Shown: positions 1 to 64,000 of the stretch, piece after piece
How positions within the stretch are numbered: position 1 is the stretch's first letter
Layout of the letters: every line of letters begins with the position of its first letter
Origin: Eutreptiella sp. 'Long Island Sound 2002'
Taxonomy: Eukaryota; Euglenozoa; Euglenophyceae; Eutreptiales; Eutreptiaceae
Length of the DNA stretch: 64,000 nt
Assembly: GCA_964036045.1 (NCBI GenBank)
Contig: OZ038393.1
Span: 48,166,429-48,230,428 of the forward strand
Direction: 5' to 3'
Notes under the pieces: model-generated
The model's database searches: none
Told to the model about the DNA's origin: nothing
The model's input: only the letters and a program-made list of their open reading frames with translations
Program-made: the position numbers and the translations under genes

Positions 1-1476
1 TCCACGCCGGCTTGGAGATCGGATCCGCCATTCCATACGCGATCCACCGGGAGTCCAACAGAGACTCCCATGCCCTTGGCTCTCAAAGATCTCCATGCCA
101 CTCGGCGTGGTGACGATCCCAATTGGGTCCACAAATGCCAAAATGGCAAAATTGCCCACACTCACTTTGGGCTAGCGCCTTAACGAAGGTTGCTCCGCTT
201 CGCCCACGTGGTGTGTGAACCATGGGGACCAATGTCCATATCACCCATGTCATATATGGTCCATTGGTCCAAGCGTCCGGCGTGCACGAAGGTTAGAACA
301 TGGTGCACGGCGGGCAGCAAAAGTGGAAAATTGCTCAAAATGGCCAAAAATGCGCACACTCATGGCTGGGGCAAATGAGGCACATGCCCGACTCGGACCG
401 GAGTGTGCCATAGGATTGGTATCAAGTCATATGTGTCCAACATATCTTTTGGGCGTCGCCCAACTCCTCCGGTATTGGGAATGGCAGGGTCGCCAAGTGA
501 GCCCATGATTTGGGATAGTCCCAAATCGCCAACATGGCGGCCACGGTATGCCAAGCCTAAGAGGAGTTATTCGCCGGGTCCACGATATGTTGGGGACCGA
601 AGTATGTACCCTCATAACATACTTGGGTCATGATGTCAATTGAGCGCAACGTTGAGGTACACGGTCGCCACTTGACATCATGACGGGCCAAAAACGGCAA
701 AATTGGCACAAAGACACACAAAAGTGCATTGAAAGGTGCACAATTATATTATAATATCTTCGGATTGGATCGTGTAACCAACCAATCCTTCTACACACAA
801 TGACTTGACACCAATGACCTTCGATCCCACATATGTGCTCCACTTGGGGCGCCTTGAAAGGTTACGAGCGCTACTTCCCAAGTGGGCACATAAAAATATG
901 GAAAATTGCAAAACACACACCTTGTTCCCAACGCATCGCTTCGGGATCACCACACAAGCTTCCCTTCACGAAGGTTAGGCTTGCAATTGATCGTAGGGAG
1001 TATGGAGAAGGGGCTTGCACAATATGAGGTCCATTGGCGGGTTCGGTTTGGAGCAATGGACCCGCCAAATGGGCACGCAACACAACACATGGCACATACC
1101 ACATATTGCCCAAAAAGGTAGCTCCCACCACGATATGTCATGCCCCTCCAAGGGCATAACTTTGTGTCAATCGCTCATAGGAACTCAAGGAGAGTTCCTA
1201 TGCAACACCAACACTTGCGCGCTACACTCGAAAGTTATCTTAACGCACGCAATGTCATGGCCAAAGAGTTATAACGCAAACTCTGCCCTCTTGACCATGA
1301 TCCATTACACTAGCGCGCACGTGTGGAAACGCAAGGCATATAATGCTTCCTAAATTACGTCGGGAGTATTGTGAATACATCCCACGTTTCCTTATCGTCA
1401 ATACTCGCAAGCGGCACGAGATATGACCCTCACAAGTGGCCTCACGAATCAACTTTGTTTTGCCCATATCTCTGAG
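1..1476. other. Flanking DNA with degenerate repeated motifs and hairpins, no gene recognised
   Basis: No convincing coding region is visible; open frames are short and unlike any family I recognise. Short phrases recur in degenerate form: 'cgaaggtt' near 184, 287 and 969, and an A-rich phrase of the type 'aaaatggcaaaattg...cacaca' near 138, 318, 688 and 892. This suggests an old, decayed tandem or dispersed repeat. Short perfect hairpins occur at 49-69 (7-bp arms) and 1178-1200 (9-bp arms). Confidence 0.4.
1178..1200. repeat. Perfect short hairpin
   Basis: TAGGAACTC (1178-1186) is followed after 5 bases by its exact reverse complement GAGTTCCTA (1192-1200). A similar 7-bp hairpin, GGGAGTC/GACTCCC, is at 49-55 and 63-69. 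No T-run follows either, so a terminator role is not supported. Confidence 0.5.
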
Positions 1477-2059
1477 TCAAATGGAGGGCAAGATAAAAGG
1501 AAAGTTGATTCGTGCATAGGGAAGCACGTAGGTGCACTCGAAAGAGGTCAAATCAAGTGCGGGGATGTCGAAGTCGAAAATCCGATTTCGACATCCTGAA
1601 AAATTCGGATTAAGGTTGCGAGTGTAAGATGTGAAAATTGCGGAAGCATCCATGCAGTTCCTGAAGGCTTTGGAGCCTTCGTGACGGATTGCGTTAAAAT
1701 TTCCATTATAAACAGTTAAACTGGCGGTTACGGTAAAGTCGCGATCCAACCGCCAGGAGTCAAAACAGTGAATATCAGAACGGAAGCGTAAAACTTGACG
1801 GAAACAATATGAAAATAAAACCCTGTTGATTCCTGATATTCTGATACACAAATCTCCGCTGGCGGTGCATCGGTTGCCGATGCGGACGGGCGCCTTCCGT
1901 ACATGGGGTTAGTGGACCGGAGACCGGTTGTATGCCCTAACCTAGCCATGGGGTTCTGGGTACCGCTTCACCCCCCTCCTTAGAGCAAACCCTGGGGGGG
2001 GCTCGATAACACACATGCATGGCAGCGGGTACCCAAGACCTCCCTGAAAGAGGGGGGGG
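1477..2059. other. Non-coding stretch with a hairpin and a purine tract
   Basis: No gene recognised. A 124-codon minus-strand frame (1851-1477) has no motif I know. An inverted repeat (GGATGTCGA at 1563-1571, TCGACATCC at 1588-1596) lies in the first part. The end carries a polypurine tract (GAAAGAGGGGGGGG, ending 2059) directly before TGTCACATCC. That arrangement would suit a polypurine tract plus LTR start read on the plus strand. Confidence 0.35.
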
Positions 2060-3262
2060 TGTCACATCCTCACTTCAGTGAGTCACAGTAAGATAGGTAT
2101 GATGTTGTATAAGCTCGTAGCACATGTATAGTATCAAGTATCAAGTATCAAGTCCCGGGTCCTGGCGGCGATTGTTCGGCATCCAAAGGACCCGTTAACC
2201 CATACCAGGCGCACCGGGTGCCGGCTGCTACGGTCACCACCACAGTGGCAGTGGCATACACGGCCAACATAGGCGACACACGACGACCAAGGTGGTCCCA
2301 CAAGTCGAGAGCGACCACAAAGATCCATCAGGCTACCCCAAGCTTCCCAAGGCCCGCCGACTGGGGAGAGTCCCCACGGGTCCTTCCTCGGGCGCACCAT
2401 GTCCATATCCATACGACGCAAGTCCAGAGTGCCATAGTCGAACTCCTTAAGAACCCCAGATCTTAAGGGAGCTCCTCCTTAAGGGATCGGGCATCAAGGC
2501 CGTCTTTTCCCTCACCCTACTGCCACGAAGGCCATACATGAGGGAGTCCTCATGCAGTGTGGGCGGAGGCGTCGACTCCTCAAACCACCAGTTTCCCAGG
2601 CAGACTGACCGAGGTCAGGAGCACCGGAGGCCGCCATCCGAATGCAAGTGCGTCTGCGAATCGGTAGGCTCACACTGGGACTGACAGTGGCGGACCGCTG
2701 GGAGTGTAGTCAGGCAACTGGGCTTCCCGCCTGGCGCCATCAGGATCTCCACATCACAGCGAATAGGGCAACACGGTATCACGGGCACTCAAACAGTAGA
2801 ATCTGTAATCAAGTACTGGTCCAGGCTGGACCAGGCTGTAAGAACATGTACACGGCGACTCTGTATCCCCATTCGTGGTGAAAAGCAGTCCATCCCTCAG
2901 CGATGGGCTGATGACACTTAACATACAGATGCACATATCCTGGAGGGCAGAAAAACAAGCAACAATCTGGGTAAATAGGCGTGTAAACACGCTCTGGACA
3001 GAGCGCCAAACCACGCCACGGTCAGGATAAGGCAAATGCAGGAGGGTGGACAGGAAAACGCCTCAGTTCAGGCCATATATAGTCTCGAGACACACGTCGA
3101 CTGGTCTGGATTCCGCAAATGCCATGGAACCAGACCACACACTCAAAAATCGCAATGCCGATGACAGCGGCATCCGTTGCGCAACGTCGTATGGGCTTCA
3201 AGGCCCCAAGAGCTCAGAAATATGAAGGTCAGTCGCCCTACCTGGTTTCCCAAGGATTCAGC
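2060..3262. repeat. Possible long terminal repeat (orientation uncertain)
   Basis: The stretch begins TGTCACATCC and can be taken to end ...GATTCAGCA, so it has TG...CA ends; both ends abut G runs. A TATA-like sequence (catatatag, about 3068-3076) lies inside. It sits just downstream of the chromodomain of the minus-strand Gypsy element, where a 3' LTR is expected. However, the only good polypurine tract is on the plus strand at its left edge, which would instead fit a plus-strand element or a solo LTR with a GGGGG duplication. The partner LTR is outside the window, so neither the boundaries nor the orientation can be confirmed. Confidence 0.3.
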
Positions 3263-3327
3263 AGGGGGGGTGAGTGACGAATAGAAGAAGAGAGGGGCCA
3301 TCCTCCTCTGGATTCAGCAGGGGGGGG
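3254..3327 (+). repeat. Direct repeat GGATTCAGCAGGGGGGG, two copies
   Basis: The 17-bp sequence GGATTCAGCAGGGGGGG occurs at 3254-3270 and again at 3310-3327 (17-18 bp), separated by about 40 bp. It marks the junction between the candidate LTR and the retrotransposon 3' untranslated region and may be a duplicated LTR edge. Confidence 0.6.
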
Positions 3328-3444
3328 TATATGGCCACTCTGATGGCAGGTCACCGGAAGATGAGAGAGAACAAGCAAGTGAGGGACGATCCGTCGGCCT
3401 CACAAGCGCCTCAAAGCACATCAGGGGAGAGCTCAGGGCGCTGA

Positions 3445-3840
3445 TCAGGCACCCCTGGCTGCAATCGCCCGGGTGAGTGCTGCCAAGTCCGAAACGTGGA
3501 TCTTGGTCTTGTGCTTGCGGATGTACTCCATGAAGGGAGTATTGACCCGCGGCACGAACGAGGAGACGGGTTCCCAGGTGTCGTGGGACGGCCCATAGCC
3601 TCGCCAACGAACCTTGAACTCCAGACCTCCTGGTGCCGAGGCTTTCGGACGCTGAGCCAGGATCTTCTCGACTGTGTAGTCATCCTGCTCAGCATAGTCG
3701 TCGTCCGAATCGCCCTCATGTGCGGCGTAGCTCAGGGACACATGCTAGCCACGGAGGTCGGGTTCCCGCACACGGAGTTGACTCTCGTGGCGCTCCCGGA
3801 ACTGTCCGTGACCCACCTTGATGCGGTAGGTGTCCTCAGC
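3445..3840 (-). pseudogene. Gypsy pol C-terminus: chromodomain
   Basis: The reading frame runs from about 3840 down to a UGA stop at 3445-3447. It begins with the end of the integrase C-terminal region (a DTYRIKVGHGQFRERHESQL-type segment). An acidic linker follows, then a chromodomain recognisable by 'YTVEKILAQRP', 'LEFKVRWRGYGPSHDTWEP' and a C-terminal helix. Chromodomains of chromovirus integrases bind modified histone tails and steer integration into heterochromatin (family knowledge). The aromatic residues Y (start), W (KVRWRGY) and W (DTWEP) are present. An in-frame UAG interrupts the linker at 3745-3747. A one-base frameshift around 3841 separates this part from the upstream integrase frame. 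Confidence 0.85.
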
Positions 3841-3841
3841 A

Positions 3842-4579
3842 AATCCTGCGGACCACCTCTCCGGGTGTGAACCAGGTCTTGGTGCGGTGGGTGCCCATAG
3901 GGCGGGGTCTGATCACCCACACCGGGTCTCCCACCCTGAATTTCTGCGCTGTCGAGCTCGGGGCGGACTTCTAACGCTCAGCATGCTCCTTCTCAAGCTG
4001 CTGGCGGATGTCCCGCGCCGTTTGCTCTTGCCGCGCGAAGAACTCCTTGGCATCCATAGCCATGCCATCACCAGACAAGGGAAGTCCCCTACCCAGGGGG
4101 TCCCTGCCGAAGAGAATCTGGTGAGGGGACAAACCGCCCGGAGTGGGGGTGTCATGATGGGCCTTCAGAGCAGGCCACATCTCCTCAAACCAGTTCCGAC
4201 GTGGATTGGTGATGTGGATCTTGCGCAGCTTCTCGAACAGCTGCCGTCCAGCCACTTCAGCACGGCCGTTAGACCGGCTGAGATAGGCGACGTTCTTGGC
4301 GTGACGTATTCCCATGAGGGAACACATAGCCTTGAACCAGCCACCAGTAAACTGGGGCCCTCGGTCACTGCAAATGGTGCGGGGGATGTCAAAGACGGTC
4401 AGCCAATGACGAATCATCATGACTGCCACTTCTTTGGCAAGCAACCCCTTTTTGCGTGCCGGAACGGCTACAACGTAGCCGCTGTGGCGGTCCACACAAA
4501 GAACCACACAGTCAAAGGTCTCCTTGCCAATGTGCACTTCGGGCATGGAGAAGACGTCCATGGCCACGCTCTCCATGGG
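3842..4579 (-). pseudogene. Gypsy integrase catalytic core and C-terminal region
   Basis: This is the retroviral-type integrase core, which inserts element cDNA into the host genome. The catalytic triad is visible: D in 'VAMDVF', D in 'CSDRGPQF' and E in 'NGRAEVAGRQL'. I count 35 residues between the second D and the E, the canonical D,D-35-E. Downstream 'FRVGDPVWVIRP' matches the start of the integrase C-terminal domain. The frame is the same as the upstream RNase H/zinc-binding part but is interrupted by UAG at 4580-4582 and again at 3971-3973. Coding similarity continues through both. It ends at a frameshift near 3841. It is broken as it stands, unless the UAG codons are read through. Confidence 0.88.
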
Positions 4580-5459
4580 CTAGTCAGGAACCGGGGTCCA
4601 TTGGGCTTCCCCCTTGACGTTCCGGTTATCGGGATTGCAGGCCTGGCCTGGCCTGACCGAGCAACCCTTCCTGACCTGCTTGATGGCGGTGTAGAGAACG
4701 ATATGGTCGATCTCGAACCGACGCTGCATGTCAAGAGCTTGCTTCTTGACCCCTGGGTGCAGCATGTGGTGGTGCCAAGCTTCACACAGCTCGAGCACCC
4801 GGGACTCTGGTACTAGCAACTTACCATTCCGGTAGAGCTTGCCTTCTTCCTCAGTCAGCCCCTTTGGCCACTTCTGCCCGTCATCAGGGTCGGTCACAGC
4901 CCTATACTCGGCCGCAAAGGCCTCAGACTTGGCGTAGTCGTCGGTCCAGTCGTCCTGGAGGCAAGACTCCGGGAAGAGGTGCTTGTCGGACTCAGCTCCC
5001 TCAGGGGCGAGTACTCTGACCGCTCTGCTCACCCTCGTTGCGAGGGGGGCATCCGCGGCCATGACGACGAAGCATTTGGCACCCTCCTCCTCCATCAGGC
5101 GCTCCATTTCGATGATCCTCTTGGCTTCAGCGGTCTCAGCCTCATCGCCATGGGCAGAGATATCCTGCATGCCCTTGCTGGCGGGATAGGTCCACCTACT
5201 GAGACAGTCCGCCACGGTGTTATCCTTTCCAGGAATATAAACAACCGTAAGGTCGAACTTGGCCAAGGTGTCATGCCATCTTGCCCGTCGGGAGGCGGGA
5301 CCTGAGGGGGTGTCCACGTGCTCCTTGTGCCACGACTGCAGACTCTGATGGTCGGTGCAGACGGTGACGGGATGGAGGGCTATGTACCCAGCCCATTTCC
5401 TGAGAGCCATGACGATGGCATACGCCTCCTTTTCACGGGGCGTCCACGTCCGTCTCTGG
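4580..5459 (-). pseudogene. Gypsy RNase H C-terminal half and integrase zinc-binding region
   Basis: The frame starts inside RNase H at the insertion target site (5451-5459) and runs to a UAG at 4580. RNase H motifs include 'REKEAYAIV' (catalytic E), 'CTDHQSL' (catalytic D) and 'DNTVADCLSRW' (final D). The first catalytic D ('LRTDASDYAIG') is in the other half at 57.6 kb. A spacer follows, then an integrase N-terminal zinc-binding-like region with 'HHHMLHPG' histidines and a degenerate cysteine pair 'GCSVRPGQAC'. The apparent N-terminal extension reading into 5460-5527 is transposon end sequence, not part of the protein. Confidence 0.9.
5451..5459. repeat. Target-site duplication, left copy
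   Basis: CGTCTCTGG here is repeated exactly at 57631-57639, immediately outside the other end of the inserted DNA. On the coding (minus) strand it encodes the same codons in the same phase in both Gypsy halves, as expected for a duplicated target site. Confidence 0.93.
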
Positions 5460-5461
5460 TA

Positions 5462-5483
5462 GGTGGGAGATGGCCGCTCCTGA
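5462..5483 (+). repeat. Terminal inverted repeat, left
   Basis: Twenty-two bases beginning GGTGGGAGATGG and ending GCTCCTGA are the exact reverse complement of 57604-57625. They lie 2 bp inside the left target-site duplication. Confidence 0.92.
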
Positions 5484-5720
5484 GAATCGCCGACCCTGCT
5501 CCTGAGGAGCCAACTCCTCAAGAGCACCGACCCTGGTGCTGCTCCTCAGGAGCACCGACCCTGATAAATGCTCCTCAGGAGCACCGACCCTGTACCACCT
5601 CCAGGGTCGGTGATTCTCAGGAGCGGCGGTTGTCTTGTTAAGCATTTTGCTCCTAAGGAGCCAGGGTCATTGCTCCTCAAGAGCTAGGGGCGTGGCTCCT
5701 CAGGAGCTAGGGTCAAAGGT
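5475..5720. repeat. Left terminal palindrome cluster and foldback
   Basis: Copies of the 13-bp interrupted palindrome GCTCCTNAGGAGC start at 5498, 5541, 5570, 5649 and 5695, with a one-mismatch copy at 5672. The spacer motif ACCGACCCTG or its complement lies between many of them. The segment 5475-5499 and its near-perfect reverse complement at 5602-5626 can fold back on themselves. Such arrays may be transposase-binding or hairpin sites (inference). Confidence 0.85.
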
Positions 5721-6257
5721 TGGCATTGCTCCGCGGGAGGAAGGGGTTCGGGAAAAAAAATCGAAATTTGACAGTCAACTATGGTCTATGTATGGTGTCT
5801 TCCATGATGTATGCATTTAGAAGTGGAATGGTTGTCATGAAATTTCAATTGTTGGTTTTCCCCAGCGTATGCGCCATAATTGATTACGCTGATATTTTCT
5901 ACTTTGGAAACGACCTCTCACGAGCTTAGAAAAGGAAAAAAAAAAGGCTGTTGAACCAGAACACACCAAAACAGGGTATCGCGATTTGTATGTCGCGAAG
6001 CGCCCTGATTCAGGCAGCAGGAGAAAATGAACTGTCGTCCCCATTCAAAGCTGAACCATACACAAATGTTCATTCGTACATCCAACTCACTCATCCATCA
6101 TTAGAAGCTTTCGCCGTGTTCCAAATTACGCCTGTCCACGATTAGTTGTAAGTCGTTGGTGACCAATGGTTGACAACGGGATGACCAGATTGCTGGGTAA
6201 ATAACTGGTCCCAAGCCGTCACTCTACCCTTGAAATCGAAGACAATGATGGTCACAG
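5721..6257. other. Spacer between terminal repeats and topoisomerase II exons
   Basis: No gene recognised. The DNA is AT-rich with A-runs (5752-5759, 5937-5943). A short open segment near 5960-6020 could conceivably be an upstream topoisomerase II exon (it contains 'GYRDLY'), but the match is too weak to claim. The polypyrimidine/AG preceding 6258 is the presumed intron acceptor of the first recognised exon. Confidence 0.4.
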
Positions 6258-6906
6258 TTTCAGCACTGCAGCTTCGTCGACAGCATTTGGACGTTCAAGG
6301 GCGGAAAGCACGTGCAGTACATCCTCGACCAGATAACTGACAAGATCGGTGAAAAATTGAAGAGGAAGGTATTTCAGCGGGGGGGGGCAAACCTGTGCGC
6401 CCTTCGATGCGTTTTGATCTTTTTTGTGTAGTTTTCGATCATTGAGTTCTTGTCGTAGTCTGGGGGTAGTTGCGTGGACTTCAAGTTGTGCAAGATCCAC
6501 TGCACAAGTTGTGCACTGTGCACAACAAATGCAAAGATGCTTGACGACACAGCGGTGAGGCGCTGCCAACTCTCCTCTTCTTTTGGCTGCAGAAAATCGA
6601 TACAAAGCCCCACATCATCAGAAATGATTTGTGGGTTTTCGGCAATTGTCTGATTGGTATGTCTCTACTGGACACTGCACAATTGCTCCCGCAAAAATCT
6701 GCACTACGTGCCCTCACTGGCAAAAGTGCTCGCTGACGGAAAGCGTTGCACCAAGCGCTGCAGAGGACACTCCATCATAATGCACGCCACTCCTGCAGTT
6801 AATCCTCAATTCGATTCCCAAACGAAGGAGAATATGACCCTTGTGAAAACCAAGTTCGGCTCCGAGTGCAAGATCGGTGACAAGATGATCGATGCTGTCT
6901 GCAAAG
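6258..6906 (+). pseudogene. TOP2: DNA topoisomerase II fragment: three exons of the transducer domain
   Basis: Three exons join in phase. Exon A is 6258-6368 (phase 0 donor GTATTT). Exon B is 6593-6656 (acceptor CTGCAG, donor GTATGT). Exon C is 6799-6906 (acceptor CCTGCAG, donor GTGACT). The introns are 224 and 142 bp. The joined peptide, about 94 residues, shows hallmark type IIA topoisomerase sequence: 'FVDSIWTFKGGKHVQYILDQ', then 'TKPHIIRNDLWVFGNCLIV', then 'NPQFDSQTKENMTL' and 'FGSECKI'. The QTK loop contacts ATP and links the GHKL ATPase to the cleavage core (family knowledge). The N-terminal ATPase part and the TOPRIM, DNA-gate and C-terminal domains (EGDSAK, PLRGK, DQDGSHI motifs) were not found downstream. 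It is therefore a captured or truncated fragment, not a working enzyme. The identification is strong; functional status is inferred. Confidence 0.9.
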
Positions 6907-7051
6907 GTGACTGCCGAACCGTGGCAACTGAACGTGATACTGTGATACTTTTGTCCTGAATGGTACCGCCTGAAGCGGCCTTCAATGCATCGGGTTGTGG
7001 GCAAGGTGGGCAAGGTAGGTTGAATAGTGACCAGGGCCCGTTGACGCGCAC

Positions 7052-7680
7052 CTGAACACACTTCGTAGGAGATTTGTTCTTGAAGATCCAGGATGCGCAC
7101 AATTCCAAGACAGAGAGCGCATTGAATCAGTACGCCCGACCCCTGAAAGAAGGCTGAGGCGACTTCGCTGTTCGATGAGAGGAAGACGCTTCTGAAACAG
7201 GTCTGGTCCCAGACTGGCTCCTTACCTGTGTCATGCACAATTCGTAGAGCGGCAAAGTATCCCCAGCCACCCTGAGGAATTTGAGCCACTGCTTGAAAAT
7301 ATGGTGGGGGGCGAAAGATGCAGAATGCACGTGGGCGATGTCCGTGATGGGCAATCAAGCAGTCGAAAAACAGTAAAACCTGTGAGCGGCCAGGAAAAAA
7401 AGTGAAAGACAGGCGCTTATGTGAGAAGTTGACGGAATCAAAATTTTGTCACGAGGGGAAGAAAGGCCAAAGGCGCACACAGCATAAGGATAATCTGCAC
7501 TCTGCAATCTGAACGCACGTCTCAGCCTTGCAAAACCCTCGGGCACTCACCCAGGAACTGGCACCATCCGGCCACACTCTGGGCAGCCTAAAGGACTCCC
7601 AAATGAAGTGGCAGTCCAAAGCAACTCGGGGGATTGTCTGAGACGCCGCGATCCACAGAACGAACTCCGGCAAAACGACT
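7052..7680 (-). pseudogene. Exons of an unidentified gene, minus strand
   Basis: Three candidate exons join in frame on the minus strand. Exon 1 runs from about 7680 to 7551 (donor GTGAGT). Exon 2 is 7379-7226 (acceptor CTCACAG after a long pyrimidine tract; donor GTAAGG). Exon 3 is 7153-7052 (acceptor CCTCAG, donor GTGCGC). The introns are 171 and 72 bp. Joined peptide features include 'FVLWIAASQTIPRVALDCHF', 'FFDCLIAHHGHRP', 'QGGWGYFAALRIV' and 'LIQCALCLGIVRI'. The last segments loosely recall 3-hydroxyacyl-CoA dehydratases (GW...Y and LGxVR), but the rest does not, so no function is assigned. It converges on the topoisomerase II fragment. The splice signals are good; the start, end and upstream exons are not defined. 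Confidence 0.45.
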
Positions 7681-8822
7681 TGATTACACGGCCATGGTCA
7701 GTGTGTGCAGGAGTAGCGGGTTTAAAGCACACTGCTGGAACCCGTTTGACGAGGGAGGAAAGGAAAAGATGTGACATGAAAAGCAGTGGATCACAATGGA
7801 AGGGAAAATACATTGCGACTTTTTCCTGCCAAAGAATACATTGAGATTTTGGTCCAGACCCAACAAGTGAGTGGAGCGCTGGGCGATACCAGACAGAGTT
7901 GCTGCGCGCCCTGCCTGTACCACCGTCTGAAGAAGACATCGAGCTGGCCTGTCCCAAACTGAATAATTTCCTCCAAGGTCCGAACATACCACTGGTCCCA
8001 GCCATACAGTCCCACACAGGGTGGTGGCTTGGGGATGCTTTAGTGTGCATTCTGGGAGGGGGCGGGGCAGGAGCTTCCGCCCAGACCCCGCCCCCCCTTT
8101 CCTCCTCCACTCTAGGTCGCCCATCGCCTAAAAAAAGGTTGTTAGGCCAAGGGCAGGCGCAAGCGCCATGTCCCCTCTTTGGGGGTATTCGCGCAGCACA
8201 CCCCAATGTATGAAATTGGATGCTTACCCACTTGTAAATTCATCATCTTGGATGGGGGGGGGGTTGGTTGAAAATTCGCAATTTCTGGGCGAGGTCGGAA
8301 GCCCCCTCCCCCCCCCCCCCCCCCGCTCCGCCATAAAACAGGCTAGACGGCTCCAAATAGCACAAAACTGGTTTGTGGTGATGCGCTTTGCTTCAAGGTC
8401 ATTTTGAGCAACTCCTATGTTGTCACATTGTGGCAAAAAAGACTTTTTACTCGCCTGCTTGACCCACCCAACACCCAGTTCTAATCATTTGATGGGCCAG
8501 TCGCTATGGAGGAACTGCCTTCATTGGAAAACGAGACACGCCAGCGGTCCCCCTCTCTCCCCCTTGTCACCCTACTCAAGCAAAGCCCTGTGGGTTCGGA
8601 CCCCATGGTCTGTAGACGGTGCCTACGTGCACCCGCAACAACATCGTAGCTGTAGTGGCGGAGCAATTTTTTTTGGCTTTCCAGATCCAGCTGAAATGGA
8701 GTTGTTTTTTGCCAGGCAACTCAGAACTGCCCAAAATGGGTTTGTGCCGGCTGGACCCAAAGACGGCTTGGAACTGAGCACCACAATATCAGGATCTTTG
8801 GGAGACATGGCTGAAGCTCCAC
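7681..8822. other. Intron-like or non-coding DNA with poly-C tract
   Basis: No gene is firmly recognised. A minus-strand open stretch near 8015-7895 ('WYVRTLEEIIQFGTGQLDVF') looks protein-like and could be an upstream exon of the 7052-7680 gene. A nearly pure C tract occupies 8302-8324, and G-rich runs lie near 8057-8095 and 8253-8265. Confidence 0.35.
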
Positions 8823-9548
8823 AGGTGGGCTGTGGGAAAAACTGGTTGGATATGATGCGATTTCAATACTGGTTTGTGGTCTTGGGAATCTGCCCCGCAA
8901 CAGCAAGGGGTAATTTTCATGCCATAGAGGGGTAAGATTTCCACACCAGAAAGGGAGCACAATTTTGACCCCAAATTCCCACAGCTTCCTGTGTTGCAAC
9001 CAGATGTGGAAAATGGGACAGAAACAAGGCCTACACATAAGATACTCAGTACGCGAGCAAGCGAGGCTAAGGCAACTGCGTAACCAGTGGTCAAATCCAT
9101 TTGTTGATATTGGTGATTGTCCACTGCTTTGTGTTATTTGCCCAGCTTACAAGAAACTTGCAAGAGCTGAGGGCAAAAAGTGGAGCAGAGCCAGCGGCAA
9201 CGACGTGTGCAAGTTCTTTGCAGTGCGAGAGCACAAGAAAGTATGTATCTTGTGTTCTAGTGGTCTGTGTTTGCATACCGGTACCCATCATGTGCGCGTC
9301 AGGCGCTGGTTGCAGGTGAGTGACCCCCCGCCCCCCTTTTACCCAAGCTCTGCCCGGGCCTCGAAAAACACCAACACGACAATGGCAACTGTGAGCGACA
9401 GGGCGCATGGTGTCCCTTATCCCAAAGCCACCAGAGGTCTGCGCAACACCATCAGCTTGAAGTGGTGGGTGGGTGGGTGGGTGGGGGTTCCCTTCATGTA
9501 CTCAATGACTGCAACATCATCCTCATGCTCGCCCTTGATTGTAGCAGG
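8823..9548 (+). repeat. Left copy of a 726-bp direct duplication flanking the satellite
   Basis: The sequence is nearly identical to 52356-53085 (constant offset 43,533, shifting by 4 at a GTGG microsatellite near 9463-9487). It carries the same exon as the right copy. Homology stops just after the ...TTGTAGCAGG splice-acceptor-like sequence, so this copy lacks the next exon that follows the right copy. Left and right copies differ by a few bases. Confidence 0.95.
8997..9315 (+). pseudogene. Cys-rich exon, truncated left copy
   Basis: This is the same exon as 52530-52848, encoding '...NPFVDIGDCPLLCVICPAYK...KVCILCSSGLCLHT...RRWLQ' and ending at a GTGAGT donor. The following exon present in the right copy is missing because the duplication breaks at the intron's 3' end (9548). 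See the right copy for domain comments. Confidence 0.45.
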
Positions 9549-10274
9549 TACATGCATCCATGCCCGAGAGCTTAGGTATTCCGGTCATGGTCAGGTTACA
9601 CATCACCATAGACCCCAATGCTATGACACGTTTAGATACACTTTTTCTGAGCCGGTATTGGCACAACAAGACCCCCTGTTCTAGACAAGGCCCGATTGAT
9701 GCCCATGCCCACCACCTCCATCCCAATCGAGACGCGGCACACCAGTCGGCGACTAGTGTGGCACCACTGTTCGCCAGGCCACGCGGCGTTGTACGTCCAG
9801 CTGCTGGAAATGTCTGCAGGACGCCGTCAACCACTGCTGGACGCCGTCACGCTTTTTCTTGCTCTGTTTCGAAGGATAATTCAGCACCAAAGTTGCAGCC
9901 CCAACGCATACCCTAAGCAACTTCTGCCCATTTCATTGTCCTGTGTACATTTTCCACTTTGTGCATATTCTCCATTGTACCCAATCGTGTATGTCCAGAA
10001 GGTCTGAAAGCAGAGTCTCATGCTAGGTTTGATCCCTGCTATCCAAACGAGCGCCCTACCGCTGGGTGCTGGGATTGTAAGGCATGACGGCGCCCACGAA
10101 TGCCAGTTTGGGTAGTCAAGGAAAAACAGCAGAAAACGCCCCTACAGGAACTGGAAGCGCGAACCTACAAAAAAAAGCAATAGAAATTGCCGGGCAGTGA
10201 AACCTGGACGGCCATCAACGACCACGTCTAAACGAGCCATGGCATGATACAAAGCCACGGGCGTAGTCGTATAT
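9549..10274. other. Unique spacer between left duplication and satellite
   Basis: No gene recognised. Open frames on both strands (for example 9560-9916 plus, 9834-9523 minus) overlap each other and have no known motif. A tRNA-like stretch lies at 10021-10078. The satellite starts with a degenerate unit around 10275. Confidence 0.4.
10021..10078 (-). ncRNA. tRNA-like sequence, possibly a tRNA-derived SINE remnant
   Basis: Read on the minus strand, 'CAGCGGTAGGGCGCTCG' resembles a tRNA D-arm/A box and 'GGGATCAAACC' resembles a T-arm/B box. The distance between them is too short for a complete anticodon arm and variable loop. It is therefore not a functional tRNA, and at best a shortened tRNA-derived sequence. 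Confidence 0.3.
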
Positions 10275-13200
10275 TGTGGGCATGCAACAAGTTGAGAAGG
10301 AGGTTTGAGGTGTTGGCACTGGGTGAAATGTGTTTTGTGGGCATGGGGGCAGTTGAAAAGGGGGTTTGAGGTGTTGGCATTGGGTGAAATGTATTTTCAG
10401 GGCATGGGGGCAGTTGAAAAGGGGGTTTGAGGTGTTGGCACTGGTGGGTGAAATGTGTTTTGAGGGCATGGGGGCAGTTGAAAAGGGGGTTTGAGGTGTT
10501 GGCACTGGGTGAAATGTGTTTTGAGGGCATGGGGGCAGTTGAAAAGGGGGTTTGAGGTGTTGGCACTGGGTGAAATGTGTTTTGAGGGCATGGGGGCAGT
10601 TGAAACGGGGGTTTGAGGTGTTGGCACTGGGTGAAATGTGTTTTGAGGGCATGGGGGCAGTTGAAACGGGGGTTTGAGGTGTTGGCACTGGGTGAAATGC
10701 GTTTTCAGGGCATGGGGGCAGTTGAAACGGGGGTTTGAGGTGTTGGCACTGTGTGAAATATGTTTTGAGGGCATGGGGTGAGTTGAAAAGGGGGTTTGAG
10801 GTGTTGGCACTGGGTGAAATGTGTTTTGAGGGCATGGGGGCAGTTGAAACGGGGGTTTGAGGTGTTGGCATTGGGTGAAATGTGTTTTGAGGGCATGGGG
10901 GCAGTTGAAAAGGGGGTTTGAGGTGTTGGCACTGGGTGAAATATGTTTTGAGGGCATGAGGGGAGTTGAAAAGGGGGTTGGAGGTGTTGGCACTGGGTGA
11001 AATGTGTTTTGAGGGCATGGGGGCAGTTAAAAAGGGGGTTTGAGGTGTTGGCACTGTGTGAACTATGTTTTGAGGGCATGGGAGCAGTTGAAAAGGGGGT
11101 TTGAGGTGTTGGCACTGTGTGAACTATGTTTTGAGGGCATGAGGGCAGTTGAAAAGGGGGTTTGAGGTGTTGGCACCGGATGAATTATGTTTTGAGGGCA
11201 TGAGGGCAATTAAGGGGGTTTGAGGTGTTGGCACTGGGTGAAATGTGTTTTGAGGGCATGGGGGCAGTTGAAAAGGGGGTTTGAGGTGTTGGCACTGGGT
11301 GAAATGTGTTTTGAGGGCATGGGGGCAGTTGAAAAGGGGGTGTGAGCTGTTGGCACTGTGTGAAATGTGTTTTGAGGGCATGGGGGCAGTTGATAAGGGG
11401 GTTTGAGGTGTTGGCATTGGGTGAAATATGTTTTGAGGGCATGAGGGCAGTTGAAAAGGGGGTTTGAGGTGTTGGCACTGTGTGAAATATGTTTTGAGGG
11501 CATGGGGTGAGTTGAAAAGGGGGTTTGAGGTGTTGGCATTGGGTGAAATGTGTTTTGAGGGCATGGGGTCAGTTGAAAAGGGGGTTTGAGGTGTTGCCAC
11601 TGTGTGAAATATGTTTTGAGGGCACGGGGGGAGTTGCAAAGGGGGTTTGAGGTGTTGGCATCGGGTGAAATATGTTTTGAGGGCATGGGGGCAGTTGAAA
11701 AGGGGGTTTGAGGTCTTGGCACTGGGCCAAATATGTTTTGAGGGCATGGGGGCAGTTGAAAAGGGGGTTGGAGGTGTTGGCACTGTGTGAAATGTGTTTT
11801 GAGGGCATGGGGTGAGTTGAAAAGGGGGTTTGAGGTGTTGGCACTGTGTGAAATGTGTTTTCAGGGCATGGGGGCAGTTGAAAAGGGGGTTTGAGGTGTT
11901 GGCATTGGGTGAAATATGTTTTGAGGCCATGGGGGCAGTTGAAAAGGGGGTTGGAGGTGTTGGCACTGGGTGAAATATGTTTTGAGGGCATGGGGGCAGT
12001 AGAAAAGGGGGTTTGAGGTGTTGGCACTTTGTGAAATGTGTTTTGAGGGCATGGGGTGAGTTGAAAAGGGGGTTGGAGGTGTCGGCACTGTCCGAAATGT
12101 GTTTTGAGGGCATGGGGTGAGTTGAAAAGGGGTTCGAGGTGTTGGCACTGGTGGGTGAAATGTGTTTTCAGGGCATGGGGGCAGTTGAAACGGGGGTTTG
12201 AGGTGTTGGCACTGGGTGAAATGTGTTTTGAGGGCATGGGGGCAGTTGAAAAGGGGGTTTGAGGTGTTGGCACTGTGTGTAATGTGTTTTGAGGGCATGG
12301 GGGCAGTTCAAAAGGGGGTTTGAGGTGTTGGCACTGTGTCAAATATGTTTTGAGGGCATGGGGGCAGTTGAAAAGGGGGTTTGAGGTGTTGGCACTGTGT
12401 GAAATGTGTTTTGAGGGCATGGGGGCAGTAGAAAAGGGGTTTGAGGTGTTGGCACTGTGTGAAATGTGTTTTGAGGGCATGGGGTGAGTTGAAAAGGGGG
12501 TTCGAGGTGTTGGCACTGGGTGAAATATGTTTTGAGGGCATGGGGGCAGTTGAAAAGGGGGTTTGAGGTGTTGGCATTGTGTGAAATATGTTTTGAGGGC
12601 ATGGGGGCAGTTGAAAAGGGGGTTTGAGGTGTTGGCACTGTGTGAAATGTGTTTTGAGGGCATGGGGTGAGTTGAAAAGGGGGTTTGAGGTGTTGGCACT
12701 GTGTGAAATGTGTTTTGAGGGCATGGGGTGAGTTGAAAAGGGGGTTTGAGGTGTTGGCACTGGTGGGTGAAATGTGTTTTCTGGGCATGGGGGCAGTTGA
12801 AAAGGGGGTTTGAGGTCTTGGCATTGGGTGAAATGTGTTTTGAGGGCATGGGGGCAGTTGAAAAGGGGGTTTGAGGTGTTGGCACTGGGTGAAATATGTT
12901 TTGAGGGCATGGGGTGAGTTGAAAAGGGGGTTTGAGGTGTTGGCATTGGGTGAAATGTGTTTTGAGGGCATTGGGGCAGTTGAAAAGGGGGTTTGAGGTG
13001 TTGGTATTGGGTGAAATATGTTTTGAGGCCATGGGGGCAGTTGAAAAGGGGGTTTGAGGTGTTGGCACTGGGTGAAATATGTTTTGAGGGCATGGGGGCA
13101 GTTGAAAAGGGGGTTTGAGGTGTTGGCACTGTTTGAAATGTGTTTTGAGGGCATGGGGGCATTTGAAAAGGGGGTTTGAGGTGTTGGCACTGGGTGAAAT

Positions 13201-16200
13201 ATGTTTTGAGGGCATGGGGGCAGTTGAAAAGGGGGTTTGAGGTGTTTGCACTGTGTGAAATATGTTTTGAGGGCATGGGGTGAGTTGAAAAGGGGGTTTG
13301 AGGTGTTGGCATTGGGTGAAACGTGCTTTGAGGGCATGGGGGCAGGTGAAAAGGGGGTTTGAGGTGTTGGCACTGGGTGAAATATGTTTTGAGGGCATGG
13401 GGGCAATTGAAAAGGGGGTGTGTGGTGTTGGCACTGTGTGAAATGTGTTTTGAGGGCATGGGGTGAGTTGAAAAGGGGGTTTGAGGTGTTGGCATTGGTG
13501 GGTGAAATGTGTTTTCAGAGCATGGGGGCAGTTGAAACGGGGGTTTGAGGTGTTGGCATTGTGTGAAATGTGTTTTGAGGGCATGGGGGCAGTTGAAAAG
13601 GGGGTTTGAGTTGTTGGCACTGGCCGAAATATGTTTTGAGGGCATGGGGGCAGTTGAAAAGGGGGTTTGAGGTGTTGGCATTGGGTGAAATGTGTTTTGA
13701 GGGCATGGGGGCAGTTGAAAAGGGGGTTTGAGGTGTTGGCATTGGGCGAAATGTGTTTTGAGGGCATGGGGGCAGTTGAAAAGGGGGTTTGAGGTGTTGG
13801 CACTCGGTGAAATATGTCTCGAGGGCATGGGGGCGGTTGAAAAGGGGTTTGAGGTGTTGGCACTGGGTGAAATGTGTTTTGAGGGCATGGGGGCAGTTGA
13901 AACGGGGGTTTGAGGTGTTGGCACTGTGTCAAACGTGTTTTGAGGGCATGGGGTGAGTTGAAAAGGGGGTTTGAGGTGTTGGCACTGTGTGAGATATGTT
14001 TTGAGGGCATGGGGGGAGTTGCAAAGGGGGTTTGAGGTGTTGGCACTGGGTGAAATATGTTTTGAGGGCATGGGGTGAGTTGAAAAGGGGGTTTGATGTT
14101 TTGGCACTGGGCCAAATATGTTTTGAGGGCATGGGGGCAGTTGAAAAGGGGGTTGCAGGTGTTGGCACTGTGTGAAATGTGTTTTGAGGGCATGGGGGCA
14201 GTTGAAACGGGGGTTTGAGGTGTTAGCATTGGGTGAAATGTGTTTTGCCGGCATGGGGGCAGTTGAAAAGGGGGTTTGAGGTGTTGGCACTGGGTGAAAT
14301 ATGTTTTCAGGGCATGGGGTGAGTTGAAAAGGGGGTTTGAGGTGTTGGCACTGGGTGAAATATGTTTTGAGGGGATGGGGCCGGTTGAAAAGGGGGTTTG
14401 AGGTGTTGGCATTGGGTGAAATATGTTTTGAGGCCATGGGGGCAGTTGAAAAGGGGGTTCGAGGTGTTGGCACTGGGTGAAATATGTTTTGAGGGCATGG
14501 GGGCAGTTGAAAAGGGGGTTTGAGGTGTTGGCACTGGGTGAAATGTGTTTTGAGGGCATGGGGGCAGTAGAAAAGGGGGTTTGAGGTGTTGGCACTGTGT
14601 GAAATGTGTTTTGAGGGCATGGGGTGAGTTGAAAAGGGGGTTCGAGGTGTTGGCACTGGGTGAAATATGTTTTGAGGGCATGGGGGCAGTTGAAAATTGG
14701 GTTTGAGGTGTTGGCATTGTGTGAAATATGTTTTGAGGGCATGGGGGCAGTTGAAAAGGGGGTTTGAGGTGTTGGCACTGTGTGAAATGTGTTTTGAGGG
14801 CATGGGGGCAGTTGAAAAGGGGGTTTGAGGTGTTGGCACTGTGTGAAATGTGTTTTGAGGGCATGGGGTGAGTTGAAAAGGGGGTTTGAGGTGTTGGCAC
14901 TGGTGGGTGAAATGTGTTTTCTGGGCATGGGGGCAGTTGAAAAGGGGGTTTGAGGTGTTGGCATTGGGTGAAATGTGTTTTGAGGGCATGGGGGCAGTTG
15001 AAAAGGGGGTTTGAGGTGTTGGCACTGGGTGAAATATGTTTTGAGGGCATGGGGTGAGTTGAAAAGGGGGTTTGAGGTGTTGGCATTGTGTGAAATCTGT
15101 TTTCAGGGCATGGGGGCAGTTGAAAAGGGGGTTTGAGGTGTTGGCACTGTGTGAAATGTGTTTTCAGGGCATGGGGGCAGTTGAAAAGGGGGTTTGAGGT
15201 GTTGGCACTGTGTGAAATGTGTTTTGAGGGCATGGGGGCAGTTGAAAAGGGGGTTTGAGGTGTTGGCACTGTGTGAAATGTGTTTTGAGGGCATGGGGGC
15301 AGTTGAAAAGGGGGTTTGAGGTGTTGGCACTGGTGGGTGAAATGTGTTTTCTGGGCATGGGGGCAGTTGAAAAGGGGGTTTGAGGTGTTGGCATTGGGTG
15401 AAATATGTTTTGAGGGCATGGGGGCAGTTGAAAAGGGGGTTTGTGGTGTTGGCACTGGGTGAAATGTGTTTTGAGGGCATGGGGTGAGTTGAAAAGGGGG
15501 TTTGAGGTGTTGGCATTGTGTGAAATCTGTTTTCAGGGCATGGGGGCAGTTGAAAAGGGGGTTTGAGGTGTTGGCACGGTGTGAAATGTGTTTTCAGGGC
15601 ATGGGGGCAGTTGAAAAGGGGGTTTGAGGTGTTGGCACTGTGTGAAATATGTTTTGAGGGCATGGGGCCAGTTGAAACGGGGGTTGGAGGTGTTGGCATT
15701 GGGTGAAATATGTTTTGAGGCCATGGGGGCAGTTGAAAAGGGGGTTCGAGGTGTTGGCACTGGGTGAAATATGTTTTGAGGGCATGGGGGCAGTTGAAAA
15801 GGGGGTTTGAGGTGTTGGCACTGTGTGAAATGTGTTTTGAGGGCATGGGGTGAGTTGAAAAGGGGGTTGGAGGTGTGGGCACTGTGTGAAATGTGTTTTG
15901 AGGGCATGGGGTGAGTTGAAAAGGGGTTTGAGGTGTTGGCACTGGTGGGTGAAATGTGTTTTCAGAGCATGGGGGTAGTTGAAAAGGGGGTTTGAGGTGT
16001 TGGCACTGGGTGAAATATGTTTTGAGGGCATGGGGGCAGTTGAAACGGGGGTTTGAGGTGTTGGCACTGGGTGAAATATGTTTTGAGGGCATGGGGTGAG
16101 TTGAAAAGGGGGTTTGAGGTGTTGGCATTGGGTGAAATGTGCTTTGAGGGCATGGGGGCAGTTGAAAAGGGGGTTTGAGGTGTTGGCATTGTGTGAAATA

Positions 16201-16890
16201 TGTTTTGAGGGCATGGGGGCAGTTGAAAAGGGGGTTTGAGGTGTTGGCACTGGGTGAAATATGTTTTGAGGGCATGGGGTAAGTTGAAAAGGGGGTTTGA
16301 GGTGTTGGCATCGGGTGAAATGTCTTTCGAGGGCATGGGGGTAGTTGAAAAGGGGGTTTGAGGTGTTGGCACTGGGTGAAATATGTTTTGAGGGCATGGG
16401 GTGAGTTGAAAAGGGGGTGTGAGGTGTCGGCATTGGGTGAAATATGTTTTGAGGGCATGGGGGTAGTTGAAAAGGGGGTTTGAGGTGTTGGCATTGGGTG
16501 AAATATGTTTTGAGGGCATGAGGGCAGTTGAAAAGGGGGTTTGAGGTGTTGGCACTGGTGGGTGAAATATGTTTTGGCGGCATGGGGGCAGTTGCAACGG
16601 GGGTTTGAGGTGTTGGCACTGTGTGAAATATGTTTTGAGGGCATGGGGGTAGTTGAAAAGGGGGTTTGAGGTGTTGGCACTGGGTGAAATATGTTTTGAG
16701 GGCATGGGGTGAGTTGAAAAGGGGGTGTGAGGTGTCGGCATTGGGTGAAATATGTTTTGAGGGCATGGGGGCAGTTGAAACGGGGGTTTGAGGTGTTGGC
16801 ATTGGGTGAAGTGTGCTTTGAGGGCATGGGGGCAGTTGAAAAGGGGGTTTGAGGTGTTGGCACTGTGTGAACTATGTTTTGAGGGCATGG

Positions 16891-19800
16891 GAGCAGTTGG
16901 GGGGCAGTTGAAAAGGGGGGGTGAAGTGTTGGCACTGTGGGAAATGTGTTTCGAGGGCATGGGGTGAGTTGAAAAGGGGGTTTGAGGTGTTGGCATTGGT
17001 GGGTGAAATGTGTTTTGAGGGCATGGGGGCAGTTGAAACGGGGGTTTGAGGTGTTGGCATTGGGTGAAATGTGTTTTGAGGGCATGGGGGCAGTTGAAAA
17101 GGGGGTTTGAGGTGTTGGCACTGGGTGAAATATGTTTTGAGGGCATGGGGGCAGTTGAAAAGGGGGTTTGAGGTGTTGGCATTGGGTGAAACGTGTTTTG
17201 AGGGCATGGGGTGAGTTGAAAAGGGGGTTTGAGGTGTTGGCATTGGGTGAAATATGTTTTGAGGGCATGGGGGCAGTTGAAACGGGGGTTTGAGGTGTTG
17301 GCATTGGGTGAAATGTGTTTTGAGGGCATGGGGGCAGTTGAAAAGGGGGTTTGAGGTGTTGGCATTGGGTGAAATATGTTTTGAGGGCATGGGGGCAGTT
17401 GAAAAGGGGGTTTGAGGTGTTGGCATTGTGTGAAATATGTTTTGAGGGCATGGGGGCAGTTGAAAAGGGGGTTTGAGGTGTTGGCACTGGGTGAAATATG
17501 TTTTGAGGGCATGGGGTAAGTTGAAAAGGGGGTTTGAGGTGTTGGCATCGGGTGAAATGTCTTTCGAGGGCATGGGGGTAGTTGAAAAGGGGGTTTGAGG
17601 TGTTGGCACTGGGTGAAATATGTTTTGAGGGCATGGGGTGAGTTGAAAAGGGGGTGTGAGGTGTCGGCATTGGGTGAAATATGTTTTGAGGGCATGGGGG
17701 TAGTTGAAAAGGGGGTTTGAGGTGTTGGCATTGGGTGAAATATGTTTTGAGGGCATGAGGGCAGTTGAAAAGGGGGTTTGAGGTGTTGGCACTGGTGGGT
17801 GAAATATGTTTTGGCGGCATGGGGGCAGTTGCAACGGGGGTTTGAGGTGTTGGCACTGTGTGAAATATGTTTTGAGGGCATGGGGGTAGTTGAAAAGGGG
17901 GTTTGAGGTGTTGGCACTGGGTGAAATATGTTTTGAGGGCATGGGGTGAGTTGAAAAGGGGGTGTGAGGTGTCGGCATTGGGTGAAATATGTTTTGAGGG
18001 CATGGGGGCAGTTGAAACGGGGGTTTGAGGTGTTGGCATTGGGTGAAGTGTGCTTTGAGGGCATGGGGGCAGTTGAAAAGGGGGTTTGAGGTGTTGGCAC
18101 TGTGTGAACTATGTTTTGAGGGCATGGGAGCAGTTGGGGGGCAGTTGAAAAGGGGGGGTGAAGTGTTGGCACTGTGGGAAATGTGTTTCGAGGGCATGGG
18201 GTGAGTTGAAAAGGGGGTTTGAGGTGTTGGCATTGGTGGGTGAAATGTGTTTTGAGGGCATGGGGGCAGTTGAAACGGGGGTTTGAGGTGTTGGCATTGG
18301 GTGAAATGTGTTTTGAGGGCATGGGGGCAGTTGAAAAGGGGGTTTGAGGTGTTGGCACTGGGTGAAATATGTTTTGAGGGCATGGGGGCAGTTGAAAAGG
18401 GGGTTTGAGGTGTTGGCATTGGGTGAAACGTGTTTTGAGGGCATGGGGTGAGTTGAAAAGGGGGTTTGAGGTGTTGGCATTGGGTGAAATATGTTTTGAG
18501 GGCATGGGGGCAGTTGAAACGGGGGTTTGAGGTGTTGGCATTGGGTGAAATGTGTTTTGAGGGCATGGGGGCAGTTGAAAAGGGGGTTTGAGGTGTTGGC
18601 ACTGTGTGAAATATGTTTTGAGGGCATGGGGGCAGTTGAAAAGGGGGTTCGAGGTGTTGGCATTGGGTGAAATGTGTTTTGAGGGCATGGGGGCAGTTGA
18701 AAAGGGGGTTTGAGGTGTTGGCATTGTGTGAAATATGTTTTGAGGCCATGGGGGCAGTTGAAAAGGGGGTTTGAGGTGTTGGCACTGGGTGAAATATGTC
18801 TCGAGGGCATGGGGGCAGTTGAAAAGGGGGTTTGACGTGTTGGCACCGTGTGAAATATGTTTTGAGGGCATGGGGGCAGTTGAAAAGGGGGTTTGAGGTG
18901 TTGGCATTGGGTGAAATGTGATTTGAGGGCATGGGGGCAGTTGAAAAGGGGGTTTGAGGTGTTGGCATTGTGTGAAATCTGTTTTCAGGGCATGGGGGCA
19001 GTTGAAAAGGGGGTTTGAGGTGTTGGCACTGGGTGAAATGTGTTTTCAGGGCATGGGGGCAGTTGAAAAGGGGGTTTGAGGTGTTGGCACTGTGTGAAAT
19101 GTGTTTTGAGGGCATGGGGGCAGTTCAAAAGGGGGTTTGAGGTGTTGGCACTGTGTGAAATGTGTTTTGAGGGCATGGGGTGAGTTGAAAAGGGGGTTTG
19201 AGGTGTTGGCACTGGTGGGTGAAATGTGTTTTCTGGGCATGGGGGCAGTTGAAAAGGGGGTTTGAGGTGTTGGCATTGGGTGAAATGTGTTTTGAGGGCA
19301 TGGGGGCAGTTGAAAAGGGGGTTTGAGGTGTTGGCACTGGGTGAAATGTGTTTTGAGGGCATGGGGTGAGTTGAAAAGGGGGTTTGAGGTGTTGGCATTG
19401 TGTGAAATCTGTTTTCAGGGCATGGGGGCAGTTGAAAAGGGGGTTTGAGGTGTTGGCACTGTGTGAAATGTGTTTTCAGGGCATGGGGGCAGTTGAAAAG
19501 GGGGTTTGAGGTGTTGGCACTGTGTGAAATATGTTTTGAGGGGATGGGGCCAGTTGAAAAGGGGGTTGGAGGTGTTGGCATTGGGTGAAATATGTTTTGA
19601 GGCCATGGGGGCAGTTGAAAAGGGGGTTCGAGGTGTTGGCACTGGGTGAAATATGTTTTGAGGGCATGGGGGCAGTTGAAAAGGGGGTTTGAGGTGTTGG
19701 CACTGTGTGAAATGTGTTTTGAGGGCATGGGGTGAGTTGAAAAGGGGGTTGGAGGTGTGGGCACTGTGTGAAATGTGTTTTGAGGGCATGGGGTGAGTTG

Positions 19801-22800
19801 AAAAGGGGTTTGAGGTGTTGGCACTGGTGGGTGAAATGTGTTTTCAGAGCATGGGGGCAGTTGAAAAGGGGGTTTGAGGTGTTGGCACTGGGTGAAATAT
19901 GTTTTGAGGGCATGGGGGCAGTTGAAACGGGGGTTTGAGGTGTTGGCACCGGGTGAAATATGTTTTGAGGGCATGGGGTGAGTTGAAAAGGGGGTTTGAG
20001 GTGTTGGCATTGGGTGAAATGTGCTTTGAGGGCATGGGGGCAGTTGAAAAGGGGGTTTGAGGTGTTGACATTGGGTGAAATATGTTTTGAGGGCATGGGG
20101 GCAGTTGAAAAGGGGGTTTGAGGTGTTGGCACTGGGTGAAATATGTTTTGAGGGCATGGGGTAAGTTGAAAAGGGGGTTTGAGGTGTTGGCATCGGGTGA
20201 AATGTCTTTCGAGGGCATGGGGGTAGTTGAAAAGGGGGTTTGAGGTGTTGGCACTGGGTGAAATATGTTTTGAGGGCATGGGGTGAGTTGAAAAGGGGGT
20301 GTGAGGTGTCGGCATTGGGTGAAATATGTTTTGAGGGCATGGGGGTAGTTGAAAAGGGGGTTTGAGGTGTTGGCATTGGGTGAAATATGTTTTGAGGGCA
20401 TGAGGGCAGTTGAAAAGGGGGTTTGAGGTGTTGGCACTGTGTGAAATATGTTTTGGCGGCATGGGGGCAGTTGCAACGGGGGTTTGAGGTGTTGGCACTG
20501 TGTGAAATATGTTTTGAGGGCATGGGGGTAGTTGAAAAGGGGGTTTGAGGTGTTGGCACTGGGTGAAATATGTTTTGAGGGCATGGGGTGAGTTGAAAAG
20601 GGGGTGTGAGGTGTCGGCATTGGGTGAAATATGTTTTGAGGGCATGGGGGCAGTTGAAACGGGGGTTTGAGGTGTTGGCATTGGGTGAAGTGTGCTTTGA
20701 GGGCATGGGGGCAGTTGAAAAGGGGGTTTGAGGTGTTGGCACTGTGTGAACTATGTTTTGAGGGCATGGGAGCAGTTGGGGGGCAGTTGAAAAGGGGGGG
20801 TGAAGTGTTGGCACTGTGGGAAATGTGTTTCGAGGGCATGGGGTGAGTTGAAAAGGGGGTTTGAGGTGTTGGCAATGGTGGGTGAAATGTGTTTTGAGGG
20901 CATGGGGGCAGTTGAAACGGGGGTTTGAGGTGTTGGCATTGGGTGAAATGTGTTTTGAGGGCATGGGGGCAGTTGAAAAGGGGGTTTGAGGTGTTGGCAC
21001 TGGGTGAAATATGTTTTGAGGGCATGGGGGCAGTTGAAAAGGGGGTTTGAGGTGTTGGCATTGGGTGAAACGTGTTTTGAGGGCATGGGGTGAGTTGAAA
21101 AGGGGGTTTGAGGTGTTGGCATTGGGTGAAATATGTTTTGAGGGCATGGGGGCAGTTGAAACGGGGGTTTGAGGTGTTGGCATTGGGTGAAATGTGTTTT
21201 GAGGGCATGGGGGCAGTTGAAAAGGGGGTTTGAGGTGTTGGCACTGTGTGAAATATGTTTTGAGGGCATGGGGGCAGTTGAAAAGGGGGTTTGAGGTGTT
21301 GGCATTGGGTGAAATGTGTTTTGAGGGCATGGGGGCAGTTGAAAAGGGGGTTTGAGGTGTTGGCATTGTGTGAAATATGTTTTGAGGCCATGGGGGCAGT
21401 TGAAAAGGGGGTTTGAGGTGTTGGCACTGGGTGAAATATGTCTCGAGGGCATGGGGGCAGTTGAAAAGGGGGTTTGACGTGTTGGCACTGTGTGAAATAT
21501 GTTTTGAGGGCATGGGGGCAGTTGAAAAGGGGGTTCGAGGTGTTGGCACCGTGTGAAATGTGATTTGAGGGCATGGGGTGAGTTGAAAAGGGGGTTTGAG
21601 GTGTTGGCACTGTGTGAAATGTGTTTTGAGGGCATGGGGTGAGTTGAAAAGGGGGTTGGAGGTGTTGGCACTGGTGGGTGAAATGTGTTTTCAGGACATG
21701 GGGGCAGTTGAAACGGGGGTTTGAGGTGTTGGCACTGTGTGAAATATGTTTTGAGGGCATGAGGGCAGTTGAAAAGGGGGTTTGAGGTGTTGGCACTGTG
21801 TGAAATATGTTTTGGCGGCATGGGGGCAGTTGCAACGGGGGTTTGAGGTGTTGGCACTGTGTGAAATATGTTTTGAGGGCATGGGGGTAGTTGAAAAGGG
21901 GGTTTGAGGTGTTGGCACTGGGTGAAATATGTTTTGAGGGCATGGGGTGAGTTGAAAAGGGGGTGTGAGGTGTCGGCATTGGGTGAAATATGTTTTGAGG
22001 GCATGGGGGCAGTTGAAACGGGGGTTTGAGGTGTTGGCATTGGGTGAAGTGTGCTTTGAGGGCATGGGGGCAGTTGAAAAGGGGGTTTGAGGTGTTGGCA
22101 CTGTGTGAACTATGTTTTGAGGGCATGGGAGCAGTTGGGGGGCAGTTGAAAAGGGGGGGTGAAGTGTTGGCACTGTGGGAAATGTGTTTCGAGGGCATGG
22201 GGTGAGTTGAAAAGGGGGTTTGAGGTGTTGGCATTGGTGGGTGAAATGTGTTTTGAGGGCATGGGGGCAGTTGAAACGGGGGTTTGAGGTGTTGGCATTG
22301 GGTGAAATGTGTTTTGAGGGCATGGGGGCAGTTGAAAAGGGGGTTTGAGGTGTTGGCACTGGGTGAAATATGTTTTGAGGGCATGGGGGCAGTTGAAAAG
22401 GGGGTTTGAGGTGTTGGCATTGGGTGAAACGTGTTTTGAGGGCATGGGGTGAGTTGAAAAGGGGGTTTGAGGTGTTGGCATTGGGTGAAATATGTTTTGA
22501 GGGCATGGGGGCAGTTGAAACGGGGGTTTGAGGTGTTGGCATTGGGTGAAATGTGTTTTGAGGGCATGGGGGCAGTTGAAAAGGGGGTTTGAGGTGTTGG
22601 CACTGTGTGAAATATGTTTTGAGGGCATGGGGGCAGTTGAAAAGGGGGTTTGAGGTGTTGGCATCGGGTGAAATGTGTTTTGAGGGCATGGGGGCAGTTG
22701 AAAAGGGGGTTTGAGGTGTTGGCATTGTGTGAAATATGTTTTGAGGCCATGGGGGCAGTTGAAAAGGGGGTTTGAGGTGTTGGCACTGGGTGAAATATGT

Positions 22801-24190
22801 CTCGAGGGCATGGGGGCAGTTGAAAAGGGGGTTTGACGTGTTGGCACTGTGTGAAATATGTTTTGAGGGCATGGGGGCAGTTGAAAAGGGGGTTCGAGGT
22901 GTTGGCACCGTGTGAAATGTGATTTGAGGGCATGGGGTGAGTTGAAAAGGGGGTTTGAGGTGTTGGCACTGTGTGAAATGTGTTTTGAGGGCATGGGGTG
23001 AGTTGAAAAGGGGGTTTGAGGTGTTGGCACTGGGTGAAATGTGTTTTGAGGGCATGGGGGCAGTTGAAAAGGGGGTTTGAGGTGTTGGCACTGGGTGAAA
23101 TATGTCTCGAGGGCAGGGGGGCAGTTGAAAAGGGGGTTTGAGGTGTTGGCACTATGTGAAATATGTTTTGAGGGCATGGGGTGAGTTGAAAAGGGGGTTT
23201 GAGGTGTTGGCACTGGTGGGTGAAATGTGTTTTTAGGGCATGGGGGCAGTTGAAACGGGGATGAGGTGTTGGCATTGTGTGAAATGTGTTTTGAGGGCAT
23301 GGGGGCAGTTGAAAACGGGGTTTGAGGTGTTGGCACCGGGTGAAATATGTTTTGAGGGCATGGGGTGAGTTGAAAAGGGGGGTGGAGGTGTTGGCACTGG
23401 TGGGTGAAATGTGTTTTCAGGACATGGGGGCAGTTGAAACGGGGGTTTGAGGTGTTGGCACTGGGTGAAATGTGTTTTGAGGGCATGGGGGCAGTTGAAA
23501 AGGGGGTTTGAGGTGTTGGCACTGGGTGAAATATGTTTTGAGGGCATGGGGTGAGTTGAAAAGGGGGTTTGAGGTGTTGGCATCGGGTGAAATATGTTTT
23601 GAGGGCATGGGGGCAGTTGAAAAGGGGGTTTGAGGTGTTGGCACTGGGTGAAATATGTTTTGAGGGCATGGGGTGAGTTGAAAAGGGGGTTTGAGGTGTT
23701 GGCATTGGGTGAAATGTCTTTTGAGGGCATGGGGGCAGTTGAAAAGGGGGTTTGAGGTGTTGGCACTGGGTGAAATATGTTTTGAGGGCATGGGGTGAGT
23801 TGAAAAGGGGGTGTGAGGTGTTGGCACAGTGTGAAATATGTTTTGAGGGCATGGGGGTAGTTGAAAAGGGGGTTTGAGGTGTTGGCATTGGGTGAAATAT
23901 GTTTTGAGGGCATGGGGGCAGTTGAAAAGGGGGTTTGAGGTGTTGGCACTGTGTGAAATATGTTTTGGCGGCATGGGGGCAGTTGAAACGGGGGTTTGAG
24001 GTGTTGGCACTGTGTGAAATATGTTTTGAGGGCATGGGGGCAGTTGAGTAGGGGGTTTGAGGTGTTGGCATTGGGTGAAATGTGCTTTGAGGGCATGGGG
24101 GCAGTTGAAAAGGGGGTTTGAGGTGGTGGCACTGGGTGAAATATGTTTTGAGGGCATGGGGGCAGTTGGGGGGCAGTTGAAAAGGGGGGG
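16891..24190 (+). repeat. Higher-order repeat block marked by a rearranged unit
   Basis: A rare rearranged unit ('gagcagttggggggcag...' then '...gggggggtgaagtg') occurs at about 16891, 18128, 20770, 22129 and, slightly changed, about 24170. The spacings are 1237, 2642, 1359 and about 2041 bp. The flanking units are shared as well, so these are copies of multi-unit blocks. Confidence 0.8.
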
Positions 24191-27100
24191 TGAAGTGTTG
24201 GCACTGTGGGAAATGTGTTTTGAGGGCATGGGGTGAGTTGAAAAGGGGGTTTGAGGTGTTGGCATTGGTGGGTGAAATGTGTTTTGAGGGCATGGGGGCA
24301 GTTGAAACGGGGGTTTGAGGTGTTGGCATTGGGTGAAATGTGTTTTGAGGGCATGGGGGCAGTTGAAAAGGGGGTTTGAGGTGTTGGCACTGTGTGAAAT
24401 ATGTTTTGAGGGCATGGGGTGAGTTGAAAAGGGGGTTTGAGGTGTTGGCATTGGGTGAAACGTGTTTTGAGGGCATGGGGTGAGTTGAAAAGGGGGTTTG
24501 AGGTGTTGGCATTGGGTGAAATATGTTTTGAGGGCATGGGGGCAGTTGAAACGGGGGTTTCAGGTGTTGGCATTGGGTGAAATGTGTTTTGAGGGCATGG
24601 GGGCAGTTGAAAAGGGGGTTTGAGGTGTTGGCACTGTGTGAAATATGTTTTGAGGGCATGGGGGCAGTTCAAAAGGGGGTTTGAGGTGTTGGCATTGGGT
24701 GAAATGTGTTTTGAGGGCATGGGGGCAGTTGAAAAGGGGGTTTGAGGTGTTGGCACTGGGTGAAATATGTCTCGAGGGCATGGGGGCAGTTGAAACGGGG
24801 GTTTGACGTGTTGGCACTGTGTGAAATATGTTTTGAGGGCATGGGGGCAGTTGAAAAGGGGGTTCGAGGTGTTGGCACCGTGTGAAATGTGTTTTGAGGG
24901 CATGGGGTGAGTTGAAAAGGGGGTTTGAGGTGTTGGCACTGTGTGAAATGTGTTTTGAGGGCATGGGGTGAGTTGAAAAGGGGGTTGGAGGTGTTGGCAC
25001 TGGTGGGTGAAATGTGTTTTCAGGACATGGGGGCAGTTGAAACGGGGGTTTGAGGTTTTGGCACTGGGTGAAATGTGTTTTGAGGGCATGGGGGCAGTTG
25101 AAAAGGGGGTTTGAGGTGTTGGCAATGGGTGAAATATGTTTTGAGGGCGGGGGGGCAGTTGAAAAGGGGGTTTGAGGTGTTGGCACTGTGTGAAATATGT
25201 TTTGAGGGCATGGGGGCAGTTGAAAAGGGGGTTTGAGGTGTTGGCACTGTGTGAAATGTGTTCTGAGGGCATGGGGTGAGTTGAAAGGGGGGTTTGAGGT
25301 GTTGGCACTGGTGGGTGAAATGTGTTTTTAGGGCATGGGGGCAGTTGAAACGGGGATGAGGTGTTGGCATTGTGTGAAATGTGTTTTGAGGGCATGGGGG
25401 CAGTTGAAAAGGGGGTTTGAGGTGTTGGCACTGGGTGAAATATGTTTTGAGGGCATGGGGTGAGTTGAAAAGGGGGTTTGAGGTGTTGGCATTGGGTGAA
25501 ATGTCTTTTGAGGGCATGGGGTGAGTTGAAAAGGGGGTTTGAGGTGTTGGCACTGTGTGAAATGTGTTTTGAGGGCATGGGGGGAGTTGAAAAGGGGGTT
25601 TGAGGTGTTGGCACTGTGTGAAATCTGTTTTGAGGGCATGGGGGCAGTTGAAAAGGGGGTTTGAGGTGTTGGCACTGGGTGAAATATGTTTTGAGGGCAT
25701 GGGGGCAGTTGAAAAGGGGGTTTGAGGTGTTGGCACTGGGTGAAATGTGGTTTGAGGGCATGGGGTGAGTTGAAAAGGGGGGTTTGAGGTGTTGGCACTG
25801 TGTGAAATGTGTTTTGAGGGCATGGGGGCAGTAGAAAAGGGGGTGTGAGGTGTTGGCACTGTGTGAAATGTGTTTTGAGGGCATGGGGTGAGTCGAAAAG
25901 GGGGTTTGAGGCGTTGGCACTGGTGGGTGAAATATGTTTTGAGGGCATGGGGGCAGTTGAAACGGGGGTTTGAGGTGTTGGCATTGTGTGAAATGTGTTT
26001 TGAGGGCATGGGGGCAGTTGAAAACGGGGTTTGAGGTGTTGGCACCGGGTGAAATATGTTTTGAGGGGATGGGGTGAGTTGAAAAGGGAGGTTTGAGGTG
26101 TTGGCACTGTGTGAAATGTGTTTTGAGGGCATGGGGTGAGTCGAAAAGGGGGGTTTGAGGTGTTGGCACTGTGTGAAATGTGTTTTGAGGGCATGGGGTG
26201 AGTCGAAAAGGGGGTTTGAGGCGTTGGCACTGGTGGGTGAAATATGTTTTGAGGGCATGGGGGCAGTTGAAACGGGGGTTTGAGGTGTTGGCATTGTGTG
26301 AAATGTGTTTTGAGGGCATGGGGGCAGTTGAAAACGGGGTTTGAGGTGTTGGCACCGGGTGAAATATGTTTTGAGGGGATGGGGTGAGATGAAAAGGGGG
26401 TTTGAGGTGTTGGCATTGGCTGAAATGTGTTTTGAGGGCATGGGGTGAGTTGAAAAGGGGGTTTGAGGTGTTGGCACCGGGTGAAATGTGTTTTGAGGGC
26501 ATGGGGGCAGTTGAAAAGGGGGTTTGAGGTGTTGGCATTGGGTGAAATATGTTTTGAGGGCATGGGGGCAGTTGAAAAGGGGGGATGTGGTGTTGGCACT
26601 GTGTGAAATGTGTTTTGAGGGCATGGGGGCAGTTGAAAAGGGGGTTTGAGGTGTTGGCACTGGTGGGTGAAATGTGTTTTCAGGGCATGGGGGCAGTTGA
26701 AACGGGGGTTTGAGGTGTTGGCATTGGGTGAAATGTGTTTTGAGGGCATGGGGGCAGTTGAAAAGGGGGTTGGAGGTGTTGGCATTGGGTGAAATATGTT
26801 TTGAGGGCATGGGGTGAGTTGAAAAGGGGGTTTCAGGTGTTGGCACTGGGTGAAATGTGTTTTGAGGGCATGGGGTGAGTTGAAAAGGGGGTTCGAGGTG
26901 TTGGCACTGTGTGAAATGTGTTTTGAGGGCATGGGGTGAGTTGAAAAGGGGGTTTGAGGTGTTGGCACTGGTGGGTGAAATGTGTTTTCAGGGCATGGGG
27001 GCAGTTGAAACGGGGGTGTGAGGTCTTGGCATTGTGTGAAATGTGTTTTGAGGGCATGGGGGCAGTTGAAAAGGGGGTTTGAGGTGTTGGCATTGGCCAA

Positions 27101-30100
27101 AATATGTTTTGAGGGCATGGGGGCAGTTGAAAAGGGGGTTTGAGGTGTTGGCATTGGGTGAAATGTGTTTTGAGGGCATGGGGGCAGTTGAAACGGGGGT
27201 TTGAGGTGTTGGCATTGGGTGAAATGTGTTTTGAGGGCATGGGGGCAGTTGAAAAGGGGGTTTGAGGTGTTGGCACTGGGTGAAATGTGTTTTCAGGGCA
27301 TGGGGGCAGTTGAAAAGGGGGTGTGTGGTGTTGGCACTGTGTGAAATGTGTTTTGAGGGCATGGGGGCAGTTGAAAAGGGGCTTTGAGGTGTTTGCACTG
27401 GGTGAAATATGTTTGGAGGGCATGGGGTGAGTTGAAAAGGGGGTTTGAGGTGTTGGCATTGGGTGAAATGTGTTTTGACGGCATGGGGGCAGTTGAAACG
27501 GGGGTTTGAGGTGGGTGCACTGGGTGAAATATGTCTCACGTGGGCATGGGGTGAGTTGAAAAGGGGGTTTGAGGTGTTGGCACTGGGTGAAATGTGTTTT
27601 GAGGGCATGGGGGCAGTTGAAACGGGGGTTTGAGGTGTTGGCACTGGGTGAAATATGTCTCGAGGGCATGGCGGCAGTTGAAAAGGGGGTTTGAGGTGTT
27701 GGCACTGTGTGAAATATGTTTTGAGGGCATGGGGGCAGTTGAAAAGGGGGTTTGAGGTGTTGGCATCGGGTGAAACGTGTTTTGAGGGCATGGGGTGAGT
27801 TGAAAAGGGGGTTTGAGGTGTTGGCATTGGGTGAAATATGTTTTGAGGACATGGGGGCAGTTGAAACGGGGGTTTGAGGTGTTGGCATTGGGTGAAATGT
27901 GTTTTGAGGGCATGGGGGCAGTTGAAAAGGGGGTTTGAGGTGTTGGCACTGTGTGAAATATGTTTTGAGGGCATGGGGGCAGTTGAAAAGGGGGTTTGAG
28001 GTGTTGGCATTGGGTGAAATGTGTTTTGAGGGCATGGGGGCAGTTGAAAAGGGGGTTTGAGGTGTTGGCACTGGGTGAAATATGTCTCGAGGGCATGGGG
28101 GCAGTTGAAAAGGGGGTTTGACGTGTTGGCACTGTGTGAAATATGTTTTGAGGGCATGGGGGCAGTTGAAAAGGGGGTTCGAGGTGTTGGCACCGTGTGA
28201 AATGTGTTTTGAGGGCATGGGGTGAGTTGAAAAGGGGGTTTGAGGTGTTGGCACTGTGTGAAATGTGTTTTGAGGGCATGGGGTGAGTTGAAAAGGGGGT
28301 TGGAGGTGTTGGCACTGGTGGGTGAAATGTGTTTTTAGGGCATGGGGGCAGTTGAAACGGGGATGAGGTGTTGGCATTGTGTGAAATGTGTTTTGAGGGC
28401 ATGGGGGCAGTTGAAAAGGGGGTTTGAGGTGTTGGCACTGGGTGAAATATGTTTTGAGGGCATGGGGGCAGTTGAAACGGGGGTTTGAGGTGTTGGCACT
28501 GGGTGAAATGTGTTTTGAGGGCATGGGGGCAGTTGAAAAGGGGGTTTGAGGTGTTGGCACTGGGTGAAATATGTTTTGAGGGCGGGGGGGCAGTTGAAAA
28601 GGGGGTTTGAGGTGTTGGCACTGTGTGAAATATGTTTTGAGGGCATGGGGGCAGTTGAAAAGGGGGTTTGAGGTGTTGGCACTGTGTGAAATATGTTTTG
28701 AGGGCATGGGGGCAGTTGAAAAGGGGGTTCGAGGTGTTGGCACCGTGTGAAATGTGTTTTGAGGGCATGGGGTGAGTTGAAAAGGGGGTTTGAGGTGTTG
28801 GCACTGTGTGAAATGTGTTTTGAGGGCATGGGGTGAGTTGAAAAGGGGGTTGGAGGTGTTGGCACTGGTGGGTGAAATGTGTTTTTAGGGCATGGGGGCA
28901 GTTGAAACGGGGATGAGGTGTTGGCATTGTGTGAAATGTGTTTTGAGGGCATGGGGGCAGTTGAAAAGGGGGTTTGAGGTGTTGGCACTGGGTGAAATAT
29001 GTTTTGAGGGCATGGGGGCAGTTGAAACGGGGGTTTGAGGTGTTGGCACTGGGTGAAATGTGTTTTGAGGGCATGGGGGCAGTTGAAAAGGGGGTTTGAG
29101 GTGTTGGCACTGGGTGAAATATGTTTTGAGGGCGGGGGGGCAGTTGAAAAGGGGGTTTGAGGTGTTGGCACTGTGTGAAATATGTTTTGAGGGCATGGGG
29201 GCAGTTGAAAAGGGGGTTTGAGGTGTTGGCACTGTGTGAAATGTGTTTTGAGGGCATGGGCCGAGTTGAAAAGGGGGTTTGAGGTGTTGGCACTGGTGGG
29301 TGAAATGTTTTTTTAGGGCATGGGGGCAGTTGAAACGGGGATGAGGTGTTGGCATTGGGTGAAATGTGTTTTGAGGGCATGGGGGCAGTTGAAAAGGTGG
29401 TTTGAGGTGTTGGCACTGGGTGAAATATGTTTTGAGGGCATGGGGTGAGTTGAAAAGGGGGTTTGAGGTGTTGGCATTGGGTGAAATGTGTTTTGAGGGC
29501 AGGGGGGAAGTGGAAACGGGGGTTTGAGGTGTTGGCATTGGGTGAAATGTGTTTTGAGGGCATGGGGGCAGTTGAAAAGGGGGTTTGAGGTGTTGGCACT
29601 GGGTGAAATGTGTTTTCAGGGCATGGGGGCAGTTGAAAAGGGGGTGTGTGGTGTTGGCACTGTGTGAAATGTGTTTTGAGGGCATGGGGGCAGTTGAAAA
29701 GGGGCTTTGAGGTGTTTGCACTGGGTGAAATATGTTTGGAGGGCATGGGGTGAGTTGAAAAGGGGGTTTGAGGTGTTGGCATTGGGTGAAATGTGTTTTG
29801 ACGGCATGGGGGCAGTTGAAACGGGGGTTTGAGGTGTTGGCACTGGGTGAAATATGTTTTGAGGGCATGGGGTGAGTTGAAAAGGGGGTTTGAGGTGTTG
29901 GCACTGGGTGAAATGTGTTTTGAGGGCATGGGGGCAGTTGAAAAGGGGGTTTGAGGTGTTGGCACTGGGTGAAATATGTCTCGAGGGCATGGCGGCAGTT
30001 GAAAAGGGGGTTTGAGGTGTTGGCACTGTGTGAAATATGTTTTGAGGGCATGGGGGCAGTTGAAAAGGGGGTTTGAGGTGTTGGCATCGGGTGAAACGTG

Positions 30101-32070
30101 TTTTGAGGGCATGGGGTGAGTTGAAAAGGGGGTTTGAGGTGTTGGCATTGGGTGAAATATGTTTTGAGGGCATGGGGGCAGTTGAAACGGGGGTTTGAGG
30201 TGTTGGCATTGGGTGAAATGTGTTTTGAGGGCATGGGGGCAGTTGAAAAGGGGGTTTGAGGTGTTGGCACTGTGTGAAATATGTTTTGAGGGCATGGGGG
30301 CAGTTGAAAAGGGGGTTTGAGGTGTTGGCATTGGGTGAAATGTGTTTTGAGGGCATGGGGGCAGTTGAAAAGGGGGTTTGAGGTGTTGGCACTGGGTGAA
30401 ATATGTCTCGAGGGCATGGGGGCAGTTGAAAAGGGGGTTTGACGTGTTGGCACTGTGTGAAATATGTTTTGAGGGCATGGGGGCAGTTGAAAAGGGGGTT
30501 CGAGGTGTTGGCACCGTGTGAAATGTGTTTTGAGGGCATGGGGTGAGTTGAAAAGGGGGTTTGAGGTGTTGGCACTGTGTGAAATGTGTTTTGAGGGCAT
30601 GGGGTGAGTTGAAAAGGGGGTTGGAGGTGTTGGCACTGGTGGGTGAAATGTGTTTTTAGGGCATGGGGGCAGTTGAAACGGGGATGAGGTGTTGGCATTG
30701 TGTGAAATGTGTTTTGAGGGCATGGGGGCAGTTGAAAAGGGGGTTTGAGGTGTTGGCACTGGGTGAAATATGTTTTGAGGGCATGGGGGCAGTTGAAACG
30801 GGGGTTTGAGGTGTTGGCACTGGGTATAATGTGTTTTGAGGGCATGGGGGCAGTTGAAAAGGGGGTTTGAGGTGTTGGCACTGGGTGAAATATGTTTTGA
30901 GGGCGGGGGGGCAGTTGAAAAGGGGGTTTGAGGTGTTGGCACTGTGTGAAATATGTTTTGAGGGCATGGGGGCAGTTGAAAAGGGGGTTTGAGGTGTTGG
31001 CACTGTGTGAAATGTGTTTTGAGGGCATGGGCCGAGTTGAAAAGGGGGTTTGAGGTGTTGGCACTGGTGGGTGAAATGTGTTTTTAGGGCATGGGGGCAG
31101 TTGAAACGGGGATGAGGTGTTGGCATTGGGTGAAATGTGTTTTGAGGGCATGGGGGCAGTTGAAAAGGTGGTTTGAGGTGTTGGCACTGGGTGAAATATG
31201 TTTTGAGGGCATGGGGTGAGTTGAAAAGGGGGTTTGAGGTGTTGGCATTGGGTGAAATGTGTTTTGAGGGCATGGGGGCAGTTGAAAAGGGGGTTTGAGG
31301 TGTTGGCACTGTGTGAAATATGTTTTGAGGGCATGGGGGCAGTTGAAAAGGGGGTTTGAGGTGTTGGCATTGGGTGAAATGTGTTTTGAGGGCATGGGGG
31401 CAGTTGAAAAGGGGGTTTGAGGTGTTGGCACTGGGTGAAATATGTCTCGAGGGCATGGGGGCAGTTGAAAAGGGGGTTTGACGTGTTGGCACTGTGTGAA
31501 ATATGTTTTGAGGGCATGGGGGCAGTTGAAAAGGGGGTTCGAGGTGTTGGCACCGTGTGAAATGTGTTTTGAGGGCATGGGGTGAGTTGAAAAGGGGGTT
31601 TGAGGTGTTGGCACTGTGTGAAATGTGTTTTGAGGGCATGGGGTGAGTTGAAAAGGGGGTTGGAGGTGTTGGCACTGGTGGGTGAAATGTGTTTTTAGGG
31701 CATGGGGGCAGTTGAAACGGGGATGAGGTGTTGGCATTGTGTGAAATGTGTTTTGAGGGCATGGGGGCAGTTGAAAAGGGGGTTTGAGGTGTTGGCACTG
31801 GGTGAAATATGTTTTGAGGGCATGGGGGCAGTTGAAACGGGGGTTTGAGGTGTTGGCACTGGGTATAATGTGTTTTGAGGGCATGGGGGCAGTTGAAAAG
31901 GGGGTTTGAGGTGTTGGCACTGGGTGAAATATGTTTTGAGGGCGGGGGGGCAGTTGAAAAGGGGGTTTGAGGTGTTGGCACTGTGTGAAATATGTTTTGA
32001 GGGCATGGGGGCAGTTGAAAAGGGGGTTTGAGGTGTTGGCACTGTGTGAAATGTGTTTTGAGGGCATGGG

Positions 32071-35000
32071 CCGAGTTGAAAAGGGGGTTTGAGGTGTTGG
32101 CACTGGTGGGTGAAATGTGTTTTTAGGGCATGGGGGCAGTTGAAACGGGGATGAGGTGTTGGCATTGGGTGAAATGTGTTTTGAGGGCATGGGGGCAGTT
32201 GAAAAGGTGGTTTGAGGTGTTGGCACTGGGTGAAATATGTTTTGAGGGCATGGGGTGAGTTGAAAAGGGGGTTTGAGGTGTTGGCATTGGGTGAAATGTC
32301 TTTTGAGGGCATGGGGTGAGTTGAAAAGGGGGTTTGAGGTGTTGGCACTGTGTGAAATGTGTTTTGAGGGCATGGGGGGAGTTGAAAAGGGGGTTTGAGC
32401 TGTTGGCACTATGTGAAATCTGTTTTGAGGGCATGGGGGCAGTTGAAAAGGGGGTTTGAGGTGTTGGCATTGGGTGAAATATGTTTTGAGGGCATGGGGG
32501 CAGTTGAAAAGGGGGTTTGAGCTGTTGGCACTGTGTGAAATGTGGTTTGAGGGCATGGCGTGAGTTGAAAAGGGGGGTTTGAGGTGTTGGCACTGTGTGA
32601 AATGTGTTTTGAGGGCATCGGGTGAGTTGAAAAGGGGGTTTGAGGCGTTGGCACTGGTGGGTGAAATATGTTTTGAGGGCATCGGGTGAGTTGAAACGGG
32701 GGTTTGAGGTGTTGGCATTGTGTGAAATGTGTTTTGAGGGCATGGGGGCAGTTGAAAACGGGGTTTGAGGTGTTGGCACCGGGTGAAATGTGTTTTGAGG
32801 GCATGGGGGGAGTTGAAAAGGGGCCGTGAGGTGTTGGCACTGTGTGAAATATGTTTTGAGGGCATGGGGGCAGTTGAAAAGGGGGTTTGAGGTGTTGGCA
32901 TTGGGTGAAATATGTTTTGAGGGCATGGGGGCAGTTGAAAAGGGGGGATGTGGTTTTGGCACTGTGTGAAATGTGTTTTGAGGGCATGGGGTGAGTCGAA
33001 AAGGGGGTTTGAGGTGTTGGCATTGGGTGAAATGTCTTTTGAGGGCATGGGGTGAGTTGAAAAGGGGGTTTGAGGTGTTGGCACTGTGTGAAATGTGTTT
33101 TGAGGGCATGGGGGGAGTTGAAAAGGGGGTTTGAGGTGTTGGCACTATGTGAAATCTGTTTTGAGGGCATGGGGGCAGTTGAAAAGGGGGTTTGAGGTGT
33201 TGGCATTGGGTGAAATATGTTTTGAGGGCATGGGGGCAGTTGAAAAGGGGGTTTGAGGTGTTGGCACTGTGTGAAATGTGGTTTGAGGGCATGGGGTGAG
33301 TTGAAAAGGGGGGTTTGAGGTGTTGGCACTGTGTGAAATGTGTTTTGAGGGCATGGGGTGAGTTGAAAAGGGGGTTTGAGGTGTTGGCACTGGTGGGTGA
33401 AATATGTTTTGAGGGCATGGGGGCAGTTGAAACGGGGGTTTGAGGTGTTGGCATTGTGTGAAATGTGTTTTGAGGGCATGGGGGCAGTTGAAAACGGGGT
33501 TTGAGGTGTTGGCACCGGGTGAAATGTGTTTTGAGGGCATGGGGGGAGTTGAAAAGGGGCCGTGAGGTGTTGGCACTGTGTGAAATATGTTTTGAGGGCA
33601 TGGGGGCAGTTGAAAAGGGGGTTTGAGGTGTTTGCACTGGGTGAAATATGTTTTGAGGGCATGGGGGCAGTTGAAAAGGGGGTTTGAGGTGTTGGCACTG
33701 TGTGAAATGTGTTTTGAGGGCATGGGGGCAGTTGAAAAGGGGGTTGGAGGTGTTGGCACTGTGTGAAATGTGTTTTGAGGGCATGGGGTGAGTTGAAAAG
33801 GGGGTTTGAGGTGTTGGCATTGGGTGAAATTTGTTTTGAGGGCATGGGGGCAGTTGAAAAGGGGGTTGGAGGTGTTGGCATTGGGTGAAATATGTTTTGA
33901 GGGCATGGGGTGAGTTGAAAAGGGGGTTTGAGGTGTTGGCACTGGGTGAAATGTGTTTTGAGGGCATGGGGTGAGTTGAAAAGGGGGTTTGAGGTGTTGG
34001 CACTGGTGGGTGAAATGTGTTTTCAGGGCATGGGGGCAGTTGAAACGGGGGTGTGAGGTGTTGGCATTGTGTGAAATGTGTTTTGAGGGCATGGGGGCAG
34101 TTGAAAAGGGGGTTTGAGGTGTTGGCATTGGCCAAAATATGTTTTGAGGGCATGGGGGCAGTTGAAAAGGGGGTTTGAGGTGTTGGCATTGGGTGAAATG
34201 TGTTTTGAGGGCATGGGGTGAATTGAAAAGGGGGTTTGAGGTGTTGGCATTGGGTGAAATGTGTTTTGAGGGCATGGGGGCAGTTGAAAAGGGGGTTTGA
34301 GGTGTTGGCACTGGGTGAAATGTGTTTTCAGGGCATGGGGGCAGTTGAAAAGGGGGTGTGTGGTGTTGGACTGTGTGAAATGTGTTTTGAGGGCATGGGG
34401 GCAGTTGAAAAGGGGCTTTGAGGTGTTTGCACTGGGTGAAATATGTTTGGAGGGCATGGGGTGAGTTGAAAAGGGGGTTTGAGGTGTTGGAATTGGGTGA
34501 AATGTGTTTTAACGGCATGGGGGCAGTTGAAACGGGGGTTTGAGGTGTTGGCACTGGGTGAAATATGTCTCGTGGGCATGGGGTGAGTTGAAAAGGGGGT
34601 TTGAGGTGTTGGCACTGGGTGAAATGTGTTTTGAGGGCATGGGGTGAGTTGAAAAGGGGGTTTGAGGTGTTGGCATTGGGTGAAATATGTTTTGAGGGCA
34701 TGGGGGCAGTTGAAACGGGGGTTTGAGGTGTTGGCATTGGGTGAAATGTGTTTTGAGGGCATGGGGGCAGTTGAAAAGGGGGTTTGAGGTGTTGGCACTG
34801 TGTGAAATATGTTTTGAGGGCATGGGGGCAGTTGAAAAGGGGGTTTGAGGTGTTGGCATTGGGTGAAATGTGTTTTGAGGGCATGGGGGCAGTTGAAAAG
34901 GGGGTTTGAGGTGTTGGCACTGGGTGAAATATGTCTCGAGGGCATGGGGGCAGTTGAAAAGGGGGTTTGACGTGTTGGCACTGTGTGAAATATGTTTTGA

Positions 35001-38000
35001 GGGCATGGGGGCAGTTGAAAAGGGGGTTCGAGGTGTTGGCACCGTGTGAAATGTGTTTTGAGGGCATGGGGTGAGTTGAAAAGGGGGTTTGAGGTGTTGG
35101 CACTGTGTGAAATGTGTTTTGAGGGCATGGGGTGAGTTGAAAAGGGGGTTGGAGGTGTTGGCACTGGTGGGTGAAATGTGTTTTTAGGGCATGGGGGCAG
35201 TTGAAACGGGGATGAGGTGTTGGCATTGTGTGAAATGTGTTTTGAGGGCATGGGGGCAGTTGAAAAGGGGGTTTGAGGTGTTGGCACTGGGTGAAATATG
35301 TTTTGAGGGCATGGGGGCAGTTGAAACGGGGGTTTGAGGTGTTGGCACTGGGTAAAATGTGTTTTGAGGGCATGGGGGCAGTTGAAAAGGGGGTTTGAGG
35401 TGTTGGCACTTGGTGAAATATGTTTTGAGGGCGGGGGGGGCAGTTGAAAAGGGGGTTTGAGGTGTTGGCACTGTGTGAAATATGTTTTGAGGGCATGGGG
35501 GCAGTTGAAAAGGGGGTTTGAGGTGTTGGCACTGTGTGAAATGTGTTTTGAGGGCATGGGCCGAGTTGAAAAGGGGGTTTGAGGTGTTGGCACTGGTGGG
35601 TGAAATGTGTTTTTAGGGCATGGGGGCAGTTGAAACGGGGATGAGGTGTTGGCATTGGGTGAAATGTGTTTTGAGGGCATGGGGGCAGTTGAAAAGGTGG
35701 TTTGAGGTGTTGGCACTGGGTGAAATATGTTTTGAGGGCATGGGGTGAGTTGAAAAGGGGGTTTGAGGTGTTGGCATTGGGTGAAATGTCTTTTGAGGGC
35801 ATGGGGTGAGTTGAAAAGGGGGTTTGAGGTGTTGGCACTGTGTGAAATGTGTTTTGAGGGCATGGGGGGAGTTGAAAAGGGGGTTTGAGCTGTTGGCACT
35901 ATGTGAAATCTGTTTTGAGGGCATGGGGGCAGTTGAAAAGGGGGTTTGAGGTGTTGGCATTGGGTGAAATATGTTTTGAGGGCATGGGGGCAGTTGAAAA
36001 GGGGGTTTGAGGTGTTGGCACTGTGTGAAATGTGGTTTGAGGGCATGGGGTGAGTTGAAAAGGGGGGTTTGAGGTGTTGGCACTGTGTGAAATGTGTTTT
36101 GAGGGCATCGGGTGAGTTGAAAAGGGGGTTTGAGGCGTTGGCACTGGTGGGTGAAATATGTTTTGAGGGCATGGGGGCAGTTGAAACGGGGGTTTGAGGT
36201 GTTGGCATTGTGTGAAATGTGTTTTGAGGGCATGGGGGCAGTTGAAAACGGGGTTTGAGGTGTTGGCACCGGGTGAAATGTGTTTTGAGGGCATGGGGGG
36301 AGTTGAAAAGGGGCCGTGAGGTGTTGGCACTGTGTGAAATATGTTTTGAGGGCATGGGGGCAGTTGAAAAGGGGGTTTGAGGTGTTGGCATTGGGTGAAA
36401 TATGTTTTGAGGGCATGGGGGCAGTTGAAAAGGGGGGATGTGGTTTTGGCACTGTGTGAAATGTGTTTTGAGGGCATGGGGTGAGTCGAAAAGGGGGTTT
36501 GAGGTGTTGGCATTGGGTGAAATGTCTTTTGAGGGCATGGGGTGAGTTGAAAAGGGGGTTTGAGGTGTTGGCACTGTGTGAAATGTGTTTTGAGGGCATG
36601 GGGGGAGTTGAAAAGGGGGTTTGAGGTGTTGGCACTATGTGAAATCTGTTTTGAGGGCATGGGGGCAGTTGAAAAGGGGGTTTGAGGTGTTGGCATTGGG
36701 TGAAATATGTTTTGAGGGCATGGGGGCAGTTGAAAAGGGGGTTTGAGGTGTTGGCACTGTGTGAAATGTGGTTTGAGGGCATGGGGTGAGTTGAAAAGGG
36801 GGGTTTGAGGTGTTGGCACTGTGTGAAATGTGTTTTGAGGGCATGGGGTGAGTTGAAAAGGGGGTTTGAGGTGTTGGCACTGGTGGGTGAAATATGTTTT
36901 GAGGGCATGGGGGCAGTTGAAACGGGGGTTTGAGGTGTTGGCATTGTGTGAAATGTGTTTTGAGGGCATGGGGGCAGTTGAAAACGGGGTTTGAGGTGTT
37001 GGCACCGGGTGAAATGTGTTTTGAGGGCATGGGGGGAGTTGAAAAGGGGCCGTGAGGTGTTGGCACTGTGTGAAATATGTTTTGAGGGCATGGGGGCAGT
37101 TGAAAAGGGGGTTTGAGGTGTTTGCACTGGGTGAAATATGTTTTGAGGGCATGGGGGCAGTTGAAAAGGGGGTTTGAGGTGTTGGCACTGTGTGAAATGT
37201 GTTTTGAGGGCATGGGGGCAGTTGAAAAGGGGGTTTGAGGTGTTGGCACTGTGTGAAATGTGTTTTGAGGGCATGGGGTGAGTTGAAAAGGGGGTTTGAG
37301 GTGTTGGCACTGGTGGGTGAAATTTGTTTTCAGGGCATGGGGGCAGTTGAAACGGGGGTTTGAGGTGTTGGCATTGGGTGAAATTTGTTTTGAGGGCATG
37401 GGGGCAGTTGAAAAGGGGGTTGGAGGTGTTGGCATTGGGTGAAATATGTTTTGAGGGCATGGGGTGAGTTGAAAAGGGGGTTTGAGGTGTTGGCACTGGG
37501 TGAAATGTGTTTTGAGGGCATGGGGTGAGTTGAAAAGGGGGTTTGAGGTGTTGGCACTGGTGGGTGAAATGTGTTTTCAGGGCATGGGGGCAGTTGAAAC
37601 GGGGGTGTGAGGTGTTGGCATTGTGTGAAATGTGTTTTGAGGGCATGGGGGCAGTTGAAAAGGGGGTTTGAGGTGTTGGCATTGGCCAAAATATGTTTTG
37701 AGGGCATGGGGGCAGTTGAAAAGGGGGTTTGAGGTGTTGGCATTGGGTGAAATGTGTTTTGAGGGCATGGGGTGAATTGAAAAGGGGGTTTGAGGTGTTG
37801 GCATTGGGTGAAATGTGTTTTGAGGGCATGGGGGCAGTTGAAAAGGGGGTTTGAGGTGTTGGCACTGGGTGAAATGTGTTTTCAGGGCATGGGGGCAGTT
37901 GAAAAGGGGGTGTGTGGTGTTGGACTGTGTGAAATGTGTTTTGAGGGCATGGGGGCAGTTGAAAAGGGGCTTTGAGGTGTTTGCACTGGGTGAAATATGT

Positions 38001-39050
38001 TTGGAGGGCATGGGGTGAGTTGAAAAGGGGGTTTGAGGTGTTGGCATTGGGTGAAATGTGTTTTAACGGCATGGGGGCAGTTGAAACGGGGGTTTGAGGT
38101 GTTTGCACTGGGTGAAATATGTCTCGTGGGCATGGGGTGAGTTGAAAAGGGGGTTTGAGGTGTTGGCACTGGGTGAAATGTGTTTTGAGGGCATGGGGGC
38201 AGTTGAAACGGGGGTTTGAGGTGTTGGCACTGGGTGAAATATGTCTCGAGGGCATGGGGGCAGTTGAAAAGGGGGTTTGAGGTGTTGGCACTGTGTGAAA
38301 TATGTTTTGAGGGCATGGGGGCAGTTGAAAAGGGGGTTTGACGTGTTGGCATTGGGTGAAATATGTTTTGAGGGCATGGGGTGAGTTGAAAAGGGGGTTT
38401 GAGGTGTTGGCACTGGGTGAAATATGTTTTGAGGGCATGGGGGCAGTTGAAAAGGGGGTTTGAGGTGTTGGCATTGGGTGAAATGTGTTTTGAGGGCATG
38501 GGGGGAGTTGAAAAGGGGGTGTGAGGTGTTGGCACTGTGTGAAATATGTTTTGAGGGCATGGGGGGAGTTGAAAAGGGGGTTTGAGGTGTTGGCATTGGG
38601 TGAAACATGTTTTGACGGCATGGGGGCAGTTGAAACGGGGGTTTGAGGTGTTGGCATTGGGTGAAATGTGTTTTGAGGGCATGGGGTGAGTTGAAAAGGG
38701 GGTTTGAGGTGTTGGCACTGTGTGAAATATGTTTTGAGGGCATGGGGGCAGTTGAAAAGGGGGTTTGACGTGTTGGCATTGGGTGAAATATGTTTTGAGG
38801 GCATGGGGGCGGTTGAAAAGGGGGGTTGAGGTGTTGGCACTGGGTGAAATGTGTTTTGAGGGCATGGGGGCAGTTGAAAAGGGGGTTTGAGGTGTTGGCA
38901 TTGGGTGAAATGTGTTTTGAGGGCATGGGGGCAGTTGAAACGGGGGTTTGAGGTGTTGGCACTGTGTGAAATATGTTTTGAGGGCATGGGGTGAGTTGAA
39001 AAGGGGGTTTGAGGTGTTGGCACTGGGTGAAACATGTTTTGACGGCATGG
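32071..39050 (+). repeat. Tandem duplication of an approximately 3.5-kb satellite block
   Basis: Distinctive variants repeat at a constant offset of about 3.49-3.55 kb. 'GGGCCGAGTTG' is at about 32071 and 35561. 'GGGGCCGTGAGG' is near 32821 and 33556, and again near 36311 and 37046. A unit with a missing base ('gtgttggactgtg') is near 34370 and again near 37920. Confidence 0.8.
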
Positions 39051-42000
39051 GGGCAGTTGAAACGGGGGTTTGAGGTGTTGGCATTGGGTGAAATGTGTTT
39101 TGAGGGCATGGGGTGAGTTGAAAAGGGGGTTTGAGGTGTTGGCATTGGGTGAAATGCGTTTTGAGGGCATGGGGGCAGTTGAAAAGGGGGTTTGAGGTGT
39201 TGGCACTGAGTGAAATATGTCTGGAGGGCATGGGGGCAGTTGAAAAGGGGGTTTGAGGTGTTGGCACTGGGTGAAATATGTTTTGAGGGCATGGGGGCAG
39301 TTGAAAAGGGGGTTTGAGGTGTTGGCATTGGGTGAAATATGTTTTGAGGGCATGGGGTGAGTTGAAAAGGGGGTTTGAGGTGTTGGCACTGGGTGGAATA
39401 TGTTTTGAGGGCATGGGGGCAGTTGAAAAGGGGGTTTGAGGTGTTGGCATTGGGTGAAATGTGTTTTGAGGGCATGGGGGGAGTTGAAAAGGGGGTGTTA
39501 GGTGTTGGCATTGTGTGAAATATGTTTTGAGGGCATGGGGGGAGTTGAAAAGGGGGTTTGAGGTGTTGGCACTGGGTGAAATGTGTTTTGAGGGCATGGG
39601 GGCAGTAGAAAAGGGGGTTTGAGGTGTTGGCACTGTGTGAAATGTGTTTTGAGGGCATGGGGTGAGTTGAAAAGGGGGTTTGAGGTGTTGGCACTGGTGG
39701 GTTAAATTTGTTTTCAGGGCATGGGGGCAGTTGAAACGGGGGTTTGAGGTGTTGGCATTGTGTGAAATGTGTTTTGAGGGCATGGGGGCGGTTGAAACGG
39801 GGGTTTGAGGTGTTGGCATTGGGTGAAATGTGTTTTGAGGGCATGGGGGCGGTTGAAAAGGGTGTTTGAGGTGTTGGCATTGGGTGAAATGTGTTTTGAG
39901 GGCATGGGGTGAGTTGAAAAGGGGGTTTGAGGTGTTGGCACTGTGTGAAATATGTTTTGAGGGCATGGGGGGAGTTGAAAAGGGGGTTTGAGGTGTTGGC
40001 ACTGGGTGAAATATATTTTGAGGGCATGGGGGCAGTTGAAAAGGGGGTTTGAGGTGTTGGCATTGGGTGAAATGTGCTTTGAGGGCATGGGGGCACTTGA
40101 AAAGGGGGTTCGAGGTGTTGGCACTGGGTGAAATATGTTTTGAGGGCATGGGGGCAGTTGAAAAGGGGGTTTGAGGTGTTGGCATTGGGTGAAATGTGCT
40201 TTGAGGGCATGGGGGCAGTTGAAAAGGGGGTTTGAGGTGTTGGCACTGGGTGAAATATGTTTTGAGGGCATGGGGGGAGTTGAAAAGGGGGTGTTAGGTG
40301 TTGGCATTGTGTGAAATATGTTTTGAGGGCATGGGGGGAGTTGAAAAGGGGGTTTGAGGTGTTGGCACTGGGTGAAATGTGTTTTGAGGGCATGGGGGCA
40401 GTAGAAAAGGGGGTTTGAGGTGTTGGCACTGTGTGAAATGTGTTTTGAGGGCATGGGGTGAGTTGAAAAGGGGGTTTGAGGTGTTGGCACTGGTGGGTTA
40501 AATGTGTTTTGAGGGCATGGGGGCAGTTGAAACGGGGGTTTGAGGTGTTGGCATTGTGTGAAATGTGTTTTGAGGGCATTGGGGCGGTTGAAACGGGGGT
40601 TTGAGGTGTTGGCACTGGGTGAAATGTGTTTTGAGGGCATGGGGGCAGTTGAAAAGGGGGTTTGAGGTGTTGGCATTGGGTGAAATGTGTTTTGAGGGCA
40701 TGGGGTGAGTTGAAAAGGGGGTTTGAGGTGTTGGCACTGGGTGAAACATGTTTTGACGGCATGGGGGCAGTAGAAAAGGGGGTTGGAGGTGTTGGCACTG
40801 GGTGAAATATGTTTTGAGGGCATGGGGGCAGTTGAAAAGGGGGTTTGAGGTGTTGGCACTAGTGGGTGAAATGTGTTTTGAGGGCATGGGGGCAGTTGAA
40901 AAGGGGGTTTGAGGTGTTGGCATTGGGTGAAATGTGTTTTGAGGGCATGGGGGCAGTTGAAAAGGGGGTTTGAGGTGTTGGCATTGGGCGAAATGTGTTT
41001 TGAGGGCATGGGGGCAGTTGAAACGGGGGTTTGAGGTGTTGGCACTGGGTGAAATATGTCTTGAGGGCATGGGGGCAGTTGAAAAGGGGGTTTGAGGTGT
41101 TGGCACTAGTGGGTGAAATGTGTTTTCAGGGCATGGGGGCAGTTGAAACGGGGGTTTGAGGTGTTGGCATTGTGTGAAATATGTTTTGAGGGCATGGGGG
41201 CAGTTGAAAAGGGGGTTTGAGGTGTTGGCATTGGGTGAAATATGTTTTGAGGGCATGGGGGCAGTTGAAAAGGGGGTTTGAGGTGTTGGCATTGGGTGAA
41301 ATATGTTTTGAGGGCATGGGGGCAGTTGAAAAGGGGGTTTGAGGTGTTGGCACTGGGTGAAATATGTTTTGAGGGCATGGGGGGAGTTGAAAAGGGGGTT
41401 TGAGGTGTTGGCACTGGGTGAAATATGTTTTCAGGGCATGGGGGCAGTTGAAACGGGGGTTTGAGGTGTTTGCACGGGGTGAAGTATGTTTGGAGGGCAT
41501 GGGGTGATTTGAAAAGGGGGTTTGAGGTGTTGGCATTGGGTGAAATATGTTTTGAGGGCATGGGGGCAGTTGAAAAGGGGGTTTGAGGTGTTGGCATTGT
41601 GTGAAATATGTCTCCAGGGCATGGGGGTAGTTGAAAAGGGGGTGTGAGGTGTTGGCACTGGGTGAAATATGTCTCGAGGGCATGGGGTGAGTAGAAAAGG
41701 GGGTTGGAGGTGTTGGCACTGGTGGGTGAAATATGTTTTCAGGGCATGGTGGCAGTTGAAACGGGGGTTTGAGGTGTTGGCATTGTGTGAAATGTGTTTT
41801 GAGGGCATGGGGGCAGTTGAAAAGGGGGTTTGAGGTGTTGGCATTGGGTGAAATGTGCTTTGAGGGCATGGGGGCAGTTGAAAAGGGGGTTTGAGGTGTT
41901 GGCACTGGGTGAAATATGTTTTGAGGGCATGGGGGGAGTTGAAAAGGGGGTGTTAGGTGTTGGCATTGTGTGAAATATGTTTTGAGGGCATGGGGGGAGT

Positions 42001-45000
42001 TGAAAAGGGGGTTTGAGGTGTTGGCACTGGGTGAAATGTGTTTTGAGGGCATGGGGGCAGTAGAAAAGGGGGTTTGAGGTGTTGGCACTGCGTGAAATGT
42101 GTTTTGAGGGCATGGGGTGAGTTGAAAAGGGGGTTTGAGGTGTTGGCACTGGTGGGTTAAATTTGTTTTCAGGGCATGGGGGCAGTTGAAACGGGGGTTT
42201 GAGGTGTTGGCATTGTGTGAAATGTGTTTTGAGGGCATTGGGGCGGTTGAAACGGGGGTTTGAGGTGTTGGCACTGGGTGAAATGTGTTTTGAGGGCATG
42301 GGGGCAGTTGAAAAGGGGGTTTGAGGTGTTGGCATTGGGTGAAATGTGTTTTGAGGGCATGGGGTGAGTTGAAAAGGGGGTTTCCGGTGTTGGCACTGGG
42401 TGAAACATGTTTTGACGGCATGGGGGCAGTAGAAAAGGGGGTTGGAGGTGTTGGCACTGGGTGAAATATGTTTTCAGGGCATGCGGGGAGTTGAAAAGGG
42501 GGTTTGAGGTGTTGGCACTGTGTGAAATGTGTTTTGAGGGCATGGGGGCAGTTGAAAAGGGGGTTTGAGGTGTTGGCATTGGGTGAAATGTGTTTTGAGG
42601 GCATGGGGGCAGTTGAAAAGGGGGTTTGAGGTGTTGGCATTGGGCGAAATGTGTTTTGAGGGCATGGGGGCAGTTGAAACGGGGGTTTGAGGTGTTGGCA
42701 TTGGGTGAAATATGTCTTGAGGGCATGGGGGCAGTTGAAAAGGGGGTTTGAGGTGTTGGCACTAGTGGGTGAAATGTGTTTTCAGGGCATGGGGGCAGTT
42801 GAAACGGGGGTTTGAGGTGTTGGCATTGTGTGAAATATGTTTTGAGGGCATGGGGGCAGTTGAAAAGGGGGTTTGAGGTGTTGGCATTGGGTGAAATATG
42901 TTTTGAGGGCATGGGGGCAGTTGAAAAGGGGGTTTGAGGTGTTGGCATTGGGTGAAATATGTTTTGAGGGCATGGGGGCAGTTGAAAAGGGGGTTTGAGG
43001 TGTTGGCACTGGGTGAAATATGTTTTGAGGGCATGGGGGGAGTTGAAAAGGGGGTTTGAGGTGTTGGCACTGGGTGAAATATGTTTTCAGGGCATGGGGG
43101 CAGTTGAAACGGGGGTTTGAGGTGTTTGCACGGGGTGAACTATGTTTGGAGGGCATGGGGTGATTTGAAAAGGGGGTTTGAGGTGTTGGCATTGGGTGAA
43201 ATATGTTTTGAGGGCATGGGGGCAGTTGAAAAGGGGGTTTGAGGTGTTGGCATTGTGTGAAATATGTCTCGAGGGCATGGGGGCAGTTGAAAAGGGGGTG
43301 TGAGGTGTTGGCACTGGGTGAAATATGTCTCGAGGGCATGGGGTGAGTTGAAAAGGGGGTTGGAGGTGTTGGCACTGGTGGGTGAAATATGTTTTCAGGG
43401 CATGGTGGCAGTTGAAACGGGGGTTTGAGGTATTGGCATTGTGTGAAATGTGTTTTGAGGGCATGGGGGCAGTTGAAAAGGGGGTTTGAGGTGTTGGCAC
43501 TGGCCGAAATATGTTTTGAGGGCATGGGGGCAGTTGAAAAGGGGGTTTGAGGTGTTGGCATTGGGTGAAATATGTTTTGAGGGCATGGGGGCAGTTGAAA
43601 AGGGGGTTTGAGGTGTTGGCATTGGGCGAAATGTGTTTTGAGGGCATGGGGGCAGTTGAAAAGGGGGTTTGAGGTGTTGGCACTGGGTGAAATATGTCTC
43701 GAGGGCATGGGGGCAGTTGAAAAGGGGGTTTGAGGTGTTGGCACTGTGTGAAATATGTTTTGAGGGCATGGGGGCAGTTGAAAAGGGGGTTGGAGGTGTT
43801 GGCACTGGGTGAAATATGTTTTGAGGGCATGCGGGGAGTTGAAAAGGGGGTTCGATGTGTTGGCACTGTGTGAAATGTGTTTTGAGGGCATGGGGGCAGT
43901 TGAAAAGGGGGTTTGAGGTGTTGGCATTGGGTGAAATGTGTTTTGAGGGCATGGGGGCAGTTGAAAAGGGGGTTTGAGGTGTTGGCATTGGGCGAAATGT
44001 GTTTTGAGGGCATGGGGGCAGCTGAAACGGGGGTTTGAGGTGTTGGCACTGGGTGAAATATGTCTTGAGGGCATGGGGGCAGTTGAAAAGGGGGTTTGAG
44101 GTGTTGGCACTAGTGGGTGAAATGTGTTTTGAGGGCATGGGGGTAGTTGAAAAGGGGGTCTGAGGTGTTGGCACTGGGTGAAATATGTTTGGAGGGCATG
44201 GGGGCAGTTGAAAAGGGGGTTTGAGGTGTTGGCATTGTGTGAAATATGTTTTGAGGGCATGGGGGCAGTTGAAACGGGGGTTTGAGGTGTTGGCATTGTG
44301 TGAAATATGTTTTGAGGGCATGGGGGCAGTTGAAAAGGGGGTTTGAGGTGTTGGCACTGGGTGAAATATGTTTTGAGGGCATGGGGGTAGTTGAAAAGGG
44401 GGTCTGAGGTGTTGGCACTCGGTGAAATATGTTTGGAGGGCATGGGGGCAGTTGAAAAGGGGGTTTGAGGTGTTGGCACTGGGTGAAATATGTTTTGAGG
44501 GCATGGGGGGAGTTGAAAAGGGGGTTTGAGGTGTTGGCATTGGGTGAAATATGTTTTGAGGGCATGGGGGCAGTTGAAACGGGGGTTTGAGGTGTTTGCA
44601 CGGGGTGAACTATGTTTGGAGGGCATGGGGTGATTTGAAAAGGGGGTTTGAGGTGTTGGCATTGGGTGAAATATGTTTTGAGGGCATGGGGGCAGTTGAA
44701 AAGGGGGTTTGAGGTGTTGGCATTGTGTGAAATATGTCTCGAGGGCATGGGGGCAGTTGAAAAGGGGGTGTGAGGTGTTGGCACTGGGTGAAATATGTCT
44801 CGAGGGCATGGGGTGAGTTGAAAAGGGGGTTTGAGGTGTTGGCATTGGGTGAAATATGTTTTGAGGGCATGGGGGCAGTAGAAAAGGGGGTTTGAGGTGT
44901 TGGCACTGGGTGAAATATGTCTCGAGGGCATGGGGGCAGTTGAAACGGGGGTTTGAGGTGTTGGCACTGGGTGAAATATGTCTCGAGGGCATGGGGGCAG

Positions 45001-48000
45001 TTGAAAAGGGGGTTTGAGGTGTTGGCATTGGGTGAAATGTGCTTTGAGGGCATGGGGGCAGTTGGAAAGGGGGTTTGAGGTGTTGGCACTGGGTGAAATA
45101 TGTTTTGAGGGCATGGGGGGAGTTGAAAAGGGGGTGTTAGGTGTTGGCATTGTGTGAAATATGTTTTGAGGGCATGGGGGGAGTTGAAAAGGGGGTTTGA
45201 GGTGTTGGCACTGGGTGAAATGTGTTTTGAGGGCATGGGGGCAGTAGAAAAGGGGGTTTGAGGTGTTGGCACTGCGTGAAATGTGTTTTGAGGGCATGGG
45301 GTGAGTTGAAAAGGGGGTTTGAGGTGTTGGCACTGGTGGGTTAAATTTGTTTTCAGGGCATGGGGGCAGTTGAAACGGGGGTTTGAGGTGTTGGCATTGT
45401 GTGAAATGTGTTTTGAGGGCATTGGGGCGGTTGAAACGGGGGTTTGAGGTGTTGGCACTGGGTGAAATGTGTTTTGAGGGCATGGGGGCAGTTGAAAAGG
45501 GGGTTTGAGGTGTTGGCATTGGGTGAAATGTGTTTTGAGGGCATGGGGTGAGTTGAAAAGGGGGTTTCCGGTGTTGGCACTGGGTGAAACATGTTTTGAC
45601 GGCATGGGGTGATTTGAAAAGGGGGTTGGAGGTGTTGGCACTGGGTGAAATATGTTTTGAGGGCATGCGGGGAGTTGAAAAGGGGGTTTGAGGTGTTGGC
45701 ACTGTGTGAAATGTGTTTTGAGGGCATGGGGGCAGTTGAAAAGGGGGTTTGAGGTGTTGGCATTGGGTGAAATGTGTTTTGAGGGCATGGGGGCAGTTGA
45801 AAAGGGGGTTTGAGGTGTTGGCATTGGGCGAAATGTGTTTTGAGGGCATGGGGGCAGTTGAAACGGGGGTTTGAGGTGTTGGCACTGGGTGAAATATGTC
45901 TTGAGGGCATGGGGGCAGTTGAAAAGGGGGTTTGAGGTGTTGGCACTAGTGGGTGAAATGTGTTTTCAGGGCATGGGGGCAGTTGAAACGGGGGTTTGAG
46001 GTGTTGGCATTGTGTGAAATATGTTTTGAGGGCATGGGGGCAGTTGAAAAGGGGGTTTGAGGTGTTGGCATTGGGTGAAATATGTTTTGAGGGCATGGGG
46101 GCAGTTGAAAAGGGGGTTTGAGGTGTTGGCATTGGGTGAAATATGTTTTGAGGGCATGGGGGCAGTTGAAAAGGGGGTTTGAGGTGTTGGCACTGGGTGA
46201 AATATGTTTTGAGGGCATGGGGGGAGTTGAAAAGGGGGTTTGAGGTGTTGGCACTGGGTGAAATATGTTTTCAGGGCATGGGGGCAGTTGAAACGGGGGT
46301 TTGAGGTGTTTGCACGGGGTGAACTATGTTTGGAGGGCATGGGGTGATTTGAAAAGGGGGTTTGAGGTGTTGGCATTGGGTGAAATATGTTTTGAGGGAA
46401 TGGGGGCAGTTGAAAAGGGGGTTTGAGGTGTTGGCATTGTGTGAAATATGTCTCGAGGGCATGGGGGCAGTTGAAAAGGGGGTGTGAGGTGTTGGCACTG
46501 GGTGAAATATGTCTCGAGGGCATGGGGTGAGTTGAAAAGGGGGTTGGAGGTGTTGGCACTGGTGGGTGAAATATGTTTTCAGGGCATGGTGGCAGTTGAA
46601 ACGGGGGTTTGAGGTGTTGGCATTGTGTGAAATGTGTTTTGAGGGCATGGGGGCAGTTGAAAAGGGGGTTTGAGGTGTTGGCACTGGCCGAAATATGTTT
46701 TGAGGGCATGGGGGCAGTTGAAAAGGGTGTTTGAGGTGTTGGCATTGGGTGAAATGTGTTTTGAGGGCATGGGGGCAGTTGAAAAGGGGGTTTGAGGTGT
46801 TGGCATTGGGTGAAATATGTCTCGAGGGCATGGGGGCAGTTGAAAAGGGGGTTTGAGGTGTTGGCACTGTGTGAAATATGTTTTGAGGGCATGGGGGCAG
46901 TTGAAAAGGGGGTTGGAGGTGTTGGCACTGGGTGAAATATGTTTTGAGGGCATGCGGGGAGTTGAAAAGGGGGTTCGATGTGTTGGCACTGTGTGAAATG
47001 TGTTTTGAGGGCATGGGGGCAGTTGAAAAGGGGGTTTGAGGTGTTGGCATTGGGTGAAATGTGTTTTGAGGGCATGGGGGCAGTTGAAAAGGGGGTTTGA
47101 GTTGTTGGCATTGGGCGAAATGTGTTTTGAGGGCATGGGGGCAGTTGAAACGGGGGTTTGAGGTGTTGGCACTGGGTGAAATATGTCTTGAGGGCATGGG
47201 GGCAGTTGAAAAGGGGGTTTGAGGTGTTGGCACTAGTGGGTGAAATGTGTTTTGAGGGCATGGGGGTAGTTGAAAAGGGGGTTTGAGTTGTTGGCATTGG
47301 GCGAAATGTGTTTTGAGGGCATGGGGGCAGTTGAAACGGGGGTCTGAGGTGTTGGCACTGGGTGAAATATGTTTGGAGGGCATGGGGGCAGTTGAAAAGG
47401 GGGTTTGAGGTGTTGGCATTGGGTGAAATGTGTTTTGAGGGCATGGGGGCAGTTGAAAAGGGGGTTTGAGTTGTTGGCATTGGGCGAAATGTGTTTTGAG
47501 GGCATGGGGGCAGTTGAAACGGGGGTCTGAGGTGTTGGCACTGGGTGAAATATGTTTGGAGGGCATGGGGGCAGTTGAAAAGGGGGTTTGAGGTGTTGGC
47601 ATTGTGTGAAATATGTTTTGAGGGCATGGGGGCAGTTGAAACGGGGGTTTGAGGTGTTGGCATTGTGTGAAATATGTTTTGAGGGCATGGGGGCAGTTGA
47701 AAAGGGGGTTTGAGGTGTTGGCACTGGGTGAAATATGTTTTGAGGGCATGGGGGTAGTTGAAAAGGGGGTCTGAGGTGTTGGCACTGGGTGAAATATGTT
47801 TGGAGGGCATGGGGGCAGTTGAAAAGGGGGTTTGAGGTGTTGGCATTGGGTGAAATATGTTTTGAGGGCATGGGGGCAGTTGAAACGGGGGTTTGAGGTG
47901 TTTGCACGGGGTGAACTATGTTTGGAGGGCATGGGGTGATTTGAAAAGGGGGTTTGAGGTGTTGGCATTGGGTGAAATATGTTTTGAGGGCATGGGGGCA

Positions 48001-51000
48001 GTTGAAAAGGGGGTTTGAGGTGTTGGCATTGTGTGAAATATGTCTCGAGGGCATGGGGGCAGTTGAAAAGGGGGTGTGAGGTGTTGGCACTGGGTGAAAT
48101 ATGTCTCGAGGGCATGGGGTGAGTTGAAAAGGGGGTTTGAGGTGTTGGCATTGGGTGAAATATGTTTTGAGGGCATGGGGGCAGTAGAAAAGGGGGTTTG
48201 AGGTGTTGGCACTGGGTGAAATATGTCTCGAGGGCATGGGGGCAGTTGAAACGGGGGTTTGAGGTGTTGGCACTGGGTGAAATATGTCTCGAGGGCATGG
48301 GGGCAGTTGAAAAGGGGGTTTGAGGTGTTGGCACTGGGTGAAATATGTTTTGAGGGCATGGGGTGAGTTGAAAAGGGCGTTGGAGGTGTTGGCATTGGGT
48401 GAAATATGTTTTGAGGGCATGGGGTGAGTTGAAAAGGGGGTTTGAGGTGTTGTCATTGGGTGAAATATGTTTTGAGGGCATGGGGGCAGTTGAAAAGGGG
48501 GTTTGAGGTGTTGGCACTGGGTGAAATATGTTTTGAGGGCATGGGGTGAGTTGAAAAGGGGGTTTGAGGTGTTGGCATTGGGTGAAATGTGTTTTGAGGG
48601 CATGGGGGCAGTTGAAACGGGGGTTTGAGGTGTTGGCACTGGGTGAAATATGTCTCGAGGGCATGGGGGCAGTTGAAAAGGGGGTTTGAGGTGTTGGCAC
48701 TGTGTGAAATGTGTTTTGAGGGCATGGGGGCAGTTGAAAAGGGGGTTGGAGGTGTTGGCATTGGGTGAAATATGTTTTGAGGGCATGGGGGCAGTTGAAA
48801 AGGGGGTTTGAGGTGTTGGCACTGTGTGAAATATGTTTTGAGGGCATGGGGGCAGTTGAAAAGGGGGTTGGAGGTGTTGGCACTGGGTGAAATATGTTTT
48901 GAGGGCATGGGGGCAGTTGAAAAGGGGGTTTGAGGTGTTGGCATTGGGTGAAATATGTTTTGAGGGCATGGGGTGAGTTGAAAAGGGGGTTGGAGGTGTT
49001 GGCACTGTGTGAAATGTGTTTGGAGGGCATGGGGGCAGTTGAAAAGGGGGTTTGAGGTGTTGGCACTGTATGAAATATGTTTTGAGGGCATGGGGGCAGT
49101 TGAAAAGGGGCTTTGAGGTGTTGGCATTGGGTGAAATATGTTTTGAGGGCATGGGGGCAGTTGAAAAGGGGGTTTGAGGTGTTGGCACTGGGTGAAATAT
49201 GTTTTGAGGGCATGGGGGCAGTAGAAAAGGGGCTTTGAGGTGTTGGCATTGGGTGAAATATGTTTTGAGGGCATGGGGTGAGTTGAAAAGGGGGTTTGAG
49301 GTGTTGGCACTGGGTGAAAAGTGTTTTGAGGGCATGGGGGCAGTTGAAACGGGGGTTTGAGGTGTTGGCACTGGGTGAAATATGTCTCGAGGGCATGGGG
49401 GCAGTTGAAAAGGGGGTTTGAGGTGTTGGCATTGTGTGAAATATGTTTTGAGGGCATGGGGGCAGTTGAAAAGGGGGTTGGAGGTGTTGGCATTGGGTGA
49501 AATATGTTTTGAGGGCATGGGGGCAGTTGAAAAGGGGGTTTGAGGTGTTGGCACTGGGTGAAATATGTTTTGAGGGCATGGGGGCAGTTGAAAAGGGGGT
49601 TGGAGGTGTTGGCACTGGGTGAAATATGTTTTGAGGGCATGGGGGCAGTTGAAAAGGGGGTTTGAGGTGTTGGCACTGGGTGAAATATGTTTTGAGGGCA
49701 TGGGGTGAGTTGAAAAGGGGGTTTGAGGTGTTGGCATTTGGTGAAATGTGTTTGGAGGGCATGGGGGCAGTTGAAACGGGGGTTTGAGGTGTTGGCACTG
49801 GGTGAAATATGTCTCGAGGGCATGGGGGCAGTTGAAAAGGGGGTTTGAGGTGTTGGCACTGTGTGAAATATGTTTTGAGGGCATGGGGGCAGTTGAAACG
49901 GGGGTTTGAGGTGTTGGCATTGGGTGAAATATGTTTTGAGGGCATGGGGGCAGTTGAAAAGGGGGTTTGAGGTGTTGGCACTGGGTGAAATATGTTTTGG
50001 GGGCATGGGGGCAGTTGAAAAGGGGGTTGGAGGTGTTGGCACTGGGTTAAACATGTTTGGAGGGCATGGGGTGAGTTGAAAAGGGGGTTTGAGGTGTTCG
50101 CATTGGGTGAAATATGTTTTGAGGGCATGGGGGCAGTTGAAAAGGGGCTTTGAGGTGTTGGCATTGGGTGAAATATGTTTTGAGGGCATGGGGGCAGTTG
50201 AAAAGGGGGTTTGAGGTGTTGGCACTGGGTGAAATATGTTTTGAGGGCATGGGGTGAGTTGAAAAGGGGGTTTGAGGTGTTGGCATTGGGTGAAATGTGT
50301 TTGGAGGGCATGGGGGCAGTTGAAACGGGGGTTTGAGGTGTTGGCACTGGGTGAAATATGTCTCGAGGGCATGGGGGCAGTTGAAAAGGGGGTTTGAGGT
50401 GTTGGCACTTTGTGAAATCTGTTTTGACGGCATGGGGGCAGTTGAAACGGGGGTTTGAGGTGTTGGCATTGGGTGAAATATGTTTTGAGGGCATGGGGGC
50501 AGTTGAAAAGGGGGTTTGAGGTGTTGGCACTGGGTGAAATATGTTTTGGGGGCATGGGGGCAGTTGAAAAGGGGGTTGGAGGTGTTGGCACTGGGTGAAA
50601 CATGTTTGGAGGGCATGGGGTGAGTTGAAAAGGGGGTTTGAGGTGTTGGCATTGGGTGAAATATGTTTTGAGGGCATGGGGGCAGTTGAAAAGGGGGTTT
50701 GAGGTGTTGGCATTGGGTGAAATATGTTTTGAGGGCATGGGGGCAGTTGAAAAGGGGGTTTGAGGTGTTGGCATTGGGTGAAATATGTTTTGAGGGCATG
50801 GGGGCAGTTGAAAAGGGGGTTTGAGGTGTTGGCACTGGGTGAAATATGTTTGGAGGGCATGGGGTGAGTTGAAAAGGGGGTTTGAGGTGTTGGCATTGGG
50901 TGAAATGTGTTTTGAGGGCATGGGGGCAGTTGAAAAGGGGGTTTGAGGTGTTGGCACTGTGTGAAATCTGTTTTGACGGCATGGGGGCAGTTGAAACGGG

Positions 51001-52355
51001 GTTTTGAGGTGTTGGCATTGGGTGAAATATGTTTTGAGGGCATGGGGGCAGTTGAAAAGGGGGTTTGAGGTGTTGGCAGTGGGTGAAATATGTTTTGAGG
51101 GCATGGGGGCAGTTGAAAAGGGGGTTGGAGGTGTTGGCACTGGGTGAAATATGTTTTGAGGGCATGGGGGCAGTTGAAAAGGGGGTTTGAGGTGTTGGCA
51201 CTGGGTGAAATATGTTCTGAGGGCATGAGGGGAGTTGAAACGGGGGTTTGAGGTGTTTGCATTGGGTGAAATATGTTTTGAGGGCATGAGGGGAGTTGAA
51301 AAGGGGGTTTGAGGTGTTGGCACTGGGTGAAATATGTTTTGATGGCATGGGGGCAATTGAAAAGGGGGTTTGAGGTGTTGGCATTGGGTGAAATGTATTT
51401 TCAGGGCGTGGGGGAAGTTGAAAAGGCGGTTTGAGGTGTTGGCATTGGGTGAAAAGTGTTTTGAGGCCATGGGGGCAGTTGAAAAGGGGGTTTGAGGTGT
51501 TGGCACTGGGTGAAATGTGTTTTGAGGGCATGGGGGCAGTTGAAACGGGGGTTTGAGGTGTTGGCATTGGGTTAAATTTGTTTTGAGGGCATGGGGGCAG
51601 TTGAAAAGGGGGTTTGAGGTGTTGGCACTGGGTGAAATATGTTTTGAGGGCATGGGGGCAGTTGAAAAGGGGGTTTGAGGTGTTGGCACTGGGTGAAATA
51701 TGTTTGGAGGGCATGGGGTGAGTTGAAAAGGGGGTTTGAGGTGTTGGCATTGGGTGAAATATGTTTTGAGGGCATGGGGGCAGTTGAAACGGGGGTTTGA
51801 GGTGTTGGCACTGGGTGAAATATGTCTCGAGGGCATGGGGGCAGTTGAAAAGGGGGTTTGAGGTGTTGGCACTGTGTGAAATCTGTTTTGAGGGCATGGG
51901 GGCAGTTGAAAAGGGGGTTTGAGGTGTTGGCATTGTGTGAAATATGTCTCGAGGGCATGGGGGCAGTTGAAAAGGGGGTTTGAGGTGTTGGCACTGGGTG
52001 AAATATGTTTTGAGGGCATGGGGGCAGTTGAAAAGGGGGTTGGAGGTGTTGGCACTGGGTGAAATATGTTTTGAGGGCATGGGGGCAGTTGAAAAGGGGG
52101 TTTGAGGTGTTGGCTCTGGGTGAGATATGTTTTGAGGGCATGAGGGGAGTTGAAAAGGGGGTTTGAGGTGTTTGCTTTGGGTGAAATATGTTTTGATGGC
52201 ATGGGGGCAGTTGAAAAGGGGGTGTGAGGTGTTGGCATTGGGTGAAATGTGTTTTCAGGGCGTGGGGTGAGTTGAAAATGGGGTTGGAGGTGTTGGCACT
52301 GGGTGAAATATGTTTTGAGGGCATGGGGGCAGTTGAAAAGGGGGTTTGAGGGAGG

Positions 52356-53085
52356 AGGTGGGCTGTGGGAACAACTGGTTGGATATGATGCGATTTCAAT
52401 ACTGGTTTGTGGTCTTGGGAATCTGCCCCGCAACAGCAAGGGGTAATTTTCATGCCATAGAGGGGTAAGATTTCCACACCAGAAAGGGAGCACAATTTTG
52501 ACCCCAAATTCCCACAGCTTCCTGTGTTGCAACCAGATGTGGAAAATGGGACAGAAACAAGGCCTACACATAAGATACTCAGTACGCGAGCAAGCGAGGC
52601 TAAGGCAACTGCGTAACCAGTGGTCAAATCCATTTGTTGATATTGGTGATTGTCCACTGCTTTGTGTTATTTGCCCAGCTTACAAGAAACTTGCAAGAGC
52701 TGAGGGCAAAAAGTGGAGCAGAGCCAGCGGCAACGACGTGTGCAAGTTCTTTGCAGTGCGAGAGCACAAGAAAGTATGTATCTTGTGTTCTAGTGGTCTG
52801 TGTTTGCATACCGGTACCCATCATGTGCGCGTCAGGCGCTGGTTGCAGGTGAGTGACCCCCCGCCCCCCTTTTACCCAAGCTCTGCCCGGGCCTCGAAAA
52901 ACACCAACACGACAATGGCAACTGTGAGCGACAGGGCGCATGGTGTCCCTTATCCCAAAGCCACCAGAGGTCTGCGCAACACCATCAGCTTGAAGTGGTG
53001 GGTGGGTGGGTGGGTGGGTGGGGGTTCCCTTCATGTACTCAATGACTGCAACATCATCCTCATGCTCGCCCTTGATTGTAGCAGG
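52356..53085 (+). repeat. Right copy of the 726-730-bp direct duplication
   Basis: It matches 8823-9548 almost base for base. The satellite joins it abruptly at 52350-52356 with no spacer, whereas the left copy is separated from the array by about 0.7 kb. The right copy continues without break into the downstream exon, so it appears to be the original or more complete version. Confidence 0.95.
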
Positions 53086-53153
53086 CCACAGAGGCGTTCT
53101 TGACTGACATGTTTAAAAGTATGGTGGTCTTTGGTTCGCTTGCTTTACTTTGA
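52530..53153 (+). CDS. Two-exon 3' end of an unidentified Cys-rich (zinc-finger-like) protein gene
   Basis: Exon a ends at 52848 with a strong GTGAGT donor; its start is uncertain, in the region 52500-52560. Exon b is 53085-53153 (acceptor TTGTAGCAG, phase 0) and ends in UGA. Exon a contains 'DCPLLCVICPAYKKLARAEG' and 'KFFAVREHKKVCILC', then 'SSGLCLHT...HHVRVRRWLQ'. It thus has CxxC pairs spaced by basic residues and histidines, which could coordinate zinc. The layout vaguely recalls BED/TTF-type fingers or the C-terminal Cys-rich domain of some DNA transposases, but no catalytic domain is visible and I do not assign a family. Upstream exons, if any, were lost where the satellite abuts. Confidence 0.45.
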
Positions 53154-54310
53154 AGCTTGAACAACGCTCTGGGAACCAATCGATTTGGTGCGCATGTTTG
53201 TCTGCTTTGTTCATGTTGATGTGTTTGGCTTTGGCATCAAACCACGTGCTCTTGCTCTGCAGGGTGTACTGTGTATGCTACACATGCAAAGCGCGCTACC
53301 ATCAAGCCTGAGGACATGAAGTTGGCTGCTGCGAAGGGATCAGGTCTCCATTAAATGAAAAAAACCTGTTGTATTGTATGGTTTTAATGAGCCACGACGT
53401 CTGTCTGGTTACCACATTGACCATTCATGAGATCTGGGATCACAGTTCCAACCCTGCTTCTGCTTAAGACAGCTCAGTCTTGCACACAGATCTTCACCTG
53501 TTAGCAGACCCCCCCCCCCCCCCCCCTCCTCCTGGCCTCAGCCATTTCCCCATGATGATACACTTATGCTTTTGTTTGTCCTTGACTTGAACTCCACCTG
53601 CCAAATTTCATTTCTACTGCCCCCAGATGAGAGTTTTTTGCATTCCCTACCCCTCCTGAATGGGATTTGTGCTTTTCTGGCAGCTGATAGTTTTTGCCTA
53701 TCTTGCCCCCACCGCATGCAATTGCTGACAGTCGGCTGACAGCCCCCCCCCCCCCCACTGTTCGGGACTTCTGCATTCCTTCTCGAAACCGGAGGCGTCA
53801 GCAGATACCACTACTACGGTGTGCACTTCATGTGACTTCACAAGCCAACAATCAACAAAAAACTCTGGACTGAATGTGGTGTGGGTGGGTGGATAGGAAT
53901 GGTTTCCCCCAAACCTCACGTGTATTTGTGCCCTGAGCACCGCATCACAGGAGCATGGCAGTTGGATGGTGAATGTCTGGTGGAGATGCGCACTCACTGA
54001 GAGTTTCCAATAAAGACTTAAATGGCAGTGCAGAGTGCTGAAGTTCACAGAATTTTGGACCAATTAGTTGAATTCGTTGCATCATACACATCTGCTCTTC
54101 CTCTACAATCTTCTATTTGTCCATACTCAATTTCTCTTCAGCCATGTGTCAACCCCCCCCCCCCCCCCCACAACGATTCACCCCGATTTGTTGTTCAGTG
54201 GGTTGCAGGATTGAACACCAGAAAAAGGCATTTTATGGGTGGGAATTCTTCAGCTGACATACTTCAGTGTCACAGTGGTCTGGCCCCCCATGCATTTGTT
54301 TTGTTTGTTA
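53154..54310. other. AT-richer non-coding DNA with poly-C tracts
   Basis: No gene recognised. Long C tracts occur at 53509-53526, 53743-53756 and 54153-54169. A cysteine-rich open stretch at 53262-53311 after a CTGCAG ('VYCVCYTCKARYHQA' then stop) might be an alternative last exon of the preceding gene. Confidence 0.4.
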
Positions 54311-54315
54311 ACAGA

Positions 54316-54588
54316 TCCGCACTGAGTTCTGGTGGCAAAGTGTGCTGCTTGTTTGAGCCAGGGGTCAGAATTGACAGCACAGACCTTGGTGGATCTCAGC
54401 AAGCGCTAATTGCAGAACGACACCCTCACCTTTCGACGGACGACAAATTGTGTACACTGTGTGTCCATTACCTCAAACCGTGTCCTTTCTTTGCGAAAAC
54501 ATCACCAAGAATAACATTGCCTGCAACACCAGAATCACTTGCCCAATCAACCACCGCTGTTACTCCTGCCAAGAACAAACCCGACTGA
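54316..54588 (+). CDS. Candidate terminal exon of an unknown gene
   Basis: A good acceptor (pyrimidine-rich stretch ending GTTAACAG at about 54315) is followed by an open frame of about 90 codons ending in UGA at 54586-54588. The peptide contains 'GGKVCCLFEPGVRIDSTDLG' and 'DDKLCTLCVHYLKPCPFF'. It has several cysteines, including a CxxC, and then a Thr/Pro-rich tail. No family is recognised and no upstream exon is defined. It may be another captured fragment. Confidence 0.35.
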   Translation, partial: SALSSGGKVCCLFEPGVRIDSTDLGGSQQALIAERHPHLSTDDKLCTLCVHYLKPCPFFAKTSPRITLPATPESLAQSTTAVTPAKNKPD

Positions 54589-56640
54589 ACCAAGACAGCC
54601 TGGAGCCCGCAAACATATTGCAAAGAATGTGACTGTGGACGTCTCTTATGATTCACAGATTGGGTATTTGCTTGCAATGATCAATGGTGATGTCAACAAG
54701 CGTATTCCCTCTTGGGCATTGTAGCCACAGACAGTGTTTCTGGAAATTACTTGGCAGCTTTTGCAATTGTGTTGCACTTTTTGCATCTGAGCTTGCCGCA
54801 GGGGGCCCTCGTGAGTGAAAAAATTTCCCCCACTTCGGGGGGTTGATGCGTTTGCACTTGTGAGGAGTCCCCCAGTGGGGTGAGAAAGCATTTGCTTCGT
54901 GGGACGTGGACATTGAGGTGCTGAATGGTTTCTGACCGTGCGCGATTTCCGCCGTGTGCTTGTTGATTTCATTATTTTCAGAGGTTAAAACCATTGGCGA
55001 GGGTGAAAACCAACAAGGCAGATTCATTTTGCAGACTGAACCAAATGCGGGAACCAGCGATCAATTGCGGGCATTTGCAAGTGTTGTGCGTTGAGTTCAC
55101 TGGACCGGGTCAAGGGATTAAGGCAATCAACAGATCAGAGCACTGGCGGCGGCGGTGGTGGAAGACAGAATTGCAGTGGGACCGTAATTAGCAAGCAATG
55201 GTCCCGATATGGAGGTGGACACGCTGCTAGTACCACCACTGAGGGCAAGAATCCTGAGTAACTCGCAATGTTCTCGTAAGCCCTATGAGAGAACTAGCAA
55301 TCAACCATGGGCTGCTGAGAGTGTTGTGCCCTGAGCTTAGTCGGCCAGCCTCAAATCGAACCAGTAAATAGCCAAACTTGTGATTAGTGCACTGGCGAAG
55401 CAGGTGGTGGAGGGTAGAATTTGAGTTCAATTGCATGCGTGCCATGCTGGGCCTCTGTGGCAAGTTGCCAGGCTAGGTTAAAGGTTGTTAAAAACAGCAA
55501 ACATGGAGCAATTAGCAAGCAGTGTGACGGTGGCAGCAGAATTTCGCAATTATGGCAAGCTGATTTGGCCAAATCGTGCAACCATCATTCTTTTGCATCA
55601 GGACATGGCACAGTGAAGTGCTCGCCAATGCCGCCCAGGGAACCCACTGCAGTCATTTTTGATTGGTTGATGCCTTTGCATTACACATCTGAACACCATT
55701 GGTCACGGGTACCACATAGGTACTACCAAGATGCAAGGTATAGTGCCTTTCCTATGGAGCATAAAAAAAAAGAAACCATGGCCAGCCCTTTGTCCAGTGT
55801 CCAGTCATTAATTTCCCACGATTAGTAGTTCATTAAATTGATCGCAATTGTTCATCAGCTGCCAAGAATTGACAACAACCATGTATCGGACCACTCTGCG
55901 GATGCACTGACAGCCAAGGCATTGTGCGATATATTTGTTTGGAGTGAAAAAGCCAATTTTTTTTTGTGGTGGGACAAAGTAGTGAATACAAGAGTGTTGG
56001 GCCATACCATACAAGATATTGCAGCACTGTATGGTATGGATACCATGCGGATACCGTACAATACATATGCTGTATGGTACCAATTTTCATATCTTTGGAC
56101 CGTAAGGCTCCATTGCAATTTGATGTGTTAGTTGAATTATTGATGCGCCAATTGGACTACGAATTAGTATTCATTTTTGGTTGATTATTTACTTTGTGAA
56201 TTTCGGGATAGGATTTTTTGTGCATTTTGCGTACTGCTTGATGCATCATTTTCATCCAAAGTCTGATGCAACACAACGGGCAATGATGCTGTATGGAACA
56301 ATTGTATTCTGGTGGGGTCCGAAAGTTCAATGAATGCGAATCTTCTAAAGTAAGGCAGATCAAGTGCAATTTTGTGGTTTCTCCCGCAACCAATGGAATT
56401 GATGGTAGAAAAGGCGGTGTTGATTGCTATGTGATTGGTGCCAATACAAAATGTCAATTGTTATACACATGTATTTAGGTTTAAGTGCTTGCTGCATGGT
56501 TCTTTGGCTAAGGCATTAGGAAAAAAGGTTGATTGAAAAAGATAGCACAAGAGGTTAAAGACTAAAAATGCCCAATCAAAGCAAAAACATAGTTTTCATT
56601 GCGGTTTCAAAGTAGAGGCAATGATGTTGTTTGCAAAACA
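54589..56640. other. Non-coding stretch, no gene recognised
   Basis: Short open frames on both strands overlap and show no known motif. The DNA is AT-rich towards the right. It contains the hairpin cluster at 56002-56095. Confidence 0.4.
56002..56095. repeat. Hairpin cluster
   Basis: CCATACCATAC (56002-56012) and its exact reverse complement GTATGGTATGG (56029-56039) form an 11-bp-arm hairpin with a 16-base loop. Related GGTATGG/GGTACC-type pieces continue to about 56081. This may be the remnant of a small inverted-repeat element. Confidence 0.55.
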
Positions 56641-57357
56641 AAATTACACCCAAGTTGCATGGCTATAAGAGCTTCAAATTCACCTTTTTGAGACGAAGTA
56701 TTTTGTTAATTGACGTTGGTCACAAAGCAAACATTGAAGCAAAGGAAACAAATGTCTAGTAGACTTTCTAAAGCGCAATGCAACTTTTGGGTTGTTGGTA
56801 ATGTTCCAAGAATGATGCGGAGCGGATGTTGAAATGATGCGAAACAACAAGCACAAAGTGAAAAGCACTTAATTTTGTTTTAGCTCCCCGAAAGACACGG
56901 ACGGTGCTCCTGTGGAGCAAAATTGCTCTTCAGGAGCAATAGTGGTTCTTCCCAAGATCAGTGATTCAAACAAACGTCTTGGTTCACTGAAAAAATTTTG
57001 GAGGAAACCTCTAGTTGAACCTCCAAAGCTAACAAAAATGCAACTTTGATCTGCCTTGTTGGCAATCTGGCATGCACGATGGGCACCGTGTACGAAAAAG
57101 TACACATAAGTAATCAAAAATTGGGAATAAGTCTTTTTGTTTTGGGTCCTGAGGGCCGCTTTTGTTCGGAAGCAGAATCGTTCCCAAGGAGCAGAGGTGG
57201 TGTTCTTCAGGATCAATGATGTAGACATTAGGAAAGCCTGTAAGAGTCCAAAAATGCGACTTTTATCCAAGTTGTTGTTAACTTTGCAGCCACAATGGGC
57301 ACCCTTTGTAGAAAATATGCAAAGTGCTCAGCTAAAAGTGAAAAAACAACCTTTTTC
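56641..57357 (+). repeat. Degenerate subterminal tandem repeats, right end only
   Basis: Three diverged units can be aligned by two landmarks. The first is GC(A/G)ACTTTT-type sequence at 56779, 57041 and 57256. The second is TGTTTT(A/G)G followed by a CTCC/TCCT motif at 56876, 57139 and 57357. Spacing is about 262 and 215-218 bp. Each unit includes a decayed copy of the GCTCCT...AGGAGC palindrome. The terminal palindrome cluster thus appears to have spread inwards. Confidence 0.6.
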
Positions 57358-57603
57358 TGTTTTGGCTCCTCAGGAGCCAGGGTCGGTGCTCCTCAGGAGC
57401 CAACTTGCTCCTCAGGAGCAGGGTTGGTGCTCCTCAGGAGCTTTGGCTCCTGAGGAGCCGGGGTCGGTGCTCCTCAGGAGCCCCGTCAGGGTCGGTGCTC
57501 CTGAGGAGCTAGGGTCGGTGCTCCTGAGGAGCACCCCAGGGTCGGAGCTCCTCAGGAGCCAGGGTCGGAGCTCCTCAGGAGCAGGAGCCAGGGGCGGCTC
57601 CTG
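57358..57603. repeat. Right terminal palindrome cluster
   Basis: Ten copies of GCTCCT(C/G)AGGAGC start at 57363, 57386, 57405, 57427, 57444, 57467, 57494, 57518, 57547 and 57570. Most are separated by the spacer CAGGGTCGG(T/A). The spacer is in opposite orientation to that in the outer part of the left cluster, as expected for inverted element ends. Confidence 0.9.
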
Positions 57604-57625
57604 TCAGGAGCGGCCATCTCCCACC
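57604..57625 (-). repeat. Terminal inverted repeat, right
   Basis: This is the exact reverse complement of 5462-5483 over 22 bp. Five further bases (57626-57630) separate it from the right target-site duplication. Confidence 0.92.
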
Positions 57626-57630
57626 ACCCC

Positions 57631-57639
57631 CGTCTCTGG
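57631..57639. repeat. Target-site duplication, right copy
   Basis: CGTCTCTGG, identical to 5451-5459. The Gypsy RNase H coding sequence resumes immediately after it on the right. Confidence 0.93.
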
Positions 57640-58945
57640 CCTTCCGCCAGGACTCGGCTCCAGAAGGCCACGGGCACGTGCCTCCCGTCGTCAAGCACTT
57701 GCTCCAACACAGCGCCAATGGCGTAGTCGGAAGCGTCGGTGCGCAGGACGAACCCTCGGTCGGGATCCACGAGGTGCAGACCCACTGCGGATAGCAGCAC
57801 CTGCTTCATCCCCTCAAAGGCACGGTCGGACTCAGCTGTCCAGACCAGAGCCTTCTTGGACCCGTTCTTGGTCTCCTCTCGGTTGCCCTTGAGCATGGTC
57901 GTCATGGGGGCTGCATACTCGGCATACATTTTGATATACCCCGAGTAGTAATTGCAGAACCCCAGATTCGCCCGTAGCTCAGAGACCGTCTTGGGCTTTT
58001 CCCAGTGCTCAATCGCAGCCACCTTGCTAGGTATGGGCTTTCGCTGCCCGTTCCCAACTACGTGGCCAGCGAAGACCACCTCGCTTACCGCAATGGTGGC
58101 CTTGTCACTGCTGCCCGTGAGTTTGTTCCGAACAAGAAGGTCGAGCACTCGAGTGACGTCCCTTTCATGTGCCTCCAGGAGCTCCTCGTAGCTCATACTG
58201 GGGTCCCCGGACGCGATGATCACGTCGTCCACGAAGGGGTCCGCACAGTCGCGCACTGGCTCAAGCAGGTTCTCCAGCATCCGCTGAAAAGCCGCATTGC
58301 CGTTGGTGACGCCCATGGGCATCACCTTCCACTGGAGAGGTCCAAGTGGGGTGCTCATGGCTGTGCAGGCACGGGACTCCTCGGCGAGAGGCATATGATG
58401 ATAACCATGTTTCAGGTCAATCACCGTGAAGATCCTCCGCCGGTGTTGCTTTTGCAGCATGTCCTCAATGAGGGGCAGCGTATAGCTGTCGTGCTGCGTT
58501 TGGGCGTTCAGGCCGCGGTAGTCGACCACGAGCCGCCACTCACCGGCAACCTTCTTGGGGACGACGAAGCACGGAGAGGCCCATTCGGAGTGGCACGGCT
58601 CGAGCCAGCCTCTCTGGATGAAGTCACGGAGGATCTTCTCGATGGCCTCTTTCCTCTCGCCCCTCAGGGCAAACTCCCGGTGCCGATACACACGGGGGTC
58701 CTGCTTCAGTCGTATCTTGGCCTCGCCATACGGTCCACGAACCGGTGGGGGAAACACGGGCTTTCCGCTGAAGAAGGTATCACCATACTTCTGCTTCAGC
58801 GTGGCCCTCAATGCCTGGATCTTGGGGCAATCATCGGACTCCGCCTTGGCTTTCCCGGGCACTTGAACCACGGAGCTGAACTTGAGGGGTAGCGACCCCG
58901 CTCGCTTTCGGCTCAGGCGGTCTTCCCAGGTGGCCCAAAGGGCCA
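57631..58945 (-). pseudogene. Gypsy reverse transcriptase and N-terminal RNase H
   Basis: This is the RNA-dependent DNA polymerase of the element. Visible RT motifs are 'ASPCFVVPKK', 'WRLVVDYRGLNAQT', 'FTVIDLKHGYHHMPL' (first catalytic Asp), 'MPMGVTNGNAAFQRML', 'DPFVDDVIIAS' (the FVDD catalytic pair) and 'FAGHVV'. A connection region ends with 'LGFCNYYSGYI'. RNase H begins with 'FVLRTDASDYAIGAVLEQ' (first catalytic Asp). The frame is cut at 57631-57639 by the giant insertion; the residues read beyond it come from the transposon end. It is in the same frame as gag and protease. It becomes recognisable from about 58945, where it takes over from a different upstream frame. Confidence 0.95.
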
Positions 58946-59800
58946 TCTCTGGTCTTGCCTCGGAATAGATCGCCGTAGGTGGGTGGGTTACCCCCGATTG
59001 GCTCGTCCTGGCTGGACAGGTGGTCCAGCACCCTCTGCACGAAGGTGTTCCCGTCATAGGAACCAGAGACGATCGAGTCCACTTCCCACCAGGCTCTGTC
59101 CTGGCCCTTGCCCTCACGCTGGTTTCCCCAGTCGTGAAAGGGCTGATCCATATACCCCTGAACCAGATCCCACTCCTCTTCAGTGAGGGGCTCTTCTGAT
59201 TCCGATTCTTCGATGTCAACAGGGGGAACCGCAAAGCATTGCCTCCGAGGCTCCGCTATGATGCGGTTGACACACAGGAAGTCCGTGGTGTCGGCCTGAT
59301 CAAGGCCCCCATCCACATAGTGGAATTCCGTTGGCCATCTCTGGGGTGGCATGGGCTGTCCCTTAGCGTCCTGATAGACACTCTCTCCAGCCGGTAGGAC
59401 GACCTTGTTCAAGGTCATGTTGGTCAATGAGGCTACCCAATGTCGGGTACTTTCCTCCTCGGTGCATCCCATAGGAACAACCAGCACTGCCTTGGAGCGG
59501 TCCTTGCGAATCTTCGCTATCGCTCTTGGAATGTCCCAACGGGGGCAATGGATCCACATCAATCCCTGATGCGGACCCCAGTGCTTCTTCCACGCGGAGT
59601 CCTGTGCGCTCCAGTACTTCTCACACACCCGCAGATGGGCGGAGGTTCCTGAAGAGAACGCATCTAGGGCCAGATCCGAAGCTCCCAGGTCCGCGACCAC
59701 TCGGTTCGCCACTTCCGGCCTTACGCCGTACTCCTGGTTTGCTGGCCCAGTGGGCTCAGTGTCCAGCGCGGCCACTTCGAGCTGATTGCGTTCGGGGTGG
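58935..59800 (-). pseudogene. Gypsy pol segment with Dam-methyltransferase-like domain
   Basis: Between protease and RT, the coding signal moves to another frame at about 59800 and back at about 58945, so the two shifts compensate. The peptide has 'LALDAFSSGTSAHLRVCEKYW', then 'LMWIHCPRWDIPRAIAKIRK' and 'SKAVLVVPMG'. This layout matches the Dam-like N6-adenine methyltransferase-derived domain found in the pol region of DIRS and some Gypsy elements (family knowledge). There 'D-[LA]-F-A-S' and an 'NPP[FY]' motif are followed by 'hLVVP'. Here the catalytic-type NPPF is replaced by HCPRW, so activity is unlikely. An acidic linker rich in Glu and Ser follows. The domain assignment is moderate. Confidence 0.55.
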
Positions 59801-60602
59801 ATCCATTGGCATCAGGTGACGAAAGCCACGAGAGCTGGTCGTCCTGGTACAGGGTCATGGAGGCCTGGGCCGGGAGAACGCCGGAGTCCGTCTCCATCAT
59901 GAAGTCGTACCCAACGATCATGTCCCAGTCCATCTCGGCCTCGTAGAAGCGACCGTGCAGGAGGATTTCCTTGCCGAGGTCTGGGCGGCTCAGCTCACGA
60001 TGGTTCACCAACTGCAGCCCAATGGCCGCTTCCTTCGTGCCTCCCACCATGTACTGGCCGTTCGCCACCTTCAGCCTGACAGGTTTCCGACTGTCGGTCA
60101 GACACTCTGGTGGAAGTAGGCCAGCCTTCACCAAGCTGACCTGAGCTCCCGTGTCGACCAACACGTCGAAAACCTTTTCCACTTCCCCGCATAAGGCACG
60201 GACCTTAAGATGCAACTGCCGCTCGCGACCGACACGGCGCACGGCGTGCAAACTCAGGATCTCCGGCCGTTCCGGAAGCTCAACAAGCGACTGGTGCAGG
60301 TCGTGGACAATGGGCTCAGGCTGCCCATCTGCAGCATCCAGCTGCGGTCCGGGTGATCCTCCGATACTCTCGGAAAGATCTTGTAGTACATCAAACACAT
60401 TCTTGGTCGCGAAGGACGGACGGGTGCAAGGGTTCGTGCCTTCACTTGCCCTCACCTCGCCTCCGCGACTGGGTGCCGGACCGGGCCTTCCGCCCGCGGC
60501 AGTCCCCTTGTGCTTATCGACTCCCGACTGGGATGGTTCGGCGCTTCCCACGTCACCATCCTGCGACCGCCCTAGCTGGGGCCCTTGGCTGCAGGGGCTC
60601 CG
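59800..60602 (-). pseudogene. Gypsy aspartic protease
   Basis: A retropepsin-like protease that would process the Gag-Pol polyprotein. The catalytic motif is 'VLVDTGAQVSLV' (D-T-G-A). The later 'DMIVGYDFM' corresponds to the hydrophobic-hydrophobic-G-x-D block of retropepsins. The frame is the same as gag and follows directly after the gag UAG (60603-60605), so gag and pol are separated only by one in-frame amber codon. This suggests stop-codon readthrough (inference). Coding moves to a shifted frame near 59800. Confidence 0.85.
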
Positions 60603-62990
60603 CTAGGGGGCGTCGGTTGTGGAAGAGGGGGTGTTCTCCTCGGCCTCAACGTCGTTGACGCCCTTCTTCCTCCTCTCACTACGAGTAGGCTTCTTGTCCT
60701 TGTCTTTGTTCTGGTTGTTCTGGTTGTTCTCCTTGTTCTTGTTGTCCGACCTGGGGACCCAGTTCCTCTTGATCTCCTGGATCTCCTTGGCCAACTCGGT
60801 CCCCTGCGACACCAGCTTGGAGAGCTCGTCCCTGTCCACCTCCACCTTGGCTTCCCGGATACCCGCGGGCGCACGCTTCTTCGACCTGTGCGCCTTCTTG
60901 TAAGCCTCCGTGTCGGCCTGGTGGATGGGGCATGTTCGGTGGTCATGGTTGAAGCCTTTCTTCCTCCCATAACACACGAAACAGCCCTGAGGGTGAGCTC
61001 GGATGAACTCCCCAAAGGACAGCGGAGGGTCGCCAATGCGGCGAGGGTCCCTCTTCTCCTGCTTCCTCCAACCCTGCTGCAGGGGCTTCCAGTTTCCCGG
61101 TTTGCTCCCCGCGCTCAGGTTTCTGGCCACGAAGGCACAAACGGCAACCTCGGCGGGCTCATCGTCGTCGTCATCGTCGACGAGAGTCTCATCGCCGCTG
61201 GCTCCCGCTGGGTCCATGGCAGCTTCCCCGCCAGGTCCCTCGCCAACGTAGTTGACGTCGCGGTCGCCGGGCCTCAACCCGCGGGTGTGGTGGAGGTTTC
61301 GGTACTCCTTGAGTACTTCTTCGCCAACCCACTCCAGGATCTCGTCGCAGCTCATCCGCGCCGGGATGGGCTGCAGACGGATGGTCTGGCCGCTCAACTC
61401 ACACTCGTCAAGGCGCCACATCGCGGTCTTCTCGCGATCGCCCGAGACGGTGATGAGGAGAGCGTTCCGCAGGGAGTGCCGTTTGACATCCCGGGCCACG
61501 TTCTTCTTCGCCCAAGCCACCACGTTCGAGTGATACTCTTTGGGGAGCATCATCTTGACCGTGTGGTTGGACTTGGCCCTCTTGGATTCCTCCTTGGTGA
61601 CCCTCTTGATCCATGCTTCCGGCAGCATGGAGAGCAGGCGAGCCTGCTCGTCACCCTCGTTCCAATCCTCCACGTTGCGGCGGAAGAGGGTGTACTTCCC
61701 TCGGAAGTCCCGCCAATCTCGTAGGCGGATCTCCCGTCCATCATGCTCAAGCTTGATGGACTTCCAGCGCTTGGCAGCCACCTGCGGAGCGTCCACCCGC
61801 TCCTGCTCGTTGAGCCACTTCTTGGCTTCCTTGAGGGTCTTGATTCTCCCCTCCTTGGTCGCCACGAAGTATAGCTCTCCGAGCACTTCCGGCAGGCGGT
61901 ACCTGAACCGTTTGAAGACATATCTCTCCGCATCCGCGGGAGGCAGGTCTTCAGTGACGGTCAGCCCCCAATCGTCCAGCTTCTCCAAGAAGCGGTCGAG
62001 GTTGAGGGGGTTGCCATCGTACATGGGGGGCTTGATGTCCTTCAAGTCTTCCCACACGGCGGCATCCGCGGCCTTAGAGACCATGAACGCCGGCCGCGAG
62101 GTCGACCGAGGTTCCCATCGGCCTCGCCCACGGACTCCCACGGCCGCCACGTCCATCTCCTCCATGGAACCCCTGTGGCTACGCCGCGGTTCCTCCACGT
62201 ACGCTGAACCAAAATGTTCACGCCGTACTGCATCCATGTACGCATCCTCATCACGGCGCCGGCGGCTGCGTTCAGCGGCCTCCCGTCGTACACCACGCGG
62301 CGGGCTGATGTCGAACTCCTCCAGGTCCAGATCCGGGTCCTCACCTTCGCCGACATCCCACTCCACGTCTCCTCTGGGGACCTCGTCCCTGAGTCCACCA
62401 TAACGTCCTCCAGCCATTGGGATTGGCACAGGGGCTGGTGCAGGGCGTCGGGGGCGTACAGGCGTCCGCGGTGGAGCACGGCGGTTGCGGTACTCCGCGC
62501 TGAGCCACTCATCACGCCATTCCTCACTGCCACTGCCGGGCGGCACGGGCTCGTTGCGGCGGCCCGCGCTGTGGTGAGAGGGGGCGGTGAGAGAGGGGGC
62601 ACTGGCGCTGGGGCGACTCCTGGGGGCTCCGCCGGGGGCGTTGGGTCTGCCTGGACCTGGTCCGGGTCCCCAGCCGTCGTCCGACGAGCCAGACTCCAGG
62701 GGTTGGTGTTCGCTGCCGGCGCTCCCACGGGCTTCCAGCGCGTCCAGCCTCTCCTGCAGGCCGCTGACGACGTTGGTCAGCGACTTGGTCTCCGCCCTGG
62801 CGATGTCCAGCTCCTTCTGCGCGCGCGCGGCGACCCTGGAGATGCGAGCCATCTCGCCCTTGCCCGTGTCTACCTCCACCTCGAGCAACTGGACTCTCCT
62901 GCGGAGGTAGACAATCCACCGCCAGGTGGTATCTGGGTCGCCGTTCCCTGGTGGGTCGTCAGGGTCCCCAGGGGGTCCTCCAGGAGGGCC
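60603..62990 (-). CDS. gag: Gypsy gag
   Basis: The capsid/nucleocapsid precursor, which packages element RNA into virus-like particles in the cytoplasm. The reading frame is recognisable from about 62990 (no clear start codon; it continues a shifted upstream frame) to UAG at 60603. Order: coiled coil ('TTWRWIVYLRRRVQLLEVEV', then 'ARAETKSLTNVVSGLQERLD'); Pro/Arg-rich low-complexity region; a capsid-like retrotransposon gag region ('PPMYDGNPLNLDRFLEKLDD' to 'NEGDEQARLLSMLPEAWIKR'); a C-terminal CCHC-like zinc knuckle ('CFVCYGRKKGFNHDHRTC'); and a Lys/Arg/Asn-rich tail. The spacing of the knuckle is longer than the standard CX2CX4HX4C. Confidence 0.8.
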   Translation of the reverse strand, partial: GPPGGPPGDPDDPPGNGDPDTTWRWIVYLRRRVQLLEVEVDTGKGEMARISRVAARAQKELDIARAETKSLTNVVSGLQERLDALEARGSAGSEHQPLESGSSDDGWGPGPGPGRPNAPGGAPRSRPSASAPSLTAPSHHSAGRRNEPVPPGSGSEEWRDEWLSAEYRNRRAPPRTPVRPRRPAPAPVPIPMAGGRYGGLRDEVPRGDVEWDVGEGEDPDLDLEEFDISPPRGVRREAAERSRRRRDEDAYMDAVRREHFGSAYVEEPRRSHRGSMEEMDVAAVGVRGRGRWEPRSTSRPAFMVSKAADAAVWEDLKDIKPPMYDGNPLNLDRFLEKLDDWGLTVTEDLPPADAERYVFKRFRYRLPEVLGELYFVATKEGRIKTLKEAKKWLNEQERVDAPQVAAKRWKSIKLEHDGREIRLRDWRDFRGKYTLFRRNVEDWNEGDEQARLLSMLPEAWIKRVTKEESKRAKSNHTVKMMLPKEYHSNVVAWAKKNVARDVKRHSLRNALLITVSGDREKTAMWRLDECELSGQTIRLQPIPARMSCDEILEWVGEEVLKEYRNLHHTRGLRPGDRDVNYVGEGPGGEAAMDPAGASGDETLVDDDDDDEPAEVAVCAFVARNLSAGSKPGNWKPLQQGWRKQEKRDPRRIGDPPLSFGEFIRAHPQGCFVCYGRKKGFNHDHRTCPIHQADTEAYKKAHRSKKRAPAGIREAKVEVDRDELSKLVSQGTELAKEIQEIKRNWVPRSDNKNKENNQNNQNKDKDKKPTRSERRKKGVNDVEAEENTPSSTTDAP

Positions 62991-64000
62991 TCCGCCCGTC
63001 CGCCCGGTCCAGGGGGTCCTCCACCGCCCGGTGGTCCGCCTCCAGGGGGTCCACTTGGTGGGCGTCCTCCAGGGGGTCCTGATGGTCCTCCGCCAGGGGG
63101 TCCCGGTGGGCCTCCGCCGGGTCGCCTCGGTGGGTCCGAGGATGGGCGCCTCTTCGTGATGCCGAAGTCCATGTTGTCATCCTCTTCCATGTCGCCCCAC
63201 CTGGGCGTCTCGGTCTCGGAAGACTCCGAGCTCCCGTAGGGAGGAGGGAGATCCTCATTCTCACCTTCCGGTTCCATGGGGACATCTCCGCCTCCTCCGC
63301 CCGTCCAAGCCACCACTTGGCGATGTCGGCGGCCTCGTTCATCCCCGTCGCTGGCGGTGAAGAAGGGGTCACTGTCGTGGGGGTGTCCACCCGCTGGCCG
63401 CCGCGGCCTCTCGGGGGTCTTCCCCTTGCCCTTCCTCCGTCGACGGGCAGTGGTGCCACTGCTCCCACTGCTGCCCGTGTCCGCCTCATCCAGCGTCATC
63501 CTAGAGGAGGCGTCCCCTTCGAAAAGCTTTCGAAGGGTCTCCACTCGTGATCCTCCCGGGGGAGTCTCGCGGCGGAGTTTGGCCTCTGCCTCCTCCATTG
63601 CGGCGGCGGTGGCTGCGGCAGCCCGCACTTCGGCTTCTTCCCGAGCACGAGCCGCCTCGGCTTCCCGGGCCTGCTGCAGCCGCGCCTTCTGCGCCTCCAA
63701 CGCCGCCAGCTCCGCCTCCGTCTCGGCCTTCTCCTCAGGGACCTTCCGTCGCGCGGCCTCGATGGCTTCCTTCTTGGCGGCGTCCTCCTGGGCCTTAGCC
63801 GTCGCTTCGGCGTGGGCCCTTTCCTCCGCCTCCTTCTTTGCCCTCTCTTGGGCAAGCGCCTCTTCCAGCGCCTCCACCTCGGCCTCCTTGCAGGCAATGG
63901 CCTCCTGCGTCCGGCAGGCTTCCTCGTCGGTTGCCCTGATCCGGGCAGCCACTGCCTCATGGGCGGCCGCAGCCGTGAGACCGGCCGCGATGGCTGCCAC
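62870..64000 (-). CDS. Gypsy gag N-terminal region: Ala/Glu coiled coil and Pro/Gly-rich tract (partial)
   Basis: Open from the window edge to 62870 in a frame different from gag. The first about 150 residues are an Ala/Glu/Arg-rich heptad-like coiled coil ('EVEALEEALAQERAKKEAEE'). A basic segment, an acidic segment and a Gly-Pro-Pro repeat tract follow. The real coding signal probably passes into the gag frame within the Gly/Pro repeats near 62990; beyond that point this frame looks like a shadow. An indel in the repeat tract, natural or from assembly, would explain it. The start lies outside the window. Confidence 0.6.
   Translation of the reverse strand: MAAIAAGLTAAAAHEAVAARIRATDEEACRTQEAIACKEAEVEALEEALAQERAKKEAEERAHAEATAKAQEDAAKKEAIEAARRKVPEEKAETEAELAALEAQKARLQQAREAEAARAREEAEVRAAAATAAAMEEAEAKLRRETPPGGSRVETLRKLFEGDASSRMTLDEADTGSSGSSGTTARRRRKGKGKTPERPRRPAGGHPHDSDPFFTASDGDERGRRHRQVVAWTGGGGGDVPMEPEGENEDLPPPYGSSESSETETPRWGDMEEDDNMDFGITKRRPSSDPPRRPGGGPPGPPGGGPSGPPGGRPPSGPPGGGPPGGGGPPGPGGRAEALLEDPLGTLTTHQGTATQIPPGGGLSTSAGESSCSRWR

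Follow-up and report, generated by a model that had tools for sequence, protein, structure and literature searches.

A 52-kb member of a terminal-inverted-repeat DNA transposon family that most likely carries its satellite array as cargo

The DNA analyzed here, a 64,000-nucleotide stretch of contig OZ038393.1 from Eutreptiella sp. 'Long Island Sound 2002' (hereafter the window), contains a giant transposon of 52,172 bp at positions 5458–57629, with the ends set by comparison with other family copies. We confirmed that this insertion inside a Gypsy element is genuine and precise and that the inserted element belongs to a family of DNA transposons with terminal inverted repeats (TIRs). Its size is accounted for by a satellite array of 42 kb, the strangest part of the element. 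Very probably, the element in the window is a giant member of the family whose array, lying between the two arms, most likely moves as cargo, while the contributions of a DDE transposase acting in trans, of array turnover, and of faulty repair would complete the explanation. It also appears likely that the family made its interior an expandable satellite and mobilizes whole arrays, from tens of kb up to ~150 kb, with the help of a DDE transposase that works on short ends, such that arrays would spread as intact units and not unit by unit. The features of the window are collected in Table 1. All genome-wide results rest on one assembly, that of the 2.28-Gb genome in which the family resides.

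Table 1. Features of the giant transposon and of the Gypsy element that it interrupts (positions in the window)
Feature	Position	Strand	Remarks
Interrupted Gypsy pol, remaining RNase H and integrase core	3971..5457	-	
Left target-site duplication	5450..5457	.	CCGTCTCT (8 bp)
Left terminal inverted repeat	5458..5483	+	GGTAGGTGGGAGATGGCCGCTCCTGA
Left subterminal repeats	5484..5746	+	GCTCCTCAGGAGC type
Captured topoisomerase II exon 1	6270..6368	+	Undefined start, then GT; borders by eye
Captured topoisomerase II exon 2	6593..6656	+	Between AG and GT; borders by eye
Captured topoisomerase II exon 3	6799..6906	+	Between AG and GT; borders by eye
Segment A	8823..9548	+	Duplicated past the array
Segment B	9549..10289	+	From A to the array
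61-bp satellite array	10290..52351	+	~686 copies; mean identity to consensus 90%
Segment A'	52356..53085	+	99.3% identical to A (one substitution and one 4-bp gap)
Right arm	53086..57360	.	Convincing domain match absent
Right subterminal repeats	57361..57603	-	GCTCCTCAGGAGC type
Right terminal inverted repeat	57604..57629	-	GGGTGGTGGGAGATGGCCGCTCCTGA; 24/26 identical to left
Right target-site duplication	57630..57637	.	CCGTCTCT (8 bp)
Interrupted Gypsy pol, RT and N-terminal RNase H portion	57640..59255	-	

The insert splits the Gypsy domains into RVT_1 plus a partial RNase H on one side and the rest of the RNase H plus an integrase match on the other, the latter (rve) scoring 31.1 bits, slightly below the cut-off of 32.6. 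When the insert is removed, the RNase H reading frame runs across the junction, as an earlier note on this DNA had claimed, and the empty target site is present in the genome: among loci fetched from the same genome, two other Gypsy copies align to the joined flanks without gaps over 300/300 bp, at 98.0% and 97.3% identity. The 22-bp inverted repeat GGTGGGAGATGGCCGCTCCTGA was also borne out, being exact at 5462–5483 (+) and 57604–57625 (-) with 0 expected in 100 shuffles. The claimed 9-bp sequence CGTCTCTGG is present at both edges, where the sequence actually shared is CCGTCTCTGG (5450–5459 and 57630–57639), but it is not the target duplication, which is 8 bp. Other copies fix the element termini as GGTAGGTGGGAG... 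and GGGTGGTGGGAG..., and the extra GG is therefore coincidental.

The same ends recur at other loci with different duplications. Exact 26-bp ends were found at 231 sites in the genome, compared with 0 for a reversed control, and at least 29 pairs of facing left and right ends less than 200 kb apart are present among the first 100 listed of these sites. Duplications were examined in 28 pairs, which take in 20 of the 29 listed pairs, including all 12 longer than 20 kb. Perfect 8-bp duplications flank 23 of the 28 (11 of 12 and 12 of 16 in two tests), another 2 have a duplication with one mismatch, and the 3 pairs without a duplication are all longer than 20 kb; when the window is included, 10 of 13 pairs longer than 20 kb have perfect duplications. 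Every perfect duplication is 8 bp long, and the sequences vary by locus. Base counts for a sequence preference, made on 22 of the 23 perfect duplications, were not oriented to the element and hence were not used. The family ends are GGKWGGTGGGAGATGGCCGCTCCTGA, and the subterminal repeats are palindromic. A search of viral_contigs, where records of the same genome are possibly absent, returned no exact match to the 22-bp TIR.

Element lengths run from 181 bp, the shortest of the deletion derivatives, to 150 kb. The perfectly duplicated giants measure 28–40, 83, and 150 kb and are satellite at every sampled point, as seen in mid-point samples from 8 of the 8 duplicated giants chosen and in 3 of 3 samples from the 150-kb copy. 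The left arms of four copies (L010, L011, L012, and L020) are 99.6–99.7% identical to that of the window over ~4.78 kb. Copies of 15.6 and 15.7 kb were considered as autonomous elements and set aside, one 1.5-kb sample from each being satellite. A long ORF at locus L009 on contig C12 was likewise rejected as the family transposase, as it belongs to a separate abundant family for which a first look at the genome gave 6,626 candidates (117 were scored and matched), with 90 protein-database relatives at 29–93% identity, none with a Pfam domain. The left end at L009 is ~96% identical to that of the window over 444 bp, and no right end of the transposon family was found within 20 kb of it. Two satellite clusters on contig C1, as well as a lone unit there, lie away from any exact end in the list.

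In the window, the array makes up about four fifths of the element. The earlier description of the insert was silent on the fact that 42 of its 52 kb are a 61-bp tandem array. Open frames in the array reach 1,709 codons from stop to stop and were not adopted as a coding gene, since all minus-strand frames of the satellite consensus are free of stops and long frames are thus expected. There are 101 stops in the array; a comparison with a substitution-matched null, which ignores the shared ancestry of the units, gave 89 array stops versus 178 ± 14, or half. Outside the array, we scanned 131 ORFs of the arms (67 + 64), each no shorter than 45 amino acids, against Pfam; PF00204 was matched in two ORFs (best E-value 0.0002), with everything else at 0.0059 or weaker, and no transposase was recognized among these ORFs. 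No Rfam match reached the gathering score anywhere in the window. The topoisomerase II pieces form three exons with introns and match topoisomerase 2-beta in the PDB with an E-value of 8.5e-22, and a different gene fragment, from a 2OG-Fe(II) oxygenase, is carried by copy L027. Host gene fragments between TIRs, a Pack-type trait, are therefore present here, and the earlier picture stands in that the element is a giant TIR transposon, apparently non-autonomous, that has captured exons, shows no visible transposase, and belongs to a family with further copies.

The array is bracketed by segments A and A', both copies of which are also present in five other duplicated elements of 15.6, 28.2, 29.3, 36.1, and 37.2 kb. 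It is improbable, in our judgment, that the A–B–array–A' block is a nested unit, with A and A' as long terminal repeats, through which an older transposon acquired the satellite and then carried it onward. The two segments are direct repeats (726/730 bp) flanking the array, the 4-bp word CCAC occurs directly outside both, and candidate LTR-like borders can be drawn in the form of TG...CA just within A and a purine run preceding A'; however, no fitting duplication accompanies the TG...CA borders, and the genomic distribution of A also argues against this reading. From 131 genome candidates, 40 copies of A were scored and 18 were placed on contigs C1–C3. No solo A was seen among these 18; for 17 of them a listed family end is no more than 13 kb away, the remaining one being 54 kb from such an end with a second A in between. 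An alternative treatment of A and A' as an introner, with splice-like borders (CAG/GT...AG/G), was favored by no test. The exon in A at 9004–9240, which we take to resemble a zinc finger, has no Pfam match at an E-value of 1.

Whether the array travels with the element was judged by comparing giants. Two of these, of 37.2 and 40.0 kb, are located ~1.25 Mb apart on contig C4 in opposite orientation, with target duplications TGAACCTG and ACCCTAAG. At four matched array offsets they are identical in 2000/2000, 2000/2000, 2000/2000, and 1993/1999 bp, amounting to 99.7–100% identity across 8 kb of sampled array, while their total lengths differ by 2.8 kb. Because these two giants share near-identical arrays and have different duplications and flanks, the array most likely moves with the element. 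Common descent of an entire element is shown by the pair, which fixes neither the enzyme that moved it nor the choice between cut-and-paste and copying. A segmental duplication of the chromosomal region in place of transposition, to which the position of both giants on the same contig might point, is highly unlikely given that the target duplications differ and the 33-base flanks are alike at 3/33 and 10/33 positions. An assembly artefact, in which arrays were mis-sized or a single array was placed at two loci, also seems quite improbable to us: array lengths are known from a single assembly and a duplicated repeat contig would be expected to give three perfect 2-kb identities as well, but between the C4 copies there are 6 differences in 1,999 bases and a 2.8-kb difference in overall length, the remaining sampled giants have no long exact stretch in common, and a wrong join would not yield the perfect duplications that bracket ten elements longer than 20 kb, the window included.

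Beyond this pair, the array starts of the window, L010, and L012 are 96–100% alike per 300-bp bin for ~1.2 kb and 91–96% alike thereafter, the closer likeness reaching 1.5 kb for two pairs out of three; for L011 and L024, the similarity at the array start extends over 0.3 kb or is nil. Array samples from most giants have only short exact runs in common. This last result, together with element lengths that vary between 181 bp and 150 kb, is what would be expected if each array had expanded in place independently after a small element inserted, so that the giants never jumped. We nevertheless regard such a history as improbable, as it leaves unexplained both the identity of the C4 arrays at loci with different duplications and flanks and the collinearity of the proximal arrays of several giants. 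Given that one array is common to both C4 giants and that the first ~1 kb of array is common to several giants, the arrays descend from that of an ancestor and are most likely cargo. The giants, then, most likely jump with the repeat array inside, and changes in array length after insertion likely occur too.

Mutator and Pack-MULE elements typically make a target duplication of 9 bp, some MULEs produce 8-bp duplications, and hAT elements combine an 8-bp duplication with a TIR beginning with a CA-type terminus. The ends of the present family begin with GG and not with the hAT terminus, and the duplication is 8 bp in every perfect case. The 9-bp duplication, the chief reason for the Mutator/Pack-MULE assignment in the earlier note, is not borne out, as the window and 22 other perfectly duplicated copies have 8 bp. 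A Mutator affiliation is still conceivable, if unlikely: the intron-bearing gene fragments between the TIRs are typical of Pack-MULEs and an 8-bp duplication has precedent among MULEs, whereas ends starting with GG and uniformly 8-bp duplications correspond to the pattern given for the Merlin superfamily in the available portion of its description (PMC8101967). The 26-bp ends begin GGTA... and GGGT..., their termini being fixed by the duplications, and the duplications agree with the 8 bp (or 9 bp) of Merlin elements. These termini and duplications would thus fit Merlin better than Mutator. No match to the DDE_Tnp_IS1595 transposase, a domain that a non-autonomous member would lack, was found in the arm ORFs of the window. 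Of 87 Merlin-type matches (PF12762) in the genome, 44 fall in the region over which ends were listed, and the nearest to a listed family end is 208 kb away in this comparison of 44 matches with 100 listed of 231 ends; the one Merlin in the genome with its ends read has a TIR sequence different from that of the family.

In the model we favor, a DDE transposase of the Merlin type or a relative, acting in trans, would recognize the ends and subterminal repeats and insert the element with an 8-bp stagger. Between jumps the array would grow, shrink, and be homogenized through unequal exchange or slippage, and short deletion derivatives may arise by faulty repair of breaks within the element. Satellites are believed to originate from transposons that carry a few tandem repeats. 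In the present case, intermediate states apparently coexist in one genome, from near-bare ends through short derivatives to giants of 28–150 kb, and the arrays of the giants can be compared between copies of a single lineage. Two questions thereby become directly testable, namely what length of DNA a short-end transposase is able to mobilize in eukaryotic cells and at what rate a satellite array changes after it has been copied elsewhere.

Our literature searches returned transposons with shorter arrays and no arrays this large between ends still bearing target duplications. Pack-MULE and Pack-type elements are likewise TIR elements with intron-containing gene fragments, but here the duplication is 8 bp and the length is mostly satellite instead of captured genes. 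The Merlin superfamily, related to IS1016/IS1595, has in common with our family a GG TIR start, 8-bp duplications, sometimes imperfect TIRs, and internal tandem repeats in several families, including ones from Symbiodinium, and it also includes two Euglena gracilis families (PMC8101967); the families described there have a transposase domain and few tandem units, in contrast to hundreds of units and no recognized transposase here. The Cg_HINE Helentron elements of the Pacific oyster are likewise non-autonomous and disperse satellite-like arrays, but they belong to another element class and their longest array has ~29 monomers (PMC7492417). Teratorn, a piggyBac-type giant of medaka, is likewise a large DNA transposon (~180 kb), which owes its size to fusion with a herpesvirus and not to a tandem array (PMC5601938, PMC10175614). 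The Tetris foldback transposon and its TIR-220 satellite in Drosophila virilis likewise represent a non-autonomous TIR element whose internal tandem repeats expanded to satellite arrays; those arrays have at most 66 copies of ~220 bp and possibly disrupt the element (PMC4079207), whereas the giant in the window holds ~686 copies of 61 bp with its ends and target duplication intact.

The Gypsy pol gene in the window is interrupted by the element, the cut falling within RNase H. When its flanks were joined with one copy of the duplication, the resulting empty site aligned without gaps over all 300 bp with two other Gypsy copies (98.0% with L027 and 97.3% with L029) among the loci fetched from the searched genome (2.28 Gb, 2,205 contigs), in agreement with the earlier note, which had placed the insertion in RNase H. 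Relatives in the protein database, for example P0001, P0003, and P0030, are likewise uninterrupted across the insertion site. L027, itself a member of the transposon family, sits within an apparent copy of the same Gypsy family as the window element. The ten-base word CCGTCTCTGG is found at both edges of the element, and comparison of copies gave GGTAGGTGGGAGATGGCCGCTCCTGA as the left terminus, GGGTGGTGGGAGATGGCCGCTCCTGA as the right terminus, and a target duplication of 8 bp, not the 9 bp originally claimed.

Features of the window element, its insertion site, and two related giants (window-relative positions unless a contig is named)
Feature	Coordinates	Strand	Remark
Window	G000:C16:48166429-48230428		
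Gypsy pol, RT and first part of RNase H	57640-59255	minus	
Gypsy pol, remainder of RNase H and integrase core	3971-5457	minus	
Topoisomerase II exon pieces, left arm	6270-6368, 6593-6656, 6799-6906		GT-AG introns, borders by eye
Segment A	8823-9548		726 bp, ahead of array
61-bp satellite array	10290-52351		about 686 copies
Segment A'	52356-53085		direct repeat of A just past array
Two giants on C4	5241804-5279006 and 6532347-6572322		opposite orientation

The genome has strong matches to paraflagellar rod protein, a marker of Euglenozoa (PF05149; 39 matches, best E 1.2e-105), whereas 0 of 14 control genomes match it. A genome search with the left 301 bp of the element returned 40 long matches, the window included (40 scored of 542 candidates), and 20 copies were fetched for comparison of their ends. 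Among these copies, the additional locus L005, and the window, both ends and both flanks were readable in 12, of which 11 have a perfect duplication and one has a duplication with a single mismatch. The pattern of the 26-bp end was present at 231 sites (115 forward, 116 reverse; 0 for the reversed control), and the 100 sites listed form at least 29 facing left/right pairs less than 200 kb apart, spanning 181 bp to 150,484 bp. Duplications were tested in 20 of the 29 listed pairs, including all 12 longer than 20 kb. A further 16 facing pairs comprised 12 with perfect duplications, one with a single mismatch, and three without duplication (37.6, 26.7, and 123.7 kb), whose ends probably belong to different copies. 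The same ends with 8-bp duplications recur at other loci, in agreement with the earlier reading of the insert as a transposon.

Most of the window element is a satellite array, the units of which have a mean identity of 0.90 to their consensus, flat over the array length; stretches of up to 1.2 kb are duplicated exactly within it. None of the minus-strand frames of the 61-bp unit contains a stop, and the array has about half as many stops as a substitution-matched null, which ignores the shared ancestry of the units. Substitutions relative to the consensus show a strong strand asymmetry, C to T standing at 0.099 against 0.003 for G to A. At the mid-points of eight duplicated giants (27.9, 28.2, 29.3, 36.1, 37.2, 37.2, 40.0, and 83.4 kb), 596–601 of the 601 bases sampled are satellite. 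A second sample of the 83.4-kb copy also consists of satellite, as do samples of 1.5 kb from the 15.6- and 15.7-kb copies. Satellite was also present in three samples of the apparent largest family member among the listed pairs (C2:186231183-186381666), the facing ends of which lie 150.5 kb apart with the perfect duplication CAAAACAT. No satellite was found at the mid-point of the 37.6-kb pair, the only pair without duplication that was sampled. Genome-wide, one 28-mer from the unit was counted 9,701 times (control, 0), corresponding to roughly 3.0 Mb of satellite when extrapolated from its density in the window. Among the 100 locations listed, all on contig C1, the clusters at 72.0 and 76.9 Mb are inside or adjoin listed ends. 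No exact end was listed near the clusters at C1:45.45 Mb and C1:69.70-69.79 Mb or near a lone unit at C1:8.87 Mb, which places some of the satellite either beyond the family or within elements whose ends have changed. Exact 28-mers are sparse in the 87-kb stretch C1:69700753-69787942, which may be satellite outside elements.

The two segments bracketing segment B and the array differ by one substitution and a 4-bp gap. In a genome search with A, 40 of 131 candidates were scored, all covering at least 723 of 726 bases at an identity shown, after rounding, as 100%. Five other duplicated elements (15.6, 28.2, 29.3, 36.1, and 37.2 kb; C2 and C3) have two A copies each, and 17 of the 18 scored matches on C1-C3 have a listed end no more than 13 kb away. 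The A-B-array-A' layout is therefore a feature of the family. On a less likely reading, this block is a nested LTR-type unit with A and A' as its long terminal repeats, as the word CCAC lies just outside it on both sides and A starts near TG and finishes near CA, just inside the borders.

The array most likely moved with the element. The two C4 giants have different duplications and different flanks (3/33 and 10/33 positions alike). At matched distances, the two arrays agree at 2000/2000 positions 15 and 24 kb from the left end and 6–8 kb from the right end, and at 1993/1999 positions 7 kb from the left end. For other element pairs, in a comparison reporting pairs that share at least 120 bp, the longest exact shared run was 247 bp, rising to 520 bp where array starts were compared. 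In 300-bp bins, array starts were 96–100% similar for 1.2 kb (window and L010), 97–100% for 1.5 kb (L012 with the window and with L010), and 95–100% for at least 1.5 kb (L020 with L010 and with L012). High similarity extended for only 0.6 kb between the window and L020 and fell after 0.3 kb in L011, and L024 had no high-similarity start in these bins; past the similar starts, values were mostly 91–97% and as low as 88% (L024). The matching C4 arrays and the alike array starts indicate that at least some arrays go back to a single array in an ancestral element and turned over internally afterwards.

The arms carry captured gene fragments. The peptide assembled from the three exon pieces matched DNA topoisomerase 2-beta in the PDB (E 8.5e-22, residues 1–80 of 83), and two single exons matched the DNA_gyraseB Pfam family under the curated cut-off (E 0.0002 and 0.011). 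L027 contains a different captured fragment at 1725-2255, a 2OG-Fe(II) oxygenase over the cut-off (E 5e-12), and we infer that both fragments derive from host genes. Ten deletion junctions were read in eight copies, six with exact overlaps, of which four are a single base pair and the others 3 and 4 bp, and four with longer, imperfect BLAST overlaps (4, 5, 5, and 7 bp). Overlaps this short are mostly uninformative, and the deletion derivatives presumably arise by faulty break repair.

Passages of PMC8101967 describe Merlin TIRs as starting with GG and Merlin duplications as 8 or 9 bp; several of the families contain internal tandem repeats, and two from Euglena gracilis produce 8-bp duplications. 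The genome contains 87 Merlin-type matches. Locus L092 (C14:31966200-31968799) is a compact Merlin element whose transposase frame of 369 aa looks intact (PF12762, E 1.1e-14). It has GG ends and the 8-bp flanking repeat ATATATAT, but the repeat adjoins an AT-rich simple repeat. It shares GG ends with the window family, whereas the TIR sequences are not alike. Among the 44 of the 87 matches in the stretch with ends listed (C1-C3 and C4 below 59.3 Mb), the closest is 208 kb from a listed end. We therefore regard the family as Merlin-like in its ends and as a candidate member of Merlin, with a Mutator (MULE) affiliation as a less likely alternative. A transposase-like frame of about 660–690 aa in another fetched locus (L009 355-2352; C12:59890730 onward) belongs to an abundant family with 6,626 first-look candidates in the genome and no Pfam domain.

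In a 2019 review of giant eukaryotic transposons (PMC6431247), 'satellite' is absent from the main text and 'tandem repeat' appears a single time. Among the titles and abstract openings listed in searches of the open-licence literature, none describes satellite-filled giants of such size. Satellite arrays inside transposons are already known from Tetris, where they reach 66 copies of a roughly 220-bp unit (PMC4079207), and from oyster Helentrons, in which the longest array described has 29 monomers (PMC7492417).
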